Assembly: GCA_016935985.1 (NCBI GenBank)
Contig: JAFGPW010000005.1
Location: forward strand, 124,001 to 188,000
Length of the DNA: 64,000 bases
DNA from: Candidatus Woesearchaeota archaeon
GTDB lineage: Archaea > Nanobdellota > Nanobdellia > Woesearchaeales > JAFGPW01
Reading direction: 5' to 3'
The notes below the pieces were generated by a model, which was given only the letters and a program-made list of their open reading frames with translations, had not been told where the DNA came from and did no database searches. The position numbers were made by a program, and so were the translations under genes. How positions within the stretch are numbered: position 1 is the first letter of the stretch; each line of letters starts with the position of its first letter. Shown here one piece after another: positions 1 to 64,000 of the stretch.

Positions 1-2
1 CC

Positions 3-3000
3 GGCACCGGCGGCGACCTGCGGCTCATGAAATACGTCGGCGCCGGCTCGGCGAACCCCCTCGGCAGCGCGACCGTCAACACGGAGCTCAACGTCTCCTA
101 TCCCTTCCGGCTCACGGCGATCGGCAACCGGATTGACCTCTACTTCAACGGCAGCGGCACGCCGAACCTATCATACACCGACTCGTCGAACCCCTACCTC
201 TTCGGCTGGGTCGAGGCGAACGCATCAGCCAACTACACAGTCACCGGCCTTGGCGTGCACGACCCGACGCTCGTCTCGCCCCTGCGCAACGTGAGCATCG
301 GCGTCAACGGCACCTGGGCCGACGCCCTTCTAACGCCTCAGACTGCCTCCTTCCAGCTCAACCGGCAGGTCGGCCTCAACTCCGGCCTCAACACGATCAC
401 GATCTATGCGGAGGACAACGCGACCTCGCTCACCAGCCCCTACAACAAGGCGGAGATAGACATAACGGTCTATTCCGACACCGTAGGGCCGCAGATAAGC
501 CCGATCACCCCTTCCGTCCCCTTCGGCGGCGACACCTACGGCCAGAACATCACCATCAACCTCACGGTCCAGGATGTGAACTGGACGGCAAAAGGCCCGT
601 TCCTTCTCGCCAACACCACGGCGAACATCACGATCACGCCGGACCTCCTGACCAGCCCCACCCCGATGACTCTCGTCTCGACCCAGAACACGGTCGACAG
701 CTATGGCTACCTCATCGAGACCGCCTATGACCCAAACACCGGCCGCTACACCGTTTCTCCCGGTACCTACCTCGTGACCGTCACGGCGGCCGACCTCTTC
801 GGCAATGTCGCCACCGCGAACGGCACCTTCGACGTCTCCGACACCACCGGATCGTCGGCCGCCTACAACATCACCGACTCCGACTTCCCGCTCGGCCTCG
901 GCTACGCGGTCCACACGCGAGGACGGACCTACACCTTCGAGGCGAACTTCTCCGAATGGACGAACGTCACCGACATCATCCTCGAGCCGGCAGGCGTCTC
1001 CGGCCTCCAGCCGACGGCAGGCCTCTCGAGCGTCTTTGTGAATGAGACGGTCGTCAACGGCGCCCGCACCGCATACACCTACAGCATCTCCGTACCGACC
1101 TACTCCTATTTCGACAACCTGTCCCATGACACGCCGCGCGCGCAAATCCGGATCGTCGGGACCGACACGAGCGGCAACGACATTTTAATCAGCACCTACC
1201 CCTTCAGGGTCGACACGAGCGCGCCCGACCCACCGCTCTTCCAGCCGCACCTCTACAACGGCGGCACCGTCTACATCAATGACCCGGGCATAACAATCTC
1301 TGGCTGGGAGGCAGACCGCGAGGCGGACGTGAACATATCCATCATGATAAACTCCGACATTGAGGTCAACGCGAGCACGCTCTCGGCATATGCCACCCTC
1401 CTCGGAACCGGCACCCTTGCGCAGCCGGCGGCAGTCGGCGCCGGCTACGTGCTCCTCGTCGGCGACAAGACCATCGAGTTCACGATCGCAGGATTCCTCG
1501 AGATCGTCGGCGCGAACCGCACAGGAAGCGTCTACTACGGCATCACTGACGTCAGCTACAACGCCGGCCTCAGCCAGACGCGGGTGAACGTGACGCCGAC
1601 GATCGAGACGCCGGCGCCAGCGGGGCAGGCCGTCAACACCTACGACAGCGACCGGCCGACCGGCTGGTGGGGGTTCTCGACGCTCACGCTTCCCACAGGC
1701 AATAACTCGGTCTACGCATTCGGCATCGACCAGTTCGGCAACCGGGGGCTGCCGAACATAACCTACCTCTTCTATGACGGGCAGGCGCCTTCCACCGGGA
1801 CCTTCCAGCTCCCGAACCAGACGAGGACGAGCGACAACCGGACGAACATATCAGTCACCCTCAATGACGGGCCGGCAGGCGCCTATTCGGGCATCAACAT
1901 CACCACCATCAACCTCACGATCAACTCATCATCCATCGCCCAGACCTACGGCTGCGGAGGCACCATCACCTGCAGGAGGCCCGATGGCAACCAGAGCCAG
2001 GCCGGAGACCAAACCGTCGTCATCACCTACGCGCCCCCGGCCGGGACGCTCCCCTTCGACCAGTACGACATGACTATCTACGCAGAGGATCGGGCGGGAA
2101 ACAACCTCAGCCAATCCTGGTGGTTCCTGATCACCGAGGCCTCCCCCGGCATCCCGAACCTCACGCTCGACGGCGGCTATCGGTTCTCAGACGCGTACTA
2201 CATCAACCAGACCGACTTTATCGGCACCCTATCCTACCCAGACACCCACATCTACGATGAAAGCCTCAACATTTCCGTCCTGACCGGCGTCGGCGCGGTC
2301 GGCTACACGAGCCTCTCGCTCAACTCATTCAACCTCTCCTACACAAGCTTCTCCGAATCCCTCTACGAGCACAGCATACGGGTCGACGCGACGAAGGAGA
2401 TCAACGCGACCGCGAACGGCACAGGCGTCTCGTTCCACGACATCGTCGTCGACCAGACGGCGCCCCAGCTCTGGATCACCAGCAAGAACGCGACCAACAC
2501 CAATACCTTCGTCGTGGCGGGGAACTACCTCGACCAGAACCTCACCGCCACCGAGAGCGTCGATGGCTATCCAGACCTCAACAAGATCAACGTGACGCTC
2601 CGCTGGAACCCGACCATCCCTCAGACCAGCCAGACGTATGCGACGATATCTTCGATTGCTGACCACAACACCAACGGCACCTGGCAAGCGACGCTTATAG
2701 GCCCCGACTACCCAATCATCGTCAACGTGACGACGGTCGCGTGCGACCGTGCGGGCAACTGCGGCACCGTCCAGCAGACGATGGTCTACGACGACCGGGA
2801 GCCGACCGCCTCCCAGACCGGCGGCGATGACGGCTGGACGAACGGCAACGTGAGCGTGACCGTCTCGGGCGACGACTCCAGCTCGAGCCCGAACAGCGGC
2901 GTCTGCCAGGTCGTGATCGACGGCACCCGCTACGACGGGAGCTCGCACACGATCGTCTACTCGACCGAGCAGAGCCAATCCCACACCTACTCGGCGATCG

Positions 3001-6000
3001 ACTGCGCCGGCAACCCGTCCGCCACCGGCTCGTTCATGATACAAATCGACCGCTCGAACCCGGTGACCGCGATCAACCGCACGAGCCCGACCGTCACCTA
3101 CCAGAACGACACCTGGTACAACCAGACCTTCACCGTCTACCTCGATGACGACAACGACGCCGGCGCGCCGCCGTCAGGCGTCAGCGGCACCACCTACTGC
3201 ACCAGCGGCGCGGCATGCGACCCCGGCACCGCCTACACCTCCTCAGGAGTCTCGGTGTCGAGCCAGGGCGCGAACTACGTCAACTACCGTTCCGGCGACA
3301 ACGCGGGGAACAGCCAGGACGTCCAGCGGTATGTCTTCTACGTCGACACGACGCAGCCGGCGATAACGGTTTCCGGTGTCCAGTCGGCAGGCGCGCCGGC
3401 GACGATCCCCTACGGTATCGACACCTGGAAGACCGCCGACTCCTCGGTCATCGTCTCCGGCAGCGTCACCGAGGCGTACCCCTACCAGATGTACTACCAG
3501 GTGAACGGCTCGGGCGCGACCGTGATACCCTTCACCAACACGAGCGGGACATTCGCCTACAACTTCACCTACGGCATCAGCGCCGATGCCGCTCTCACGG
3601 TCTGGATCGAGGACCACGCCGGCAACCGGGACAGCCACACCATCACGGTCCTCCACGACGCCCAGGCGCCGACGGTCAACCTCACGGGGATCAGCCAGGG
3701 CTTCGTCTACCCCGGCACCTACAGCGCGTTCACGCGCAGCCAGACGCCGCAGCTGACCCTCATCACCGACGAGCCGGCGACGTGCGTGCTCGCCGACGAC
3801 GATTTCGCTACCTTCGCGCAGTTCGACACGACCGGCGGGACCACGCACACCAAGACGCTCGACGACGGCTCCACGCTCTTCTCCGACCTGATGGGCGAGC
3901 AGTTCGAGCCGACGAACAGCCGGTATGTCTCCTGCCGCGACGACATCTTCAACTACGCGAACAGGACGCTTGCCATCGTGTATGACACCATGCCGCCGGA
4001 CGTGAACGTCACCCTCGTCAAGAGCCCGGCCGGCCCCGGCCCGGTCGAGATGCCGCTCGGCTACGACCTCTTCCGGCTGTCGGCGGGGACCACCGAGACC
4101 TACGCGATAACGACGCTCCCAGAGAAGACGCGCTGCAAGTATGCCGGCGGCAAGGGCTACGCGCCGACGATAATCGACGACCGGACCTTCTTCGACGGCA
4201 GCATGACGGACTTCAGCGACATGAACTACACCGCCGCGCACCTGCAGGACTATTCGATGGCGAGCATGGTCGCGCTCTACGGCGCGGACATGAACAACTG
4301 GACCGGCAGCTACACCTACTACGTCGGCTGCGAGGACGAGGCGGGCAACCTCGGCCCGCTCGCGAGGACCGACTTTACCGTCAACTTCACCGGGCTTGTC
4401 GTCTCCATCACGAACCCAGCGAGCGACGGCGCGGTCATCCCGACCTCCTCCTTCCTGCTGAACGTCTCGACCTCGAAATCGGTCAACTGCAGCTACCGGC
4501 TCGACGGCGGCGCGACGACGCTCATGGCGAGCACGAACGCGTACGTCCACAGCCAGCAGCTCAGCCCAGGGGAAGGCGCCCACTCGGTCCTTGTCAGGTG
4601 CCAGGGCTACCCGAACCTCGACGTGAACCAGACGCGCTCCTTCACGATCGACACCCAGCCGCCGAACAGGAGCCAGACGCCGGCGGTCACCTCCTCCACC
4701 CATCCTGAAGGCACCTGGGTCACCGGCACGGACGCGCCGAACCCGGTCTTCCAGTGGCACTTCTCCGACCCGAGCGGCTCAGGCATATCGCGGTACGAAT
4801 ACTACCTCAGCGGCACCGGCGGGACCGTGCTCCTCGACGGAACGGTCGTGTCCGGCACGCAGACCGCGAACACCACTGCCTCCACCATCGCCTACAATGG
4901 CGTCTCGGATGGCCAGTACACCTACACCATACAGGCAGTCGACAACGCCGGGCACACGAGCGGCTGGGAGACCTACGCCATCATGGTGAACGCGCAGGGG
5001 CCAGCGGTCGCCATCGCTACGCCGGCCGACGGCTACCTCTCGCGGCAGGAGAGCGTGACGCTCGTCATGAACCTCTCCGACGTCGCCTCCTGCTGGTACC
5101 GCGTGAACGGCGGGAACGCGACCGCTTTCGGCTGCTCCTCGGGCCAGCAGACCCTCACCGTCTCCGGCCTGAACAACACCGCCATCCAGGGCACCCAGTA
5201 CACGATCGCCGTCACCGTGAACGACACCGGCGGGCTCACCGCCTCGGACTCGGTGTCGATAACCGTCGACGACGTGACGCCGAACATCAACAGCCTCACC
5301 GTGTCCCCGAACCCGGCTGCCCACGAAGAGATAACCATCTCCTTCAACAGCGACGACGACGTCAATGCGAGCCTGAACTCGGTCACGGTCGGGAGCAACC
5401 CGGCGGCCTACGCGTCCGGCCAGTGGTCCTACACCTACACCCTCTCCACCTCAGACGGCGGCGACGGCAACAAGACGATAACCGTGCGGCTCACCGACAC
5501 CGCAGGCAACCAGAACTCGACCACCGCCCAGGTCAGGCTGGATGCGACCGGCCCGGCAGAGCCGGTGATGTGGACGAGCACCTTCACCACGACGACCCCC
5601 TCCGGCCAGCTCATCGGCTTCCTCAACGAGCCGGGGACCGTCTACGTCACCGACCTGAACGACACCCTTGTCGCGACCGCCACCACGTCGATCGTATCCT
5701 CATGCACGTCGGAGCCAATCTATACCGGCGCTGCAGGCACGAACGTCATCCAGGTGCTCGACACCCTCGTCGCGAACGGCACCTTCACCACCGCCGACTA
5801 CATCGAGATACCGAGCCAGATCAGGCCCTCCTTCCGGCGCTACGATATCCAGACGATCACCGACGTCACCGGCCAGTATTCCCACCTCAACCTCGACGGG
5901 ACGCTTCTCGCGAACCTCTCCGGAGGGACGGTACGCGTCTGCGACACCCCCTACCCCTCAGGCTGGTTCAACATAACCGTCTCCAACCTCACCTCTGGAT

Positions 6001-9000
6001 CCAACCGTTTCATCATAGTGGGAGAGGACCTGCTCGGCACCGACGGCGTGCCCACCGACCCACCGGTGGAGATCATCTACGACGACGCGCCCCCCCAGAT
6101 CGGCGGCAGGACGCCGGGCCCGAACACCCGGACCTCAGATTCCGTGTCGGCGGTCGTCTTCACCTGCACCGACGGGCAGTCGCTCGTCAACCAGTCGAGC
6201 CTCAGCATGGACTTCAACGGCACGACCTACCTATGCGCGAACGCGAGCCTGTCCTGCCAGCAGAACGGCAACACCTACACGGTCACCTACAGCCACGGCT
6301 CGGCGCTCCCCTACAGCTCCTATCCCGTGACCGCGCGCTGCGCGGACAACGCCGGCAGGCAGGCGTCCTCAGCCTGGGTCTTCCAGGTCGACGACAACGT
6401 CACCCACGCGCCGACGGTCAACGTCACGAACGCGGTCTACCACAGCGCGACAAGCGTCTACTACACGAGCGACGTCCAGCCGCTCGTCCTGCTCGACTAC
6501 TCGCTCGACACGCCCTATGACGTGACGCTCTCGCACACCGGCATCGGCGCCGACGGCTCGACAGCCGGCTCGGACGACCCGACCCTCGTGCAGGCCCTCA
6601 AGACCGGGGAGACCACCTTCTCGCTCGGCGTCCTCCAGCCCCTCCCCGGCATAGCGGGGACCGAGGATTACACCTTCCAGCTCAACCTAGAGAGCTTCAA
6701 GACCTACGAGCCGGGGAACGACTCGGCGGTCGGCGTTCATGCTGTCGACATCAGGGTCGACACGCAGGCGCCCACCATCGCCTACACCGGTCCGCTCGCG
6801 ACGAACAACCTGACGAACTTCACGGTGACCGGCACCTATGACGAGACGAACCCTGCGGGGATCGCCATCTCCGGCGACGTCTACGGCGCGCCTGTCGCGG
6901 TCACCGGCTATGCGGCAGGCGCCTTCAGCGCGACAGTCTCGTTCACCGGTTCGGCCTGGACCGAAGGGAACAAGAGCCTCACCCTGGCGATCACGGACCT
7001 GTTCGGCAGGAGCGCTTCGCAGCAGGTCCAGGTGACGTACGACATAACGGCGCCAGAATCGCAGATCCAGTCGCTGTCGCAGAACGGCAGGACCGTGACC
7101 GCGGATCTCGCCAACAGCGGCGGCGCCACCTCCTGCCAGATCAAATGGAGCGCCGCCGAGGCCTGGACCTCTGCGCAGACGCTCAACGCGAGCCAAGCCA
7201 CGGCCGAGCACACCTACGCGTCCGACGGCACCTACGAGGTCTCCTACCGGTGCAGGGACCAGGCAGGCAACTACGACCCGACCCCTGCGACGCAGACCGC
7301 CTCCCTCGACCAGACGGCTCCCGCGATCTCGGCGGTCTCAGCCTCGCCGAGCCCGGCGAACAGCATCATCAACGTCTCCTTCACGGCGACCGACGCGCAT
7401 TCGGGGATCGCCTCGCAGGCGGTGAGCATCCCTGCGGCGAACGTCACCTGCGCCGGCATCGACACGGTCGCGCCGGACTTCACCTACTCCTGCAACGTCG
7501 CCGGCGTTATAGCAGACAACGTCCCGCATGCCATCAACATCACCGTCAATGACGGCTCCGGCATTCCGGCGTCGGCGATCGTCACCGCGAGCATCGACAC
7601 CGTCGCGCCGAACATCACAACCGTGCTCGCCCAGAACGTGCCGATCACCTCCCCCGAGTACCGGACCAACCTCAGCTGGTTCACGGCCCGCATCACCACG
7701 AGCGAGCAGGCGGCCTGTTACTACAGCACGACGCCCATCGCCGGGCTCCCGACGAACGCCTTCAGCGCGACCGGCAGCACCACGCACACCACCAACCTCA
7801 CGCTCAACGAGAACGCGTATACCACCTACCACTTCAAGTGCCGCGACGCCGCCGGCAACTACCCGGCATCATCGGCGAGCGTCACCGTCTACCGCGACAC
7901 CCTGCCGCCGTTCATCGGGAGCGTCGCCATCAGCCCGATCCATGCGTCGGCGGGGACGACGAACTACACCGCGAGCCAGTACGCCGTCTTCTCGGGAGAG
8001 ACCGAGCAGATGGCGCGCGTCGAGCTCTATCTCGGCGGCACCTACATCGTCCAGGACGTCGCGGATGATGCGGTCGCCATCGGCATCGACAATTACCAGT
8101 TCCAAGGGCACGACAGCTACACGCTCCCGCGCGGCGCGGTCGTCACCTTCACCGACCTCATGGGCGTGCAGGCAGAGCTCCAGAGCGACATGCCGGGCCA
8201 TACGAGCTTCACGGTGCTGCCCGGCCAGTACGAGCCGATACTGTTCGACACCATAGGCAGCTACCGCTTCACCGTCATGCTCGGCGCGACCGAGAACGAC
8301 AACCTCACGGTCACGATCCAGGACCGGAACTCGTCCTTCTCCATCAACCAGTCGCTCGCGTCGCGCGCGAACCAGCCGCTCGTGGTCCAGCTCAGGGCCC
8401 TCGACCAGCTGGGCACCGGGCTGCTCTACACCTATCCCTACTCGCTCTACTACGACAGCAGGGCGCCGACTATCGCCGTCACGCCGACGAACGGGACCTA
8501 CACCACGAACCGCCGGCAGCCGGTTGTCGCGACCATCCAGGACGCCGGCTTCGGCGTCAACCAGAGCAGCATCACGGCACGCATCATGACACCATCGGGT
8601 CAGATCCAGTGCGACACCTCCTCCTGCACGCCTTCATCCGTCAATCCGTCCTACAGCCCGGCGACCGGTGTCCTCACCCTCACGCCCACCTCGGACCTGA
8701 CGAGCCAGAACCGGACCGTGATCAACGTCACCGTCTACGCCGAGGACGGCCTCGGGAACAGCAACCGCTCTGACACGAGCTTCATCTTCGACACGACCGT
8801 GCCGCTCTTCGACCGCTTCTCCTACACCCCTCTCTTTGTCGACGCCGGAGGCGCGCACTACACGAACACCACCCAGCCAACGGTCTACGCAATCTTCTCA
8901 GAGACCGTCATCCTGACGCGCTTCACCATCGGCTCCATCGACGCGCTCGGCGACGGCGACGTCTCCACGACCGACAACCGCACCTTCACCGTCTCAGGCC

Positions 9001-10913
9001 GCTACCTCGCTGGCTCGCAAGGATACCTCATCAACGTCACCGCCGTCCCGCTCGGCAGGACCGGCAACGCGGGGAGCTGGACCGACACGCTCTACGTCGA
9101 CGCCGACCAGCCCACAGTCACCATCGCCCAGCCGTCCATGGCGCTCACGAACGTCCAGGATATCATCGTCGCGGGGAGCTGCACCGACTACGCGCCGGCG
9201 CGGCTCACGGTCAACGGCCAGGACGCGAACTGCTCGGGCGGCGCCTACTCGACAGCGCACCGGCTCTCGAACGGCGCCAACACGATAACCGTCGCCCTCA
9301 CCGACAAGGTCGGCAGGGTCGCGAACGCAACGCGGAACATCACGCTCGACACGACGATCCCCGGGACGCCGGTCCTCTGGCCGCTCCCGGCGCTCTCGGC
9401 GCGCCAGACCATCTCCATCATCGGCTACGTCCCCGGCGAGGGGGACACCGCCGTCGTCGTCAGGAACGAGAGCTTCGAGGCGGTCCAGACCGACACCGGC
9501 GGCCCGCGCTCAGGGCTCCTCGACTACAACCGCCAGGTCCAGGGATACCTCGGCTCGACCGCGGCATTCATCAACCCCGGCACGAACCCGCTCTCGCTCT
9601 ACCAAGACACCTATCTCACCTTCAGCTTCTCCGGCAGGGACTACTTCGAGCGCTTCGCGACGAGCTCGGTGTCGTCTGGCGCAGGCGTCTACCGCCTCGA
9701 CTTCACCCCGACGCTCCCCGCGACCCAGCTCCCCGCGACCCTGAACGTCTGGAACACGAGCCACCCGGACAACTGGTTCAACCTCTCGGTGAACCTGCGG
9801 CAGGGCAACAACACCTTCTACGTCCTCGCCCGCGACCAGGCGGGGAACCACGGCAGCCAGGCCGGCCCGCTGACCGTCTACTACGACCCCGCGCTCACGC
9901 TCAACATAACGCTCGTCGAGCCGGCCGACGGCGTGGTGAACTACAACGACATGTTCGTCACGAACGGCCAGACGATACCGGTCAGGGTGACGACGACGCT
10001 CGACGCCCGCTGCACGATCAGCCATTCCTCGGACAGCGTCGCGCGCTCCTTCCAGGACCTGCCGATGCAGGCGGACGCGTTCGGCAGGACCCACACCTTC
10101 ACCGTCTCGGCATCGAGCTGCGGCGAGGAGAGCGGCCCCTACTGCCAGGTCGGCGGGCCCACCCACTACCACCACTACCTGATCACCTGTGAGGGCAGCA
10201 ACGTCTCGGTCGACGCCCAGTCGCTCCCCGTCTGCTTCAGGGTGAACACCTTCATGCAGTCGTACAACCCCTACAGCGTGTACGGCGAGAACCTCTGCAC
10301 GAGCACGGCCTGCTCGTCGACGATGCCCGGCGACTGCACCGCCCCGGCCTGCGGGCTCTACGACGGCGACCCGAACGGCTGCAGCGGCGCCGGCTGCAGG
10401 TACTGCGTCGGGTCGGGCAGCTGCCTGCAGTCCTGCTCTGACTGCGCGCCGCCGTACGTCTACGACATCGACCCCGCCGACGGCATCTGCGACGACGGCG
10501 TCGACTGCCCGACCGAGTACGCGGGCGACCAGACCGGTTGCATCGGCCATCCGGCGTGTCGGTGGTGCCCCTCGAGCGCGACGCAGAACGCCCAGGTATG
10601 CCTCCAGAGCTCCTGCAGCCTCTGCGGCGGCAACCTCTACGACAACCTCGTTCCCTACGGCGAGTGCGACGACCTCGCGCCGTGCCCCGACTGCGAGGAC
10701 GTGCACGCCTCTGACTGCCTGTGCGGCCCCTCATGCGCGAACGTCGGCAACATCTACGGCGTGTGCGGCGGCGAGCTCCAGGAATGCGCCGACTGCTCGA
10801 CGCACGCGGCCGCGTGCGTCTGCCCGACCTCCTGCGTGAACGCCGGCAGCACCACCGGCGTGTGCGGCGGCGACATGAGCGGCGGCGGGCCCATCGGAGG
10901 GTGGGAGGACTGA
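3..10913 (+). CDS. Giant Ig-like repeat surface protein, 5'-truncated, Cys-rich C-terminus
   Basis: This is an extracellular repeat protein, probably an adhesin or surface fibre. The frame is open from base 3, so the true start lies upstream of the window and the Met codon at 27 is internal. At least 3,636 aa are encoded here. The first 85 or so residues look like the end of a LamG/concanavalin-like domain (…LYFNG…). Tens of bacterial-Ig-like modules follow, with the usual D-x-x-x-P linkers and D-x-A-G-N turns. Several modules carry a Cys pair (…ATCVLADDDF… to …YVSCRDD…), probably disulfides. One cupredoxin-like insert lies at about 8,020-8,330. From about 10,120 a His/Cys motif (GPYCQVGGPTHYHHYLITC) leads into a tail very rich in cysteine with C-x-C-x3-C units. 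N-x-S/T sequons are frequent, which suggests N-glycosylation. It ends one base before the next giant gene, whose ribosome site lies in its last codons. The substrate or partner is unknown. Confidence 0.9.
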   Translation, partial: GTGGDLRLMKYVGAGSANPLGSATVNTELNVSYPFRLTAIGNRIDLYFNGSGTPNLSYTDSSNPYLFGWVEANASANYTVTGLGVHDPTLVSPLRNVSIGVNGTWADALLTPQTASFQLNRQVGLNSGLNTITIYAEDNATSLTSPYNKAEIDITVYSDTVGPQISPITPSVPFGGDTYGQNITINLTVQDVNWTAKGPFLLANTTANITITPDLLTSPTPMTLVSTQNTVDSYGYLIETAYDPNTGRYTVSPGTYLVTVTAADLFGNVATANGTFDVSDTTGSSAAYNITDSDFPLGLGYAVHTRGRTYTFEANFSEWTNVTDIILEPAGVSGLQPTAGLSSVFVNETVVNGARTAYTYSISVPTYSYFDNLSHDTPRAQIRIVGTDTSGNDILISTYPFRVDTSAPDPPLFQPHLYNGGTVYINDPGITISGWEADREADVNISIMINSDIEVNASTLSAYATLLGTGTLAQPAAVGAGYVLLVGDKTIEFTIAGFLEIVGANRTGSVYYGITDVSYNAGLSQTRVNVTPTIETPAPAGQAVNTYDSDRPTGWWGFSTLTLPTGNNSVYAFGIDQFGNRGLPNITYLFYDGQAPSTGTFQLPNQTRTSDNRTNISVTLNDGPAGAYSGINITTINLTINSSSIAQTYGCGGTITCRRPDGNQSQAGDQTVVITYAPPAGTLPFDQYDMTIYAEDRAGNNLSQSWWFLITEASPGIPNLTLDGGYRFSDAYYINQTDFIGTLSYPDTHIYDESLNISVLTGVGAVGYTSLSLNSFNLSYTSFSESLYEHSIRVDATKEINATANGTGVSFHDIVVDQTAPQLWITSKNATNTNTFVVAGNYLDQNLTATESVDGYPDLNKINVTLRWNPTIPQTSQTYATISSIADHNTNGTWQATLIGPDYPIIVNVTTVACDRAGNCGTVQQTMVYDDREPTASQTGGDDGWTNGNVSVTVSGDDSSSSPNSGVCQVVIDGTRYDGSSHTIVYSTEQSQSHTYSAIDCAGNPSATGSFMIQIDRSNPVTAINRTSPTVTYQNDTWYNQTFTVYLDDDNDAGAPPSGVSGTTYCTSGAACDPGTAYTSSGVSVSSQGANYVNYRSGDNAGNSQDVQRYVFYVDTTQPAITVSGVQSAGAPATIPYGIDTWKTADSSVIVSGSVTEAYPYQMYYQVNGSGATVIPFTNTSGTFAYNFTYGISADAALTVWIEDHAGNRDSHTITVLHDAQAPTVNLTGISQGFVYPGTYSAFTRSQTPQLTLITDEPATCVLADDDFATFAQFDTTGGTTHTKTLDDGSTLFSDLMGEQFEPTNSRYVSCRDDIFNYANRTLAIVYDTMPPDVNVTLVKSPAGPGPVEMPLGYDLFRLSAGTTETYAITTLPEKTRCKYAGGKGYAPTIIDDRTFFDGSMTDFSDMNYTAAHLQDYSMASMVALYGADMNNWTGSYTYYVGCEDEAGNLGPLARTDFTVNFTGLVVSITNPASDGAVIPTSSFLLNVSTSKSVNCSYRLDGGATTLMASTNAYVHSQQLSPGEGAHSVLVRCQGYPNLDVNQTRSFTIDTQPPNRSQTPAVTSSTHPEGTWVTGTDAPNPVFQWHFSDPSGSGISRYEYYLSGTGGTVLLDGTVVSGTQTANTTASTIAYNGVSDGQYTYTIQAVDNAGHTSGWETYAIMVNAQGPAVAIATPADGYLSRQESVTLVMNLSDVASCWYRVNGGNATAFGCSSGQQTLTVSGLNNTAIQGTQYTIAVTVNDTGGLTASDSVSITVDDVTPNINSLTVSPNPAAHEEITISFNSDDDVNASLNSVTVGSNPAAYASGQWSYTYTLSTSDGGDGNKTITVRLTDTAGNQNSTTAQVRLDATGPAEPVMWTSTFTTTTPSGQLIGFLNEPGTVYVTDLNDTLVATATTSIVSSCTSEPIYTGAAGTNVIQVLDTLVANGTFTTADYIEIPSQIRPSFRRYDIQTITDVTGQYSHLNLDGTLLANLSGGTVRVCDTPYPSGWFNITVSNLTSGSNRFIIVGEDLLGTDGVPTDPPVEIIYDDAPPQIGGRTPGPNTRTSDSVSAVVFTCTDGQSLVNQSSLSMDFNGTTYLCANASLSCQQNGNTYTVTYSHGSALPYSSYPVTARCADNAGRQASSAWVFQVDDNVTHAPTVNVTNAVYHSATSVYYTSDVQPLVLLDYSLDTPYDVTLSHTGIGADGSTAGSDDPTLVQALKTGETTFSLGVLQPLPGIAGTEDYTFQLNLESFKTYEPGNDSAVGVHAVDIRVDTQAPTIAYTGPLATNNLTNFTVTGTYDETNPAGIAISGDVYGAPVAVTGYAAGAFSATVSFTGSAWTEGNKSLTLAITDLFGRSASQQVQVTYDITAPESQIQSLSQNGRTVTADLANSGGATSCQIKWSAAEAWTSAQTLNASQATAEHTYASDGTYEVSYRCRDQAGNYDPTPATQTASLDQTAPAISAVSASPSPANSIINVSFTATDAHSGIASQAVSIPAANVTCAGIDTVAPDFTYSCNVAGVIADNVPHAINITVNDGSGIPASAIVTASIDTVAPNITTVLAQNVPITSPEYRTNLSWFTARITTSEQAACYYSTTPIAGLPTNAFSATGSTTHTTNLTLNENAYTTYHFKCRDAAGNYPASSASVTVYRDTLPPFIGSVAISPIHASAGTTNYTASQYAVFSGETEQMARVELYLGGTYIVQDVADDAVAIGIDNYQFQGHDSYTLPRGAVVTFTDLMGVQAELQSDMPGHTSFTVLPGQYEPILFDTIGSYRFTVMLGATENDNLTVTIQDRNSSFSINQSLASRANQPLVVQLRALDQLGTGLLYTYPYSLYYDSRAPTIAVTPTNGTYTTNRRQPVVATIQDAGFGVNQSSITARIMTPSGQIQCDTSSCTPSSVNPSYSPATGVLTLTPTSDLTSQNRTVINVTVYAEDGLGNSNRSDTSFIFDTTVPLFDRFSYTPLFVDAGGAHYTNTTQPTVYAIFSETVILTRFTIGSIDALGDGDVSTTDNRTFTVSGRYLAGSQGYLINVTAVPLGRTGNAGSWTDTLYVDADQPTVTIAQPSMALTNVQDIIVAGSCTDYAPARLTVNGQDANCSGGAYSTAHRLSNGANTITVALTDKVGRVANATRNITLDTTIPGTPVLWPLPALSARQTISIIGYVPGEGDTAVVVRNESFEAVQTDTGGPRSGLLDYNRQVQGYLGSTAAFINPGTNPLSLYQDTYLTFSFSGRDYFERFATSSVSSGAGVYRLDFTPTLPATQLPATLNVWNTSHPDNWFNLSVNLRQGNNTFYVLARDQAGNHGSQAGPLTVYYDPALTLNITLVEPADGVVNYNDMFVTNGQTIPVRVTTTLDARCTISHSSDSVARSFQDLPMQADAFGRTHTFTVSASSCGEESGPYCQVGGPTHYHHYLITCEGSNVSVDAQSLPVCFRVNTFMQSYNPYSVYGENLCTSTACSSTMPGDCTAPACGLYDGDPNGCSGAGCRYCVGSGSCLQSCSDCAPPYVYDIDPADGICDDGVDCPTEYAGDQTGCIGHPACRWCPSSATQNAQVCLQSSCSLCGGNLYDNLVPYGECDDLAPCPDCEDVHASDCLCGPSCANVGNIYGVCGGELQECADCSTHAAACVCPTSCVNAGSTTGVCGGDMSGGGPIGGWED
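8020..8330 (+). other. Cupredoxin-like domain inserted in an Ig module (first giant)
   Basis: Within one Ig-like module the strand …VELYLGG is followed by about 100 residues with the cupredoxin cadence: a hydrophobic strand with DNYQF, then LPRGAVVTFTDLMG, then a Gly/Pro turn, then FDTIGSYRFTV. The Ig module resumes afterwards. The Cys and the C-terminal His/Met ligands of copper cupredoxins are missing, so a structural role is more likely than redox chemistry. The assignment rests on pattern resemblance only. Confidence 0.45.
10282..10910 (+). other. Cys-rich C-terminal tail of the first giant protein
   Basis: This part of the first giant protein contains repeated short Cys units such as CLCGPSCANVGNIYGVCGG and CVCPTSCVNAGSTTGVCGG, plus CRYC and CRWC elements. 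The density of cysteines suggests a disulfide-stabilised or metal-binding terminal head. The second giant protein has a clearly related tail at 25,573-26,517, and the third does not. A loose likeness to PSI or granulin-type small domains is possible but unproven. Confidence 0.75.
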
Positions 10914-10914
10914 G

Positions 10915-13900
10915 ATGACGACGAGACGCGATGACGGACTGAGGACGTTCGCCCGGTCAGCGGTAGTCCTCTGGCTCGTCCTCAACCTCGTTATGCTGCC
11001 GGTCGCGGCCCGCTTCAGCGGCGAGGAGGCGGTCGAGCGGCAGGCGGCAGGGTCGTCCGCCGTCGCAGGCGCGGCGTTCGCCGAGCTGGTCCCGATCCCC
11101 CTCGCCGTTGCGCAGGCGCTCGCCGAAGGGAGCGCATCGGGAGCGCCAGGCATCCCCGGAGGCATCGCGCCCGTCATGCTCGTCCTGCTCATCGTAGGGA
11201 CCAGCATCGCGGCCGCGCGTGCGCTCCCGGGCAGTGCGCTGCGGTCGTGGCTCCCTGCGGCGTCGGCAGTCGCCTTCGCCCTAGCGGCGGCAATCATCGC
11301 GCTCGAGGCAGAGGACGCGCAAGGGTACGTCTACCAGGCCCTCCCCAGCTACGCGAACGTCACCGCGACCAACAACCCGAGCCCGACGCCCTGGGTGCGG
11401 TTCTCGCCCGGCTTCTCGCCGGTACGCCAGAGCACGAGGATCATCAACGACTTCACGAGCCAGGTGGCGGTGCTGCCGGCAGACTTCGACGACCCCTTCA
11501 TCAACGACGACAGCCACGGCACCAACACCTGGAAATTCCCGTTCGTCGTTAACCTCTCGACCGCGAGCTACACCTTCTACACGAACGCCCTCGACAGCGA
11601 TGGGAACACCTTCCCATCAGACCTCCCGCTCGCCATCATCATCGACACCACGCCTCCCCGCGCGGCGCAGCTCCTCTCGGCGCAGGGCGGCAGGACCTAC
11701 CACGACGCCACGGCCGGCACGTGGTACACCAACGCCTCGGCAGTCCAGCTGCAGCTGCGGGTCGAGAACGCCTCCACCATCTGGAGCGGCGCGGTCCAGC
11801 TCCTCGCCGTCTCCGGGAGCTACTACCCCTATGACGCGAGCAGGACGCAGGACGTCTGGACGCCGCCGATATCGCTCCTCGCCGACGACTACACGGACAT
11901 CCCGCTCACCGTCACCGACTACCTGAACAACTCGAACGCGACCACGGTCGCCGTCTACTCCGACCTGACCCCGCCATCAGCCCAGTACCTCTACTACACC
12001 GACGGCATGCAGGTGGGAGACACCAGGCCCCAGGTCCAGGTGAACCTCTCCGACGCCGGCGCCGGCGTGAACGCGAGCTCGGTCGTCATGAGCATCCTGA
12101 ACGCGAACACCATCTACCACTGCACCTGCAATGCGGGGTGCGCGTCGGTCTCCTGCACGGACCCGGCGGCCACGATGACCCTCCTCGGCGGGCTGCTCAC
12201 CATGTCGGTCAACGCCGACATGAACCTCTCGGCAGTCACCGACATCACCTGCCAGGTCACCGCCTACGACAACATCGGTCGCAGCACCATCAGCACGCTC
12301 AACTACCAGATCAACACCGAGCTTCCCGGCAGGCCCGACTTCCAGGTCGAGGACGGCACCGACTACCTGGGGCTCGGCACGCTCTACACGCAGAACAACC
12401 GCTCAGGGCTGACGCTCATATTCGCGAACACGACCTCCCTCGACGCCATCACGCTCTACACCGCGGCGCGGCAGCAGGTGCCGCTCAGCCAGGCCTCCGC
12501 AGACAACCTCACCTTCGTCTACCTTCCGACGGCGGACCTGCAGGACGGCCGGCTCTCGCTCGAGTTCTCCGCCCGGAAGTGGCTCGGCGCCGCCTGGGGG
12601 CCGGCCCAGCAGTTCACCGAGGCCTTCGTCGTCGACACCGAGGACCCGGTGCTCCTCATCCCGTCCTACCAGAACCTCACGAGCACCGGCGGCGTGAACG
12701 TGAGCGGCAGCTTCCTTGAGGACAACGTCGCGACGCTGACCGTGTCAGGCGACGCGACGCCGCAGACGATACCGGCGCCGGCGAACCCCTTCATCCTGCC
12801 CCTCCAGGTCACGAGGCAGAACCAGGACAACACCGTGACCGTCACGCTCACCGACCGCGCCGGCGCGAGCGACACCGAGACCCTGACCATCACATGGGAC
12901 TCGACGCTCCCGCAGATCGCGACGCTCACGAGCCCGACGCACCCCAACCAGTCCGCCTGGTACAACATCTCGGACGTCCAGATGCAATGGGGCGCGGACA
13001 CGGCGGACGTCGCCGGGTACTCGTACCTCCTCACCGCCGACCCCGCGCTCGAGCCCGACACCGACTACCAGACCGACGCCGAAGGGGCCTTCACCACGCT
13101 GTCCTCGAACGTCATCACCTTCGGCCCGTCGGGGACCAAGCACTTCGCCATCCGGGCTGTCGACGCCGCAGGGAACTGGGGGCCGACCGCGCGGTACACG
13201 CTCCATGTCGACGATGACCAGCCGGGGGCGACGCTCGAGAGCCCAGCCTCGCACACCACGACGAACGACCCGCGGCCGACGATCGTCATACGGCTCGACG
13301 AGAGCGTATCGGGGATCGATCCGGGCAGCATCGTCTTCCGGCAGAACAGCAACGACATCGTCGGCTACACCTACGACCCGGCGCTGGGCACCATCTCCTG
13401 GCAGCCGCCGGCGGACGACACGCTCCTCATGGGCGCCGAAGAGCGCACCATCAACCTCTACCTCGAGGTGGCCGACCTCGCCGGCAACCGCCGGACCCTC
13501 ACAGACTACTTCACCATCTCGCTCGACGCGCCGGGCCTCGACGCTATCGACGTCGGCACCACCGGCCTCGGGCCCTTCTCCTACGAGGTCGAGCACCTCG
13601 GCACCTACTCCTACGGCTCAGACTACGGCTACCTGCGGCTCACCTTCGACGAGCCGGTCCGGCTCCTGCAGTCCGACCTCCAGCTCGCTCCCGGCGGCTG
13701 CACGATCGTCGACCAGAGCCAAGGGTTCTACCCCTCCTACTTCACGGTCTATGTCTGCAGGCTCGGCAGCGTGCAGGAAGGCCCGTACGCGCTCTCGCTT
13801 CTCGCCGCCGACATGGACGCGAACGTCAACCCGTCGATCACCATGAACTGGACCCTCGACCACACGCCGCCCGCGGTGTCCCTCTCGTCCCCTGCTGACG

Positions 13901-16900
13901 GCGCGGTCCTGCTGAGCAGGCAGACCGGCTTCGGCTTCGTCGCGACCGATACGGGGACACAGGGGCTCACGTGCGCCCTCTACATCAACGGCACCGCCGC
14001 CGGATCGCCGATAGCCGTGACCTCGGGCATCGCCGCGTCGATCCCGCGCACCCTGCCGTCGGACGGGCCCTACACCTGGCGCGTCGGCTGCACTGACGCC
14101 GCCGGCCCGTTCAACAACGCCGCGAACTCGACGGTCCGCACACTCTCCGTCGACACGAACCCCCCCCAGCTCTACCCCTTCGCCGTCCCGGCCTTCACGA
14201 ACCAGACGCCCTACCTCTTCGCAGGCGTCGCCTTCGACGCTGTCCGGGTCCACGTCTTCAACGACCAGACCTACGCCAGCATGAACACGACCACCTTCTC
14301 GAGCCCCGCCCTGATGGCGAGCTGCGACGTCCTCGCGGCGAACGGGACCTCGGCACGGTTGGAGAACTGCGGCACGGCGCCGCAGGCGGGGCAATACCTG
14401 CGCTTCGACCAGGCGCATTCGGCAGAATATTACGTGTCGGCAGTCACGCCCATCGCGATCTACTATGACCTGACGCTCGACCGGCCGGCCCTGGGAAGCC
14501 CTGCGACCGCCACCCTCTACAACGACCACATCCCCGGACGGTTCAGCGCCGGCCTCGGCCTCATCCCCGGGGCGAACACCATCGAGATGACCGCGATCGA
14601 CGCGGCCGGCAACACCAACGGTCCGCTCGCGCAGGGCGTCTTCTTCGACGGCATCCCGCCGGCGCTCGTCACGAGGAGCCCGACGCTGCCGGTGGCCGAC
14701 AACACCACCGTGATCAGGGTCGAGGTGACGGACGCCGGATCCGGTATCCTCCGCTCATCCGTCGTCTTCACCGTCGGCAACCGCACCTACACCTGCGCAT
14801 CCCCGTCGGACGCGTTCGGCAGCCTCGCCTGCCCCGCCGACGGCGCGATAGCGCACGCCTTCTCCTTCACGCCGACCGGCCTGCCGGACGGCTCCACCAG
14901 TGTCAGCCTCACGCTCACCGACCGGGCGAGGAACTCCCTGTCGACAGCATGGAGCTTCACCATCGACCCCGATCTCGCGCCCTATCCCACCTTCAGCGTC
15001 TCCGACGTGCTCTCGAGCGACACCTCGGGCGCCGAGCACGAGTTCTACCTCGACCAGGGCAGCCCTTGGGTCAACTTCACCTACGCGGCAGACGTCATCC
15101 TCAACCGGTTCCTCGTCGACGGAGCCGACCGCACGGCCAACCTCAGCCTCATCGCGGCGGACCGTTCGTGGGCATACGCCTCGGACCTCGCCGAAGGCCA
15201 CCACACGATCGACATCTACGTGAACAAGTCGCTCGGCTCGGGCGTCTACAGCGACCAGACGATGCACCGCGCGCACGTCACGATCGACAGCGACGACCCG
15301 ACGATCAGCCTCGCCGCCCTCCCGACAACGGCGGTCCCGCACGCGAACATCACGGTCACCTTCTCCGACCTCGCGACCGACAGGATCGAGTTCTCAGGGG
15401 ACATCCAGCCGTCGACGCACACCATATACTACGACGGGCTCGCCTCCGGCCAGGAGACGATACGGTTCAACCTCACCTCGGGCGACGGGAACAAGACCGT
15501 CGTCGCGACCATCCATGACTATGCCGGCCACACCGCGAACGCGAGCGTCACGGTCCTGATGGACACCGCAGGACCGGTGATCAGCAGCCTCGCCTCGCCG
15601 ACCCATCCCGACCAGCAGGCGTACTACGCGGCGACCGACGTGAACCTCATCTGGACCGTCGACGCGCAGCCGTCGGGAGTCGGCGCCTACGTCTACGCCT
15701 TCGACCAGAACGCCACCTCCGAGATCCGATCGGGCACCGCGATACCCACCGGCCAGACCTCCCTCACCACAACGGTCAACGTGCCGTCTGGCCAGGCAGG
15801 CACCTGGTATTTCCACCTCAACGCGCGCGACAACGCCGGCACTTGGGGTGTGACGAGGCACTACACGCTCAACATCGACCGCCAGGCGCCGAGCGTCACC
15901 TTCACCGGCCCCGGCCAAGGCACGGTGACGAACGACCCGACCCCGACCATCACCTATACGATTGCCGATGCCCACGCGGGCGTGAACGCGAGCTCGATCT
16001 CGTTCCTGGTCAACAACCAGCCGGTCCCGGCGGGCGACGGCACCGATTCCTACCGCTTCGACGAGGCGACCGGCGGCCTCACCTACACGCCGAGCGGCAA
16101 CGACACGCTCCTCGTCGGGGCGGAGGAGGCGACGGTCGGCCTCCGGCTCTCGGTGCGCGACCTCGCCGGCGCCCAGCAGACCGCCGACAACGCCTTCACC
16201 GTGTCGCTCAACGCGCCGGACCTCGCGAGCGTCATGATCGGCGATGCGGGGACCGGGCCCTTCCACCTCCTCGACAATGCCGGGACCTACTCGTTCACGC
16301 AGGCGAACCGGTACCTGCGGGCGACCTTCGACGAGCCGGTCGAGCTCTTGGCAGGCGACATCACCGTGAACGGCGCCGCCTGCCCGATTGTCAGGAGCGA
16401 AGGCGGCAGCGCGCCCTTCTTCACGAGCTACGTCTGCGACCTCGGGCCGCTCGCCGAGGCCTCCTACTCCCTCGTCTTCAGGCCGACTGACGAGGATGGC
16501 AACATCAATCCCGGCGCCTCGTTCGGCTTTTCCATCGATCGGACCGGCCCTGCCATCAGCATCATGTCGCCTGACGACGGCGCCATCTCGACCCTGCGCA
16601 CCATGCCCATCGTCTTCACGGCGACCGACGGCCATGCGGGCGCGCTCTCGTGCGGCCTCCTCATCGACGGCACGCAGCGCGGACCCCTCTTCCCGGTGAC
16701 CTCAGGGCTCCAGCACACCTTCACCTCCACCTTCACCGCTGACGGCGCCTACGGCTGGCAGCTCTCCTGCACCGATCTGATGGAGCCTGCCGCGAATCCG
16801 ACCGTCACGCCGGCACGGACGATAACCGTCGACACGACCGACCCGCAGCTCGTCCTCTTCACGCCACGCCCGACCGTGAATGCGACGCCGCAGCAGTTCG

Positions 16901-19900
16901 AGGGCGTCGCCCTCGGCGCCGCGTACGTCCGCGCCTACGGCGGCACGACCGGCAACCAGACGATCCTGTCCTTCTCCCAGCCCGTCCTGCGCGCGACCTG
17001 CTCGGTCCTCACCCAGAACGGCATGACCGTGACCCTCCAGGGCTGCACCGATTCGCCGATGGTCGGCGACTATGTCCGGTTCGACGGCTTGAGCGCGAAT
17101 GAGTACCGCATCGACGGCGTCTTCCAACCGATTCCCGAATACTTCGACCTGACGCTCGACCGGCTCCCGCCGGCGGGCGCCGGCACCGCCGAGGTGTACG
17201 ACGCGCACATCCCCGGCCACTTCTCGTTCAGCATGGGGCTCGCGCAAGGGGAAAACGCCATCGGCGCGGTCGCCTTCGACGCTGCAGGCAACAGCGAAGG
17301 CCCGGCGACGGTCAGCATCACCTACGACGACACCCGGCCGGACGTGGTCTCGGCGCTTCCGGCCGTGCCGGTGCCGAACCCCCTGACCCCGATCCAAGTC
17401 AAGATGAACGACACCATATCAGGCATCGACCGGTCGAGCATCATCTTCACGCTCGGCGGGATGTCCTACACCTGCGCCAGCCCGATCGGCAGCCAAGGCA
17501 CCCTCTCCTGCCCGCCCGACCGCTCGCTCGTCGGCACCCTCACCTTCCAGCCGACCGGCCTATCCAACGGCACGGTCTCGCCATCCCTCATTTTCGCCGA
17601 TTATGGCGGGAACGTCCGGACGCATGGCTGGAGCTTCCTCGTCGACCCTGAGGTGCCTGCCTATCCGGCAATCGCCGTGACGCCGCTCGTCTCCAGCCAG
17701 GAGGACGGGCTGCTGAACTACTATTATACCAACGCGAGCGCGGTCACGATCACCGTGAACTACGCGGCAGAGGTTCGCCTTGACGCGTTCACGCTCGACG
17801 GCAGCGACATCACCGCGGGCCTCTCCGAGACCGATCCCGGCCGCACCTGGACCTACGCCGCGACGCTCGACGAGCTCTCCCACGAATTCAGGACGACCGC
17901 CGCCAAGCACCTGGGGGCAGGGGTCTACAGCGCGTCCGTATCCCACACCTTCAGGGTCGTCGTGGACTCCCACACGCCGGACCTCGCCTTCACGCTCTAT
18001 GATGACATCGTCACCGTGGCGCAGGCCCGCGCGCGGGTCACATGGAGCGACCAGGCGCTGGACACGATAGCGTTCTCAGGCCCCATCCAGCCGCTGACCC
18101 TCGACCTCGACCGGAGCGAAGGCGGCTCGCAGGACATCACCTTCAACCTCACCGGCCTCGACGGCACCAAGACCATCGTCGCCACCGCGACCGACCATGC
18201 CGGCCTTGCCACGGTGGGGAGCGACAGCGTGGTCCTCGACCGCGAGGGGCCGGCGCTCGCCAACCTCGCCTCGAGCACGCACCCTTCGCAGGCGGCCTGG
18301 TACACCACGACCGCCGCGGACTTCAGCTGGACCGTCTCGCCCGACACCACCGGCATCGCCGCCTACTCGTACCGTTTCGACACCAACGCCTCCACCGTCA
18401 TCCAGTCCGGTGACGCGGGGCTCCATCCCTCCTCCACCTCGCTCCTCGGCGCCGCTGTGCCCGCGAACGACGGCCAGGCGATCGTCTGGTACTTCCACCT
18501 CGCGGCGCGCGACAACGCAGGCCTCTGGGGTGCCACGAGGCACTACACGCTCAACATGGACCGGCGGCAGCCGGACATCGCGCTCGCGAGCCCGGTCCCC
18601 AGATCGGTCACCAACGACCCGACCCCGCTCGTCAGGTTCTCCCTTGACGACGACTACGCCGGCGTCGACCCGGCGTCGATCCTGCTCTACGTGAACGGCA
18701 TCCCGGTCTCGGCCGGCACCGGCACCGACTCCTATAGCTTCGATGCGGCGGCAGGCGAGCTCACCTACGCCCCGAGCTCGCCCGGCATCCTCCTCGGCGG
18801 GAACGAGGAGGCGACCGTGCGGCTCCAGCTCTCGGCCTTAGACCTCGTCGGCAACGGCCCCGCAGGGACCGATGCCTCCTTCATCATCTCGCTCAACGCG
18901 CCCGACCTCGAGGAGATCGGGATCGCCACCGCCGCGGCAGGCCCCTACGCCGCCCTCGTCTCAGGAGAAAGCTACTCCTACAGCGCGTTCCACCGCTACC
19001 TGCGCCTCACGTTCGACGAGCCGGTCGAGGTCACCGAAGCCGACATCACGCTCAGCCAGGGCTCCTGCAGCCTCGTGGGCACCGAAGGGCCGGGACCTGC
19101 CCCTTACTACACTACCTACCTCTGCGACCTCGGCAGCCTCGGCACCGGCGGCTACGACATCAGCATTGCGGCCTCCGACGCGGACGGCAACACGAACCCG
19201 AACATCGCCTTCAGCTTCTCAGTCGACCGGACCGAGCCCACCGTCACGCTCTCCGCGCCAGCCGACGGATGGTCATCCCGGGCCCGGGCCGTCAACTTCA
19301 CCTTCGTAGGGACCGATGCCCAGACGAGCTCGCTCAGCTGCCAGCTCTACGTCGGGGGCACCCCCCGCGGCGCGGGCTCGGCGGCGGACTCAGGGGTCGA
19401 GGAGAGGATACCCTACGCCTTCAGTGCTGACGGCACCTACGACTGGGAGATCCGCTGCGCTGATGCGAGCCCGCCGAGCAACAACGTGGGCGTGTCAGGC
19501 TCGCGCGTCATCACCGTCGACACGCAGCCGCCGGCCCTCTCCCTCTTCGCGACCCCGGCCTGGACGAACGTCAGCGGCTATGCCTTCGAAGGCATCGCGG
19601 TCGGCGCCGCTGCCGGCACCGCGATCGACAGCCAGACCGGCGAGGATACCCCGATCGGCCCGTTCAGCACCGCACAGCTCCACACCGACTGCGGCTTCTA
19701 CGCTGCGATCGACGCGCGGACCGTCTTCCTCGACGGCTGCGGCGCGCCGCCGGTCACCGGCCAGTACCTCAGGCTCGACGACACCTATACGAACGAGTAC
19801 CGGATCGAGGCGGTCGTGCAGGAGACGGCCTCCGTCTACCGCGTGGCGGTCGACCGGACGCTCCCCGCGAGCTTCACGGCCGCGCACGTCTACGCAGGCC

Positions 19901-22900
19901 ACGCCGCGGGGCACTATACCTTCACGCTCCAGCTCGCCCCCGGCAGGAACGACCTCCTCGTCGACGCCTCGGACGCGGCAGGTAACACGCTCGCCGCGCC
20001 CCTCGCGCGGGCCGTCAGCTACGACGGGAGCGTGCCATCCCTCGTCAGCGCTGGCCCCACGGTCCCGACAGCGAATCCGCAGACCGACATCACCGCAGAC
20101 GTGAACGACACGGTCTCAGGCATACTCCGGTCGAGCATCAGGATGACGGTGAATGATATCACCTACGCCTGCGGCCAGTCTGACGCGCAGGGCTCGCTCG
20201 CCTGCCCGACGAGCGACGGGTTCCTGCGCGGCGCGATCACCTTCCGGCCCACCGGCCTTCCCAACGGCACGACCGCGGTGAGCGTCAACCTCACCGACCA
20301 GGCGGGGAACGGCCTGTGGCATGATTGGAGTTTCCTCGTCGACCCGAACGTCGCGAGCTACCCCTCGTTCAGCGTCTCGTCCCTCATCGACAGCCGCATC
20401 GACGGCGTCCATGACTACTACTACACCGACGCGAGCGACGTCTGGATAAACTTCACCTACCCGCACGACGTGCTCCTCAACAGCGCCTCGCTCGACCTGC
20501 TGCCCATCACCGCGAACCTCACCGCCGTGACGCCCTCGCGCGCCTGGGCGTACCAGGCGGGCCTCACCGAAGGCGAGCACGACCTCGCAATCGACGTGAA
20601 CAAGTCCCTCGGCGCGGGCGTCTACAGCATCGCGACGACGCATCCGGCGACGATCGTCGTCGACACCCAGGCGCCGACCGTCGCCATGGCCGGCCCGGCG
20701 GTCGTCGCGACAGACCACGTGGATGTCACCGTCACCTTCTCGGACCTCCAGGGGGCGGCGAAGAACATCACCTTCGATGGCGGCATCGTGCCCTATACGG
20801 CGGAGCTCAACGGCCTCGTCTCGGGGACGCTCCAGATCAGGTTCAACCTCACCGGCACCGACGGCCTCAAGACCATCGATGCGACGATCCATGACTACGC
20901 GGGCCACAGCGGCACCGCGCAGCACAACGTGACCGTCGACCGGTTCGGCCCGGTGATCAGCGGCCTCGCCTCGCCCACCCATCCCAACGCGAGCGTCTAC
21001 ACGGCGGCGACGAACGCGACCTTCACCTGGGCGGTGTCCGCAGAGCCCTCAGGCATCCAGAACTACGCCTACGTCATCGACCAGCTGCCGACGACGCCTG
21101 TCACCTCGGGAAGCTCAGCGATTCCCCCGAACGCCACGAGCGCGACCGTCCCCGTCCCAGCCCCGTTCGGATCGGTCGGCACCTGGCACCTCCACCTCAA
21201 CGCGCGCGACAACGCCGGCACCTGGGGAGCGACCCAGCACTATGGCATGCTCATCGACCGCATGCAGCCGAACATCACCCTCCTCTCGCCTGCGGAAGGC
21301 ACGACGACGAACAATCCGATGCCCACCATCATCTACCGGCTGGAGGACCTCCACGCGGGCCTCGACGCGGGCTCGATCGTCTTCATGATCGGCAACCAGC
21401 GGATCAACGCGACCGGCCCCGGCTCCTACCTCTACAACAGCTCGGCAGCCACGCTCACCTACACGCCCCAGGACGCGAACGAGCTCCTCAGGGGAGCTGA
21501 GGAGACGGACGTCAACCTCTACCTGGCGGCGCGCGACAACGCCGGCAACGACCGCTCCTCGAGCGACCAGTTCACCATCTCGCTCGTGGCCTCTGACCTC
21601 GCCGAGCTCGGCATCTACCGGAACGCCGACGGGCCCTTCGCCCCCCTTAACCACCTCCAGTCCTACTCCTATCAGAGCACCTACCAGTACCTGCGGCTCG
21701 CCTTCGACGAGGAGGTCATCGTGACCGATGATGCCCTGTCGCTCGTGCCGGACGACTGCTCCATCGTGCGGCGGGCGAACGGCGCCGATCCCTACTACCG
21801 CGAGTACGTCTGCGAGATCCCCGGCGGCCTCGCCGAAGGGCAGCATACTCTCGCGATCACGACCGAGGACCATGACGGCAACATCAACGACGGGATCATC
21901 AGGCAGTTCTCGATCGACCGTCAGGGTCCGGCGATCGCCCTCGACGCGCCGGCGGACGGCGCTTCCTCCACGCAGACCGCTGTCGCCTTCTCCTTCACCG
22001 CGGCCGACAGCGCGCCGCAGGCGGACTGTGCGGTAGTCATCGACGGAACATCGCGGAGCGTCACACGGGTCACCGCCGGCGCGCCGGCAGCGATAGCGGT
22101 GAACCTCCCTCAGGGCGTGTACGGCTGGGCGGTCAACTGCTCGGATCTCATCGGGCCGACGCCGAACACCGCGCTCTCCGCGTCCCGGACGCTCGTCGTC
22201 GACACCACGCCGCCGGCCCTCTACATCTTCCCGCTCCCCGCGTTCACGAACCAGACTACCTTCATCTTCGAGGGGACCGTCAGGAACGGGACACGGGTGT
22301 CTGCCGTGAACGTCAGGAACAGCGCGAACGCGGAGGAGACCTCCTTCTCGACCGCGCCGCTCGCCGCCTCCTGCAACGTGCTCACGACAGTATCGGGCGA
22401 CAGCGTCATGCTCGTCGACGGCTGCACCGCGGCCCCCCAGACCGGGCAGTACCTGCACTTCGACAGCCTCTACGGCCAGGAGTACCGGGTCGAGTTCGTG
22501 ACGCCGGTAGGGACCGGCATCTACAGCGTCTCCCTCGACCGGATCATCCAGGTCTCCCCGATGCGAGCCTACCTGTATCAGGGCCACATCTACGGCCACT
22601 ACGCGCTCCCGATCGCGCTCGCCGAAGGCGACAACACGATATACTTCACCGCGTACGACGCGGCAGGGAACAGCATCGACCCGCCCTACGCGCGGACCAT
22701 CGGCTACGACGGCACCGGGCCGCAGCTGTACACCCACAGCCCGCAGCTCCCGGTCTCTGACAACCGGACCCCCCTCACGATAACCGTGCTCGACGCGGGA
22801 ACCGGCATAAGGCGCGCGACCACGAACATCACGATCGTCGACGCCAACGGACTCCATGCCTACACCTGCACGAGCGCGTCGGACGCCTTCGGCAGCCTCG

Positions 22901-25900
22901 CCTGTCCGGCCGACCGCGCCCAGAACGCGGTCTTCTCCTTCACGCCAGCAGGCCTCGCCACCGGGAACGTGAGCGTTTCGATCGCCGTGGAGGACTATGC
23001 CTCGAACGGCATGGCCTACTCCTGGACCTTCGCGGTCGACCCTGACCTCGCCCCCTATCCTTCGGTGGACCTCTCCGGCATGATCTCCGCGGTCGAGGAC
23101 GCCATCCCGCACCGCTACTACACCGCGACCCCGAACCCGCACGTGGGCTTCACCTACACGCCAGAGGTGCTCCTCAACGGCTTCACCGTCGACCTCGTGC
23201 CAGCGACCGCGAACCTGACGATTGTCGACCCCGGGCACGCATGGTCATACTCATCTGCCTTCGGCACCGGCAGGTACGACCTTTCGATCGACGTGAACAA
23301 GTCCCTCGGGTCTGGCGTCTACAGCCCGGCCACCATCCACCAGCTCGAGATAATCGTCGATGACGACGTCCCCCAGATGACCCTCTCTGCGCCGGCGATC
23401 GTGAGCGCCGCCTACGCCGACGTCAGCGTCATCTACAGCGACCTCTCGGTCAGGAACATCACCTTTGGCGGCGACATCGTGCCGTCCACGCGCGACATGG
23501 CAGGGGCATCATCAGGATCAGAGACCGTGCGGGTGAACTTCACCGGCCAGGACGGCAACAAGACGGTCACCGCGACGATCCATGACTACGCCGGCCACGC
23601 ATCGAGCGCAACGATATATATCATCTCTGACACCATAGGGCCGTCGATCACCGGCCTCGCCTCGAGCACGCACCCGGTCCAGACCGCGACCTACGGGACG
23701 CCGAACATCACCCTCTCCTGGACGATCGACGCCTCACCGTCGGGCGTCGCCCAGTACTCCTACACGTTCGACCAGAACGCCTCAACCCAGCTGACGAGCG
23801 TCCGGAGCACGCTCCCGGCCGACCGGACCGACCTCACGGCCACCGTGCCCGCGAACGCCGGCCAGCACGGCACCTGGTACTTCCACCTCAATGCGCGCGA
23901 CAACGCCGGCACCTGGGGAGCGACCCAGCACTACCGCATCAACCTCGACCTCTCCCTCCCGACGGCGGCGGGATGGACGCCGTCCCAGGGGCTCGTCACC
24001 CGCGAGGTCCAGCCGGACATCAGCGTGACGCTCGACGGCACCGGCACCGCCATCAACGAGAGCGCGCTCAGGATGGAGATCGGCAAGCAGTACGACGTGT
24101 ACGGCTACACCTTCATCAACTACCAGCCCGCCTCCGACTACGGCACCGTCTCCTATAGCCCGGCGACCGGCGCCTACGCGCTCGGCACCACGCAGAACCT
24201 CACCGGCTACCTGGCGCAGCGGATCTATGTCCGCGTGACGGCGGCAGACGGGTTCAACACCGCCGTCTTCACGAGCTGGTTCGACATCAACCAGAACGCG
24301 CCCAACAACCCCCTCGTCGTCCTCTCCGATGGGCAGGGGAGCGACATCGAGGTGGCGGACGCTGGCCACGTGAGCATCAGCCAGGCGCACACCGTTCTCG
24401 TGCTCGACTACCGCGGCCAGCAGGTCACCCTCACACCGAGCGGCATATCGCTCACACGCGACGGCGCCCCGATCGGGATAGCCGAATGCACCGACTACTC
24501 AGGGACCGTCTGGCTCTGCACCATGAATATGCCGAGCGGCCTCCTCGAGGGGAGCTACGCGCTCACCGCCACCGCGACGAGGATGGACAACAACGTCTCA
24601 GGGACCTACACGCACGCCTTCGTCGTCGACCGGACACCGCCCTCCATGACGGGCGTCGTCATCGACAGCGGCGCCGCCTACACCAACCAGCGCACCGTCC
24701 AGCTCGCCCTCTCCGCGTCCGATTCCCTCTCTGACGTCACCCAGATGATGGTCAGCGAGAACGCCGACTTCAGCGGCGCGGGATGGGTGCCGTTCACGGC
24801 GACCGCGAACCACACCTTCGTCAGCGCGATGGAGGGGGTGAAGGCCGTCTACGCCAGGTTCAGGGACGCGGCAGGCGTCGCCACCCAGAACGCGGCGAGC
24901 GACACCATCATCTATGACATCACACCGCCCGCGCTCTCGCTCGACCCGATCCCCGGCACCCAGCGGTACGCGAGCATCAACGTGACCGGGAGCGTCACTT
25001 CGGACAACGGACGCACAATCCTCGCGGTCGCCTCGCCCACCGGCTCGAACGCCTCCTCGACCTTCTCGGGCGGGACGGCTTCCTTCGGCTTCCAGCTCGG
25101 CCTCCAGAACGGCACGAACACGATAATCGTCACTGCGGCCGACGACGCGGGGAACACGGCCACCACCTCCGCCTCGGTCTACGTGAACCCGAGCATGAGC
25201 CTCTCGATCGCCATCGTCCGGCCGGACGAGAACGCGAACGGCGTGCGGGTCGTCAACTACTACGACTTCATCGGCGCGAATGGCACGATCCCCCTCCAGG
25301 TGAGCACCTCGCATGCCGCGTCGTGCACGCTCATCCACAACGGCGACGACGAGGTGGCGCTCGACTTCGTCGCCCCGATGGCGGCTGACGCGAGCGGGAC
25401 GCTCCACACCTACACGGTCAGCCAGGCGAGCTGCCAAGAGAACGGCGGCCCCTACTGCAAGGTGGGCGGCTATCCGCACTATCACAATTACTACATCACC
25501 TGCACCGCCACCGGCGTCTCGCTCCCCGACGCGACGCAGACGCTGTGCTTCTTCGTCTTCACGGTCGGCGGCTGCGCGGGCGACCAGTGCACGAGCCTGC
25601 CCGGCGAGAACCTGTGCACGAGCACCGCCTGCCCGGCGGTCCCGGGCACCGAGTGCGGCCAGCTCCTCGCGTGCCTCTCCTGCGAGAACGGCCAGGCGGA
25701 CTGCATCTGCGGCGCTTCTTGCGTGAACGCGGGCGCGACCAACGGTGACTGCGGCGGCGTGCTCCAGGCCTGCGGCGACTGCGCCAACCACGCATCCGCC
25801 TGCGTGTGCGGACCCTCCTGCATCAACGCGGGCAGCGCCGACGGCCTGTGCGGCGGCATCTGCGCCGACTTCGCGACGAGCGGCGCCTGCACCGCGGGCG

Positions 25901-26520
25901 GCTGCTCCTGGTGCGAGGCGAGCGGTAGCTGCGGCCCGTCGTGCGCGACCTGCCCGACGCCCTATGACGGCATCCCGCCGGAGAACGTGTGCGACAGCGC
26001 AGGCCAGTGCGCCTCCTGCGGCGCGACAGCCGGAAGCGACGGCTGCTACTGCGACGCGTCGTGCGTCCAGACCGGCTATGTCACGGCAGGCGAGACCTGC
26101 GGCGGCGACCTCGTCTGCGCTGCCCTCGACGAGGACCAATGTGAGGCAGAGCCGCGCTGCAGCTGGTGCCCGCCGGGCGCAGGGCTCAACCAGGCGAGCT
26201 GCGTCGCCTCCTGCAGCCAGTGCGGCTGGCAGTACGACAACGTCCAGGCCTACGGGGTGTGCGACAACGTCGGCACCTGCACCACCTGCTCGAGCGTCGC
26301 GCCATCCCAAGGCTGCCTCTGTCCGGGCGGCTGCGCAGACTACTACAGGTCATTCCAGCCGGCAGGCGAGACCTGCGGCGGCGACCTCGCGCAGTGCGCC
26401 GAATGCTTCAACTACGCCTACAACTGCCTGTGCGGCAGCAATTGCGTGAACGCCGGGGCCTCTGACGGCCTGTGCGGCGGCGTCGACTCAGGAGAGGTCG
26501 TCGGAGGGCTGTACTATTAA
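10915..26520 (+). CDS. Giant (5,201 aa) membrane-anchored Ig-like repeat surface protein
   Basis: This is an anchored extracellular fibre protein. The start ATG lies one base after the previous stop and is preceded by a GGAGGGTGGGAGG ribosome site embedded in the upstream gene's last codons. Hydrophobic segments at about residues 13-32, 85-102 and 112-130 form an N-terminal anchor that should leave the rest outside the cell. The motif TNNPSPTPWVRF follows (residues 152-163) and is shared with the third giant. The ectodomain is a string of Ig-like modules organised in super-repeats of about 888-900 residues, with four full copies and a partial fifth. Each copy carries a SPTHP module, a TNDPTP module, a YLRLTFDEPV module, a Cys-bearing GQYLRF insert and a VNKSLG…GVYS module. 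The protein ends with GPYCKVGGYPHYHNYYITC and a long Cys-rich tail. Frequent N-x-S/T sequons suggest glycosylation. Adhesion or cell-cell contact is the likely role, by analogy to other giant Ig-repeat proteins. Confidence 0.93.
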   Translation: MTTRRDDGLRTFARSAVVLWLVLNLVMLPVAARFSGEEAVERQAAGSSAVAGAAFAELVPIPLAVAQALAEGSASGAPGIPGGIAPVMLVLLIVGTSIAAARALPGSALRSWLPAASAVAFALAAAIIALEAEDAQGYVYQALPSYANVTATNNPSPTPWVRFSPGFSPVRQSTRIINDFTSQVAVLPADFDDPFINDDSHGTNTWKFPFVVNLSTASYTFYTNALDSDGNTFPSDLPLAIIIDTTPPRAAQLLSAQGGRTYHDATAGTWYTNASAVQLQLRVENASTIWSGAVQLLAVSGSYYPYDASRTQDVWTPPISLLADDYTDIPLTVTDYLNNSNATTVAVYSDLTPPSAQYLYYTDGMQVGDTRPQVQVNLSDAGAGVNASSVVMSILNANTIYHCTCNAGCASVSCTDPAATMTLLGGLLTMSVNADMNLSAVTDITCQVTAYDNIGRSTISTLNYQINTELPGRPDFQVEDGTDYLGLGTLYTQNNRSGLTLIFANTTSLDAITLYTAARQQVPLSQASADNLTFVYLPTADLQDGRLSLEFSARKWLGAAWGPAQQFTEAFVVDTEDPVLLIPSYQNLTSTGGVNVSGSFLEDNVATLTVSGDATPQTIPAPANPFILPLQVTRQNQDNTVTVTLTDRAGASDTETLTITWDSTLPQIATLTSPTHPNQSAWYNISDVQMQWGADTADVAGYSYLLTADPALEPDTDYQTDAEGAFTTLSSNVITFGPSGTKHFAIRAVDAAGNWGPTARYTLHVDDDQPGATLESPASHTTTNDPRPTIVIRLDESVSGIDPGSIVFRQNSNDIVGYTYDPALGTISWQPPADDTLLMGAEERTINLYLEVADLAGNRRTLTDYFTISLDAPGLDAIDVGTTGLGPFSYEVEHLGTYSYGSDYGYLRLTFDEPVRLLQSDLQLAPGGCTIVDQSQGFYPSYFTVYVCRLGSVQEGPYALSLLAADMDANVNPSITMNWTLDHTPPAVSLSSPADGAVLLSRQTGFGFVATDTGTQGLTCALYINGTAAGSPIAVTSGIAASIPRTLPSDGPYTWRVGCTDAAGPFNNAANSTVRTLSVDTNPPQLYPFAVPAFTNQTPYLFAGVAFDAVRVHVFNDQTYASMNTTTFSSPALMASCDVLAANGTSARLENCGTAPQAGQYLRFDQAHSAEYYVSAVTPIAIYYDLTLDRPALGSPATATLYNDHIPGRFSAGLGLIPGANTIEMTAIDAAGNTNGPLAQGVFFDGIPPALVTRSPTLPVADNTTVIRVEVTDAGSGILRSSVVFTVGNRTYTCASPSDAFGSLACPADGAIAHAFSFTPTGLPDGSTSVSLTLTDRARNSLSTAWSFTIDPDLAPYPTFSVSDVLSSDTSGAEHEFYLDQGSPWVNFTYAADVILNRFLVDGADRTANLSLIAADRSWAYASDLAEGHHTIDIYVNKSLGSGVYSDQTMHRAHVTIDSDDPTISLAALPTTAVPHANITVTFSDLATDRIEFSGDIQPSTHTIYYDGLASGQETIRFNLTSGDGNKTVVATIHDYAGHTANASVTVLMDTAGPVISSLASPTHPDQQAYYAATDVNLIWTVDAQPSGVGAYVYAFDQNATSEIRSGTAIPTGQTSLTTTVNVPSGQAGTWYFHLNARDNAGTWGVTRHYTLNIDRQAPSVTFTGPGQGTVTNDPTPTITYTIADAHAGVNASSISFLVNNQPVPAGDGTDSYRFDEATGGLTYTPSGNDTLLVGAEEATVGLRLSVRDLAGAQQTADNAFTVSLNAPDLASVMIGDAGTGPFHLLDNAGTYSFTQANRYLRATFDEPVELLAGDITVNGAACPIVRSEGGSAPFFTSYVCDLGPLAEASYSLVFRPTDEDGNINPGASFGFSIDRTGPAISIMSPDDGAISTLRTMPIVFTATDGHAGALSCGLLIDGTQRGPLFPVTSGLQHTFTSTFTADGAYGWQLSCTDLMEPAANPTVTPARTITVDTTDPQLVLFTPRPTVNATPQQFEGVALGAAYVRAYGGTTGNQTILSFSQPVLRATCSVLTQNGMTVTLQGCTDSPMVGDYVRFDGLSANEYRIDGVFQPIPEYFDLTLDRLPPAGAGTAEVYDAHIPGHFSFSMGLAQGENAIGAVAFDAAGNSEGPATVSITYDDTRPDVVSALPAVPVPNPLTPIQVKMNDTISGIDRSSIIFTLGGMSYTCASPIGSQGTLSCPPDRSLVGTLTFQPTGLSNGTVSPSLIFADYGGNVRTHGWSFLVDPEVPAYPAIAVTPLVSSQEDGLLNYYYTNASAVTITVNYAAEVRLDAFTLDGSDITAGLSETDPGRTWTYAATLDELSHEFRTTAAKHLGAGVYSASVSHTFRVVVDSHTPDLAFTLYDDIVTVAQARARVTWSDQALDTIAFSGPIQPLTLDLDRSEGGSQDITFNLTGLDGTKTIVATATDHAGLATVGSDSVVLDREGPALANLASSTHPSQAAWYTTTAADFSWTVSPDTTGIAAYSYRFDTNASTVIQSGDAGLHPSSTSLLGAAVPANDGQAIVWYFHLAARDNAGLWGATRHYTLNMDRRQPDIALASPVPRSVTNDPTPLVRFSLDDDYAGVDPASILLYVNGIPVSAGTGTDSYSFDAAAGELTYAPSSPGILLGGNEEATVRLQLSALDLVGNGPAGTDASFIISLNAPDLEEIGIATAAAGPYAALVSGESYSYSAFHRYLRLTFDEPVEVTEADITLSQGSCSLVGTEGPGPAPYYTTYLCDLGSLGTGGYDISIAASDADGNTNPNIAFSFSVDRTEPTVTLSAPADGWSSRARAVNFTFVGTDAQTSSLSCQLYVGGTPRGAGSAADSGVEERIPYAFSADGTYDWEIRCADASPPSNNVGVSGSRVITVDTQPPALSLFATPAWTNVSGYAFEGIAVGAAAGTAIDSQTGEDTPIGPFSTAQLHTDCGFYAAIDARTVFLDGCGAPPVTGQYLRLDDTYTNEYRIEAVVQETASVYRVAVDRTLPASFTAAHVYAGHAAGHYTFTLQLAPGRNDLLVDASDAAGNTLAAPLARAVSYDGSVPSLVSAGPTVPTANPQTDITADVNDTVSGILRSSIRMTVNDITYACGQSDAQGSLACPTSDGFLRGAITFRPTGLPNGTTAVSVNLTDQAGNGLWHDWSFLVDPNVASYPSFSVSSLIDSRIDGVHDYYYTDASDVWINFTYPHDVLLNSASLDLLPITANLTAVTPSRAWAYQAGLTEGEHDLAIDVNKSLGAGVYSIATTHPATIVVDTQAPTVAMAGPAVVATDHVDVTVTFSDLQGAAKNITFDGGIVPYTAELNGLVSGTLQIRFNLTGTDGLKTIDATIHDYAGHSGTAQHNVTVDRFGPVISGLASPTHPNASVYTAATNATFTWAVSAEPSGIQNYAYVIDQLPTTPVTSGSSAIPPNATSATVPVPAPFGSVGTWHLHLNARDNAGTWGATQHYGMLIDRMQPNITLLSPAEGTTTNNPMPTIIYRLEDLHAGLDAGSIVFMIGNQRINATGPGSYLYNSSAATLTYTPQDANELLRGAEETDVNLYLAARDNAGNDRSSSDQFTISLVASDLAELGIYRNADGPFAPLNHLQSYSYQSTYQYLRLAFDEEVIVTDDALSLVPDDCSIVRRANGADPYYREYVCEIPGGLAEGQHTLAITTEDHDGNINDGIIRQFSIDRQGPAIALDAPADGASSTQTAVAFSFTAADSAPQADCAVVIDGTSRSVTRVTAGAPAAIAVNLPQGVYGWAVNCSDLIGPTPNTALSASRTLVVDTTPPALYIFPLPAFTNQTTFIFEGTVRNGTRVSAVNVRNSANAEETSFSTAPLAASCNVLTTVSGDSVMLVDGCTAAPQTGQYLHFDSLYGQEYRVEFVTPVGTGIYSVSLDRIIQVSPMRAYLYQGHIYGHYALPIALAEGDNTIYFTAYDAAGNSIDPPYARTIGYDGTGPQLYTHSPQLPVSDNRTPLTITVLDAGTGIRRATTNITIVDANGLHAYTCTSASDAFGSLACPADRAQNAVFSFTPAGLATGNVSVSIAVEDYASNGMAYSWTFAVDPDLAPYPSVDLSGMISAVEDAIPHRYYTATPNPHVGFTYTPEVLLNGFTVDLVPATANLTIVDPGHAWSYSSAFGTGRYDLSIDVNKSLGSGVYSPATIHQLEIIVDDDVPQMTLSAPAIVSAAYADVSVIYSDLSVRNITFGGDIVPSTRDMAGASSGSETVRVNFTGQDGNKTVTATIHDYAGHASSATIYIISDTIGPSITGLASSTHPVQTATYGTPNITLSWTIDASPSGVAQYSYTFDQNASTQLTSVRSTLPADRTDLTATVPANAGQHGTWYFHLNARDNAGTWGATQHYRINLDLSLPTAAGWTPSQGLVTREVQPDISVTLDGTGTAINESALRMEIGKQYDVYGYTFINYQPASDYGTVSYSPATGAYALGTTQNLTGYLAQRIYVRVTAADGFNTAVFTSWFDINQNAPNNPLVVLSDGQGSDIEVADAGHVSISQAHTVLVLDYRGQQVTLTPSGISLTRDGAPIGIAECTDYSGTVWLCTMNMPSGLLEGSYALTATATRMDNNVSGTYTHAFVVDRTPPSMTGVVIDSGAAYTNQRTVQLALSASDSLSDVTQMMVSENADFSGAGWVPFTATANHTFVSAMEGVKAVYARFRDAAGVATQNAASDTIIYDITPPALSLDPIPGTQRYASINVTGSVTSDNGRTILAVASPTGSNASSTFSGGTASFGFQLGLQNGTNTIIVTAADDAGNTATTSASVYVNPSMSLSIAIVRPDENANGVRVVNYYDFIGANGTIPLQVSTSHAASCTLIHNGDDEVALDFVAPMAADASGTLHTYTVSQASCQENGGPYCKVGGYPHYHNYYITCTATGVSLPDATQTLCFFVFTVGGCAGDQCTSLPGENLCTSTACPAVPGTECGQLLACLSCENGQADCICGASCVNAGATNGDCGGVLQACGDCANHASACVCGPSCINAGSADGLCGGICADFATSGACTAGGCSWCEASGSCGPSCATCPTPYDGIPPENVCDSAGQCASCGATAGSDGCYCDASCVQTGYVTAGETCGGDLVCAALDEDQCEAEPRCSWCPPGAGLNQASCVASCSQCGWQYDNVQAYGVCDNVGTCTTCSSVAPSQGCLCPGGCADYYRSFQPAGETCGGDLAQCAECFNYAYNCLCGSNCVNAGASDGLCGGVDSGEVVGGLYY
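10951..11403 (+). other. Three-helix N-terminal anchor plus TNNPSPTPWVRF motif (second giant)
   Basis: Residues 13-163 of the second giant hold three hydrophobic helices (first helix with WLVLNLVMLPVAA) and then TNNPSPTPWVRF. The third giant has the same layout at nearly identical residue numbers, and the 455-aa protein at 57,363 has the same helix spacing. Three helices from a cytoplasmic N-terminus would put the repeat region outside the cell. Confidence 0.75.
12931..23661 (+). repeat. Four tandem ~2.68-kb super-repeats (~888-900 aa each)
   Basis: Using the SPTHP/SSTHP motif as an anchor, unit starts fall at 12,931, 15,595, 18,271, 20,971 and 23,662. The spacings are 2,664, 2,676, 2,700 and 2,691 bases, all multiples of three. 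The GQYLRF-type insert gives the same period (14,388, 17,064, 19,759, 22,444). The copies are diverged in DNA sequence but keep module order and length. This points to old tandem duplication under selection for unit length. Confidence 0.85.
25573..26517 (+). other. Cys-rich C-terminal tail of the second giant protein
   Basis: About 315 residues are packed with cysteines. Recurring units include CICGASCVNAGATNGDCGG, CVCGPSCINAGSADGLCGG and CLCGSNCVNAGASDGLCGG, with CSWC elements between them. It is homologous to, and longer than, the tail of the first giant. It is expected to be disulfide-bonded outside the cell. Confidence 0.75.
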
Positions 26521-26533
26521 TAGAAGGACAGAA

Positions 26534-29500
26534 ATGGCATACCCGACAACGATGCGGAATGTGAAGGGGAGGGGGTTAGCGCGAGACTTAGTGCTCGTCT
26601 GGCTCATCCTCAATCTCATGCTCATGCCCCTCGCTGCGGCGAGCCAGCCTGCCGGGGCGCTGACGACCGTGTCCCGAGGGACCGACGTGCTCGCCACCGG
26701 CGGGTTCGCGCCGGTCGCGACTGTCGTCTCGCAGCCCTACGGCCTGCCTGCGCAGCCGACGCCCGCCCCTGCCGATACCATGCCGCTCCCTGCCCTCATC
26801 ATCGCGATAGCGATCGCCGGAGCGACAGCCGTCGCCTCGCGCCGCATGAGCGCACAGGCGCTCCCGATCGCCCTCGGCGCGCTCGGCGTCATCGCCCTCG
26901 GGGCTCTCATCGGCGCCCTCGGCGCCGAGACAGCGCACGCCCAGTCCTCCTACTACGGCACCTCCTACGGCGGGATCATCGTCACCAACAACCCGAGCCC
27001 GACGCCCTGGGTGCGGTTCGTGTACTGCATGGTGCCTGACGACCACTCGATCACCTCAGACCAGGGGGTCTCGATCACCCAGTACGGCGTGACGAGCCAG
27101 AACGCGAGCCTCAACACCACCTGGACCTTCCCGATAGCGACGAACCTGTCCACCGGCAGGTACACCTTTGTGACTGACGCCGAGGACTGCTACGGCGCAG
27201 GGAACCGGCTGATCCAGATCTTCACGCTCCCCTTCATCATCGACGTCCTTCCGCCCTACCCGCCGTCGGCAGACCTCGGCCCGAGCTTCCTGCGCGAGGG
27301 CGTGCGCTACACCAACATGACGGCCGTCTCCGTCGCCGTGACCGCAGAGGAGGCGTCCTACGTCCAGGCGCTCATCGGGGGATCGCCTGTCGCGGACCGG
27401 ACGTTTTCCGGCACCTACAACCCCTTCACCAGGGACAGCCTGCGGACCGAGGCCCTCGGCCTCACCCTGCCGGCCGACACGACCGCGGAGGTTACCCTCA
27501 CCGCCGAGGACCGGCTCCACAATCTGGCGAGCGCCTCGTTCATGGTCTACGCAGACACCCAGCCGCCGGCGCTCTCGGCCATAACCCCTGACGGGCAGAC
27601 CCTCGGCAACCGGCGTCCCGCGATCACCGCGAACCTCACCGATGCCGGCAGCGGCATCGACGCGACGAGCATCACCCTCGCCGTCCAGACGCCGACGCGG
27701 AGCTGGACCTGCTCCTACGGCACTCCCTGCAGCGGCTTCGCCCTCCAGTACGACCCGACGACCGGCGTCTTCCGGGCGACGCCCACCACCGACCTCAACG
27801 AGGGGACCACCACCCCGGTGAGCGGGAGCCTCACCGTCAGGGACAACGTCCGGCGGACCGCCACCGGCACGTTCGGCTTCACGATCGACACGACGCTCCC
27901 CGCGCTCGCGAACATGACCGTCGAGGACGGTCTCGACTACCTCAACGGGCCGTACACCGCGAACCGGCAGCCGGACCTCACCCTCTCCTTCGAGGAGCTG
28001 ACCGACATCGTCTCGATCGAGCTCAGGTGCGGCGGGACGCTCGTCGACGCGCTCGAATACTCGAGCGGCAACGGGACCGTCCACACCTACTCGACGAATG
28101 CCTCGCTCGCCGACGGCTCCTACACGGTCCGGGTGCGCGCGCGCCGCGACCTCGGCGGCGGCAACTACGGAACCGAGCAGACGCTCCCCGATCGGCCCTT
28201 CATCGTGGACGGGACGGCGCCCACGATCGGGTTCACCACGCTTCCCCAGGCGGTGGCGGGGACCATCACGCTCAACGGCACCTTCGCCGAGCAGAACCTC
28301 TGGCACATCGACGTGCACGTCAACGGGACGGTAGCGGACATCCTCAACGTCACGCACGGCATCGCCGGGACCTCCTTCAGCACGACGATCGACCTCTCTG
28401 CCTACGGCAGCGATGGCACCTACGCGGTGCAGGCGACGATCTACGACCGTGCGGGGAGCACCGCGAGCGCGAGCGTCGACCTCGTCAGGGACACCGCGGC
28501 GCCGGCGCTCACGATCACGAACCCGCCCTCCGACTACACCTACACCGCGGCGGACCATGTGGTGGTGAACGGCACGTCCGAATACGGGGCCACGATCTCC
28601 ATCGTCTCCAACCACTACGGCGACCTGCCGCCCTACGCGATCGTCGAGCCCTACACCTACGACGTCCATGTCGCGGCCTCGGCATTCCTCTCGACACAGC
28701 TCAGCATACCGGCCGGCGCGACCGTGCGCTTCATCAACGACGGAAGCTTCGCCTACAACGTCTCAGGCAGCGGCGTCGACCTCGCGCTCCCGGCGGACGG
28801 CACCACGAGCCAGGCCTTCGGGGCGCAGGCGACCTACACGCTCAGCCTCGTCTCGCCAGCCGACGGCCAGGTGCTCTCGCCGGCCCCGCTCGTCATCGCC
28901 GTGCGCGCGCAGAAGACGGGCTTCTCGGTCGACGTCCCGCTCGCCTCGGCGGACGACGGGCTCATCAACCAGCTGGTCGTCACGGCGACCGACCCCGCAG
29001 GCAACGACGCCTCCCGTGTCCTCACGCTCCTCGTCGACACCTCAGCACCGACGATCGGCCTCGATCTGCCGGAAGGCCAGGCGACGAACCAGGAGACCTT
29101 CACCATCCAGGCGACGACGAACGACCGGGCGAGCTGCGACTTCTCCTGGGACGGGAACGCCTGGACGCCCATGCAGCCGTCAGGCGACAACCGCACGCAC
29201 TCGATCGGCGTGAACATCTCAGCGATCGACCCCTCGTTCAGCCCGACCGGCTACTACGCCGAGCACGGCATCGTCATCCGCTGCAGGAACGTCGTCGGCA
29301 TGACCGCCACGCAGCCCTATACGATCGCCGTCGATACGACGCTCCTCTCCATCACCGCCGCCTACTCGGGCCTCGGCTCCTACGTCATCGTGCCCTACAA
29401 CGTCATCATCGTCGACACCGACAAGGAATCGATGTGCCGGTTCAACGACATCTATGGGGCAGAGCCGGCCCCCGACGGCTATGAGAACCTCCTCCACAGC

Positions 29501-32500
29501 GTGTCAGAAGGGTTCGCGACCCATCACGAGTACAGCTATGAGGGCCTTGACGGGCTCAACGGGCTGCACGAACTCTATATAGACTGCGTCGACCGCGCCG
29601 GCAACCCGGCGGAGAACCCCTCCTGGGTCAGCTTCACGCTCAACACGAGCGACGTCCTCAGGATCATATCCGGGAGCCCGAACGCGACCACGCTCGACCA
29701 CGACAGCCCCATCCTCGTCGTGCGGACCAATTCGGAGGCGGCCTGCGACTACTTGGAAGGGCCGATAGGATTCAGGACCGATTTCCCGGCGCCGACGCCG
29801 GAGACCGACGAGCAGGGACGGGTCAGCTGGGTCTATGCCGCGCCGCAGTACGGCCTCTCAGACCGGCAGTACGACTACAGCGTCATCTGCGACTCGGGTG
29901 TCCACGTGACCGAGACGACGCTGCGATTCACGATCGACACGAGCCCGCCAGGCCCGCCCTATTTAGATTTCCCGGCAGACGGCCAGCGCGTGCAGTCGGC
30001 CGTCCCGGTCTCAGGGACCGCTGACAGCGACTCGACCAGCGTCGTGCTGCGGATCGACGGCGACCCGGTCGCGTCGGCGGACGTGACCGCGCTCCAGACC
30101 TATGCGGCGGCCCTCGGCCTTGACGGCTACCCGGACCGGAGCTACACGCTCTCGGCGGTCGCCTACGACGCGCTCGGGAACGGCCCCTCGCAAGCGCGGT
30201 CTATCACCATCATCAAGGACACCGTCTCGGCGACGCCGAGCCTCCTCCCGCTCACGCAATACACCATTACCACGCCGGTCACGGTCTCGGGGACCGCAGA
30301 GCCCGGCGCCACGGTATCGCTCTACTCGAGCACGACCACCGATCCCGCTGTGCAAGGGACGTTCGAGACGGCGGCAGTCGCGAACGGGCAGGGCGGCTTC
30401 AGCGCCCAGGTCGGCCTCGATCCCGGCCAGAACCACCTCTATGCGACAGCAGTCGACCAGCTTGGCAATCCGGCGAGCGACAGGTCCAACTACATCTCCA
30501 CGCTGCTCGACAGCACGCCGCCGACGGTAGCAGGACTCTATCCCGCTCAGGCGGACATCGTCTCGCCCGACGGGCTCCAGCTCCAGGCGACCGTCTCCGA
30601 CAACCAGGGCATCGCCTGGCAGGGTGTCGAGATGCGGGTGAACGGCAACCTCGTCGGCTACCAGCGCGTCCCCTTCCAGGACGCGATCACCTATGCGCCG
30701 CCGCGCCTTTCCGACGGCCAGTACACGCTCAGCGTCAGGGCCCAGGACCTCGCCGGGAACAGCCTCACCGCGAACGCGACCTTCACCGTGAGCTCGGTCG
30801 CGCCGGGAGCACCTGCGCTATCCTTCGACGGCGTCGCCGAGATAGGGCTCATCGAAGGCTTCATCAACGCATCATCGCCGTCGATCGGCATCGCCTACGG
30901 CGAGCCGGTGACGGTCACCGTCGCGACGCTCGACGGCCAGAGCATCCTTCCCGGGCTCCAGACCGCCGACAGCCAGGACTATGCCTATGCCGCAGCCAGC
31001 CTCTCCCCAGCGCCGCACACCCTGGTGCTCAGGGCCGAGAACGCGATCGGCAACGCGAACCAGCGCAGCTTTACCTTCACGGTCGACACGACGCCGCCAT
31101 CGGTCAGCATCAGCGGCGCGATCGACACCACCGTGAGCACCGCCGATGTCACGGTCTACGGCTCGTATGGTGAGCCGAATGTCCATGCCTTCCTCCTCGG
31201 GACCGAGCCCTTCGCGGACACCGAGTACGGCTACTCGAGCTTCTCGAAGACGACGACGCTATCCGGCGGCGACGGCACGCATCCGGTCACCGTCACGATG
31301 ACGGATAAAGCAGGCAACACCGGCTCGGACACGATCACCTTCGACCTCAGGAGCGGCGCGGCCACGATGACCCTTGCCGCTATCCCGACCCCAAGCCCCA
31401 ACCGGACGATCATGGTCTCCGGCACCACGGTCCCGCAGCGGCAGGTCGCCATCCGCGCGAACGACGCGGTCCACACCACGACGTCCGCCGCCGACGGCTC
31501 GTTCAGCTACTACCTCACCGCCTCCTCCGGGCTTAGGGAGGGCTACAACACCGTCACCGCGAACGTGACCGACGCCTACGGCAGGACCGGCACCGCTGCC
31601 CAGAGCCTCACGCTCGACTGGAGCGGGCCCTCGATCGACGCGATCACGCCGGGCGAGGGCGATCGCGGCCCGTACACCTCGGTCTCGATCACCTTCAGCG
31701 ACGCGACCGGCATCGCGCCCGCCACCCGGCGACTCTACGTGAACGGCCTCGAGACGGTCATCGACTCCTTCCAGAACGGCGTGCTGACCGAGACGAACTC
31801 GATCCAGGCGCTTCCCGAGGGCCAGCACACGGTCAGGGTCTACCTCGAGGACACGCTCGGCACCTACACCGACCATACTTGGCGGTTCGTCAAGGACTAC
31901 GGCGCTCCGGTGATGACGCTCGCGAGCCCGGCGAACGGCTTCGTCAACCGTCTCCAGCCGGAGCTTCGCATCACGATCGACGCGGCTGACGAGGTCTTCA
32001 GCCCCGAACTCGCCGACAGCGCGACCGGCGCCATGGTCGAGCTCGTCAGGTCGCACCCCACCGAGTACCGCTACATCCCGACCGGCCCGCTCTCCGCAGG
32101 CGCCGCCTACAACCTCAGCATGCGCGCCCAGCGCAACGGCAACTACGCCGAGCTCGACCGCCAGGTCATCGTCGATACCACCCCGCCGGTCGTCGCGCTC
32201 TCGACCGCCAACCTCCAGAGCCCCCAGCGGCCGGGGACGATCACCGTCAGCGGCACCATCACCGACACCTATCCCGAGAACGTCACGCTCAACGGCATAT
32301 CGGCGTCTGTCCAGGCCCAGACCTTCCAGCTGCAAGCTTTCGGTCTTGTCCCGCCCTACACGTTCATCAACGCGACAGGCCGCGACAGCGCCGGCAATGC
32401 CGACTCCGACACGAGGAATATCACGGTCGACGGGACCATCAGCGTCGACTGGAGCGTCCCGCCGCTCGTCGCAGGAAGCCAGCTCATCCTGAACGCGACG

Positions 32501-35500
32501 GCGGGAGAGCCGGTCAGCTACACCGTCTACGACGATGGCGTCTTCGCGGCGACGGTCGACTCGACATCCGGCATCCTCAGCCAGGCCGTGACGCTCGAGC
32601 CGGGGCCGAACACGATACGCCTCGTGGCAGAGGATGCGGCAGGCAACGTCCACAACACGACCCAGATGACCTACTACGATGACCAGGCGCCCGCCATCGG
32701 CATGGTCGCGCCGATGGGCTATACCATCGACACGACGCCCACCATCACCGCGACCATCACCGACGCCCGCCAGGTAGGGAACGTGACGGTCGAGATAAAC
32801 GGCGCGACGCGCTTCACCCAAGCTGGGATCTCCGTGACCACCTACCAGCTCAGCTACACCGTCTCGCCGGCGCTCGCGAACGGCACCTACAACGTGACCG
32901 TGCGCGCGGATGACGGCCTGCGGACAAGCGCGCGAGAGGGCCAGTTCACGATCGACACGAGCATCCCCCAGGCGACCGTGACCCCCGCGGGGCTCGTCAA
33001 CGACAACCGGACGACGATCACCCTCGCCTTCACCGAACCGGCCGTGGTCTCGAACGCCCGCCTCTCAGGCTCGGGCCTTCCCACCACCGCGATACCGTTC
33101 ACGACGGCCGACGACCTGGTCCACACCTTCGCCATAGGCTCGGCATGGCCCGGAGGGCTGCCGGACGGCGATACCTACACGCTCGCCTTCGAGTCCCGCC
33201 GCCTGTCAGGGTCGGGCGGCACCGCCTACGCGAGCCACTCCTTCGGCATCGATACCCAGGCGCCGAACCTCACCATCGCTGTCGATGAGGAGATCGCCGG
33301 CACCGCGATGCGGACCGTCTCGGGCAGCTACCGCGACCCGCACATGGCGTCACTGCTCATCTGGGGAGACCTCGCGGCGAACGTCACGCTCGGCCAGGGC
33401 GAGGTGGTGAGCGGCAGCACGGCAGGCTACGCGGCGAACGTGACCCTCTCCGGCGCCGACGGCGCCAAGGCCGTCTATGCGACGGCGACCGACACCGCCG
33501 GGAACAGCCGCACCGTCAGCACGACCCTGCGGCTCGACACCACGGCCCCGACGCTCGTCATCACCCATCCGCAGGACGGCTCCTCCACGAGCGCCGCAGG
33601 GACGCACGTCAACGGCACGACCGAGGCCGGCGCCACGGTATCGGCGGTGAACAACCGCTTCGGCGGCGACCTCTATACAGACCCGGTCGCCGACACCTAT
33701 TCCTACACGGTCGAGATCGTGAACTCGGCGTTCGCGCCCGCAGGGCCCTTGAGCGTCCCGGAGAACAGCACGATCACCTTCGTCAACCGCGACTACCTCG
33801 CCTACACGATCCAGGGCACCGGGCTCACGCTCCCGATCGCCTCGCGGGGGACCGCTGCCCACACCTTCACCGCGCAGGGCACCGACAGTCTCGCCGTCAT
33901 GCTCGGCATGACCGTCGTCTCGCCTGCGCCGCTCGGCGTGACCGTCAGGGAGGCGGACACCGGCTTCTCCATCTGGGTCCCGCTCGCCGACGGCGTCAAC
34001 TGGCTCTCCGTGACCGCGCAGGACCTCGCCGGCAATTCCAACACCACCACGCTCCAGCTCACCGTCGACACGAGCCCGCCGCAGATCAACCTCACCCAGC
34101 CGGCGACCGGCGCGACCAACCAGGAGAGCTTCCTCATCTCTGTCGCGACGGACGACACCGCATCATGCGTCTTCTCCTGGCAGCCCGACTTCGCCATCGA
34201 GTGGCAGATGGCCCCGAACGCGCTGGACACCGTCCACACCGTCACGGTCAACGTCTCAGACGCCGACCCCGGCTACAACGAGGACGACTACCTCCAGACC
34301 CTCTCGCTCCACGTCCGCTGCGCCAACCCCATTTCCGGGACGACCGCCACGGCGTTCCCGGTGAAGGTCGACACCACCGACCTCTCCATCCTCTCCGCCG
34401 TCTCAGGGCTCGGCTCCTACTTCATCGCTCCCTATGACACCATCACCATAACCACGAACAAGCTCTCGCGCTGCAGGTACAACGACCTCTACCAGGGGAT
34501 CGAGCCGTCGCCAGTCCCGTATGGCGAGCTCATCCACAGCGTCTCCGACGCCTTCGCCGCCCAGCACCAGCACACGATCGCGCTCGAGGGCGTCAACGGC
34601 CTGCACCAGCTCTATATAGACTGCATCGACGAGGCGGGCAACACCGCCGAGAACCCCTCGTGGCTCAACTTCACCGTCAACACGAGCGAGCCGCTGCGCA
34701 TACTCCAGAAATCGCCTTCAGGCACCCTCACCTACAGCGATCCGACGCTCGTCGTCGTGACCAACAACGATGTCGCCTGCCAGTTCCGCCACGACGGCCC
34801 CGGCGCGGTCTGGCAGCAGCCCACCGAGACCTACACCGCGACCGAGGACACCGGCAGGATCCTCTACTACCACACCTTCCAGACCGCCGGTCTCGCCGAC
34901 CGCGACCACACCTTCTCGGTCCTGTGCAGCTACCTCACCGACACCATCGCGTTTGCGGTCGACACACAGGCGCCCCAGACGCCGGTGCTCACGAGCCCGA
35001 CGGACGGCACCAGGACCGACGGCACGGTGACCGTGTCCGGCACCACCGATACCGATGCCGCGACGGTCGCCATCCGCGTCGGCAGCACCGCGATCGCGAC
35101 CGTGAACGTCGCTTCCCAAGCATTCTCCTACGACCTCGACCTCTCCGGCTTCAACGACGGCCCGCACACGGTCTCCGTCACCGCAGACGACGTCGTCCAC
35201 AACGGCCCTTCCGCCCCCGCCACGCGGACGGTCGAGCTCGACCGCGTCTCTGAGGAGCCCTGGCTCGCCCCGCTCCCCGCCTACACCAACACGACCGCGG
35301 CGCAGGTCTCCGGCACCGCGGAACCGGGCGCCGGCGTCGTCATCTACCGGACCGACGCCCCAGACGGCAACCTGGCAGGCGCCCCGGTCGCGGTCGCCTC
35401 CGCGAACCTCCAAGGCAGCTTCTCAGCGACCGTGAGCGGGCTCGCCGAGGCGACGCACTACCTCTACGCGACCGCCCAGGACGACCTCGGGAACCCGACG

Positions 35501-38500
35501 AGCGGGCGCTCCAACTACATCCACACCACGGTCGACACCACCCCTCCGGCGATCACCCAGGTCCTCCCCGGCTCCGGCGACATCGTCTCGCCCGACGGCC
35601 TCGAGATCACGGCGCAGCTCTCGGACGCGGTGGGGATCGATGTCGGAAGCATCATGTTCACGCTCGACGGCCAGCAGCGGACCGGCACCTTCCAGGACGG
35701 CACGTTCTCCTACGCCATCCTCGCCCCCCAGGACCGGCAGTACTCGTTCACCCTCGCGGTACGGGACCTCGCGCGGAACAGCGGGAGCGTCGGCCACAGC
35801 TTCATGGTCTCGAGCGCGGCGCCGCAGACCCCCACCTTCACGATCGACGGCAGGAGCGTCGAGGACCTTGTCGAGGGATTCGTCAACGTCTCGTCGCCGA
35901 CGGTCGTCGCCCAGTACCAGGAGGACGTCACCGTTACCGACGCCCTCCTCGACGGGATGGCGGACGTCGCCTCAAGCTTCACGACCGCTAACGGCAGGGA
36001 CCATGCGCTCGCGCTCTCCGGGCTCGCCGAAGGCCAGCATACGCTCGTCGTCAGGGCGGAGAACGGCATCGGGAACGCCAACCAGGCGACCCTCGGCTTC
36101 AGGGTCGACACCGTCGCCCCCACGGTCGGCATCAGCAACACCATCGACACGACCGTGAGCTCGCCCGTCCAGACCGTCTACGGCACCTATGCCGAGCAGA
36201 ACGTCGCGAGCTTCATCCTCTCCCTCGGCGGGGCGGGCCAGGAGCTCGGCAGCGGCGAGTACGGCGGCGGCACCTTCTCCGACAGCATCACCCTCCCGGC
36301 AGCGGACGGCACCCATGCGGTCACGGCGACCGTCGCAGACAAGGCGGGGAATGTCGGGTCTGACGCGATCTCATTCCAGCTCCTCACCGGCCAGCCCGCG
36401 CTCTCCCTCGACCTGATCGCCTCGCCGACAGCGGCTGACGCGGTGACGGTAGGGGGGTTAACGGTCCCCGGCGCGGACGTGGTGATCCGCTTCAACGGAC
36501 AGCCGCACGCGCTCCAGGCGGACAGCGCCGGGCGGTTCGCGAGGACCTACACCGAAACGATGGGCTTCGCCGAGCAGATCAACACCGTCAACGTCACGGT
36601 GACCGACCAGTACGGCCGCTCGAACAGCGTCGTGACGAGCGTGATCGCCGACCGGACCGGGCCGGCGGTCGTCCAGGCGACGCCAGGCCCCGGCGACCGC
36701 GGCACCTACACCGCGCTCACGGTCATCTTTGAGGACGATTCCGGAATGGGTCCGGCATACGATCTTTCCATCAACGGCGGACCTTTCGCCTCGTCCCTTT
36801 CCGGCAGCACCCTCAGCGCCGACATCAGCCTGCTCCCCGAAGGCGGGCATGCCGCCGTGGCGACGGTCGAGGACATGCTCGGCAACCCGACCACCTACCC
36901 CTGGAGCTTCGTCCTCGACTCAGGAGCGCCGGCGATCACGCTCATCAGCCCGGCGAGCGGGTACGCGAACGCGACGCTCCCCATCATCGAGGTAGGCATC
37001 CAGAACCCGACTGAGGTTTACCATCCGACCCTCATCCCCGAGGCAGGCGGATCCGAGATACCGCTGATACGCGTCTCGCCCTCGGCCTACCGCTACCGGC
37101 CGACCGTCCCGCTCGCCGAGAACGGGGCCTACGCCTTCACGATCAGGGCGCGCCGGTACAACAACTACGCGGCCTTCACCAGGGAGATAACCGTCGACAC
37201 GGTCCCGCCGTCGGTCATCATCGACCAGTCCAACCTCGCCTCCCCCCAGAGCCCGAAGACGGTCACCATATCAGGCACCATGACCGACGCGCACGGCGAC
37301 CGGGTCACGGTAAACGGCGTGCCCGCCACCTATGTCGGCAGCACCTTCCAGCTCCCGGGCGTCCAGCTCCTGCCCAACCAGACGGCCATCACCGCCTTCG
37401 GCCATGACCGCGCCGGCAACACGGGAAGCGACACCCACGCGGTCACCATCGACGGCACGCTCCTCATCACCTGGACGATCCCCTCCATGACAAGCAGCCA
37501 GACCCTGCCGCTCTCGGCGGCCGCAGACGAGCCGGTGGGCTACCAGGTCTACCGGGGGACGGCGCTGCAGGCCTCCGGCGCCTCGCTCTCCGGTAGCATC
37601 AGCGAGAACATCACGCTCCTTCCCGGCTCGAACACGATACGCCTCGATGCGACCGACGCTGTCGGCAACGCGTACACCGGCAGCAGGACTATATACTATG
37701 ATGCCGCAGGCCCGCAGATCGGCGCCATCAGCCCATCGGGCTATGTCCAGGACATGACCCCCACCATCACCACCACGATCACCGACGACGACCGGATTGC
37801 CAACGTGAGCCTCTACCTCGACGGGAACCTGGCCTACTCGGCCCAGCCGGGCACGACCTCGCACACCCTCTCCTGGACCCCTGCGAGCCCCCTCGCCGAG
37901 ACGGCGCATACGGTCGTCATATACGCGCACGACGCCTACCGCCAGACGCACGAGAGCCAGGCCTTCGTCATCGACACCACCACGCCCGGCGTGACGGTCA
38001 CGCCGAGCGGCACGATCAACGTCAACATCACGCAGCTATCCCTCGGCTTCACCGATCCGGTGACAGTCAGCGGCGCGCGGCTCTCAGGGCCCGGCATCAG
38101 CACGACCGACCTCACCTTCGCGACCGCCGACGACCTCCTCTTCACCTACACCACAGCGACAGCGTTCCCCCAAGGCCTGCCCGACAGCCAGCCGGGAAGC
38201 GACTTCCACATCCGCTTCCTCGCCGGCAGGATCAGCGGCGCCGGGAACGTCGGCACCTATGACCGCACCTTCGGCATCGATACCCATCCGCCCAGCCTCT
38301 CCACCCAGCTCGACGACGACTACACGAGCTCCAGCGCCATCACGGTGTCAGGCGCCTATTCCGACCCGCGCATGGCATCCTTGCGCATCTGGGGCGACGT
38401 CGCGAGCGAGGTGCTAATCGCGGACCCGACGGTCGGTGCGCTCGGTTCCTTCTCGAGGACCATCACCCTCTCTCCGACGCCCGGCGCGAAGACGGTCAAC

Positions 38501-41500
38501 GTCACCGCTGCGGACACGGCGGGGAACTCGAGAACCGTCTCGCTCACGACGACGCTCGACACCGGCGCGCCGGCGCTCGTCGTCACCTATCCGCAGAACA
38601 ACCTGCGCACCGCGCTCGGGTCGGTCTGGGTGAACGGCACCTCAGAACACGGCGCGACGATCACCGTCCTCTCGAGCAGGGTGAGCACGACGCCCTACAC
38701 GGCCGAGATCACCGAGCCCGACAGCTACGACGTCACGGTGTCGGGTTCCGAGTTCGACCTCCACCAGCTGAGCATCCCGACCGACAGCACCATCACCTTC
38801 CACAACCCCGGCGTCTTCGACCACAACATCACGAGCTCCGCGCACGACGTCAACCTGCCGCCGGGAGGGACGGTTGCGATCGCCTTCCCTGCAGAAGCGT
38901 CCTACTCCTTCGACGTCACTTCGGCGGCCGACGGCTCCGTCCTCTCCACCCAGCCGCTCGACGTCACCGTCCGCGCGGAGACGACCGCCTTCGCGGTCCA
39001 GGTGCCGCTCCTCGACGGCTCGAACCAGCTCGTCATCACCGCCGCCGACGCCGCCGGGAACGCGAACACCACCACGAGGACCGTGCTCTCCGACACGACG
39101 CCTCCCCTCATCACGCTCATAGAGCCATCCTACGGATCGACCAACCGCGAGGTCTTCGACCTCGTCGTGAACACCTCAGACCCGTCATCCTGCGTCTTCG
39201 CCTACCAGCCGGACTTTGACGGCAGCCAGGCGATGGCATCGGCCGACAATACCACGCACGCCATCGAGGTCAACGTCTCAGCCCACGACCCCGCCTATTC
39301 CCCGAGCGGCTACTACGGCACGCTCCCGATGTACGTCAACTGCACGAACGGCTTCGGCGGCCCGAACAGCACCTCCTACTCGATCGTCATCGACACGGTC
39401 CCCCTGACAATAACGAGCGCCGCCTCGCAGAACGGTCCTTACTTCATCGTTCCCTACACCACCATCACCGCGACCACCGACAAGGCGGCGATGTGCCGCT
39501 ACAGCGACGCGTACGCCGAGGCGGCCCCAGCTGACTACGCCGACCTCGCGCACGCGCTCTCCGACACCTTCACGACCTCCCACAGCAGGCAGCTGGCGCT
39601 CGAGGGCGTCAACGGCGCCCACAGCATCTATCTAGACTGCATCGACCGGGCCGGGAACACCGCCCAGAACCCCTCTTGGGTCAACTTTACGGTCAACACG
39701 AGCGAGGCGCTCCAGATACTCCAGTCAGGCCCGAGCGGGACGCTCGACCACCGCGATCCGCTCCTCTACGCCTGGACGAACGCCCAGGTCAATTGCACCT
39801 TCACCGAGGACCGGCTCTTCGGGCAGCAGCTCACGCCGACCCTCGTCTACAACCAGACGCTCGACACCGGCAGGACCGTCTGGGTGCACCAGCGCCAGAT
39901 GACTGGTATGGCGGACGGCCAGTACCGCTACCGGCTCGCCTGCGGCGGCGTCCAGGGCAGCATCGCTTTCACGATAGACACGAGCGCCCCCGCGACGCCC
40001 GTCCTCTCGAGCCCGGCGGAGGGCCAGCGCGTCGCGGCCTCGGTCCTGGTCTCCGGCATCACCTACGCCGACGCGGCAGAGGCGGTCATCCTGGTCGATG
40101 CGGCAGAGGCCGCCCGGGTGCCGACCGTCTCCCAGCAGTTCTCGACGACGGTCAACCTCACCGGCTACGCCGACGGGAGCCACACGATAGGCGTCGAGAC
40201 GTATGACATGATCGGGAACGGCCCATCGCCGCGCGCGACCCGCGGCATCGTCAAGGACACGGTCTCGCAGGTCCCGCACCTCGACCTCCTGCCCGCCTAC
40301 ACCGGCAGCGGCACGCTCCAGCTCTCCGGTCAGGCCGAGCCGTCGGCCTCGGTCCTCATCTACGACAGCCCGGCCCCTGACCCCCTGGTCGCCGGGACCC
40401 TGGTGCGGCAGCTCTCCGCAACCGCCGCCGGGACCTTCACGGCGACGCTCTCCGGCATGGCCGAGGGAACGCACCACCTCTATGCCACCGCGCAGGACGC
40501 GCTCGCGAACCCGACGAGCGGCCGGTCGAACTATATCTCGACCACGATCGACACGACGGACCCGCAGATCACCGACCACTATCCCGGTGAGGGCGACATC
40601 GTTCCTCCCGACGGCCTCGTGGTCTCGGCTTCGGTCTCCGACACCCTCGGCATACCGCAGGACGGCATCACGCTCCTCTTCGATGGCATCCTGCGCAGCC
40701 ACGACCTCGTCGGCAGCAGGGTCTCCTACACCCCGGCTGCCCTGCCCAACGGCGCCTACGCCTACAACGTCACGGTGCGCGACCTCGCGGGGAACGACGC
40801 GACGCTCGGCGTCTCCTTCGAGGTCGACGACCAGGCGCCCGCCCCGCCGTCATTCAGCGTCGACGGCGTGCCGGCGGCACAGCTCGTCGAGAACCACATA
40901 CGGACGGCGACGCCCACGGTCACCGCCTCCTATGACGAGGAGGTGACGATTGTCGCCGCCGCCATCGACGGGGCGACCCTCAATCCGGCGGGGTTCGCGA
41001 CCGACGATTCCCTGGCCTACGACATACCGCTCTCCGGCCTCTCCGAGGCGGCGCACACGCTGACCCTCACCGCCGAGAACCTCATCGGCAACAGCAACCG
41101 GGTGAGCTTCACCTTCACGGTCGACACGACCGCCCCGGCGGTATCGCTGAGCGACGCGATCGACACGACGGTGAGCAGCCCCGACGTCACGGTCTACGGC
41201 ACCTACGCCGAGCGGCACATCGCCTCATTCACGGTCGACGGCGATGGGCTCGGACCGGGCGAGTACTCGGCAGGCCGTTTCAGCGCCGCGCTCTCGCTCC
41301 CGGCCACCGACGGGCAGCACACGGTGACGGCGACCGTCGCCGACAAGGCGGGGAACACCGGGTCCGACAGCATCACCTTCGACCTGCTCACCGGCGAGCC
41401 CGTCCTCTCGGTCAGCGGCATCTCCTCGCCCACAGCGGCAAGGACCGTCATGGTCGCCGGCACGGCCTTCGCCGGAGCGGCGATCTCCATCGTCATGAAC

Positions 41501-44500
41501 GGCAACGGCAGGACCGCGTATGCCGAATCGGACGGGAGATTCTCCTACACCTTCACGCACCTCGACGGCCTCGTCGAGGGGCTCAACCGCTACACCGTCT
41601 CGGTCACCGATGGTCATGGCAGGACCGCGACGCGCGACCGCGCCTTCGTCACCGATTGGACCGGCCCGCAGGTGCTCAGCATGGCCCCCGGACCGGGCGA
41701 TGTCGGCCCCTTCCACACCATGACCGTCGTCTTCGAGGACAGCGCCGGCCTCGACCCGCTCTCCCTCGAGCTCGACATCAACGGCAACCCCACGCTCGTC
41801 GACCTCTTCCAGGGAGGCACCCTCACCGAATCGATACTCCTGCTCGACAGCGGGCGCCAGGAGGCGACGGTCAGGATAAGCGACGGGCTCGGCAACCCCT
41901 CATCCTACTCATGGGGATTCACCATCGACCGCTCAGCGCCGGCGATGGCCTTCCTCGCGCCGGCCTACGGGTTCACGAACGTCACCCGGCCGCACATCGA
42001 GGTCTCCATAGACAACCCCGACCAGGTCTTCAGCCCCACGCTCGAGGACGCCGACGGGAACCTGCTCGAGCTCCTTCGGACCACGCCCGCGGCGTACCTC
42101 TACCGGCCGATCCTCGAGCTCGCGCCCGGCAGGACCTACCTCTTCACGATCCGCTCCCAGCGCAACGGCAACTACGCGACGCTCCACCACGACATAACGG
42201 TGGACCAGCAGCCGCCGACAGTCGCCCTCGACCGGGACAGCCTCCAGAGCCCCCAGCGGCCGGGACCCGTCGACGTCACCGGCGCCATCCAGGACGAGCA
42301 TCCCGACCGGGTCCTGGTGAACGGCCTCCCTGCGGCCCGGTACGCCGGGACCTTCTCCTATCCAGGCCTCCCGCTCACGACGCCCCTCACCCAGGTGACC
42401 GCGACCGGCTACGACCGCGCCGGGAACAGCCACACCGACGCGGCGACCGTCATCGTCGACGGCTCGCTCACCCTCGCCTGGACGCTCCCGGCAGTGACCG
42501 ACCAGGCGGTCCTGAACCTCACCGCGACCGCGGACGAGGAGGTCGGCTATACGATATACCAGAACGACGAGTACGTCGCGTCCGGGACGAGCGCGAGCGG
42601 GACGATCGCCCAGCGGCTCGACCTCGAGCCCTGGACCAACAGCATACGGATCGAGGCTGTCGACCGGGCGGGCAACACCTACAACCAGACGCGCCAGACC
42701 TACTACGACGCCGAGGGACCGCAGATAAGCCAGACGAGCCCCTCCGGCTACATCACCGACACCACGCCCGAGCTGCGCGCGAGGATCGTGGACGATCGTG
42801 TCATCAGGAACGTGACCGTGCTGCTCGACGGGACGCTGGAGTATAGCGCGAACGTCGGCGGGAGCACCTACGAGCTGCGCCACACCCTCGACCCGCTGCC
42901 GAACGGCACCTACGCGGTGACCATCCGGGCCTGGGACGACTACCAGCAGGGGTCGGCGGTCTACGGGTTCACGATCGACACGAGCATCCCCCAGGCGACA
43001 ATCACGCCGTCAGGCGTCACCGCCGACAACCAGACCGACATCACCGCCGTCTTCACCGAGCCGGTGATCATCACCGACGCGCGCCTCGCAGGCCCCGGCA
43101 TCCCCTACGCCAGCCAGGCCTTCACGTTCGCCACGACCGACAACCTGACCTTCACCCACGACCCCGGCACGCTCGCGGACTCGACCCTCACGTCCGAGTA
43201 CCTCCTCTCGTTCGCTGCCCGCAGGACGAGCGGCTCGGGACGGCAAGGGACCTACGAGCAGCGCTTCGCGGTCGACACCCGGCCGCCTGACGTCACCCTG
43301 CGGTCCGACCTGACGGCGACGAGCGGCTCGAGCGTCACGGTCGCCGGCACCTACCGGGACGACCGCATGGCGGCGCTCGTCATCGGCGGCGACATACTCT
43401 CCGACGTCCCGATAGCGCCCCTCATCAGCGGCTCCGAGGCGTCGTTCGAACGGACGGTCTCCCTCAGCCCCGGCGACGGCGTCAAGAACCTGACCGTCAC
43501 CGCGACCGACACGGTCGGCAATGCCAGGACCGCCTGGACGACCGTCGTCCGCGACAGCACGACGCCCTACCTCATCCTCGACCCGCTGCCGGCCCTGACC
43601 TCATTGCGCTACCTCACGGTCTCCGGCAGCGCGGAGTGCGGCTCGCTCATCACCATCAACGTCAACGGCGTCAACCAGGTGGTCGAGCCGCTCGTCGAGC
43701 AGCAGACCTCGTTCACCGAGCGGGTCTCGCAGCTCGCCTTCCAGCACCAGTCCCTCACCGTGCCGGCCGGCGCGACCGTCACGCTCGACAACCAGGACGA
43801 CCTCGACTATGACCTCGCCGGCTACCAGGCGGCGACGCTTCCTTCCGGCGGCGAGCGGACGCTCTCCTTCCCGACGATAGGGTCCTATTCCGTCAGCCTC
43901 GTCCAGGCAGGCGAGACCCAGGACACGCTCTCCATCACCGTCAGGAACGTCTCGGACTCGTTCTCGCACGCCATAGAGCTCACCAGGACGACCGCGTCCT
44001 CGCCCAACCCCAACAGGATCTACGTCACCAGCAGGGACGCGGCAGGCAACAGCGCGAGCGCGACCGTGAACGTCCGGTCCGACCGGACCGCCCCCTTCCA
44101 CACGGTCGCGGTCCCGACCGACGGGTCGACCACCGGCGACACGACGCCCGCGATCGAGGCGGAGATCGAGGACGAGTACGACATCGACGAGTCGAGCATC
44201 AGGATGCTCCTCGGCCCGACCGTCCTCTACCAGGACGGCACCGGCCTCGCCTCCTACTCGCCGGCGCCGCTCGACCCCGGACGGAAGGGGACGCTCGCCT
44301 ACACGCCGGAAGCCCCGCTCCCCGAAGGCACCCACACCATCACCCTGCAGGCGCGGGACATGGTGGGCAACCTCCTCTCGGTCGACGACTGGCAGTTCAC
44401 GATCGACCTCGACAGCCCCGCCCGGCCCGACATCTACATCGGCGGCGCCTTCGAGGCGGACTACACGAGCTCGCCGAACCCCACCATCCGCCTCGTCTTC

Positions 44501-47500
44501 AGCCAGGCGGTGGACATACGGACGATAGCCGTCGATTCCCAGACCCCCGCGCTGCAGGCGAACAGCGAGAACCGGGAGTTCACCTACACGGTCCAGCCCC
44601 TCACCGAGGGCGAACATGCCATCAGCGTCTCGGCGAGCAGGCACAACGTCGCCGACGCCCCGGTCGGCGGGCCCTACACCAAGTCCTTCTCGGTCGACCT
44701 CGCGCCCCCGGCGGTCACCATCGACCAGGGCCTCCCGACGGCGGTCGCGGTCCCGAGCTTCAGGGTGGAAGGCGGCTGCACCGATGCGGTGGGCATCGCC
44801 GCCGTCCAGGTCCACGAGCTGAACCAGGCGCCGAGGAACGCGACCTGCGTCTCCGGCAGGTACGCCTACACGCTCACCCTATCGCCGACCGACGGGCAGA
44901 AGACCGTCGTCGTCACCGCGTTCGACCATGTCGGCAGGACCGACATGGAGCTCACCTCGGTCGTCCTCGACCGGACGCCGCCGACCATCGACCTCTCGGG
45001 GCCCGCCGAGACGACCGACCCCCTCGTCGAGCTGCTCATCACCACCGACGATGACGCCGAACGGATCGAGCTGCGCGACGATACCGGCGTGCTCGCCACG
45101 ATCGAAGGCGTCACGCAGACGAACATCGCGTACAACCTGACCCTCGGGAGCGAAGGCACCGCCTGGCTCCATGCCACCGCGTACGACGCGGTCGGGAACA
45201 ACGAGTCATCAGCCCCCTTCCCGATCCTCCTCGACAGCATCGCGCCGCGCATCGGGACGGTCGTCCCGGCGGCGAACACCGCGATGCGGGACCTCGATAC
45301 CATCAGCGTCACTCTCATAGAAGCGGACTATGAGTCAGGCATCGACCTCGCCGCTTCGGGCCTCGCGCTCTACGACCCGGTCATGACCCTGCTGCCGGTG
45401 CCGGAATCGGACGACGGCGAGGACACGCTCGCCATGGGCCTCGCGGGAACGACGCTATCGAACGGCCTCTACACCCTGCGCATCACCGCGACGGACCGCC
45501 TCGGTAACACGCGGGTCGAGGACCGGGCGTTCACGATCAACGACCAGGCACCGCTCATTGCCCGGACAAGCCCGGCCTCGGCAGTCACGTACGTGAGCAG
45601 CGCCGCGCAGACGGTCGCCGGCACGGTCGCCGGCACCCACCCGCTCGCCGGCCTCGTCCTCTCAGGGTCTGGTATCACCCAGACAATCGCCTCGGACTAC
45701 GGCGCGTTCTCCTACGGGCTTTCCGTCCCGGCGACCCCTGGGACCCATGCCTACCTCCTCACCGCGACCGACGCTCTCGGGAACGTCGGCCAGGACGGCT
45801 TCTCGTTTGTCTTCGACAACACGACCGCGATCACCGTCCAGGCGCCGGCGCGGACGAACGAGGGGAGCATCACCGTCACCGGCACCTACGCCGAGCAGAA
45901 CCTCGCCTCGATCGTCGTCACCGTGAACGGCGTCCCCCATGCGGTCCTCCCCGCAACCCAGACCACCTACTCATTGCCCGTCGACCTCACTGACGGCGTG
46001 AACACCATCGTCGCGACGATAACCGACCTCGCCGGCAACACCGCGGACGCGAGCGCGACGACGGTCCTCGACGAGACGATCGGCGAGCCGACGCTCGACT
46101 ACATCCAGACCCCGCGGAACAGCACGCGCGCCTCGATCACCGGCACGTCAGACCTCGACACCTGGGTCACCCTCTGGATCAACAACGTGCCGCGCCAGAC
46201 GACATTCATAAGCTCGACCCTCCCAACCGTCACCCTGGCGCTCCAGGACAACCGCTTCGTGCCGGCGACCGCCACGGTGCCGATCGGGACGACCGTCGTC
46301 ATCCGCAACAACATGATGGTCGACGTGACGGTCGTGACCGGCATCGCCGCGCCCGCGACCCTCCCGCCGGGCGGGGAGACGAACGCGACCTACAGCGCCG
46401 CCGGGCCCTTCGCGGTCGTCGCGAACACGAGCATACCGACCGTGATGACCGCCACCCTCTCGGTCACGCCGATCTCGAACGCCTACTCCTTCCCCGACAT
46501 CGACCTCGGCTCGCCGCTCAACGACTATTACTATGTATGGGCGGTCGCCCGCGACCTCGCCGGGAACGAGCGCCAGAGCCTCATGCGCACCGTGCTCCTC
46601 GACGACAGCCCGCCGCAGGTCTCTGACCACTATCCGGCGAAGGGCCATACCGTGCCCCTGGCGGAGAGCATCTCGCTGCGGCTCACCGACAACCAAGGGG
46701 TCGTGCCCTCGTCGATCATCCTCGACGTGAACGGCACGGAGATCACCCTCGCCTCAGACGTCCTCACCTATGCGGGCGACGTCCTCACCTATGCCGGCGG
46801 GCTCGCGACCGGCCTCTACCAGATGTCAGTCACGGCGCGCGACGCCGCCCAGAACCCCGTCTTCGACTCATGGTACTTCGCGATCGACTCGAGCATGCCC
46901 TCGCAGCCGACGATCACCTTCTCCGACGAGATATGGGTCAGCGGGACCGCCTACGTCGCCTCGGCGCGGCCGACCGTCACCATCCAATTCCAGGAGCCGG
47001 TGACCGAGGTCACGGTCGACTCCGACGCCGCGATATGGCTGCAACAGTCCTACGGCGACACCCGGTACGTCTACGAGCACAACGCCGCCCTCGCCGAGGG
47101 CACGCACGCCTTCTCGGTCACCGCCCGCAAGCTCGTCGTGGGCGAGAGCAGCCCGCAGACCTTCACCGAGGATTTCCTGGTTGACACCCGCGCCCCGCAG
47201 ATCGTCCCCCTCTCGGTCGACGGCTCGACCGACCTCGACGGGATCGTCATCACGAACAACAACCCGAACATCACCCTGCGCTACACCGAGCAGCACATGG
47301 GAAGGATCCACATCGGCACGGTCTGGATGAACAGCCCGCCTTCAGGCACCGATGTCGAGGTATCGACCGGGGATGTCGTTCTCCAGGAGGGCCAGAACAA
47401 CCTCCTCATCGAGGCCTACGACCTGCTGGGGAACAGGAACCAGACGATCCTCCCAATCACCGTCGACCGGACCCCGCCGCGCGTCACGCTCTCCTCGGAC

Positions 47501-50500
47501 GTCGAACAGACGCGCCAGGGCAGCGTCCAGATCCAGGTCACGCTCGACGCGGCCGAGGACATCCGCGTCTACGACAATGACCAGTTCATGCGTGCCGAAG
47601 GGCAGCAGACCGGCAACTACACCTTCAGCCTCGCGTTGCTCCAGAACCAGAACAACAACATCTACGCGAACGCGACTGATGAGCACGGGAACTGGGCGCT
47701 CTCGAACGAGCTCGATGTCCTCCACGACAATCTCGTCCCCGAGCTCGTCTCGACCTCCCCGGCGAACCTCTCCCGCAGCAACGACGTCGACTACGTCGAG
47801 GCCGTCCTCTCTGACCGGACCTACGGCGCGGGCATCGACCCCGACCAGACGACGATCGCGCTCGCGCTCGCCAACGGCACCGCCGTCCCCGGCCAGGTCT
47901 CCAAGGCGGCCGTCGCGAACGGCTACCGGCTCAGGTTCCAGCCCTCGGTGCCGCTCGAGTCCTACGCCGTCGCGAGCACCTTCCGGGCGACCGTCACGGC
48001 GGCCGACGAGCTCTCCAACAGCGTCACCTTCCCCTTCGAATTCGTCGTCGACATCAGGGCGCCGAACATCATCGTCACGCATCCGTCCTCGAGCCCCCGC
48101 TACACCAACACCACGAACGAGACCATCCAGGGACACGTGGTCTCGCAGAACCCGATACCCACCTTCCTGATCGCCGGCGTGCAGGTCCCGCTCATCGGCG
48201 GCGGGTTCCTCCATCCGGTCGTCCTCCAGCAGACCTCCCAGCAGCAGAGCTACAGCCTGCGGGCGACCGACAGCCTCGGCAACATAGCGGACACGAGCGT
48301 CTCCTTCATCTACGACGGTACGGCGCCTACGCTCACCCTCACGGTCGTGACGCCCACGAACGAGAGCCAGCAGGTGGTCACCGGGACCTACGGCGACAAC
48401 CTCGGCATCGAGGGCATCGCGCTCTCCGTCGTCCAGGACCAGGACGGCGACGGGATGCCGGAGACCGTCCCCTACGGGGTCGTGTTCGATTCCGACACCG
48501 CCTGGCACGCCGACCTGACGCTCTACGACGGTGAGAATGTGGTGACCGCACGCGCGACCGACCACGCCGGGAATGGGGTGAGCGTCACGAGGTCGATCAC
48601 CCTTGACCAGGACATCGCGAACCCCTCGATCGACCCCCTCCCTGCCTTCACGAACACGCCGATCGACGTCAGCGGGACCATCGAACTCGACACGACCGTG
48701 GAGCTCTGGATCAACAACCTCCTGCGCGACTCGCGTAGGATCAGCTCGACGCTCCCTCCGCAGACGGTCTCGATCGGCACTGCGCTCTCCCCCCAGGACC
48801 TGACCCTCGAGGCCGGCACCAACCTCACGTTCCAGAACACTCTCGGCGTGGACGTCACGCTCGGCGGCGCCTTCTCAGGCGCCATACCGCCGGGAGGCAA
48901 CCGCACCTTCTCCGGCCTTGTCCCGAACACCTACACCTACACCATCACCACGCCGGTCTACACGCTCACCGGGACGGCGACGGTCCAGCCCAGGAGCACC
49001 CGATACGCCTTTACCGGTGTCAACCTCTCCTCATACGCCGCCTACAGCGGCAACCGCTACCTGATCAGGACACGGGCGCGGGACGACGCGGGGAACGCCG
49101 CCTGGAGCGGCACCCGGGAGGTCAGGTACGACGACGAGAAGCCCGAGATTCTCGGCCTCTCGCCCGGCGACGGCAACTTCATCGCCGAGACCTCGACCGC
49201 CATCAGCGCGATCCTGCAGGACAACCTCCAGCTCAACGCCTCCTCGATCGCCTTCGAGCTGGACGGGCAGCCGCTGCAGTACACGTTCGACGGGACGACG
49301 CTCCGCGCGGATGCGGCGAACCTCTCCCAGACCGAGCATCGCATCCGCATCGCGGTCTCGGACATCATCGGGAACACCGCGGTCTCGGACACGACCTTCA
49401 CGGTGAACATCCTGCAGCCCGCGCGCCCCGGCGTCACCTTCTCCAACCAGACGCTCCTCGGCGAGCTCCGGTACACGCGGGATACCCAGCCGTTCCTCGC
49501 CGTCAACTTCACCGCCCAGGTGACCGACGTCACGGCGACGCTCGACGGCCAGCCGCTCGAGCTCCTCTCGAGCCAGAACAGCACCGGCTTCCTCTTCCGG
49601 CCGACCGCGGCGCTGAACGATAGCGGCTACCGCCTGACCGTGCGGGCGCGCCGGCTCGTCTACGGCCAGAGCAACTACGGGGAATGGACGTACGACGTGA
49701 TCGTCGACACCGTGCGGCCGGCCATCTACACGAGCCTGATCGACGGCGCGGACTACGTGCCCGGCATGCGGATCGCCGCCACCCAGCCGACGATCGAGCT
49801 CACCTACTCCGAGGCGCACCTCGCCACCGTCAGCGTCGGCTCGCAGGACTACGGCGACCTCCCGTCAGGCGATTTCCTCAAGCTGCCCATCCAGAACATC
49901 CAGCTGACCGAGGGCGACAACTACCTTCCGGTTACCATCAGGGACCGCGCTGGCTGGGAATACGCAGCCCCCGACACGCACCTCGTCAGGGACACCACCG
50001 CCCCCACCATCACCCTCATCGCCGACCGGGCCTCGACGCGCCAGACAGCTGTCCAGCTCACCATCGGCACCGACCGCGCGGACTGGATCACCATCCACAG
50101 GAACAACCTACCACTCATGCCGCTCGAGAACATCGCCGGGACCTATCTCATCACCGTGCCGCTCGAGCCGGACATGATCAACCACTTCTACGCGACCGTC
50201 TACGACGACCTCGGCAACAGCAGGGACTCAGGCATCGTCCGCGTGCTCCAGGACTCGCTCGCCCCCGCGCTCACGGCCTACCTGCCCGGCGAGAACGCGC
50301 GCCTCGCCGCGCTCACCCAGGCGCAGGCGACGCTGGACGACCGGCCCTTCGGCGTCGGCATCGACCTATCGGCCTCGCGCATCGAGGTCCTCGACGCGCA
50401 GGGCAACGACCGCGGCGGCATCAGGACGCATGACAGCGAGAGCACCCTGTTCCTTTCCGGCCTGAGCCTGCCCGACGGCGACTACCTGCTCCGCATCACC

Positions 50501-52960
50501 GCGATAGACCGGCTTGGGAACAGCGTGCCGTACGCCTCCCCCTTCACGATCGACAGCAACGCCCCGCGCATCGCCTTCCTGCACCCGCCGCCCGCCTACT
50601 ACACCGCGAGCCCCGCCGAGCGGATCAGCGGCACGATCGTGCCCCTCGCCGCCGGCGCGAGCCTCGTCGCGACGCTCCTCGACAGCCAGCCGCTCTCGCT
50701 TTCCGGCTCCACGTTCGACGAGCCGGTCACGCTCTCGCTGGGAGAGCGCACCTTCATGGTCTGGGCGAACGACACGCTCGGCAACAGCGCCCAGGACAGC
50801 AGGATGATGACGCTCGACACCGCGCCGCCGCAGCTCTTCATCACCAGGCTCGAGACCCCGACCATGCGCGGGACCCAGACCGTCTACGGCCTCTATGCCG
50901 ACGAGTATGGCCTCGCCGGCATCAACGCGACCGTCAGGAACCAGGTCGGCACGTTCTCTCCGGCGGCCAGCATCGATTCGGAGAACGCGTTCGACGTCGC
51001 CGTCAGCCTCTTCGACGGCCAGAACAACCTCACCATCACCGCCTGGGACCGGGCGGGCAACACCGCCACCATCACCCGGACGATCGTCCTCGACCGGGGC
51101 GTCGGCGTGCCGGTCCTCGACGCGATCCCCTCACCCACCCGCCGCCCGATCAACGTCACCGGATCGTCCGAGCTCGACACGACCGTCGAGCTCTGGATCA
51201 ACGACATCAGGCGCGAGAGCACCTTCGTCAGCTCGACGGTCGAGTCGACGGTCGTCAGGATCAGCCAGGTCCTCTCCCCGCAGGCGGCGCAGGTCGAGAT
51301 AGAAGGGGAGCTCGTGCTCGCGAACGACCTCGACATCCCGGTCCTCGTCTCGGGAGACCTCTTCGCGAACATACTCGCGCACCAGGAGGCGCGCTTCCCG
51401 ATGGAGGCGCTCGGCAACTACTCCTACACGGTCACCGCCTCGACGACGCTGCCGGGAACCGTCGAGGTCGTGCCCAAGTCGACCCGCTTCGCCTTCGGCC
51501 CCATCGACCTGTCCCTCCCCATCTACCTGCCCTACAACGAGGTCGACTACTTCGTCCGCGTAAAAGCGATCGACGAGGCGGGCAACGAGGAGTGGAGCTC
51601 GACCCAGGTCGTCAAGTACGACGACCAGCCGCCACAGATCACCGGCCTCGTGCCCGGCAAGGGCGACTACATCAGCGAGCACAACTTCACGGTCCGCGCG
51701 GCGATCGAGGACGCGATAGAGATTAACGAGAGCTCGATCGTCTTCCGGTTCAACGGCAACGTCTTCAACTACACCTTCAAGGACGGCCTCTTCACCTACG
51801 AAGCGAATAACCTCGTCGACAACACCTACCACATCAACCTCTCGGTCGCTGACATGGCCGGCAACAGGAGGACACTGGACGACTGGACCTTCACCGTCGA
51901 CTCGACCCGGCCCCCCCAGCCGACATTCGCGTTCACCGACCAGCACATCATCCGCAACCAGACCTATGTCAGGGTGAACGCGCCGCAGATAACCGCGACC
52001 TTCGCCGTCCGGGTGATGAACGTCACCGCGACGGTCGACGGGATCCCGGTGCCGCTCGCCTCCTCATCGGGCGACACCACGTTCACCTTCTCGACCGTCG
52101 GCCTCGACCTCCAAGAGGACATCGACCCGTACATCTTCAGGATCGAGGCAAGGCGCCTCGTCGTCGGCGACAGCCTGTACGGCGCCTGGTCCAAGGACTT
52201 CACGGTCGACATCACCCCGCCGGTGATCGAGGCGAGCACGCCGACGCTCACCAAGGAGACGCGCATCAACATCACGCTCGGCACCGAGGACACGCTCGAG
52301 CAGGTGCTCGTCTCGGGCAACGTCGTCGCGACGACCGTCGTGCTCAACCAGACGCCGTACGTCATCCCGGTCGAGCTCCTGCCCGGCGATGGCACCAAGA
52401 CGATCAACATACAGGCGTATGACCTGGCGGGCAACGACTACACCGACACCGTCGTGATCACGCTCGACCAGACCGGCCCGCGCCCGACCTTCGGGATCGA
52501 GGGGAGGGAAGAGGAGAACGCGACGGGCGGGATTCCCGCGGTCTGCGGCGACGGGCTCTGCGAGCTCGGCGAGCGGTGCACCCGCGACTGCACGATCCAG
52601 CGCAACATCGGGAGCTACCTGTTCCTGACCAGCTCGATGGAGACCGCGACGCCGCTCCCCGCAGGGTCCATGGGGGCCACGAACATCTACCGGGCGGCCT
52701 ACAGCAGGTCGCCGGATTACCCGCTCGCCTACGTCCACCTGTTCAGGAACCAGGCGGACGCGACGACGGCGTTCTTCCAGGCGATCGCCGGACGGCAGGT
52801 GGCCGCGAGCGAGGACGGCTCCTACTACATCATGCCCGACACGACCGTCATCTGGCTGAGCGGGGCGAAGGTCGTGTACGTCTATTCGCCGCTGCCCTTC
52901 AGGACGGCTCCCGAGCCGATCATCGACAGCTACCTGGCGCGCTTCCCGAGCGACCTGTGA
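26534..52960 (+). CDS. Giant (8,808 aa) membrane-anchored Ig-like repeat surface protein
   Basis: This single uninterrupted 26.4-kb gene encodes a protein of roughly 0.9 MDa. The ATG lies 13 bases after the previous stop, with a weak AGAAGGACAG ribosome site. Hydrophobic segments at residues 19-36, 83-101 and 109-130 match the anchor of the second giant. An A-H-A-Q stretch (134-137) resembles a signal-peptidase site, and TNNPSPTPWVRF follows at 151-162. The ectodomain is almost entirely Ig-like modules of about 80-95 residues, so roughly 95 domains by length. Modules with a Cys pair recur (…SMCRFND… to …LYIDCVDRAGN). Seven degenerate cupredoxin-like domains are inserted in Ig modules. The first half repeats with a period near 1,675 residues and the second half near 835. 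The C-terminus has CGDGLCELGERCTRDC and an unrecognised domain of about 115 residues ending YLARFPSDL. It is a probable adhesin or inter-cell fibre; function is inferred from architecture. Confidence 0.93.
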   Translation: MAYPTTMRNVKGRGLARDLVLVWLILNLMLMPLAAASQPAGALTTVSRGTDVLATGGFAPVATVVSQPYGLPAQPTPAPADTMPLPALIIAIAIAGATAVASRRMSAQALPIALGALGVIALGALIGALGAETAHAQSSYYGTSYGGIIVTNNPSPTPWVRFVYCMVPDDHSITSDQGVSITQYGVTSQNASLNTTWTFPIATNLSTGRYTFVTDAEDCYGAGNRLIQIFTLPFIIDVLPPYPPSADLGPSFLREGVRYTNMTAVSVAVTAEEASYVQALIGGSPVADRTFSGTYNPFTRDSLRTEALGLTLPADTTAEVTLTAEDRLHNLASASFMVYADTQPPALSAITPDGQTLGNRRPAITANLTDAGSGIDATSITLAVQTPTRSWTCSYGTPCSGFALQYDPTTGVFRATPTTDLNEGTTTPVSGSLTVRDNVRRTATGTFGFTIDTTLPALANMTVEDGLDYLNGPYTANRQPDLTLSFEELTDIVSIELRCGGTLVDALEYSSGNGTVHTYSTNASLADGSYTVRVRARRDLGGGNYGTEQTLPDRPFIVDGTAPTIGFTTLPQAVAGTITLNGTFAEQNLWHIDVHVNGTVADILNVTHGIAGTSFSTTIDLSAYGSDGTYAVQATIYDRAGSTASASVDLVRDTAAPALTITNPPSDYTYTAADHVVVNGTSEYGATISIVSNHYGDLPPYAIVEPYTYDVHVAASAFLSTQLSIPAGATVRFINDGSFAYNVSGSGVDLALPADGTTSQAFGAQATYTLSLVSPADGQVLSPAPLVIAVRAQKTGFSVDVPLASADDGLINQLVVTATDPAGNDASRVLTLLVDTSAPTIGLDLPEGQATNQETFTIQATTNDRASCDFSWDGNAWTPMQPSGDNRTHSIGVNISAIDPSFSPTGYYAEHGIVIRCRNVVGMTATQPYTIAVDTTLLSITAAYSGLGSYVIVPYNVIIVDTDKESMCRFNDIYGAEPAPDGYENLLHSVSEGFATHHEYSYEGLDGLNGLHELYIDCVDRAGNPAENPSWVSFTLNTSDVLRIISGSPNATTLDHDSPILVVRTNSEAACDYLEGPIGFRTDFPAPTPETDEQGRVSWVYAAPQYGLSDRQYDYSVICDSGVHVTETTLRFTIDTSPPGPPYLDFPADGQRVQSAVPVSGTADSDSTSVVLRIDGDPVASADVTALQTYAAALGLDGYPDRSYTLSAVAYDALGNGPSQARSITIIKDTVSATPSLLPLTQYTITTPVTVSGTAEPGATVSLYSSTTTDPAVQGTFETAAVANGQGGFSAQVGLDPGQNHLYATAVDQLGNPASDRSNYISTLLDSTPPTVAGLYPAQADIVSPDGLQLQATVSDNQGIAWQGVEMRVNGNLVGYQRVPFQDAITYAPPRLSDGQYTLSVRAQDLAGNSLTANATFTVSSVAPGAPALSFDGVAEIGLIEGFINASSPSIGIAYGEPVTVTVATLDGQSILPGLQTADSQDYAYAAASLSPAPHTLVLRAENAIGNANQRSFTFTVDTTPPSVSISGAIDTTVSTADVTVYGSYGEPNVHAFLLGTEPFADTEYGYSSFSKTTTLSGGDGTHPVTVTMTDKAGNTGSDTITFDLRSGAATMTLAAIPTPSPNRTIMVSGTTVPQRQVAIRANDAVHTTTSAADGSFSYYLTASSGLREGYNTVTANVTDAYGRTGTAAQSLTLDWSGPSIDAITPGEGDRGPYTSVSITFSDATGIAPATRRLYVNGLETVIDSFQNGVLTETNSIQALPEGQHTVRVYLEDTLGTYTDHTWRFVKDYGAPVMTLASPANGFVNRLQPELRITIDAADEVFSPELADSATGAMVELVRSHPTEYRYIPTGPLSAGAAYNLSMRAQRNGNYAELDRQVIVDTTPPVVALSTANLQSPQRPGTITVSGTITDTYPENVTLNGISASVQAQTFQLQAFGLVPPYTFINATGRDSAGNADSDTRNITVDGTISVDWSVPPLVAGSQLILNATAGEPVSYTVYDDGVFAATVDSTSGILSQAVTLEPGPNTIRLVAEDAAGNVHNTTQMTYYDDQAPAIGMVAPMGYTIDTTPTITATITDARQVGNVTVEINGATRFTQAGISVTTYQLSYTVSPALANGTYNVTVRADDGLRTSAREGQFTIDTSIPQATVTPAGLVNDNRTTITLAFTEPAVVSNARLSGSGLPTTAIPFTTADDLVHTFAIGSAWPGGLPDGDTYTLAFESRRLSGSGGTAYASHSFGIDTQAPNLTIAVDEEIAGTAMRTVSGSYRDPHMASLLIWGDLAANVTLGQGEVVSGSTAGYAANVTLSGADGAKAVYATATDTAGNSRTVSTTLRLDTTAPTLVITHPQDGSSTSAAGTHVNGTTEAGATVSAVNNRFGGDLYTDPVADTYSYTVEIVNSAFAPAGPLSVPENSTITFVNRDYLAYTIQGTGLTLPIASRGTAAHTFTAQGTDSLAVMLGMTVVSPAPLGVTVREADTGFSIWVPLADGVNWLSVTAQDLAGNSNTTTLQLTVDTSPPQINLTQPATGATNQESFLISVATDDTASCVFSWQPDFAIEWQMAPNALDTVHTVTVNVSDADPGYNEDDYLQTLSLHVRCANPISGTTATAFPVKVDTTDLSILSAVSGLGSYFIAPYDTITITTNKLSRCRYNDLYQGIEPSPVPYGELIHSVSDAFAAQHQHTIALEGVNGLHQLYIDCIDEAGNTAENPSWLNFTVNTSEPLRILQKSPSGTLTYSDPTLVVVTNNDVACQFRHDGPGAVWQQPTETYTATEDTGRILYYHTFQTAGLADRDHTFSVLCSYLTDTIAFAVDTQAPQTPVLTSPTDGTRTDGTVTVSGTTDTDAATVAIRVGSTAIATVNVASQAFSYDLDLSGFNDGPHTVSVTADDVVHNGPSAPATRTVELDRVSEEPWLAPLPAYTNTTAAQVSGTAEPGAGVVIYRTDAPDGNLAGAPVAVASANLQGSFSATVSGLAEATHYLYATAQDDLGNPTSGRSNYIHTTVDTTPPAITQVLPGSGDIVSPDGLEITAQLSDAVGIDVGSIMFTLDGQQRTGTFQDGTFSYAILAPQDRQYSFTLAVRDLARNSGSVGHSFMVSSAAPQTPTFTIDGRSVEDLVEGFVNVSSPTVVAQYQEDVTVTDALLDGMADVASSFTTANGRDHALALSGLAEGQHTLVVRAENGIGNANQATLGFRVDTVAPTVGISNTIDTTVSSPVQTVYGTYAEQNVASFILSLGGAGQELGSGEYGGGTFSDSITLPAADGTHAVTATVADKAGNVGSDAISFQLLTGQPALSLDLIASPTAADAVTVGGLTVPGADVVIRFNGQPHALQADSAGRFARTYTETMGFAEQINTVNVTVTDQYGRSNSVVTSVIADRTGPAVVQATPGPGDRGTYTALTVIFEDDSGMGPAYDLSINGGPFASSLSGSTLSADISLLPEGGHAAVATVEDMLGNPTTYPWSFVLDSGAPAITLISPASGYANATLPIIEVGIQNPTEVYHPTLIPEAGGSEIPLIRVSPSAYRYRPTVPLAENGAYAFTIRARRYNNYAAFTREITVDTVPPSVIIDQSNLASPQSPKTVTISGTMTDAHGDRVTVNGVPATYVGSTFQLPGVQLLPNQTAITAFGHDRAGNTGSDTHAVTIDGTLLITWTIPSMTSSQTLPLSAAADEPVGYQVYRGTALQASGASLSGSISENITLLPGSNTIRLDATDAVGNAYTGSRTIYYDAAGPQIGAISPSGYVQDMTPTITTTITDDDRIANVSLYLDGNLAYSAQPGTTSHTLSWTPASPLAETAHTVVIYAHDAYRQTHESQAFVIDTTTPGVTVTPSGTINVNITQLSLGFTDPVTVSGARLSGPGISTTDLTFATADDLLFTYTTATAFPQGLPDSQPGSDFHIRFLAGRISGAGNVGTYDRTFGIDTHPPSLSTQLDDDYTSSSAITVSGAYSDPRMASLRIWGDVASEVLIADPTVGALGSFSRTITLSPTPGAKTVNVTAADTAGNSRTVSLTTTLDTGAPALVVTYPQNNLRTALGSVWVNGTSEHGATITVLSSRVSTTPYTAEITEPDSYDVTVSGSEFDLHQLSIPTDSTITFHNPGVFDHNITSSAHDVNLPPGGTVAIAFPAEASYSFDVTSAADGSVLSTQPLDVTVRAETTAFAVQVPLLDGSNQLVITAADAAGNANTTTRTVLSDTTPPLITLIEPSYGSTNREVFDLVVNTSDPSSCVFAYQPDFDGSQAMASADNTTHAIEVNVSAHDPAYSPSGYYGTLPMYVNCTNGFGGPNSTSYSIVIDTVPLTITSAASQNGPYFIVPYTTITATTDKAAMCRYSDAYAEAAPADYADLAHALSDTFTTSHSRQLALEGVNGAHSIYLDCIDRAGNTAQNPSWVNFTVNTSEALQILQSGPSGTLDHRDPLLYAWTNAQVNCTFTEDRLFGQQLTPTLVYNQTLDTGRTVWVHQRQMTGMADGQYRYRLACGGVQGSIAFTIDTSAPATPVLSSPAEGQRVAASVLVSGITYADAAEAVILVDAAEAARVPTVSQQFSTTVNLTGYADGSHTIGVETYDMIGNGPSPRATRGIVKDTVSQVPHLDLLPAYTGSGTLQLSGQAEPSASVLIYDSPAPDPLVAGTLVRQLSATAAGTFTATLSGMAEGTHHLYATAQDALANPTSGRSNYISTTIDTTDPQITDHYPGEGDIVPPDGLVVSASVSDTLGIPQDGITLLFDGILRSHDLVGSRVSYTPAALPNGAYAYNVTVRDLAGNDATLGVSFEVDDQAPAPPSFSVDGVPAAQLVENHIRTATPTVTASYDEEVTIVAAAIDGATLNPAGFATDDSLAYDIPLSGLSEAAHTLTLTAENLIGNSNRVSFTFTVDTTAPAVSLSDAIDTTVSSPDVTVYGTYAERHIASFTVDGDGLGPGEYSAGRFSAALSLPATDGQHTVTATVADKAGNTGSDSITFDLLTGEPVLSVSGISSPTAARTVMVAGTAFAGAAISIVMNGNGRTAYAESDGRFSYTFTHLDGLVEGLNRYTVSVTDGHGRTATRDRAFVTDWTGPQVLSMAPGPGDVGPFHTMTVVFEDSAGLDPLSLELDINGNPTLVDLFQGGTLTESILLLDSGRQEATVRISDGLGNPSSYSWGFTIDRSAPAMAFLAPAYGFTNVTRPHIEVSIDNPDQVFSPTLEDADGNLLELLRTTPAAYLYRPILELAPGRTYLFTIRSQRNGNYATLHHDITVDQQPPTVALDRDSLQSPQRPGPVDVTGAIQDEHPDRVLVNGLPAARYAGTFSYPGLPLTTPLTQVTATGYDRAGNSHTDAATVIVDGSLTLAWTLPAVTDQAVLNLTATADEEVGYTIYQNDEYVASGTSASGTIAQRLDLEPWTNSIRIEAVDRAGNTYNQTRQTYYDAEGPQISQTSPSGYITDTTPELRARIVDDRVIRNVTVLLDGTLEYSANVGGSTYELRHTLDPLPNGTYAVTIRAWDDYQQGSAVYGFTIDTSIPQATITPSGVTADNQTDITAVFTEPVIITDARLAGPGIPYASQAFTFATTDNLTFTHDPGTLADSTLTSEYLLSFAARRTSGSGRQGTYEQRFAVDTRPPDVTLRSDLTATSGSSVTVAGTYRDDRMAALVIGGDILSDVPIAPLISGSEASFERTVSLSPGDGVKNLTVTATDTVGNARTAWTTVVRDSTTPYLILDPLPALTSLRYLTVSGSAECGSLITINVNGVNQVVEPLVEQQTSFTERVSQLAFQHQSLTVPAGATVTLDNQDDLDYDLAGYQAATLPSGGERTLSFPTIGSYSVSLVQAGETQDTLSITVRNVSDSFSHAIELTRTTASSPNPNRIYVTSRDAAGNSASATVNVRSDRTAPFHTVAVPTDGSTTGDTTPAIEAEIEDEYDIDESSIRMLLGPTVLYQDGTGLASYSPAPLDPGRKGTLAYTPEAPLPEGTHTITLQARDMVGNLLSVDDWQFTIDLDSPARPDIYIGGAFEADYTSSPNPTIRLVFSQAVDIRTIAVDSQTPALQANSENREFTYTVQPLTEGEHAISVSASRHNVADAPVGGPYTKSFSVDLAPPAVTIDQGLPTAVAVPSFRVEGGCTDAVGIAAVQVHELNQAPRNATCVSGRYAYTLTLSPTDGQKTVVVTAFDHVGRTDMELTSVVLDRTPPTIDLSGPAETTDPLVELLITTDDDAERIELRDDTGVLATIEGVTQTNIAYNLTLGSEGTAWLHATAYDAVGNNESSAPFPILLDSIAPRIGTVVPAANTAMRDLDTISVTLIEADYESGIDLAASGLALYDPVMTLLPVPESDDGEDTLAMGLAGTTLSNGLYTLRITATDRLGNTRVEDRAFTINDQAPLIARTSPASAVTYVSSAAQTVAGTVAGTHPLAGLVLSGSGITQTIASDYGAFSYGLSVPATPGTHAYLLTATDALGNVGQDGFSFVFDNTTAITVQAPARTNEGSITVTGTYAEQNLASIVVTVNGVPHAVLPATQTTYSLPVDLTDGVNTIVATITDLAGNTADASATTVLDETIGEPTLDYIQTPRNSTRASITGTSDLDTWVTLWINNVPRQTTFISSTLPTVTLALQDNRFVPATATVPIGTTVVIRNNMMVDVTVVTGIAAPATLPPGGETNATYSAAGPFAVVANTSIPTVMTATLSVTPISNAYSFPDIDLGSPLNDYYYVWAVARDLAGNERQSLMRTVLLDDSPPQVSDHYPAKGHTVPLAESISLRLTDNQGVVPSSIILDVNGTEITLASDVLTYAGDVLTYAGGLATGLYQMSVTARDAAQNPVFDSWYFAIDSSMPSQPTITFSDEIWVSGTAYVASARPTVTIQFQEPVTEVTVDSDAAIWLQQSYGDTRYVYEHNAALAEGTHAFSVTARKLVVGESSPQTFTEDFLVDTRAPQIVPLSVDGSTDLDGIVITNNNPNITLRYTEQHMGRIHIGTVWMNSPPSGTDVEVSTGDVVLQEGQNNLLIEAYDLLGNRNQTILPITVDRTPPRVTLSSDVEQTRQGSVQIQVTLDAAEDIRVYDNDQFMRAEGQQTGNYTFSLALLQNQNNNIYANATDEHGNWALSNELDVLHDNLVPELVSTSPANLSRSNDVDYVEAVLSDRTYGAGIDPDQTTIALALANGTAVPGQVSKAAVANGYRLRFQPSVPLESYAVASTFRATVTAADELSNSVTFPFEFVVDIRAPNIIVTHPSSSPRYTNTTNETIQGHVVSQNPIPTFLIAGVQVPLIGGGFLHPVVLQQTSQQQSYSLRATDSLGNIADTSVSFIYDGTAPTLTLTVVTPTNESQQVVTGTYGDNLGIEGIALSVVQDQDGDGMPETVPYGVVFDSDTAWHADLTLYDGENVVTARATDHAGNGVSVTRSITLDQDIANPSIDPLPAFTNTPIDVSGTIELDTTVELWINNLLRDSRRISSTLPPQTVSIGTALSPQDLTLEAGTNLTFQNTLGVDVTLGGAFSGAIPPGGNRTFSGLVPNTYTYTITTPVYTLTGTATVQPRSTRYAFTGVNLSSYAAYSGNRYLIRTRARDDAGNAAWSGTREVRYDDEKPEILGLSPGDGNFIAETSTAISAILQDNLQLNASSIAFELDGQPLQYTFDGTTLRADAANLSQTEHRIRIAVSDIIGNTAVSDTTFTVNILQPARPGVTFSNQTLLGELRYTRDTQPFLAVNFTAQVTDVTATLDGQPLELLSSQNSTGFLFRPTAALNDSGYRLTVRARRLVYGQSNYGEWTYDVIVDTVRPAIYTSLIDGADYVPGMRIAATQPTIELTYSEAHLATVSVGSQDYGDLPSGDFLKLPIQNIQLTEGDNYLPVTIRDRAGWEYAAPDTHLVRDTTAPTITLIADRASTRQTAVQLTIGTDRADWITIHRNNLPLMPLENIAGTYLITVPLEPDMINHFYATVYDDLGNSRDSGIVRVLQDSLAPALTAYLPGENARLAALTQAQATLDDRPFGVGIDLSASRIEVLDAQGNDRGGIRTHDSESTLFLSGLSLPDGDYLLRITAIDRLGNSVPYASPFTIDSNAPRIAFLHPPPAYYTASPAERISGTIVPLAAGASLVATLLDSQPLSLSGSTFDEPVTLSLGERTFMVWANDTLGNSAQDSRMMTLDTAPPQLFITRLETPTMRGTQTVYGLYADEYGLAGINATVRNQVGTFSPAASIDSENAFDVAVSLFDGQNNLTITAWDRAGNTATITRTIVLDRGVGVPVLDAIPSPTRRPINVTGSSELDTTVELWINDIRRESTFVSSTVESTVVRISQVLSPQAAQVEIEGELVLANDLDIPVLVSGDLFANILAHQEARFPMEALGNYSYTVTASTTLPGTVEVVPKSTRFAFGPIDLSLPIYLPYNEVDYFVRVKAIDEAGNEEWSSTQVVKYDDQPPQITGLVPGKGDYISEHNFTVRAAIEDAIEINESSIVFRFNGNVFNYTFKDGLFTYEANNLVDNTYHINLSVADMAGNRRTLDDWTFTVDSTRPPQPTFAFTDQHIIRNQTYVRVNAPQITATFAVRVMNVTATVDGIPVPLASSSGDTTFTFSTVGLDLQEDIDPYIFRIEARRLVVGDSLYGAWSKDFTVDITPPVIEASTPTLTKETRINITLGTEDTLEQVLVSGNVVATTVVLNQTPYVIPVELLPGDGTKTINIQAYDLAGNDYTDTVVITLDQTGPRPTFGIEGREEENATGGIPAVCGDGLCELGERCTRDCTIQRNIGSYLFLTSSMETATPLPAGSMGATNIYRAAYSRSPDYPLAYVHLFRNQADATTAFFQAIAGRQVAASEDGSYYIMPDTTVIWLSGAKVVYVYSPLPFRTAPEPIIDSYLARFPSDL
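26588..27019 (+). other. Three-helix N-terminal anchor plus TNNPSPTPWVRF motif (third giant)
   Basis: Residues 19-162 contain three hydrophobic helices (first with WLILNLMLMPLAA) and TNNPSPTPWVRF. The 36 bases coding this motif (26,984-27,019) are identical to 11,368-11,403 in the second giant, although the flanks have diverged. An AHA-Q site after the third helix leaves open whether the mature protein is cleaved free. Confidence 0.75.
28600..43580 (+). repeat. Three ~5.02-kb super-repeats (~1,675 aa) in the third giant
   Basis: Three anchors agree on the period. The LYIDC/IYLDC motif falls at 29,582, 34,619 and 39,635 (spacings 5,037 and 5,016). The SNYIS motif falls at 30,485, 35,510 and 40,526 (5,025 and 5,016). 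The cupredoxin-like inserts start near 28,600, 33,640, 38,660 and 43,645. Module order is kept in each copy. Boundaries are approximate. Confidence 0.8.
43645..51485 (+). repeat. Second repeat regime with ~2.5-kb period in the third giant
   Basis: From about 43.6 kb the cupredoxin-bearing unit recurs at half the earlier period. The LWINN/LWIND motif just before each insert falls at 46,172, 48,704 and 51,191 (spacings 2,532 and 2,487 bases, or 844 and 829 aa). The preceding insert starts near 43,645. Other modules (SSIxFxLDG, YDDxxPxI, FAFGPIDLS-type strands) keep order across copies. Confidence 0.75.
46757..46798 (+). repeat. 21-base in-frame tandem duplication (DVLTYAG twice)
   Basis: Bases 46,757-46,777 and 46,778-46,798 differ at one position and encode DVLTYAG twice. 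It lies within an Ig module of the third giant. Confidence 0.85.
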
Positions 52961-52991
52961 GGCCAGGACCACGAGAGCACAGAGGACCATA

Positions 52992-55900
52992 ATGAAAAAA
53001 GAGGGACACGGAGCGCGAGCTCCGGCACGGATCGCGATCATGATGTTCGCGGCAGCGCTCGCCCTCCTCGCCGTGGCGGCAGGCGCGCACGCCCAGATAG
53101 TCGTCGAGAAGCCGCGCCCGGTAATCACCGCCTCCTTCGACGAGCAGGTCACCCTGATCAACTACTCGCTGACGAACGACCGCACGCACGCGCTCGAGCC
53201 GCTGCTGTTCCTCGGCCAGGAAGACAACACCTTCCGCTTCCAGCCTGAATTCAACCTCGCCGACGGCACCTACACCTTCGACATAGCCGCCGAGGACAAC
53301 GTCTCCAACCCCGAATCGACGACCTTCAGGTTCGAGGTGGCGATACCGACGCTTGGGATAACCCTCATCTCCCCCTCGTTCGGCGTCTCCCCCTCGCTCG
53401 TCACCAACCTCATCTTCACGACCTCCCGGTTCGCGACCTGCAGGTGGAGCCACATCGAGCTCCCGGCCTACAACCAGATGATCCCCTTCCAGCAGAGCGC
53501 AGGATCCATCCACGTCCAGGAGAACCTCTCGATCTTCGCCCCGGAGAACACCAACTACTCGGTCTACGTCAGGTGCATGGACGAGTTCGGCTACATCACG
53601 CCGAACCGGCTCTTCCGGATATCATGGGACTCGAGCCCGCCGGTGATACGCTCGCTCACCATAGACCCGAGTGATGGCGGCACCCCACCGAAGGTAGTCC
53701 AGCAGCCGCCCGAGACCACCATCGTCGTCGGGACGGATGACGAGACGCGCTGCAAGTACTCGACCGCGATCGAGGACTACGAGGACATGACCGAGTTCCC
53801 GACCTACTACGACCCGGCCTTCTCCGATGAGAACGGGCTCTTCAGAGGAGGTCTTGCCGACGGCACCCGCTACACCTACCACGTCGCCTGCGAGAACCGG
53901 GCGGAACTCGTCTCGGCGCTCGCGAACATCTCCTTCGTGGTCGACCTCGCGGCGACGCCCTCCATCAGGGTCATATCGCCTTCCGGGACGCTCCCGAACG
54001 GCTCGGTCTACTTCGCGCTCGAGACCAACAAGAACGGCAACTGCTACTACTCGGACGACCCGTCTGACCGCACCAAGTACAGCTTCCCCCAGCTCTCATC
54101 CCGCGACCACCACGTGACCCACCCCAGCACCGTCCCCGAGGGCAGGCAGGCCTGGTACTTCTACTGCGACTTCGCGGAAGGCTCGAGGACCGCAGAGGCC
54201 ACGTTCACGGTCGACCTCACGCCGCCGACCGGCCTCGTGATCGACCCCCGGAACTACACCTGCTCGCTCGACGAGCTAAGGGCCGAGTGGGTGGCGGAGG
54301 ATCTCATCTCCGGCATCGACCGCTACGAGGTCGCCATCGGCAGGACCCTTGGGGGCATCGAGGCGATGAATTGGACTGACGTCGACGACGACGAGTCGAT
54401 GACCGCCGACGGGCTCAACCTCACCGACCTCCAGATCTACTACTGGTCGGTCCGCGCGTATGACCGCGTCGGCAGGATGGCGCAGGCGACGAGCGAAGGC
54501 GTTCTCGTCAACCTCGGCGCCGAGGAATGCATCGAGCGCATACCGCCGAGCGCCTGGATCAACACGAGCAGGAGCGGCGACATCATCTACATCACGCTCC
54601 ATTGCCAGGACAACGTCGGCGGATCCGGCTGCGATCCGAACGGCGACCGCTACGGCATCGCCGACCTCGGGTCGAGCTGCGTGCCCGGCACCGGCTACAC
54701 GCTGCCCGTGCCGGTCGTCCGCACGAGCACCTTCTGCTGGGAGGTAGCTGACCTCGCGGGGAACACGGTGACCGGGAGCCAGACGGTCACCCTGATACCG
54801 ACGTCGGACGACGCCGACGGCGACAACGTCACGAACGAGGCGGACAACTGCCCTGCCATCTTCAACCCGGACCAGGCGGACGCCGACGGCGACGGCATCG
54901 GCGACGCGTGCGAGACCGACACGGAGCCGGGCGCATGCGAGCACGACTACGATTGCGACGGCATCATCGATGAGGAGGACCCGGACATCGACGGCGACGG
55001 CATCCCGAACGACGAGGACCCTGACGACGACGATGATGGGAGCTGCGACACGCGCGACTCGCCGCTCAACGATCCCGACACCTGCACCGGCACGGACGGC
55101 GACGATGACGGCGACGGGACGGACGACGACATCGACATCGACATCGACAACGATCTGGACAACGACGGCATCCCGAACGGTGAGGACGGCGACGATGACG
55201 GCGACGGCCTCGACGACTTCGAGGACGATGACGACGACAACGACGAGCTTCGCGACTGGGAGGACAATGACGACGACAACGACGGCACGCTCGACATCGA
55301 GGACCCCAACCATGGCGGCTCGGATCCCGACTGCGAGTATGTCGCGGGCGACCGCACGACATACAACTGCCGTGACAGAAACGACGACCTCGACGGCGAC
55401 GGCGAGGAGAACTGCGTCGACACCGACCTCGACGGCGACGGGCTCGTGAACTGGGAGGACGATGACGACGACAACGACGGCGTGCCCGACCAGATCGACG
55501 TCGACGACGACAACGACGGGACGTACGACTACAACGAGGTGGACTGCGACAACGACCTCGACAACGACGGCCTGATCAACGGCCAGGACCCGGACGACGA
55601 CGGCGACGGCATCCCCGACAGCGAGGACGATGACGACGACAACGACGGCATCCCCGACCAGTACGACAACGACGACAACAACAACGGCATCCTCGACAAC
55701 GAGGAATTCATCGACTCGGACGGCGACGGCATGTCCGACCAGTGGGAGATAGAGAACGGGCTCGATCCCTATTCCAACGACTCGGAGCTCGACCTCGACG
55801 GCGACGGGCTGACGAACCTCGAAGAGTACCGCGCGGGCACCAAGCCCAGTTCGGCCGACTCTGACGATGACGGCATGCCGGACGACGTCGAGCTCGCCGA

Positions 55901-56669
55901 GGGCTTCGATCCCATGGACCCTTCGAGCTACAAGAGGTCGGGCCTCATGACGATCATCCTACTCATCATCGTCATACTCGTGGTGGTCTCCGGCGGCGGC
56001 TACCTCGGCTACACCGAATACCAGAAGCGTCAGGAGGCGCAGATGCGGGAGCGCCAGCCTCCGCAGCAGGCGGTCCGGGCGCAGCAGGTCGTCCAGCGAC
56101 GCCAGCTCTCTCCGGAGGAGATCAAGCGTCGGCAGGAGATCCAGAAGCGTATCCAGGAGCGCCAGTCCCAGAAGGTGCAGGAGCGCGCCCGGGTCTTCGA
56201 GAAGTTCCGCGAAGGTGGCGCCCGGCGCGAGGGAGAGATACTGCCGCTCAGGACTTCGGAGAAGCCAGCGGCTGAGAAGCCGGTGACAAAGGAGAAGGAT
56301 TCCGAATGGATCGATATATCAGAGATCGGGAAGCGGTCCGCTTCCGCTGTCGGTAAGAAAGGGAAGAAGATCGGCAAGCATTCTGATTTCGACACGCTCG
56401 AGGCGCTCTCGACCCAGAAAGCCAAGGGGAAGAACGTTCTCGAGGAGGCGAAGGCGAAGGACGCGTTCGAGGCCCTTGACCGGAAGGCCGGCACAGCGAA
56501 GAAGGGGACGATGAAGGAAGGGAAGTCCGGTGCAGCCGACGAGTTCGCGGCGCTCACATCGCTCAAAAGGGGAAGGAAGAAGAAGGTAGCCGAGAGGAAG
56601 GGGGCGAAGGACGATTTCGAGACCCTGAAACGGATCGGGAAGAAGCGGCCGAAGAAGAAGCGGAAGTGA
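52992..56669 (+). CDS. 1,225-aa signal-anchored Ig/TSP3-like calcium-binding transmembrane protein with basic cytoplasmic tail
   Basis: This probably links the outer surface to the cytoplasm. An N-terminal signal peptide ends near AHAQ (residues 1-35). Residues 36-600 hold Ig-like modules with Cys pairs of the same type as in the giants (…ATCRWSH… to …VYVRCMDEFG) and an FN3-like segment. Residues 606-979 are Asp/Asn-rich DxDxDGxxD repeats of the thrombospondin type 3 kind, which bind calcium in known families. Two canonical DxDGDGLTNLEEY-type units stand just before the membrane. A single helix lies at about 985-1005. The 220-residue C-terminus is very basic, starts with a Gln/Arg/Glu-rich probable coiled coil (about 1015-1085), and contains four D-x-F-x-x-L motifs spaced 24-26 residues apart. 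The ATG has AGAGGA five bases upstream and follows the third giant by 31 bases, so it is likely co-transcribed. Confidence 0.9.
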   Translation: MKKEGHGARAPARIAIMMFAAALALLAVAAGAHAQIVVEKPRPVITASFDEQVTLINYSLTNDRTHALEPLLFLGQEDNTFRFQPEFNLADGTYTFDIAAEDNVSNPESTTFRFEVAIPTLGITLISPSFGVSPSLVTNLIFTTSRFATCRWSHIELPAYNQMIPFQQSAGSIHVQENLSIFAPENTNYSVYVRCMDEFGYITPNRLFRISWDSSPPVIRSLTIDPSDGGTPPKVVQQPPETTIVVGTDDETRCKYSTAIEDYEDMTEFPTYYDPAFSDENGLFRGGLADGTRYTYHVACENRAELVSALANISFVVDLAATPSIRVISPSGTLPNGSVYFALETNKNGNCYYSDDPSDRTKYSFPQLSSRDHHVTHPSTVPEGRQAWYFYCDFAEGSRTAEATFTVDLTPPTGLVIDPRNYTCSLDELRAEWVAEDLISGIDRYEVAIGRTLGGIEAMNWTDVDDDESMTADGLNLTDLQIYYWSVRAYDRVGRMAQATSEGVLVNLGAEECIERIPPSAWINTSRSGDIIYITLHCQDNVGGSGCDPNGDRYGIADLGSSCVPGTGYTLPVPVVRTSTFCWEVADLAGNTVTGSQTVTLIPTSDDADGDNVTNEADNCPAIFNPDQADADGDGIGDACETDTEPGACEHDYDCDGIIDEEDPDIDGDGIPNDEDPDDDDDGSCDTRDSPLNDPDTCTGTDGDDDGDGTDDDIDIDIDNDLDNDGIPNGEDGDDDGDGLDDFEDDDDDNDELRDWEDNDDDNDGTLDIEDPNHGGSDPDCEYVAGDRTTYNCRDRNDDLDGDGEENCVDTDLDGDGLVNWEDDDDDNDGVPDQIDVDDDNDGTYDYNEVDCDNDLDNDGLINGQDPDDDGDGIPDSEDDDDDNDGIPDQYDNDDNNNGILDNEEFIDSDGDGMSDQWEIENGLDPYSNDSELDLDGDGLTNLEEYRAGTKPSSADSDDDGMPDDVELAEGFDPMDPSSYKRSGLMTIILLIIVILVVVSGGGYLGYTEYQKRQEAQMRERQPPQQAVRAQQVVQRRQLSPEEIKRRQEIQKRIQERQSQKVQERARVFEKFREGGARREGEILPLRTSEKPAAEKPVTKEKDSEWIDISEIGKRSASAVGKKGKKIGKHSDFDTLEALSTQKAKGKNVLEEAKAKDAFEALDRKAGTAKKGTMKEGKSGAADEFAALTSLKRGRKKKVAERKGAKDDFETLKRIGKKRPKKKRK
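54807..55930 (+). repeat. Asp-rich TSP3-type repeat coding region
   Basis: A long low-complexity stretch of GAC/GAT/AAC codons encodes about 370 residues of DxDxDGxxD and DDDDDND units. It is coding in frame with the 1,225-aa protein. Calcium binding is expected from the thrombospondin type 3 family pattern. Confidence 0.85.
56379..56669 (+). other. Cytoplasmic tail segment with four D-x-F-x-x-L motifs
   Basis: Residues 1131-1136 (SDFDTL), 1157-1162 (DAFEAL), 1183-1188 (DEFAAL) and 1207-1212 (DDFETL) sit in Lys/Arg/Gly-rich linkers. The regular spacing and the conserved Phe and Leu suggest short helical docking motifs for a cytoplasmic partner. Confidence 0.65.
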
Positions 56670-56676
56670 TGTTGGC

Positions 56677-57342
56677 ATGCCCCTCTCCCACCACACCAAG
56701 CGACGGGCCCAGGTGCAGGGGCAGGTGATAGTCTACGTGCTCTCGCTCGTGGTGGTCTCGCTCATCCTCCTCTACGGCTACAACGCGATCAGGAGCTTCC
56801 GCGACCGGGCGGAGGATGTCGAGACGGTCCAGTTCAGGACCGAGATACAGGCGGCGGTGAAATCCCTCTCCGCCGACACCGGCACCTTCCGGAAGATGGA
56901 GTTCTTCGTGCCGGAGACGATCGACGAGGTGTGCTTCGCCGACATCGTGAAGAAGGGGTTCATCTATGTCAATGGAGTCGATTCCGAAACCCATCAGCCG
57001 GTGGGACCGCCAGTCCTTCGAACTCGTGTGATGGGATGGACTTTTGAGCAGAGCGGCTCATATCCCTACATCTGCGACAGCATTTGCGGAAGCTGCCCCG
57101 CCCTGATTATGAATATGTATTATTCCTGTGCTGATCCGGAATCAGGGTCAGGCCACAACATCTTCCTCCGTACCAAGGGAAGGCTCATCGACTCGTTTTC
57201 GATCGGAACCATAACCGTCTATCAGCCTGATACGACCAATAATTTCGAAGATTTCCGTTGCTTCCCCATAAACCAGGGAAAGCTCCGCATCAAGCTCACC
57301 GGCGAGGGGAAGTCGACGAACGTCGCCGGCTGGGACGACTGA
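56677..57342 (+). CDS. Type IV pilin-like membrane protein (221 aa)
   Basis: The N-terminus KRRAQVQGQ followed by a helix at about residues 17-35 (VIVYVLSLVVVSLILLYGY) fits an archaeal class III (prepilin) leader, with possible cleavage after Arg10 or Ala11. The 185-residue outer domain holds several cysteines (EVCFADIV, CDSICGSC, YSCADP, FRCFP), probably disulfide-linked. I associate this N-terminal style with conserved uncharacterised DPANN proteins. The start lies seven bases after the previous stop, with GGAAGTGAT as a possible ribosome site. Codons from about 56,980 to 57,260 are noticeably less GC-rich than the surroundings. It probably belongs to the same operon as the giants. Exact role unknown; minor pilin is the best guess. 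Confidence 0.82.
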   Translation: MPLSHHTKRRAQVQGQVIVYVLSLVVVSLILLYGYNAIRSFRDRAEDVETVQFRTEIQAAVKSLSADTGTFRKMEFFVPETIDEVCFADIVKKGFIYVNGVDSETHQPVGPPVLRTRVMGWTFEQSGSYPYICDSICGSCPALIMNMYYSCADPESGSGHNIFLRTKGRLIDSFSIGTITVYQPDTTNNFEDFRCFPINQGKLRIKLTGEGKSTNVAGWDD

Positions 57343-57362
57343 CTACTCTTTGTGATACTGCC

Positions 57363-58730
57363 ATGAGAACGATTGACGGACGTGCGCGCGGCCTCATCAC
57401 CGCATGGGTAATAATCAATCTGTTCGTGCTGCCGCTCTCCTTCGCCACCGATAGGCCCTCACCTGCGGCGCTCGACACCGCGGAGATGCATACCGTTGTA
57501 TTCCAATCCTTCGCAAAGGTCGTGCCCGCTAGGCAAGGAGCGCACGGCCTCGTGTCCGAAGGGGTGGATGGGCTGGGGGGTGCCCGAGGGTCGGGATCGT
57601 TCCTCATCTCGCTCTGGTTCCTTGCGATAGCCAGCCTCTACGGCGCAGGCCTTCTCGCGTCCCTCGCCTTCTCAGGGTCTAAACGAGGCATCATCGAGGT
57701 CCAGTTCAACTGGGTCTTCACGATCATCATCGGCGCGCTCCTGCTCGTCTTCTTCATATCCATCGTCAACAAGCAGCGGCAGGGCGCCGACCTCACGGTG
57801 TCGTCGATTATCCTCAGCGACCTCAACTCCATCCTCGTCGGGTCGAAGGTCAGCACCGGCACGCTCCGCCTGGTGCAGTTCCCGGAGGCGACGCTCGGTT
57901 TCTCGTGCGACGAGTACTACGTGAACGGCATACCGAAGCAAATCAAGGAGCGCACCATCTTCGCTCCCGACTCGATAAAGGGCGAGTCGCTGCTCGTCTG
58001 GGCGGAGGATTGGGGGCTTCCGTTCAAGGTGACCAATTTCCTCTACGTGACAAGCCCGGAAGTGCGTTACGTGATATACAACCTGGGGGGCGGCTCGGTC
58101 CTCGCCCGGGAGCTGAACGAAACCCTGCCTGCAGAGATAACGAAAGAGGTCGTAACAGATCTCAATGATCTCTACAACCTCCCTGACCAGAACAACTACA
58201 AGGTGCGGATCGTCCTCTTCGGGTACGGGGATTCCGTCCCGCCGATCCCGACGGACCTCATGAACTCGATGCCTGACGGCGAGCTCACTGTCATCAACAT
58301 AACCGTCACCTCCTCTCCGGAGACCTCGCCGCTCGACGGCTATGGAAGGATCGACTGGTGGGAGAAGGAAGGGACGGGCTTCGCGCTCCGCGGCTCGAGT
58401 CCCTTCATTCGGAAGGAGAGCGTCCATGCGGCGGTCATCGCCGAAGATTTCGAGACCTATGAATGCATCATGGAGAAATCCTTCCAGCATGCGAACCTCG
58501 TCGCGCAGGTGTACCTGAACCGGTCCGATACGCTCCGGATATGGCATCAGGACCATCCGCCGCTCAGATGTGCGGGTTACCACGACACGGCAAGGACTGC
58601 TCTTAACGCGATTATAGCGAACACCGAATCCTATACCTCCACATCAGTATCCGACGTATTCACGCAGATCCAGTCACTCAACGAGAACAACGACCTGCTC
58701 GAGCTCTACAGCTGCTCGCTCATCTATTGA
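57363..58730 (+). CDS. 455-aa membrane protein: giant-type anchor fused to a pilin-like core
   Basis: I place the start at ATG 57,363, six bases after a GTGAT ribosome site and clear of the upstream gene. An in-frame ATG at 57,258 would overlap that gene by 85 bases. Helices at residues 10-28 (LITAWVIINLFVLPLSFA), 79-103 and 116-134 match the spacing of the anchors of the two downstream-extending giants. The third helix is itself preceded by KRGIIEVQFNW, which resembles the beginning of a class III pilin. The remaining 320 or so residues form a soluble outer domain with few cysteines (SCDEYY, YECIMEKS, LRCAGY, YSCSLIY) and no motif I can assign. The fusion suggests it shares membrane sorting or assembly with the giants. 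Function unknown. Confidence 0.83.
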   Translation: MRTIDGRARGLITAWVIINLFVLPLSFATDRPSPAALDTAEMHTVVFQSFAKVVPARQGAHGLVSEGVDGLGGARGSGSFLISLWFLAIASLYGAGLLASLAFSGSKRGIIEVQFNWVFTIIIGALLLVFFISIVNKQRQGADLTVSSIILSDLNSILVGSKVSTGTLRLVQFPEATLGFSCDEYYVNGIPKQIKERTIFAPDSIKGESLLVWAEDWGLPFKVTNFLYVTSPEVRYVIYNLGGGSVLARELNETLPAEITKEVVTDLNDLYNLPDQNNYKVRIVLFGYGDSVPPIPTDLMNSMPDGELTVINITVTSSPETSPLDGYGRIDWWEKEGTGFALRGSSPFIRKESVHAAVIAEDFETYECIMEKSFQHANLVAQVYLNRSDTLRIWHQDHPPLRCAGYHDTARTALNAIIANTESYTSTSVSDVFTQIQSLNENNDLLELYSCSLIY

Positions 58731-58731
58731 C

Positions 58732-59253
58732 ATGGCATACGAACGGCACTCGCGGAAAGGGACGCGCTCCCAGATCAAGATGGGAGAGACGATCGCGATA
58801 CTCTTCATCTTCTTCTTCATCATGGCCTTCGGCTTCGTCTTCTACACTCGCATCCAGACGAGCTCGATCCAGGACGACATCCATCAGCAGTTCATCCTGC
58901 GCTCGATCGAGGTGGCGCAGATGGCGCTCGCGATGCCCGAGCTCGCCTGCAGCCAGGCTGAGGTCGAGGAATTCGACTGCTTCGACGTCATCAAGCTCGA
59001 GTACATACATTCCCTCACCGACCAGACGACGAACCCAGCTGCGCATCTGTTCTATTTCGACATGTTCTACTACGGGAGGATCTATGTCGATGAGATCTAT
59101 CCGGATCCCGATAACCAGTGGGTTATCTACGAGCACGGCCTCCCCGACGCCGCAGCCGGCGTCACGAGCCGGATACCGGTGGTGCTACGGGACGTGCGGG
59201 GGGCAAAGCCGCAGCAGCGGTTCGGGGTGCTGACCATTGAGAGCTACGAATGA
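58732..59253 (+). CDS. Pilin-like membrane protein (173 aa)
   Basis: The ATG lies one base after the previous stop, so translation is probably coupled; no strong ribosome site is seen. RKGTRSQIKMGET precedes one helix (about residues 20-38, rich in Phe/Ile). An outer domain of about 135 residues follows, with three cysteines (ELACSQ, FDCFD) and aromatic-rich strands. The basic-Gln-Ile-Lys-Met-Gly-Glu leader resembles those of pilin-like proteins in DPANN genomes. The next gene starts inside its last 17 bases. Likely a minor pilin or pilus-assembly component; unproven. Confidence 0.8.
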   Translation: MAYERHSRKGTRSQIKMGETIAILFIFFFIMAFGFVFYTRIQTSSIQDDIHQQFILRSIEVAQMALAMPELACSQAEVEEFDCFDVIKLEYIHSLTDQTTNPAAHLFYFDMFYYGRIYVDEIYPDPDNQWVIYEHGLPDAAAGVTSRIPVVLRDVRGAKPQQRFGVLTIESYE

Positions 59254-59833
59254 ACGGCGGTTCGGGAACCGGGCGCAGACCGAGGTGCTCGGGCTCGCGA
59301 TAGTCATCATACTCATCATGGTGGGCATCCTCTTCGTGGTGAAGTTCACGCTCCGCGAGCAGACGTCTCAAGCGCGGACGACCTTCACGAGCGCTGAGAT
59401 CGCCTCGAACCTCGCGAACACGGTCCTCGAGACCTCTGATGTCGATTGCCACGGCCTCTCGGTTAAGACCTTGCTCGAGGACTGCGCAAAGCCGCCGTCA
59501 GACATCGACTGCGACAACAACAATGTGCCGGACTCCTGCCAGTACGCCCTCGACATCATCGATGAGCTGCTCAAGGACACGCTCGTCGCCTGGGAGCGGC
59601 CCTTCGTCTTCAACGTCACCCAGTTCCCGGGAGCGCAGCGCTACCTCTTCTCCGGCGGGGCGCCGTCGAACACCGGGCTCTTCCAAAGCACTCCAGGAGT
59701 CTGGGTGTGGCCGCCGCGCGCGACAGGACCCACGACCCTCCCGGACGGCGACTATGCCAGCCGTGAGAGCAAGATCTTCATCGTCCCGCTCAACCCCGGC
59801 ACCCTCTTCATCAGGGTCGACCTGTACAGCTGA
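59237..59833 (+). CDS. Type IV pilin-like membrane protein, TTG start (198 aa)
   Basis: The frame opens only two codons before TTG 59,237 (in-frame stop at 59,231), and GGGGTG lies seven bases upstream, so TTG is the only sensible start. It overlaps the previous gene by 17 bases. The leader GNRAQTEVLGLAIVIILI is a good class III prepilin sequence: basic residue, Ala, Gln, and Glu at the conserved position before the helix (about residues 16-37). The outer domain has four cysteines in a DVDCHGL…EDCAKP…IDCDNNNVPDSCQ cluster. It is the last gene of the first transcription unit; no clear terminator is seen after it. Confidence 0.83.
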   Translation: MRATNERRFGNRAQTEVLGLAIVIILIMVGILFVVKFTLREQTSQARTTFTSAEIASNLANTVLETSDVDCHGLSVKTLLEDCAKPPSDIDCDNNNVPDSCQYALDIIDELLKDTLVAWERPFVFNVTQFPGAQRYLFSGGAPSNTGLFQSTPGVWVWPPRATGPTTLPDGDYASRESKIFIVPLNPGTLFIRVDLYS

Positions 59834-59995
59834 CGAGTGGGAACTGGTGCGCAAGGAAGGAGGCTCTCGGCGCCGATTATAGAGAGTAAGGAGTGTCTAT
59901 TAAAACTGGCGTGCAGCAAAAGATTTAAATATAACTTAGTCCACTGGTAGAGATTATCCTGATTAAATGCTCCGTAGGCAAGAGGTGATAACCGT
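59834..59995 (+). promoter_or_regulatory. Intergenic promoter region with TATA box 59,924-59,933
   Basis: This 162-base gap contains TTTAAATATA at 59,924-59,933, a good archaeal TATA box preceded by an A/G-rich stretch that could act as BRE. A start of transcription about 25 bases downstream (near 59,955) would leave a leader of about 40 bases. The ribosome site GAGGTGAT at 59,982-59,989 sits six bases before the ATG. The rest holds no gene. Confidence 0.8.
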
Positions 59996-60238
59996 ATGAA
60001 AAAGGCTCAAGGCATCTCCATGAATGTCATCATCATCGCAGCAATCGCCTTGCTCGTCCTCGTGATCCTGTCCATAATCTTCATGGGCCGGATGGGAAGC
60101 TGGGGCCAGAGCGTGAACCAATGCGATAACAAGGGAGGCACCTGCATGACCGGGACCGTCTGCGATCCCGGTTTCCAGGTCTACCAGGGATGGACCTGCG
60201 ATGCAGGCGAGGTCTGCTGCGTCCCGATAACCGCCTGA
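59996..60238 (+). CDS. Small six-cysteine mini-pilin (80 aa)
   Basis: MKKAQGISMN followed by a helix (residues 11-30) is a textbook archaeal class III leader, with cleavage expected after Ala4. The short outer part has six cysteines in the order C-x6-C-x5-C-x11-C-x5-CC, including GGTC and CCV, which looks like a knottin-type disulfide head. The same order of six cysteines occurs in the proteins at 63,103 and 63,432. It stands alone between a strong TATA box with a near-ideal ribosome site and a T-tract. It is therefore probably the most highly expressed gene of the window and a candidate major pilin. Role inferred. Confidence 0.88.
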   Translation: MKKAQGISMNVIIIAAIALLVLVILSIIFMGRMGSWGQSVNQCDNKGGTCMTGTVCDPGFQVYQGWTCDAGEVCCVPITA

Positions 60239-60251
60239 GGGCGGCACTTCC

Positions 60252-60258
60252 TTTTTTT
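60252..60258 (+). terminator. T-tract terminator after the 80-aa mini-pilin
   Basis: TTTTTTT lies 14 bases after the stop codon. Archaeal RNA polymerase terminates at such T-runs without needing a hairpin. A second transcription unit with its own TATA box starts just downstream. Confidence 0.65.
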
Positions 60259-60338
60259 CATCATTCCCATTCTATCTTCTCCTCATCCGTACGCTGCCTG
60301 ATGGAGAGCTGGAGCGCGTGTCCTGAGGCATAGAAAGG

Positions 60339-60347
60339 TATTTAAAG
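60339..60347 (+). promoter_or_regulatory. TATA box upstream of the 34-aa peptide gene
   Basis: TATTTAAAG lies about 55 bases before the ATG at 60,402, with AGAAAGG upstream as a possible BRE. Transcription would start near 60,370. The gap 60,239-60,401 holds this promoter and the preceding T-tract and no other gene. Confidence 0.7.
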
Positions 60348-60401
60348 CCAGGAGGCAGGTATGCTCCTGCTCGCCGGCTAGCGGCCGTGCATGGTGGAAA
60401 T

Positions 60402-60506
60402 ATGGAGTTCCCTCTCAAGATGCTGGTGTCGGTGATCATCGTCATCATCGTGGGAGCGATCTTCATCATGGCCTTCTTTTCGGTCAGGTCCATCCTCACT
60501 TCCTAA
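60402..60506 (+). CDS. 34-aa single-helix membrane peptide
   Basis: This short open frame reads MEFPLKMLVS, then a helix VIIVIIVGAIFIMAFF and SVRSILTS. It has a TATA box at the right distance, a GGTGG ribosome-like site at 60,393-60,397, and ends four bases before the next gene. The ATG at 60,391 is in another frame that closes after 14 codons. The peptide resembles a pilin leader/helix with almost no head, so it could be a membrane partner or regulator of the following pilin-like proteins. Function unknown. Confidence 0.65.
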   Translation: MEFPLKMLVSVIIVIIVGAIFIMAFFSVRSILTS

Positions 60507-60510
60507 TACC

Positions 60511-61383
60511 ATGAACAAGCAGGGAGTCCTCCAGAACCAGCTCGTCACCATGATCGCGGTGCTGATCGTAGCGGTCATCATCTTCAACTTCTCGACGCTC
60601 TTCGCAGGCATCGCGAACCGGAGCTCTGACATCACGGTCTGCAAGATGAGCATCAAGCTCTCGACCGAGATCGAGGACGCGACTGTCGGCATCATCGACT
60701 CCGGTTTCTCGTGCCCGGCTCTCCAGTACGAGATCCCGAAGGCCGGCCCGTGGGGGATGGCCGGGCATATCGACAACGCGAACCTCTACGCCTGCTGGGA
60801 CATGACCCTCGGCGCCCTGAGCCCGCTCGGCCTCGACAAGAAGTATTTCCTCACCCAGGACTGGGCGAAGGCGGACAACCGGCGCAACCAGTGCTTCGTC
60901 TGCTCGCGGTTCAGGCTGCTCGGCGATCTCGAGACGAGGTATGCGATAGCCAACCTCAAGAACCCCATCCCCAACAAGGGCGACCTCACCTTCGAGGAGG
61001 CGCTCGACACGAGCTGGAGCGACCCGCACAACAAGGTCTACTTCCTCGACCTCGACCGCCAGGGCGAGACCAGGGTCGTGCGGCCGCTCGAGCGCTTCGA
61101 GGCCTGGAGCAAGGACCAGCCGCGCGACGCGCAGAGGACCTACCTCACGCTCTTCGTCAGGTACAAGGACGACCCCGGGGCAGAGGGCAACCCCTACCAC
61201 TACCGATTCGAGATCGAGGACGTCAGGTTCCAGGCGATAGCGAACGAGCGCGCCGAGAACAACATCGAGGGGTACAAGCACGTCCTGATCATCCCCGAGG
61301 AGGACCTCATCCACCTCTACTGCGAGGATACCTACTACGACACCTCCCAGCGGATCAAGGATGCCTGGATCGAGCCAAAATGA
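60511..61383 (+). CDS. Pilin-like membrane protein with C-K/C-P-A/C-W-D/CxxC pattern (290 aa)
   Basis: MNKQGVLQNQ leads into one helix (about residues 10-27). The outer domain carries C44 (VCKMS), C68 (SCPA), C95 (ACWD) and C128/C131 (CFVC), then about 150 residues of mixed strands with a late cysteine (LYCEDTYY). The next protein shares this order of cysteines, with the same 24-residue spacing between the first two, so the two are paralogues. It starts four bases after the 34-aa peptide and overlaps the next gene by ATGA, which suggests coupled translation. No enzymatic motif is recognised; CxxC could be disulfide-forming or metal-binding. Confidence 0.83.
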   Translation: MNKQGVLQNQLVTMIAVLIVAVIIFNFSTLFAGIANRSSDITVCKMSIKLSTEIEDATVGIIDSGFSCPALQYEIPKAGPWGMAGHIDNANLYACWDMTLGALSPLGLDKKYFLTQDWAKADNRRNQCFVCSRFRLLGDLETRYAIANLKNPIPNKGDLTFEEALDTSWSDPHNKVYFLDLDRQGETRVVRPLERFEAWSKDQPRDAQRTYLTLFVRYKDDPGAEGNPYHYRFEIEDVRFQAIANERAENNIEGYKHVLIIPEEDLIHLYCEDTYYDTSQRIKDAWIEPK

Positions 61384-62480
61384 GCATGCGCAGCAGGAGA
61401 GGGGTCACCTGGACGCAGTGGACCATGATATCGCTCATCATGGCGGTCATCATCATCATCCTGTTCGTCCTCATGATGCAGCGCCAGAGCGAGATGCAGG
61501 ACGCATGGCTGCGCAAGCAGACCTGCAAGACGAGCGTGATCGCGAACGCGGCGACCCGTATACCGGGCCTCGTCAGCCTGGACAGCGACCTGAAATGCCC
61601 GGCTGGGGAGGTCGTCATCGACTACGCCGACCAGGACAGGATCAAGGAGCGCGTCGCTCTCTCGATGTACCACTGCTACGACAAGTTCCTGCGAGGTCGG
61701 CACGAGCTCTTCGCTACCAAGAGCGGCCAGCAGGAGCTCTACTGCGTCTTCTGCGACCGCATCGGGTTCGAGGGCCCGGCGGCATCGGTGGGCGAGGTCC
61801 CCGAATTCACGAGGTACCTCCTCACCCACAAGATACCGAAGGAATCGGGGCTCGACCTCCTCTACTCGACCTACCTCTCCGGATACCAGGTCAGGCCCGA
61901 CGAGGAGTACATCCTCCCGAAGCCGCTCGAGGATCTGGACGTCGATGCCGACGGAATCCCGAACGACCGCGACACCGACAACGACAACGACGGCATCCCG
62001 GACAGCATGGACACCTGCCCGCGCGTCAGGAACCCCCAGCAGGAGGACGCTGACGGCGACCGCATCGGCGACGCGTGCGACCCGGACAGAACCACCATCA
62101 ACACGCTGCCACCAACGGACGCGCCATTGTCGGACTCGATCTACACCGACCGCGACTACGGCGTCGTCTTCTTCTATGCGAAGAACTCCGACTGGTGGAA
62201 CATGTACAACGGCTTCGGCTTCGGCGCTGCAGGGGGAGGGGTCCTTGTCAGCGGCACCCTCGTCGCGATCGGGGCCTCGGGCGGCACCCTCCTCATCGCC
62301 GGTACCGTGATCGGCGCCATCAGCGGCGGCGCCATCGGCGCCTATCTCGGCGGCGACCCTGACATCCGGTGGTCGGCAGGCGTCATGCTCGTCCCCTGGG
62401 AGACGGACTATCTCGACCAGCTGCAGTGCACCTACCTCCCCGCCGAGCAGGAAGGGGCCGATGACGGATCTGACTCCTGA
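61380..62480 (+). CDS. Pilin-like protein with CxxC, TSP3 calcium repeat and Gly-rich hydrophobic domain (366 aa)
   Basis: The start at ATG 61,380 gives the usual four-base overlap with the upstream gene; the frame extends further upstream but only as a shadow of it. RSRRGVTWTQW precedes a helix (about residues 14-33). C49 (TCKTS), C73 (KCPA), C99 (HCYD) and C122/C125 (CVFC) match the upstream paralogue. Residues about 187-234 are an inserted thrombospondin type 3 stretch (DADGIPNDRDTDNDNDGIPD…DADGDRIGDACD), expected to bind calcium. A Gly-rich hydrophobic stretch follows (about 280-330, GFGFGAAGGGVLVSG and so on), which could insert in a membrane or pack as a glycine zipper. The C-terminus has SAGVMLVPWETDYL and one more cysteine. 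Function unknown. Confidence 0.82.
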   Translation: MSMRSRRGVTWTQWTMISLIMAVIIIILFVLMMQRQSEMQDAWLRKQTCKTSVIANAATRIPGLVSLDSDLKCPAGEVVIDYADQDRIKERVALSMYHCYDKFLRGRHELFATKSGQQELYCVFCDRIGFEGPAASVGEVPEFTRYLLTHKIPKESGLDLLYSTYLSGYQVRPDEEYILPKPLEDLDVDADGIPNDRDTDNDNDGIPDSMDTCPRVRNPQQEDADGDRIGDACDPDRTTINTLPPTDAPLSDSIYTDRDYGVVFFYAKNSDWWNMYNGFGFGAAGGGVLVSGTLVAIGASGGTLLIAGTVIGAISGGAIGAYLGGDPDIRWSAGVMLVPWETDYLDQLQCTYLPAEQEGADDGSDS

Positions 62481-62524
62481 GGCCTGGCGTCCCGGTCGCT
62501 ATTCCTCGGCAGCCAAGGGAAACA

Positions 62525-62532
62525 TTTATAAG
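62525..62532 (+). promoter_or_regulatory. TATA box of the last transcription unit
   Basis: TTTATAAG lies about 60 bases before ATG 62,592. Transcription would begin near 62,554, which is after the earlier in-frame ATG at 62,547 and so favours the later start. The 111-base gap 62,481-62,591 shows nothing else. Confidence 0.7.
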
Positions 62533-62591
62533 CGGAGTATCCCCTGATGCTGCATGCTGATACGCGCCGTCGCTGCCATCAGCGGATTGCA

Positions 62592-62750
62592 ATGAGTCTC
62601 GGAAAAAGAGGTATCACCGTCACCTGGGAGATGTTCCTGTATTTCGCCGTGGCGATAGTCGGGCTCATCATCTTCATCTGGATAGCGATGAGCAGCAACA
62701 ACTCAATCCTCGGCGACTTCCTCTCACAATTCTTCGGGTTCCTGCCATGA
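62592..62750 (+). CDS. 52-aa pilin-like membrane peptide
   Basis: LGKRGITVTWEMF is a class III-type leader (basic-Gly, Glu before the helix) followed by a helix at about residues 14-33 and a short tail ending FFGFLP. The start was chosen because the predicted transcription start lies downstream of the alternative ATG at 62,547. It overlaps the next gene by four bases (ATGA). The missing head suggests a structural or assembly role in a pilus-like complex. No ribosome site is obvious. Confidence 0.72.
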   Translation: MSLGKRGITVTWEMFLYFAVAIVGLIIFIWIAMSSNNSILGDFLSQFFGFLP

Positions 62751-63106
62751 GACGACCACTTCCTGCCGGCCGGAAAGGGGACATAAGCCAGTTCGTGCTC
62801 ATCATCGGTGCGCTCCTGGGAGTCGCCGTCTTCCTCGGCGTCGTGCTGCCGCCGCTCCTCTCGAACCAGTGGGTTTCTTTCACGGTCAACGATACGATCG
62901 ACGACGCCCAAGGGCGGTTCCCCATCCACTGCGCCGACGACTCGGCGGAAGGATGTCGGACGCACGACGTCGGGTACCAGACAGAATCAGAAAACCCCCT
63001 GGGGGGATTTTCCGGCCAGTGCGACATAGATTTGTATCGCTGCATCAAGCAGGACCCGCTCTGCGACGACGCCTACTGCACCTGCATCGTCGAGTGTATG
63101 GGATGA
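62747..63106 (+). CDS. Membrane-anchored protein with phospholipase A2-like His-Asp core (119 aa)
   Basis: GRKGDISQF and a helix (about residues 16-38) give a pilin-like anchor. The outer 80 residues read GRFPIHCADDSAEGCRTHDV with GY next (H73, D74, Y77), then QCDIDLYRCI (C92, D93, D95, C99) and a closing CDDAYCTCIVEC cluster. Phospholipase A2 families share a Cys-x-x-His-Asp-x-x-Tyr helix and a second helix with a conserved Asp (CDxxL/F…C), so a secreted-face lipase is possible. The Ca-binding GxG loop is not clearly visible and the domain is short. It could instead be a non-catalytic disulfide head. It overlaps both neighbours by ATGA, so it is made together with the mini-pilins. Confidence 0.8.
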   Translation: MRRPLPAGRKGDISQFVLIIGALLGVAVFLGVVLPPLLSNQWVSFTVNDTIDDAQGRFPIHCADDSAEGCRTHDVGYQTESENPLGGFSGQCDIDLYRCIKQDPLCDDAYCTCIVECMG

Positions 63107-63435
63107 TGACCATGATACCTCCCGCACGCGGCAGACGAGGAGAGCTCTCGTTCCAGATAATCGTGATAGCGGCGCTCTGCCTGCTCATCCTCGTCATCCT
63201 CGCGATCATCATCACCGGCAGGTTCGGGGTTTTCAACAAGAGCCTCTCCCAGACCTGTACGCAGCAGGGAGGGGTCTGTGCGGCGGCGGACCCGCAGAAC
63301 ACGAACGACCGGCTGTGCGACAGCCCGGACTACCCGATCAAGATCTTCGCCAACGGCTGCAGCGACGACGGCTCGATCTCGACGACGAAGGACGTCGGGC
63401 CGTGCTGCCTGCCGCTCGCGAGGCAGGGACAATGA
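63103..63435 (+). CDS. Six-cysteine mini-pilin (110 aa)
   Basis: The start at ATG 63,103 overlaps the previous stop by four bases; alternative Mets at codons 2 and 4 exist. GRRGELSFQ then a helix (about residues 18-38) is a good class III leader. The head has six cysteines as C-x6-C-x12-C-x13-C-x14-CC, with GGVC and PCCLP, the same order as the 80-aa mini-pilin but with longer loops. One further Cys lies within the helix. It probably forms a pilus subunit with a disulfide-stabilised head; binding target unknown. Confidence 0.83.
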   Translation: MMTMIPPARGRRGELSFQIIVIAALCLLILVILAIIITGRFGVFNKSLSQTCTQQGGVCAAADPQNTNDRLCDSPDYPIKIFANGCSDDGSISTTKDVGPCCLPLARQGQ

Positions 63436-63662
63436 GGATGCGACGCGGGATGCTCTCGATGGAGGTGCTGGTTATGATAGCCATCGCCCTCATCGTGCTC
63501 TTCCTCGCGTTCTACATGGTCACGACCCGGTCGAGCGTCGCGGACAGGAGCCTGAACGACTGCGTCGCCAACAACGGGGTATGCAAGCAGTACTGCGACG
63601 GCATGCCGACCGGCTACACCGGCTGCCCTGAAGGGCAGTCCTGCTGCGTCGAGCCAGGATGA
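63432..63662 (+). CDS. Six-cysteine mini-pilin (76 aa)
   Basis: ATG 63,432 overlaps the previous stop by four bases. MRRGMLSMEVLVMIAIALIV has the basic-Gly cleavage context, with Glu at the start of the helix. The head has six cysteines as C-x6-C-x3-C-x9-C-x5-CC (NNGVC, SCCVEP). It is the most compact of the three six-cysteine proteins in the window. Co-transcribed with the flanking pilin-like genes. Confidence 0.84.
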   Translation: MRMRRGMLSMEVLVMIAIALIVLFLAFYMVTTRSSVADRSLNDCVANNGVCKQYCDGMPTGYTGCPEGQSCCVEPG

Positions 63663-63676
63663 TCGTGAGGTGTGTC

Positions 63677-64000
63677 ATGATGAACAAGCGCGGAGAAGTC
63701 CAGTTCTGGGTGGTCGCCCTCGCGATCGCCCTGCTCGTCCTCTGGGTGTCGAGCTCGTTCGCCGGCAGGACCGGCTCCTCGGTCTTCAGGACCGTCAGCA
63801 AGATCGAGTTCCAGAGCTCGATGGGGCTGTGCGAAGGGAGGTCGGCGAGCCTGAAGAACAGCCCCCAGTGGATCGACGTCGACGGCGACGGCAACTACGA
63901 CGGCTGCGACGTCTGCATCCTCGACCCTGAATCTCGTAACGGACCTGCCGGGAGCGTGCAAGACTCCGACTTCGACCTCGTGCCCGACGCCTGCGAGAGC
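63677..64000 (+). CDS. Pilin-like protein with calcium-binding-type repeats, 3'-truncated by the window end
   Basis: ATG 63,677 has GAGGTG five bases upstream. MMNKRGEVQF followed by a helix (about residues 11-28) is a class III leader with Glu in the conserved place. After about 35 residues of head come DVDGDGNYDGCDVC and DSDFDLVPDACES, which are thrombospondin type 3-like units with cysteines. The frame is still open at base 64,000 (108 codons seen). It repeats the calcium theme of the 1,225-aa and 366-aa proteins. Confidence 0.8.
   Translation, partial: MMNKRGEVQFWVVALAIALLVLWVSSSFAGRTGSSVFRTVSKIEFQSSMGLCEGRSASLKNSPQWIDVDGDGNYDGCDVCILDPESRNGPAGSVQDSDFDLVPDACES

Follow-up and report, generated by a model that had tools for sequence, protein, structure and literature searches.

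Giant fibres of tandem Ig domains are known from SiiE of Salmonella (PMC6272769, PMC5466336), and an adhesin of Mobiluncus mulieris reaches 7,651 aa (PMC10619420). Among the Nanohaloarchaeota, SPEARE and other giant proteins range from 5,998 to 9,409 aa (PMC6642349, PMC10266531), with published examples of 9,409 and 8,880 aa (PMC10266531), and in the bacterium Apilactobacillus kunkeei the consecutive giant genes Giant1-5, encoding 3,000-8,000 aa, make up several per cent of 1.5 Mb (PMC12863079). It is well established that type IV pilus loci of archaea can encode large putative adhesins, the large proteins being either S-layer-like or DUF2341/PilY-like with a putative role as tip adhesins (PMC4858521). 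In DPANN archaea, coiled-coil proteins occur in type IV pilus-like loci (PMC11291902) and pilin-rich dark-matter islands have been described (PMC6393860); the VARTIG modules of Thermococcales combine a hypervariable C-terminal Ig domain with toxin-system-like downstream genes (PMC8416519).

The window analysed here, a stretch of 64,000 nucleotides from a Candidatus Woesearchaeota genome, encodes three giant proteins (ORF1, ORF2 and ORF3) that resemble each of these systems in part. SiiE, the M. mulieris adhesin and GhpA of Aureispira (PDB 9flw, 9flx) are likewise long surface chains of Ig-like domains, and SiiE and GhpA are the nearest structural matches of a predicted ORF3 model; however, the giants described here are archaeal, have nested super-repeats with cupredoxin-like inserts, carry an N-terminal leader/hairpin, are linked to pilin-like genes and are adhesins by prediction, and no type I secretion genes are seen with them. 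The nanohaloarchaeal giants also come from DPANN archaea, are similar in size, contain Ig-like domains and have been proposed to contact a host, but the present proteins differ from SPEARE in having no LamG domain, no ATPase-like intracellular domain and no C-terminal transmembrane (TM) segment, and the locus differs as well. The archaeal type IV pilus loci likewise encode large secreted proteins beside pilin-like genes, whereas here there is no ATPase/TadC pair and no DUF2341 match, and the proteins are several times longer. Pilin-like genes also accompany surface proteins in the DPANN loci and islands, which are distributed across the cluster 2 DPANN including Woesearchaeota, but the pilus-like loci encode CpaF, TadC and coiled-coil proteins where this locus encodes Ig/TSP3 giants and no ATPase. 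Giant1-5 are similarly specified by consecutive giant surface-protein genes but are bacterial, have beta-solenoid heads and are unrelated proteins; VARTIG modules are archaeal and also begin with a large Ig protein, whereas here it is conserved pilin-like genes that come after. Taken singly, Ig adhesins of giant size, giant genes in succession (PMC12863079), giant proteins of DPANN archaea and large proteins encoded in archaeal pilus loci (PMC4858521) are already known. In the open-licence papers searched we found no description of their combination, of a locus that spans the order and has its own marker, of the nesting of super-repeats or of the inserts resembling cupredoxins, which does not prove that no description exists.

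A preliminary description of this DNA had reported three frames on one strand with gaps of 1 and 13 bases, the last encoding an 8,808-aa protein, and had assigned more than 80% of the window to them. All of this is borne out: the frames lie as listed in Table 1, ORF3 is uninterrupted, and the computed share is 82.7%. The first frame, given as at least 10.9 kb, is indeed open, but it is cut by the window edge and its start lies outside; with the flanking contig added, ORF1 spans C5:117883-134913 and encodes 5,676 aa from a candidate GTG start. ORF2 is intact. A fourth Ig-bearing gene, P4, starts 31 bases past the end of ORF3, and ORF1 to P4 occupy 62.8 kb, or 4.5% of the 1.398 Mb genome (10 contigs, 92% complete). 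The window contains no Rfam matches and no tRNA.

Table 1. Features of the giant-protein locus (window coordinates; aa, amino acids).
Feature	Position	Strand	Remarks
ORF1, C-terminal 3,636 residues	3..10913	+	Ig arrays and Cys-rich C-terminus
ORF1, part beyond the window			N-terminal leader, CarboxypepD_reg-like and Cys-rich domains, B domain (residues ~1170-1480)
ORF2, 5,201 aa	10915..26520	+	Leader, two further hydrophobic segments, Ig array, Cys-rich C-terminus
ORF2 leader and two hydrophobic segments	10915-11334	+	As in ORF3
ORF2 super-repeat 1	12808..15417	+	~895 aa, residues 632-1501
ORF2 super-repeats, other copies	15472-18099, 18136-20841, 20872-23532, 23542-25209	+	Last copy partial
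ORF3, 8,808 aa	26534..52960	+	Leader, two further hydrophobic segments, Ig array, C-terminal domain
ORF3 leader and two hydrophobic segments	26534..26953	+	Leader WLILNLMLMP; basic loop between segments; proposed membrane anchor
ORF3 long super-repeats (three)	28334..33349, 33380-38377, 38417-43372	+	~1,670 aa; 44% aa identity
ORF3 short super-repeats (three)	45167..47581, 47660-50107, 50189-52489	+	~830 aa; 31-35% aa identity
ORF3 degenerate cupredoxin-like modules 1-4	28571..28909, 33614-33952, 38636-38980, 43625-43948	+	
ORF3 degenerate cupredoxin-like modules 5-7	46142-46471, 48674-48991, 51161-51475	+	
ORF3 C-terminal 153 aa	52499..52957	+	CGDGxCxxGExC motif, then putative globular tip domain
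P4, 1,225 aa	52992..56669	+	Signal peptide, Cys-bearing Ig-like domains
Pilin-like protein, 221 aa	56677..57342	+	KRRA|Q then hydrophobic helix; conserved between P4 and marker
Marker, 455 aa with leader added	57363..58730	+	~350 aa in relatives; QFNW motif
Pilin-like protein, 173 aa	58732..59253	+	KMGE motif
Pilin-like protein, 198 aa	59237..59833	+	NRA|QTEVLGL
Further short frames	59996-60238, 60511-61383, 61380-62480, 62547-62750	+	Pilin-type N-termini
Short frames, continued	62747-63106, 63103-63435, 63432-63662, 63659-64150	+	

The view that a small archaeon here encodes giant surface proteins built of Ig repeats is supported by Pfam, by AlphaFold and Foldseek and by the sequons discussed below. 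The two halves of ORF3 match Pfam Big_13 at 270.6 and 273.9 bits, with further matches to Glucodextran_B, Big_3_3 and others, and Pfam Ig matches reach 120 bits in ORF2 and 66 bits in the part of ORF1 inside the window. Structure prediction had been suggested as a check, and an AlphaFold model of one ORF3 segment (residues 636-1111, from a 30-row alignment) is all-beta with a mean pLDDT of 86. Its top Foldseek matches are GhpA (9flw) and SiiE (2yn5/2yn3), and a Deinococcus S-layer chain is also among them; the TM-scores are low, as expected of flexible multi-domain chains, so that Foldseek supports the kind of protein and no specific relationship. A phmmer search of one ORF3 half against the PDB gave no match. 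By Pfam, and in ORF3 also by the model and Foldseek, the giants contain long tandem arrays of Ig-like modules.

The arrays are hierarchical, with modules of ~95 aa (a rough period, obtained for ORF3 by counting linker motifs) nested in larger super-repeats. The super-repeat periods come from a fixed-offset BLOSUM scan; comparing each giant with itself by BLAST gave no repeats that could be used. ORF2 has four full super-repeats, 39-43% identical to one another in amino acids, and one partial copy, and in ORF3 three long units are followed by three short ones; at 31-44% residue identity, the copies reflect old expansions. The reach of 0.4 micrometre estimated earlier is a matter of arithmetic, ~90 modules of ~95 aa at roughly 4 nm each; fully stretched, ORF3 would reach up to ~0.35 micrometre. 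ORF3 also contains seven inserted modules, one per super-repeat unit and one between the two arrays, whose PDB profile matches are predominantly cupredoxin-fold chains (51 of 55, best E 6e-5) and which match Pfam Cupredoxin_1 weakly. All seven lack the copper-ligand set (His, Cys, His, Met/Gln), and we conclude with moderate confidence that they resemble cupredoxins in a degenerate form.

The same N-terminal leader, WxxLNLxxxP followed by a conserved Phe, is present in ORF1, ORF2, ORF3, the marker and a 1,863-aa protein encoded upstream. Copies are found at window positions 57363-57700, at C5:97070 and C5:117883, and on contig C7 (G000:C7:23374, 25192, 35243), where the leader profile detects weaker copies on a second set of large proteins. 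The marker carries the leader here, and the markers of relatives do not. In appearance it is a module for export or anchoring that is specific to this lineage. The idea that it is an order-wide sorting signal was dropped, as matches were found in just 6 of 60 genomes, this one included. The two hydrophobic segments and basic loop that follow it in ORF2 and ORF3 suggest that a hairpin anchors the N-terminus while the array lies outside the cell, a topology predicted from hydropathy. At the other end, ORF1 and ORF2 terminate in Cys-rich domains, and the C-terminal domain of ORF3 is rare in the order, with matches in four of 139 other genomes. None of the three has a C-terminal TM segment, and domain searches found no known binding domain in them.

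The giants are also rich in N-x-S/T sequons: ORF1 contains 172, compared with 67 in shuffled sequences (z 15.5) and 67 for the reversed motif, ORF2 contains 79 (42 shuffled, 45 reversed) and ORF3 113 (72 shuffled, 55 reversed), the reversed motif being at or below chance. Together with the leader and the Cys-rich domains, this enrichment points indirectly to an extracellular location, and the giants are probably N-glycosylated. All three are very acidic. Directly 5' of ORF1, between it and the gene for an A-domain protein, lie genes for an STT3 oligosaccharyltransferase, a glycosyl transferase of family 4 (GlcNAc-1-phosphate transferase type) and a group 1 glycosyltransferase (L014:4966-12289; G000:C5:108966-116289).

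Downstream of the giants, P4 has TSP3-type acidic (Ca2+) repeats, a C-terminal TM segment at residues 984-1002 and a basic tail of ~220 aa, and it has no match among phage records. It is followed by a run of short frames with pilin-type N-termini that extends past the window to about C5:192666; by pattern, such N-termini occur in 58% of the downstream ORFs versus 8% of control ORFs, and several of the small proteins have class III signal-type N-termini by the same kind of evidence. One of them (window 61380-62480) combines a pilin-type N-terminus with a TSP3 repeat match. In its AlphaFold model (pLDDT 93.9) the marker starts with a helix of 57 residues, like that of pilins, while a fold search with its globular part gave no significant PDB match, so that the name 'pilin' is used here on the basis of the N-termini. 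The pilin-like families of the locus are unlike any Pfam family. No assembly ATPase or TadC platform is encoded in the locus; four ATPase/platform loci are found elsewhere in the genome (contigs C4, C6, C7 and C9), and a prepilin peptidase gene is on C8. A second small unit lies at L016:13616-17034 (G000:C5:201616-205034) and consists of a pilin-like 165-aa gene and, after it, a gene whose 965-aa product matches Laminin_G_3, Kazal and TSP3.

The preliminary description treated the three giant genes as a stand-alone set, but they make up the 5' half, here enlarged, of a locus that is conserved and that we define as an A-domain protein, a Cys-rich B protein, the TSP3/Ig membrane protein P4 and about a dozen pilin-like genes; they are accordingly not necessarily three independent adhesins. 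Of 145 genomes of the order, 118 have the marker, mostly as a single copy, and it went undetected in ~27, part of which may reflect incompleteness; a class-wide sample of 111 genomes has it in 46. Its named relatives are nearly all from Candidatus Woesearchaeota or Nanoarchaeota records, on which ground the window is assigned to the order Woesearchaeales. Upstream sequence of 5 kb or more was available for 57 loci; a P4-type protein precedes the marker in 51 of them, 47 contain the B domain and 41 the A domain. The largest ORF upstream of the marker in these loci has a median length of ~2,000 aa and reaches at least 6,000 aa, the highest lengths being lower limits because the locus pieces are 20 kb long. 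The present locus includes the P4-type protein, the pilin-like gene and the marker, and one of its large upstream proteins carries a B domain.

In this genome the conserved Cys-rich B protein takes the form of ORF1, whose residues ~900-1600 match 44 proteins at E < 1e-4. Fusions of the B and P4 parts occur in many genomes, and G039 has a single 7,516-aa frame with the P4 part at its end; here B (ORF1) and P4 are separate, and ORF2 and ORF3 are extra giants in between. The modules of ORF3 belong to the same Ig family as the P4-type proteins of relatives. Between families of the order the upstream proteins vary from ~700 to more than 5,900 aa and are encoded by one to four genes.

From the features that were computed (the Ig arrays, the super-repeats, the conservation of the locus, the sequon enrichment and the pilin-type N-termini) we infer the topology, the assembly or co-assembly, the adhesive role and the identity of any partner. 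The reading that we favour, albeit with modest confidence, is that the giants act outside the cell as Ig-like fibres, probably N-glycosylated, which serve for contact and whose genes are the enlarged front half of a conserved surface-appendage locus. ORF2 and ORF3 would be additional giants grown through duplication of super-repeats; the giants would be exported, with ORF2 and ORF3 held at their N-termini by the leader and two-segment hairpin, and the chain of ~95-aa modules would reach outward with the C-terminus outermost. P4 would be the Ca2+-repeat, membrane-anchored Ig protein encoded next, and the genes 3' of it would provide pilin-like subunits, assembled probably by a type IV filament machine encoded elsewhere. 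The most likely job would be reach-and-hold contact with a host cell, a partner cell or a surface, with which the bridging to a host or neighbour proposed earlier is compatible. The absence of an ATPase from the locus, of known binding domains from ORF1-ORF3 and of a PDB match for the globular part of the marker, and the rarity of the ORF3 tip domain in the order, sit less easily with this reading.

A broader proposal can be offered more tentatively: that the Woesearchaeales and part of the class possess an undescribed appendage with a base of about a dozen pilin-like subunits and no ATPase of its own, on which the conserved Cys-rich B protein and the Ca2+-repeat Ig protein are displayed, these proteins being lengthened to 5,000-9,000 residues in individual lineages by duplication of Ig super-repeats. 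We know of no account of the molecular means by which most DPANN archaea hold other cells, and this appendage, if it exists, would be a main organelle of contact in an order for which, likewise, no means of attachment is known. With a locus in ~80% of the sampled Woesearchaeales, a recognisable marker and highly variable giants, there are concrete candidates for tests; the locus also illustrates how giant proteins may grow by duplication of whole super-repeats.

The main rival is that B, P4 and the giants form an S-layer or a thick outer coat, which the small membrane proteins would anchor and which the additional giants would thicken instead of binding partners. A nearly order-universal locus with a single-copy marker would also suit an envelope structure, the C-terminal TM anchor of P4 resembles the S-layer-like proteins of Pyrobaculum pilus loci (PMC4858521), and both the Deinococcus S-layer chain among the Foldseek matches and the sequon enrichment fit. 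We nonetheless consider such a scaffold rather unlikely, because the size range of the upstream proteins and their division among one to four genes are unusual for a lattice protein, the marker is undetected in some genomes (perhaps partly through incompleteness), and it is pilin-type genes that come next.

The acidity of ORF1-ORF3, their potential for glycosylation and their lack of a C-terminal TM segment would also fit a secreted, Halomucin-like protective or water-holding matrix that is neither anchored nor adhesive. This is improbable given the predicted N-terminal hydrophobic hairpin of ORF2 and ORF3, the ordered Ig arrays and the conserved linkage to membrane-anchored P4 and the pilin-like genes. 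A large Ig protein at the head of the locus is reminiscent of VARTIG (PMC8416519), and the giants could be imagined as delivery arms of a VARTIG-like or polymorphic-toxin-like conflict system, but no toxin or immunity gene was recognised and the downstream genes are a conserved pilin-like set rather than a variable one, which leaves this explanation very little room. Even less probable is a SPEARE-type protein, in which an Ig/LamG ectodomain is joined to a cytoplasmic VirB4/TraG-like ATPase for secretion into, or predation on, a host: the DPANN lineage, the size and the Ig content agree (PMC10266531, PMC6642349), but ORF1-ORF3 and P4 have no ATPase, protease, nuclease or LamG domain match, and ORF1-ORF3 have neither a C-terminal TM segment nor a cytoplasmic domain. 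Assignment to the SPEARE family failed on two features, an intracellular ATPase/helicase-like domain behind a TM segment and a laminin-G domain, both of which were absent.

The frames themselves are sound. The earlier observation that they contain no internal stops is confirmed, ORF3 having none where ~171 would be expected from base composition, while the other five frames contain 54-510 stops along its length. GC content at codon positions 1/2/3 of ORF3 is 0.60/0.51/0.92, and GC3 is 0.90-0.93 in ORF1-3 compared with 0.85-0.90 in adjacent housekeeping genes, that is, equal or slightly higher. ORF1-3 are confirmed as genuine coding frames, beyond chance, and the numerous long antisense ORFs are by-products of high GC. 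Simple assembly duplication is disfavoured because the DNA repeats of the giants are too divergent, at ~60-79% identity to one another. Although the genome is a draft in 10 contigs and long antisense ORFs are common at high GC, an artefact of assembly or ORF calling is scarcely credible in view of the missing stops and codon-position bias, the Ig homology over nearly the whole length, the divergence of the super-repeat copies in protein and the comparable giants in independent assemblies.

Such giants recur across families of the order, so that size by itself is unexceptional: Big_13-bearing frames in other families encode 9,180, at least 8,977, 8,257, 7,516, 7,165 and 6,826 aa, and some are located away from the marker. 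The two longest are both in genome G134 (G134:C28:8181-35720, 9,180 aa, and G134:C52:18466-45396, at least 8,977 aa and cut by the contig end), on contigs other than that of its marker gene.
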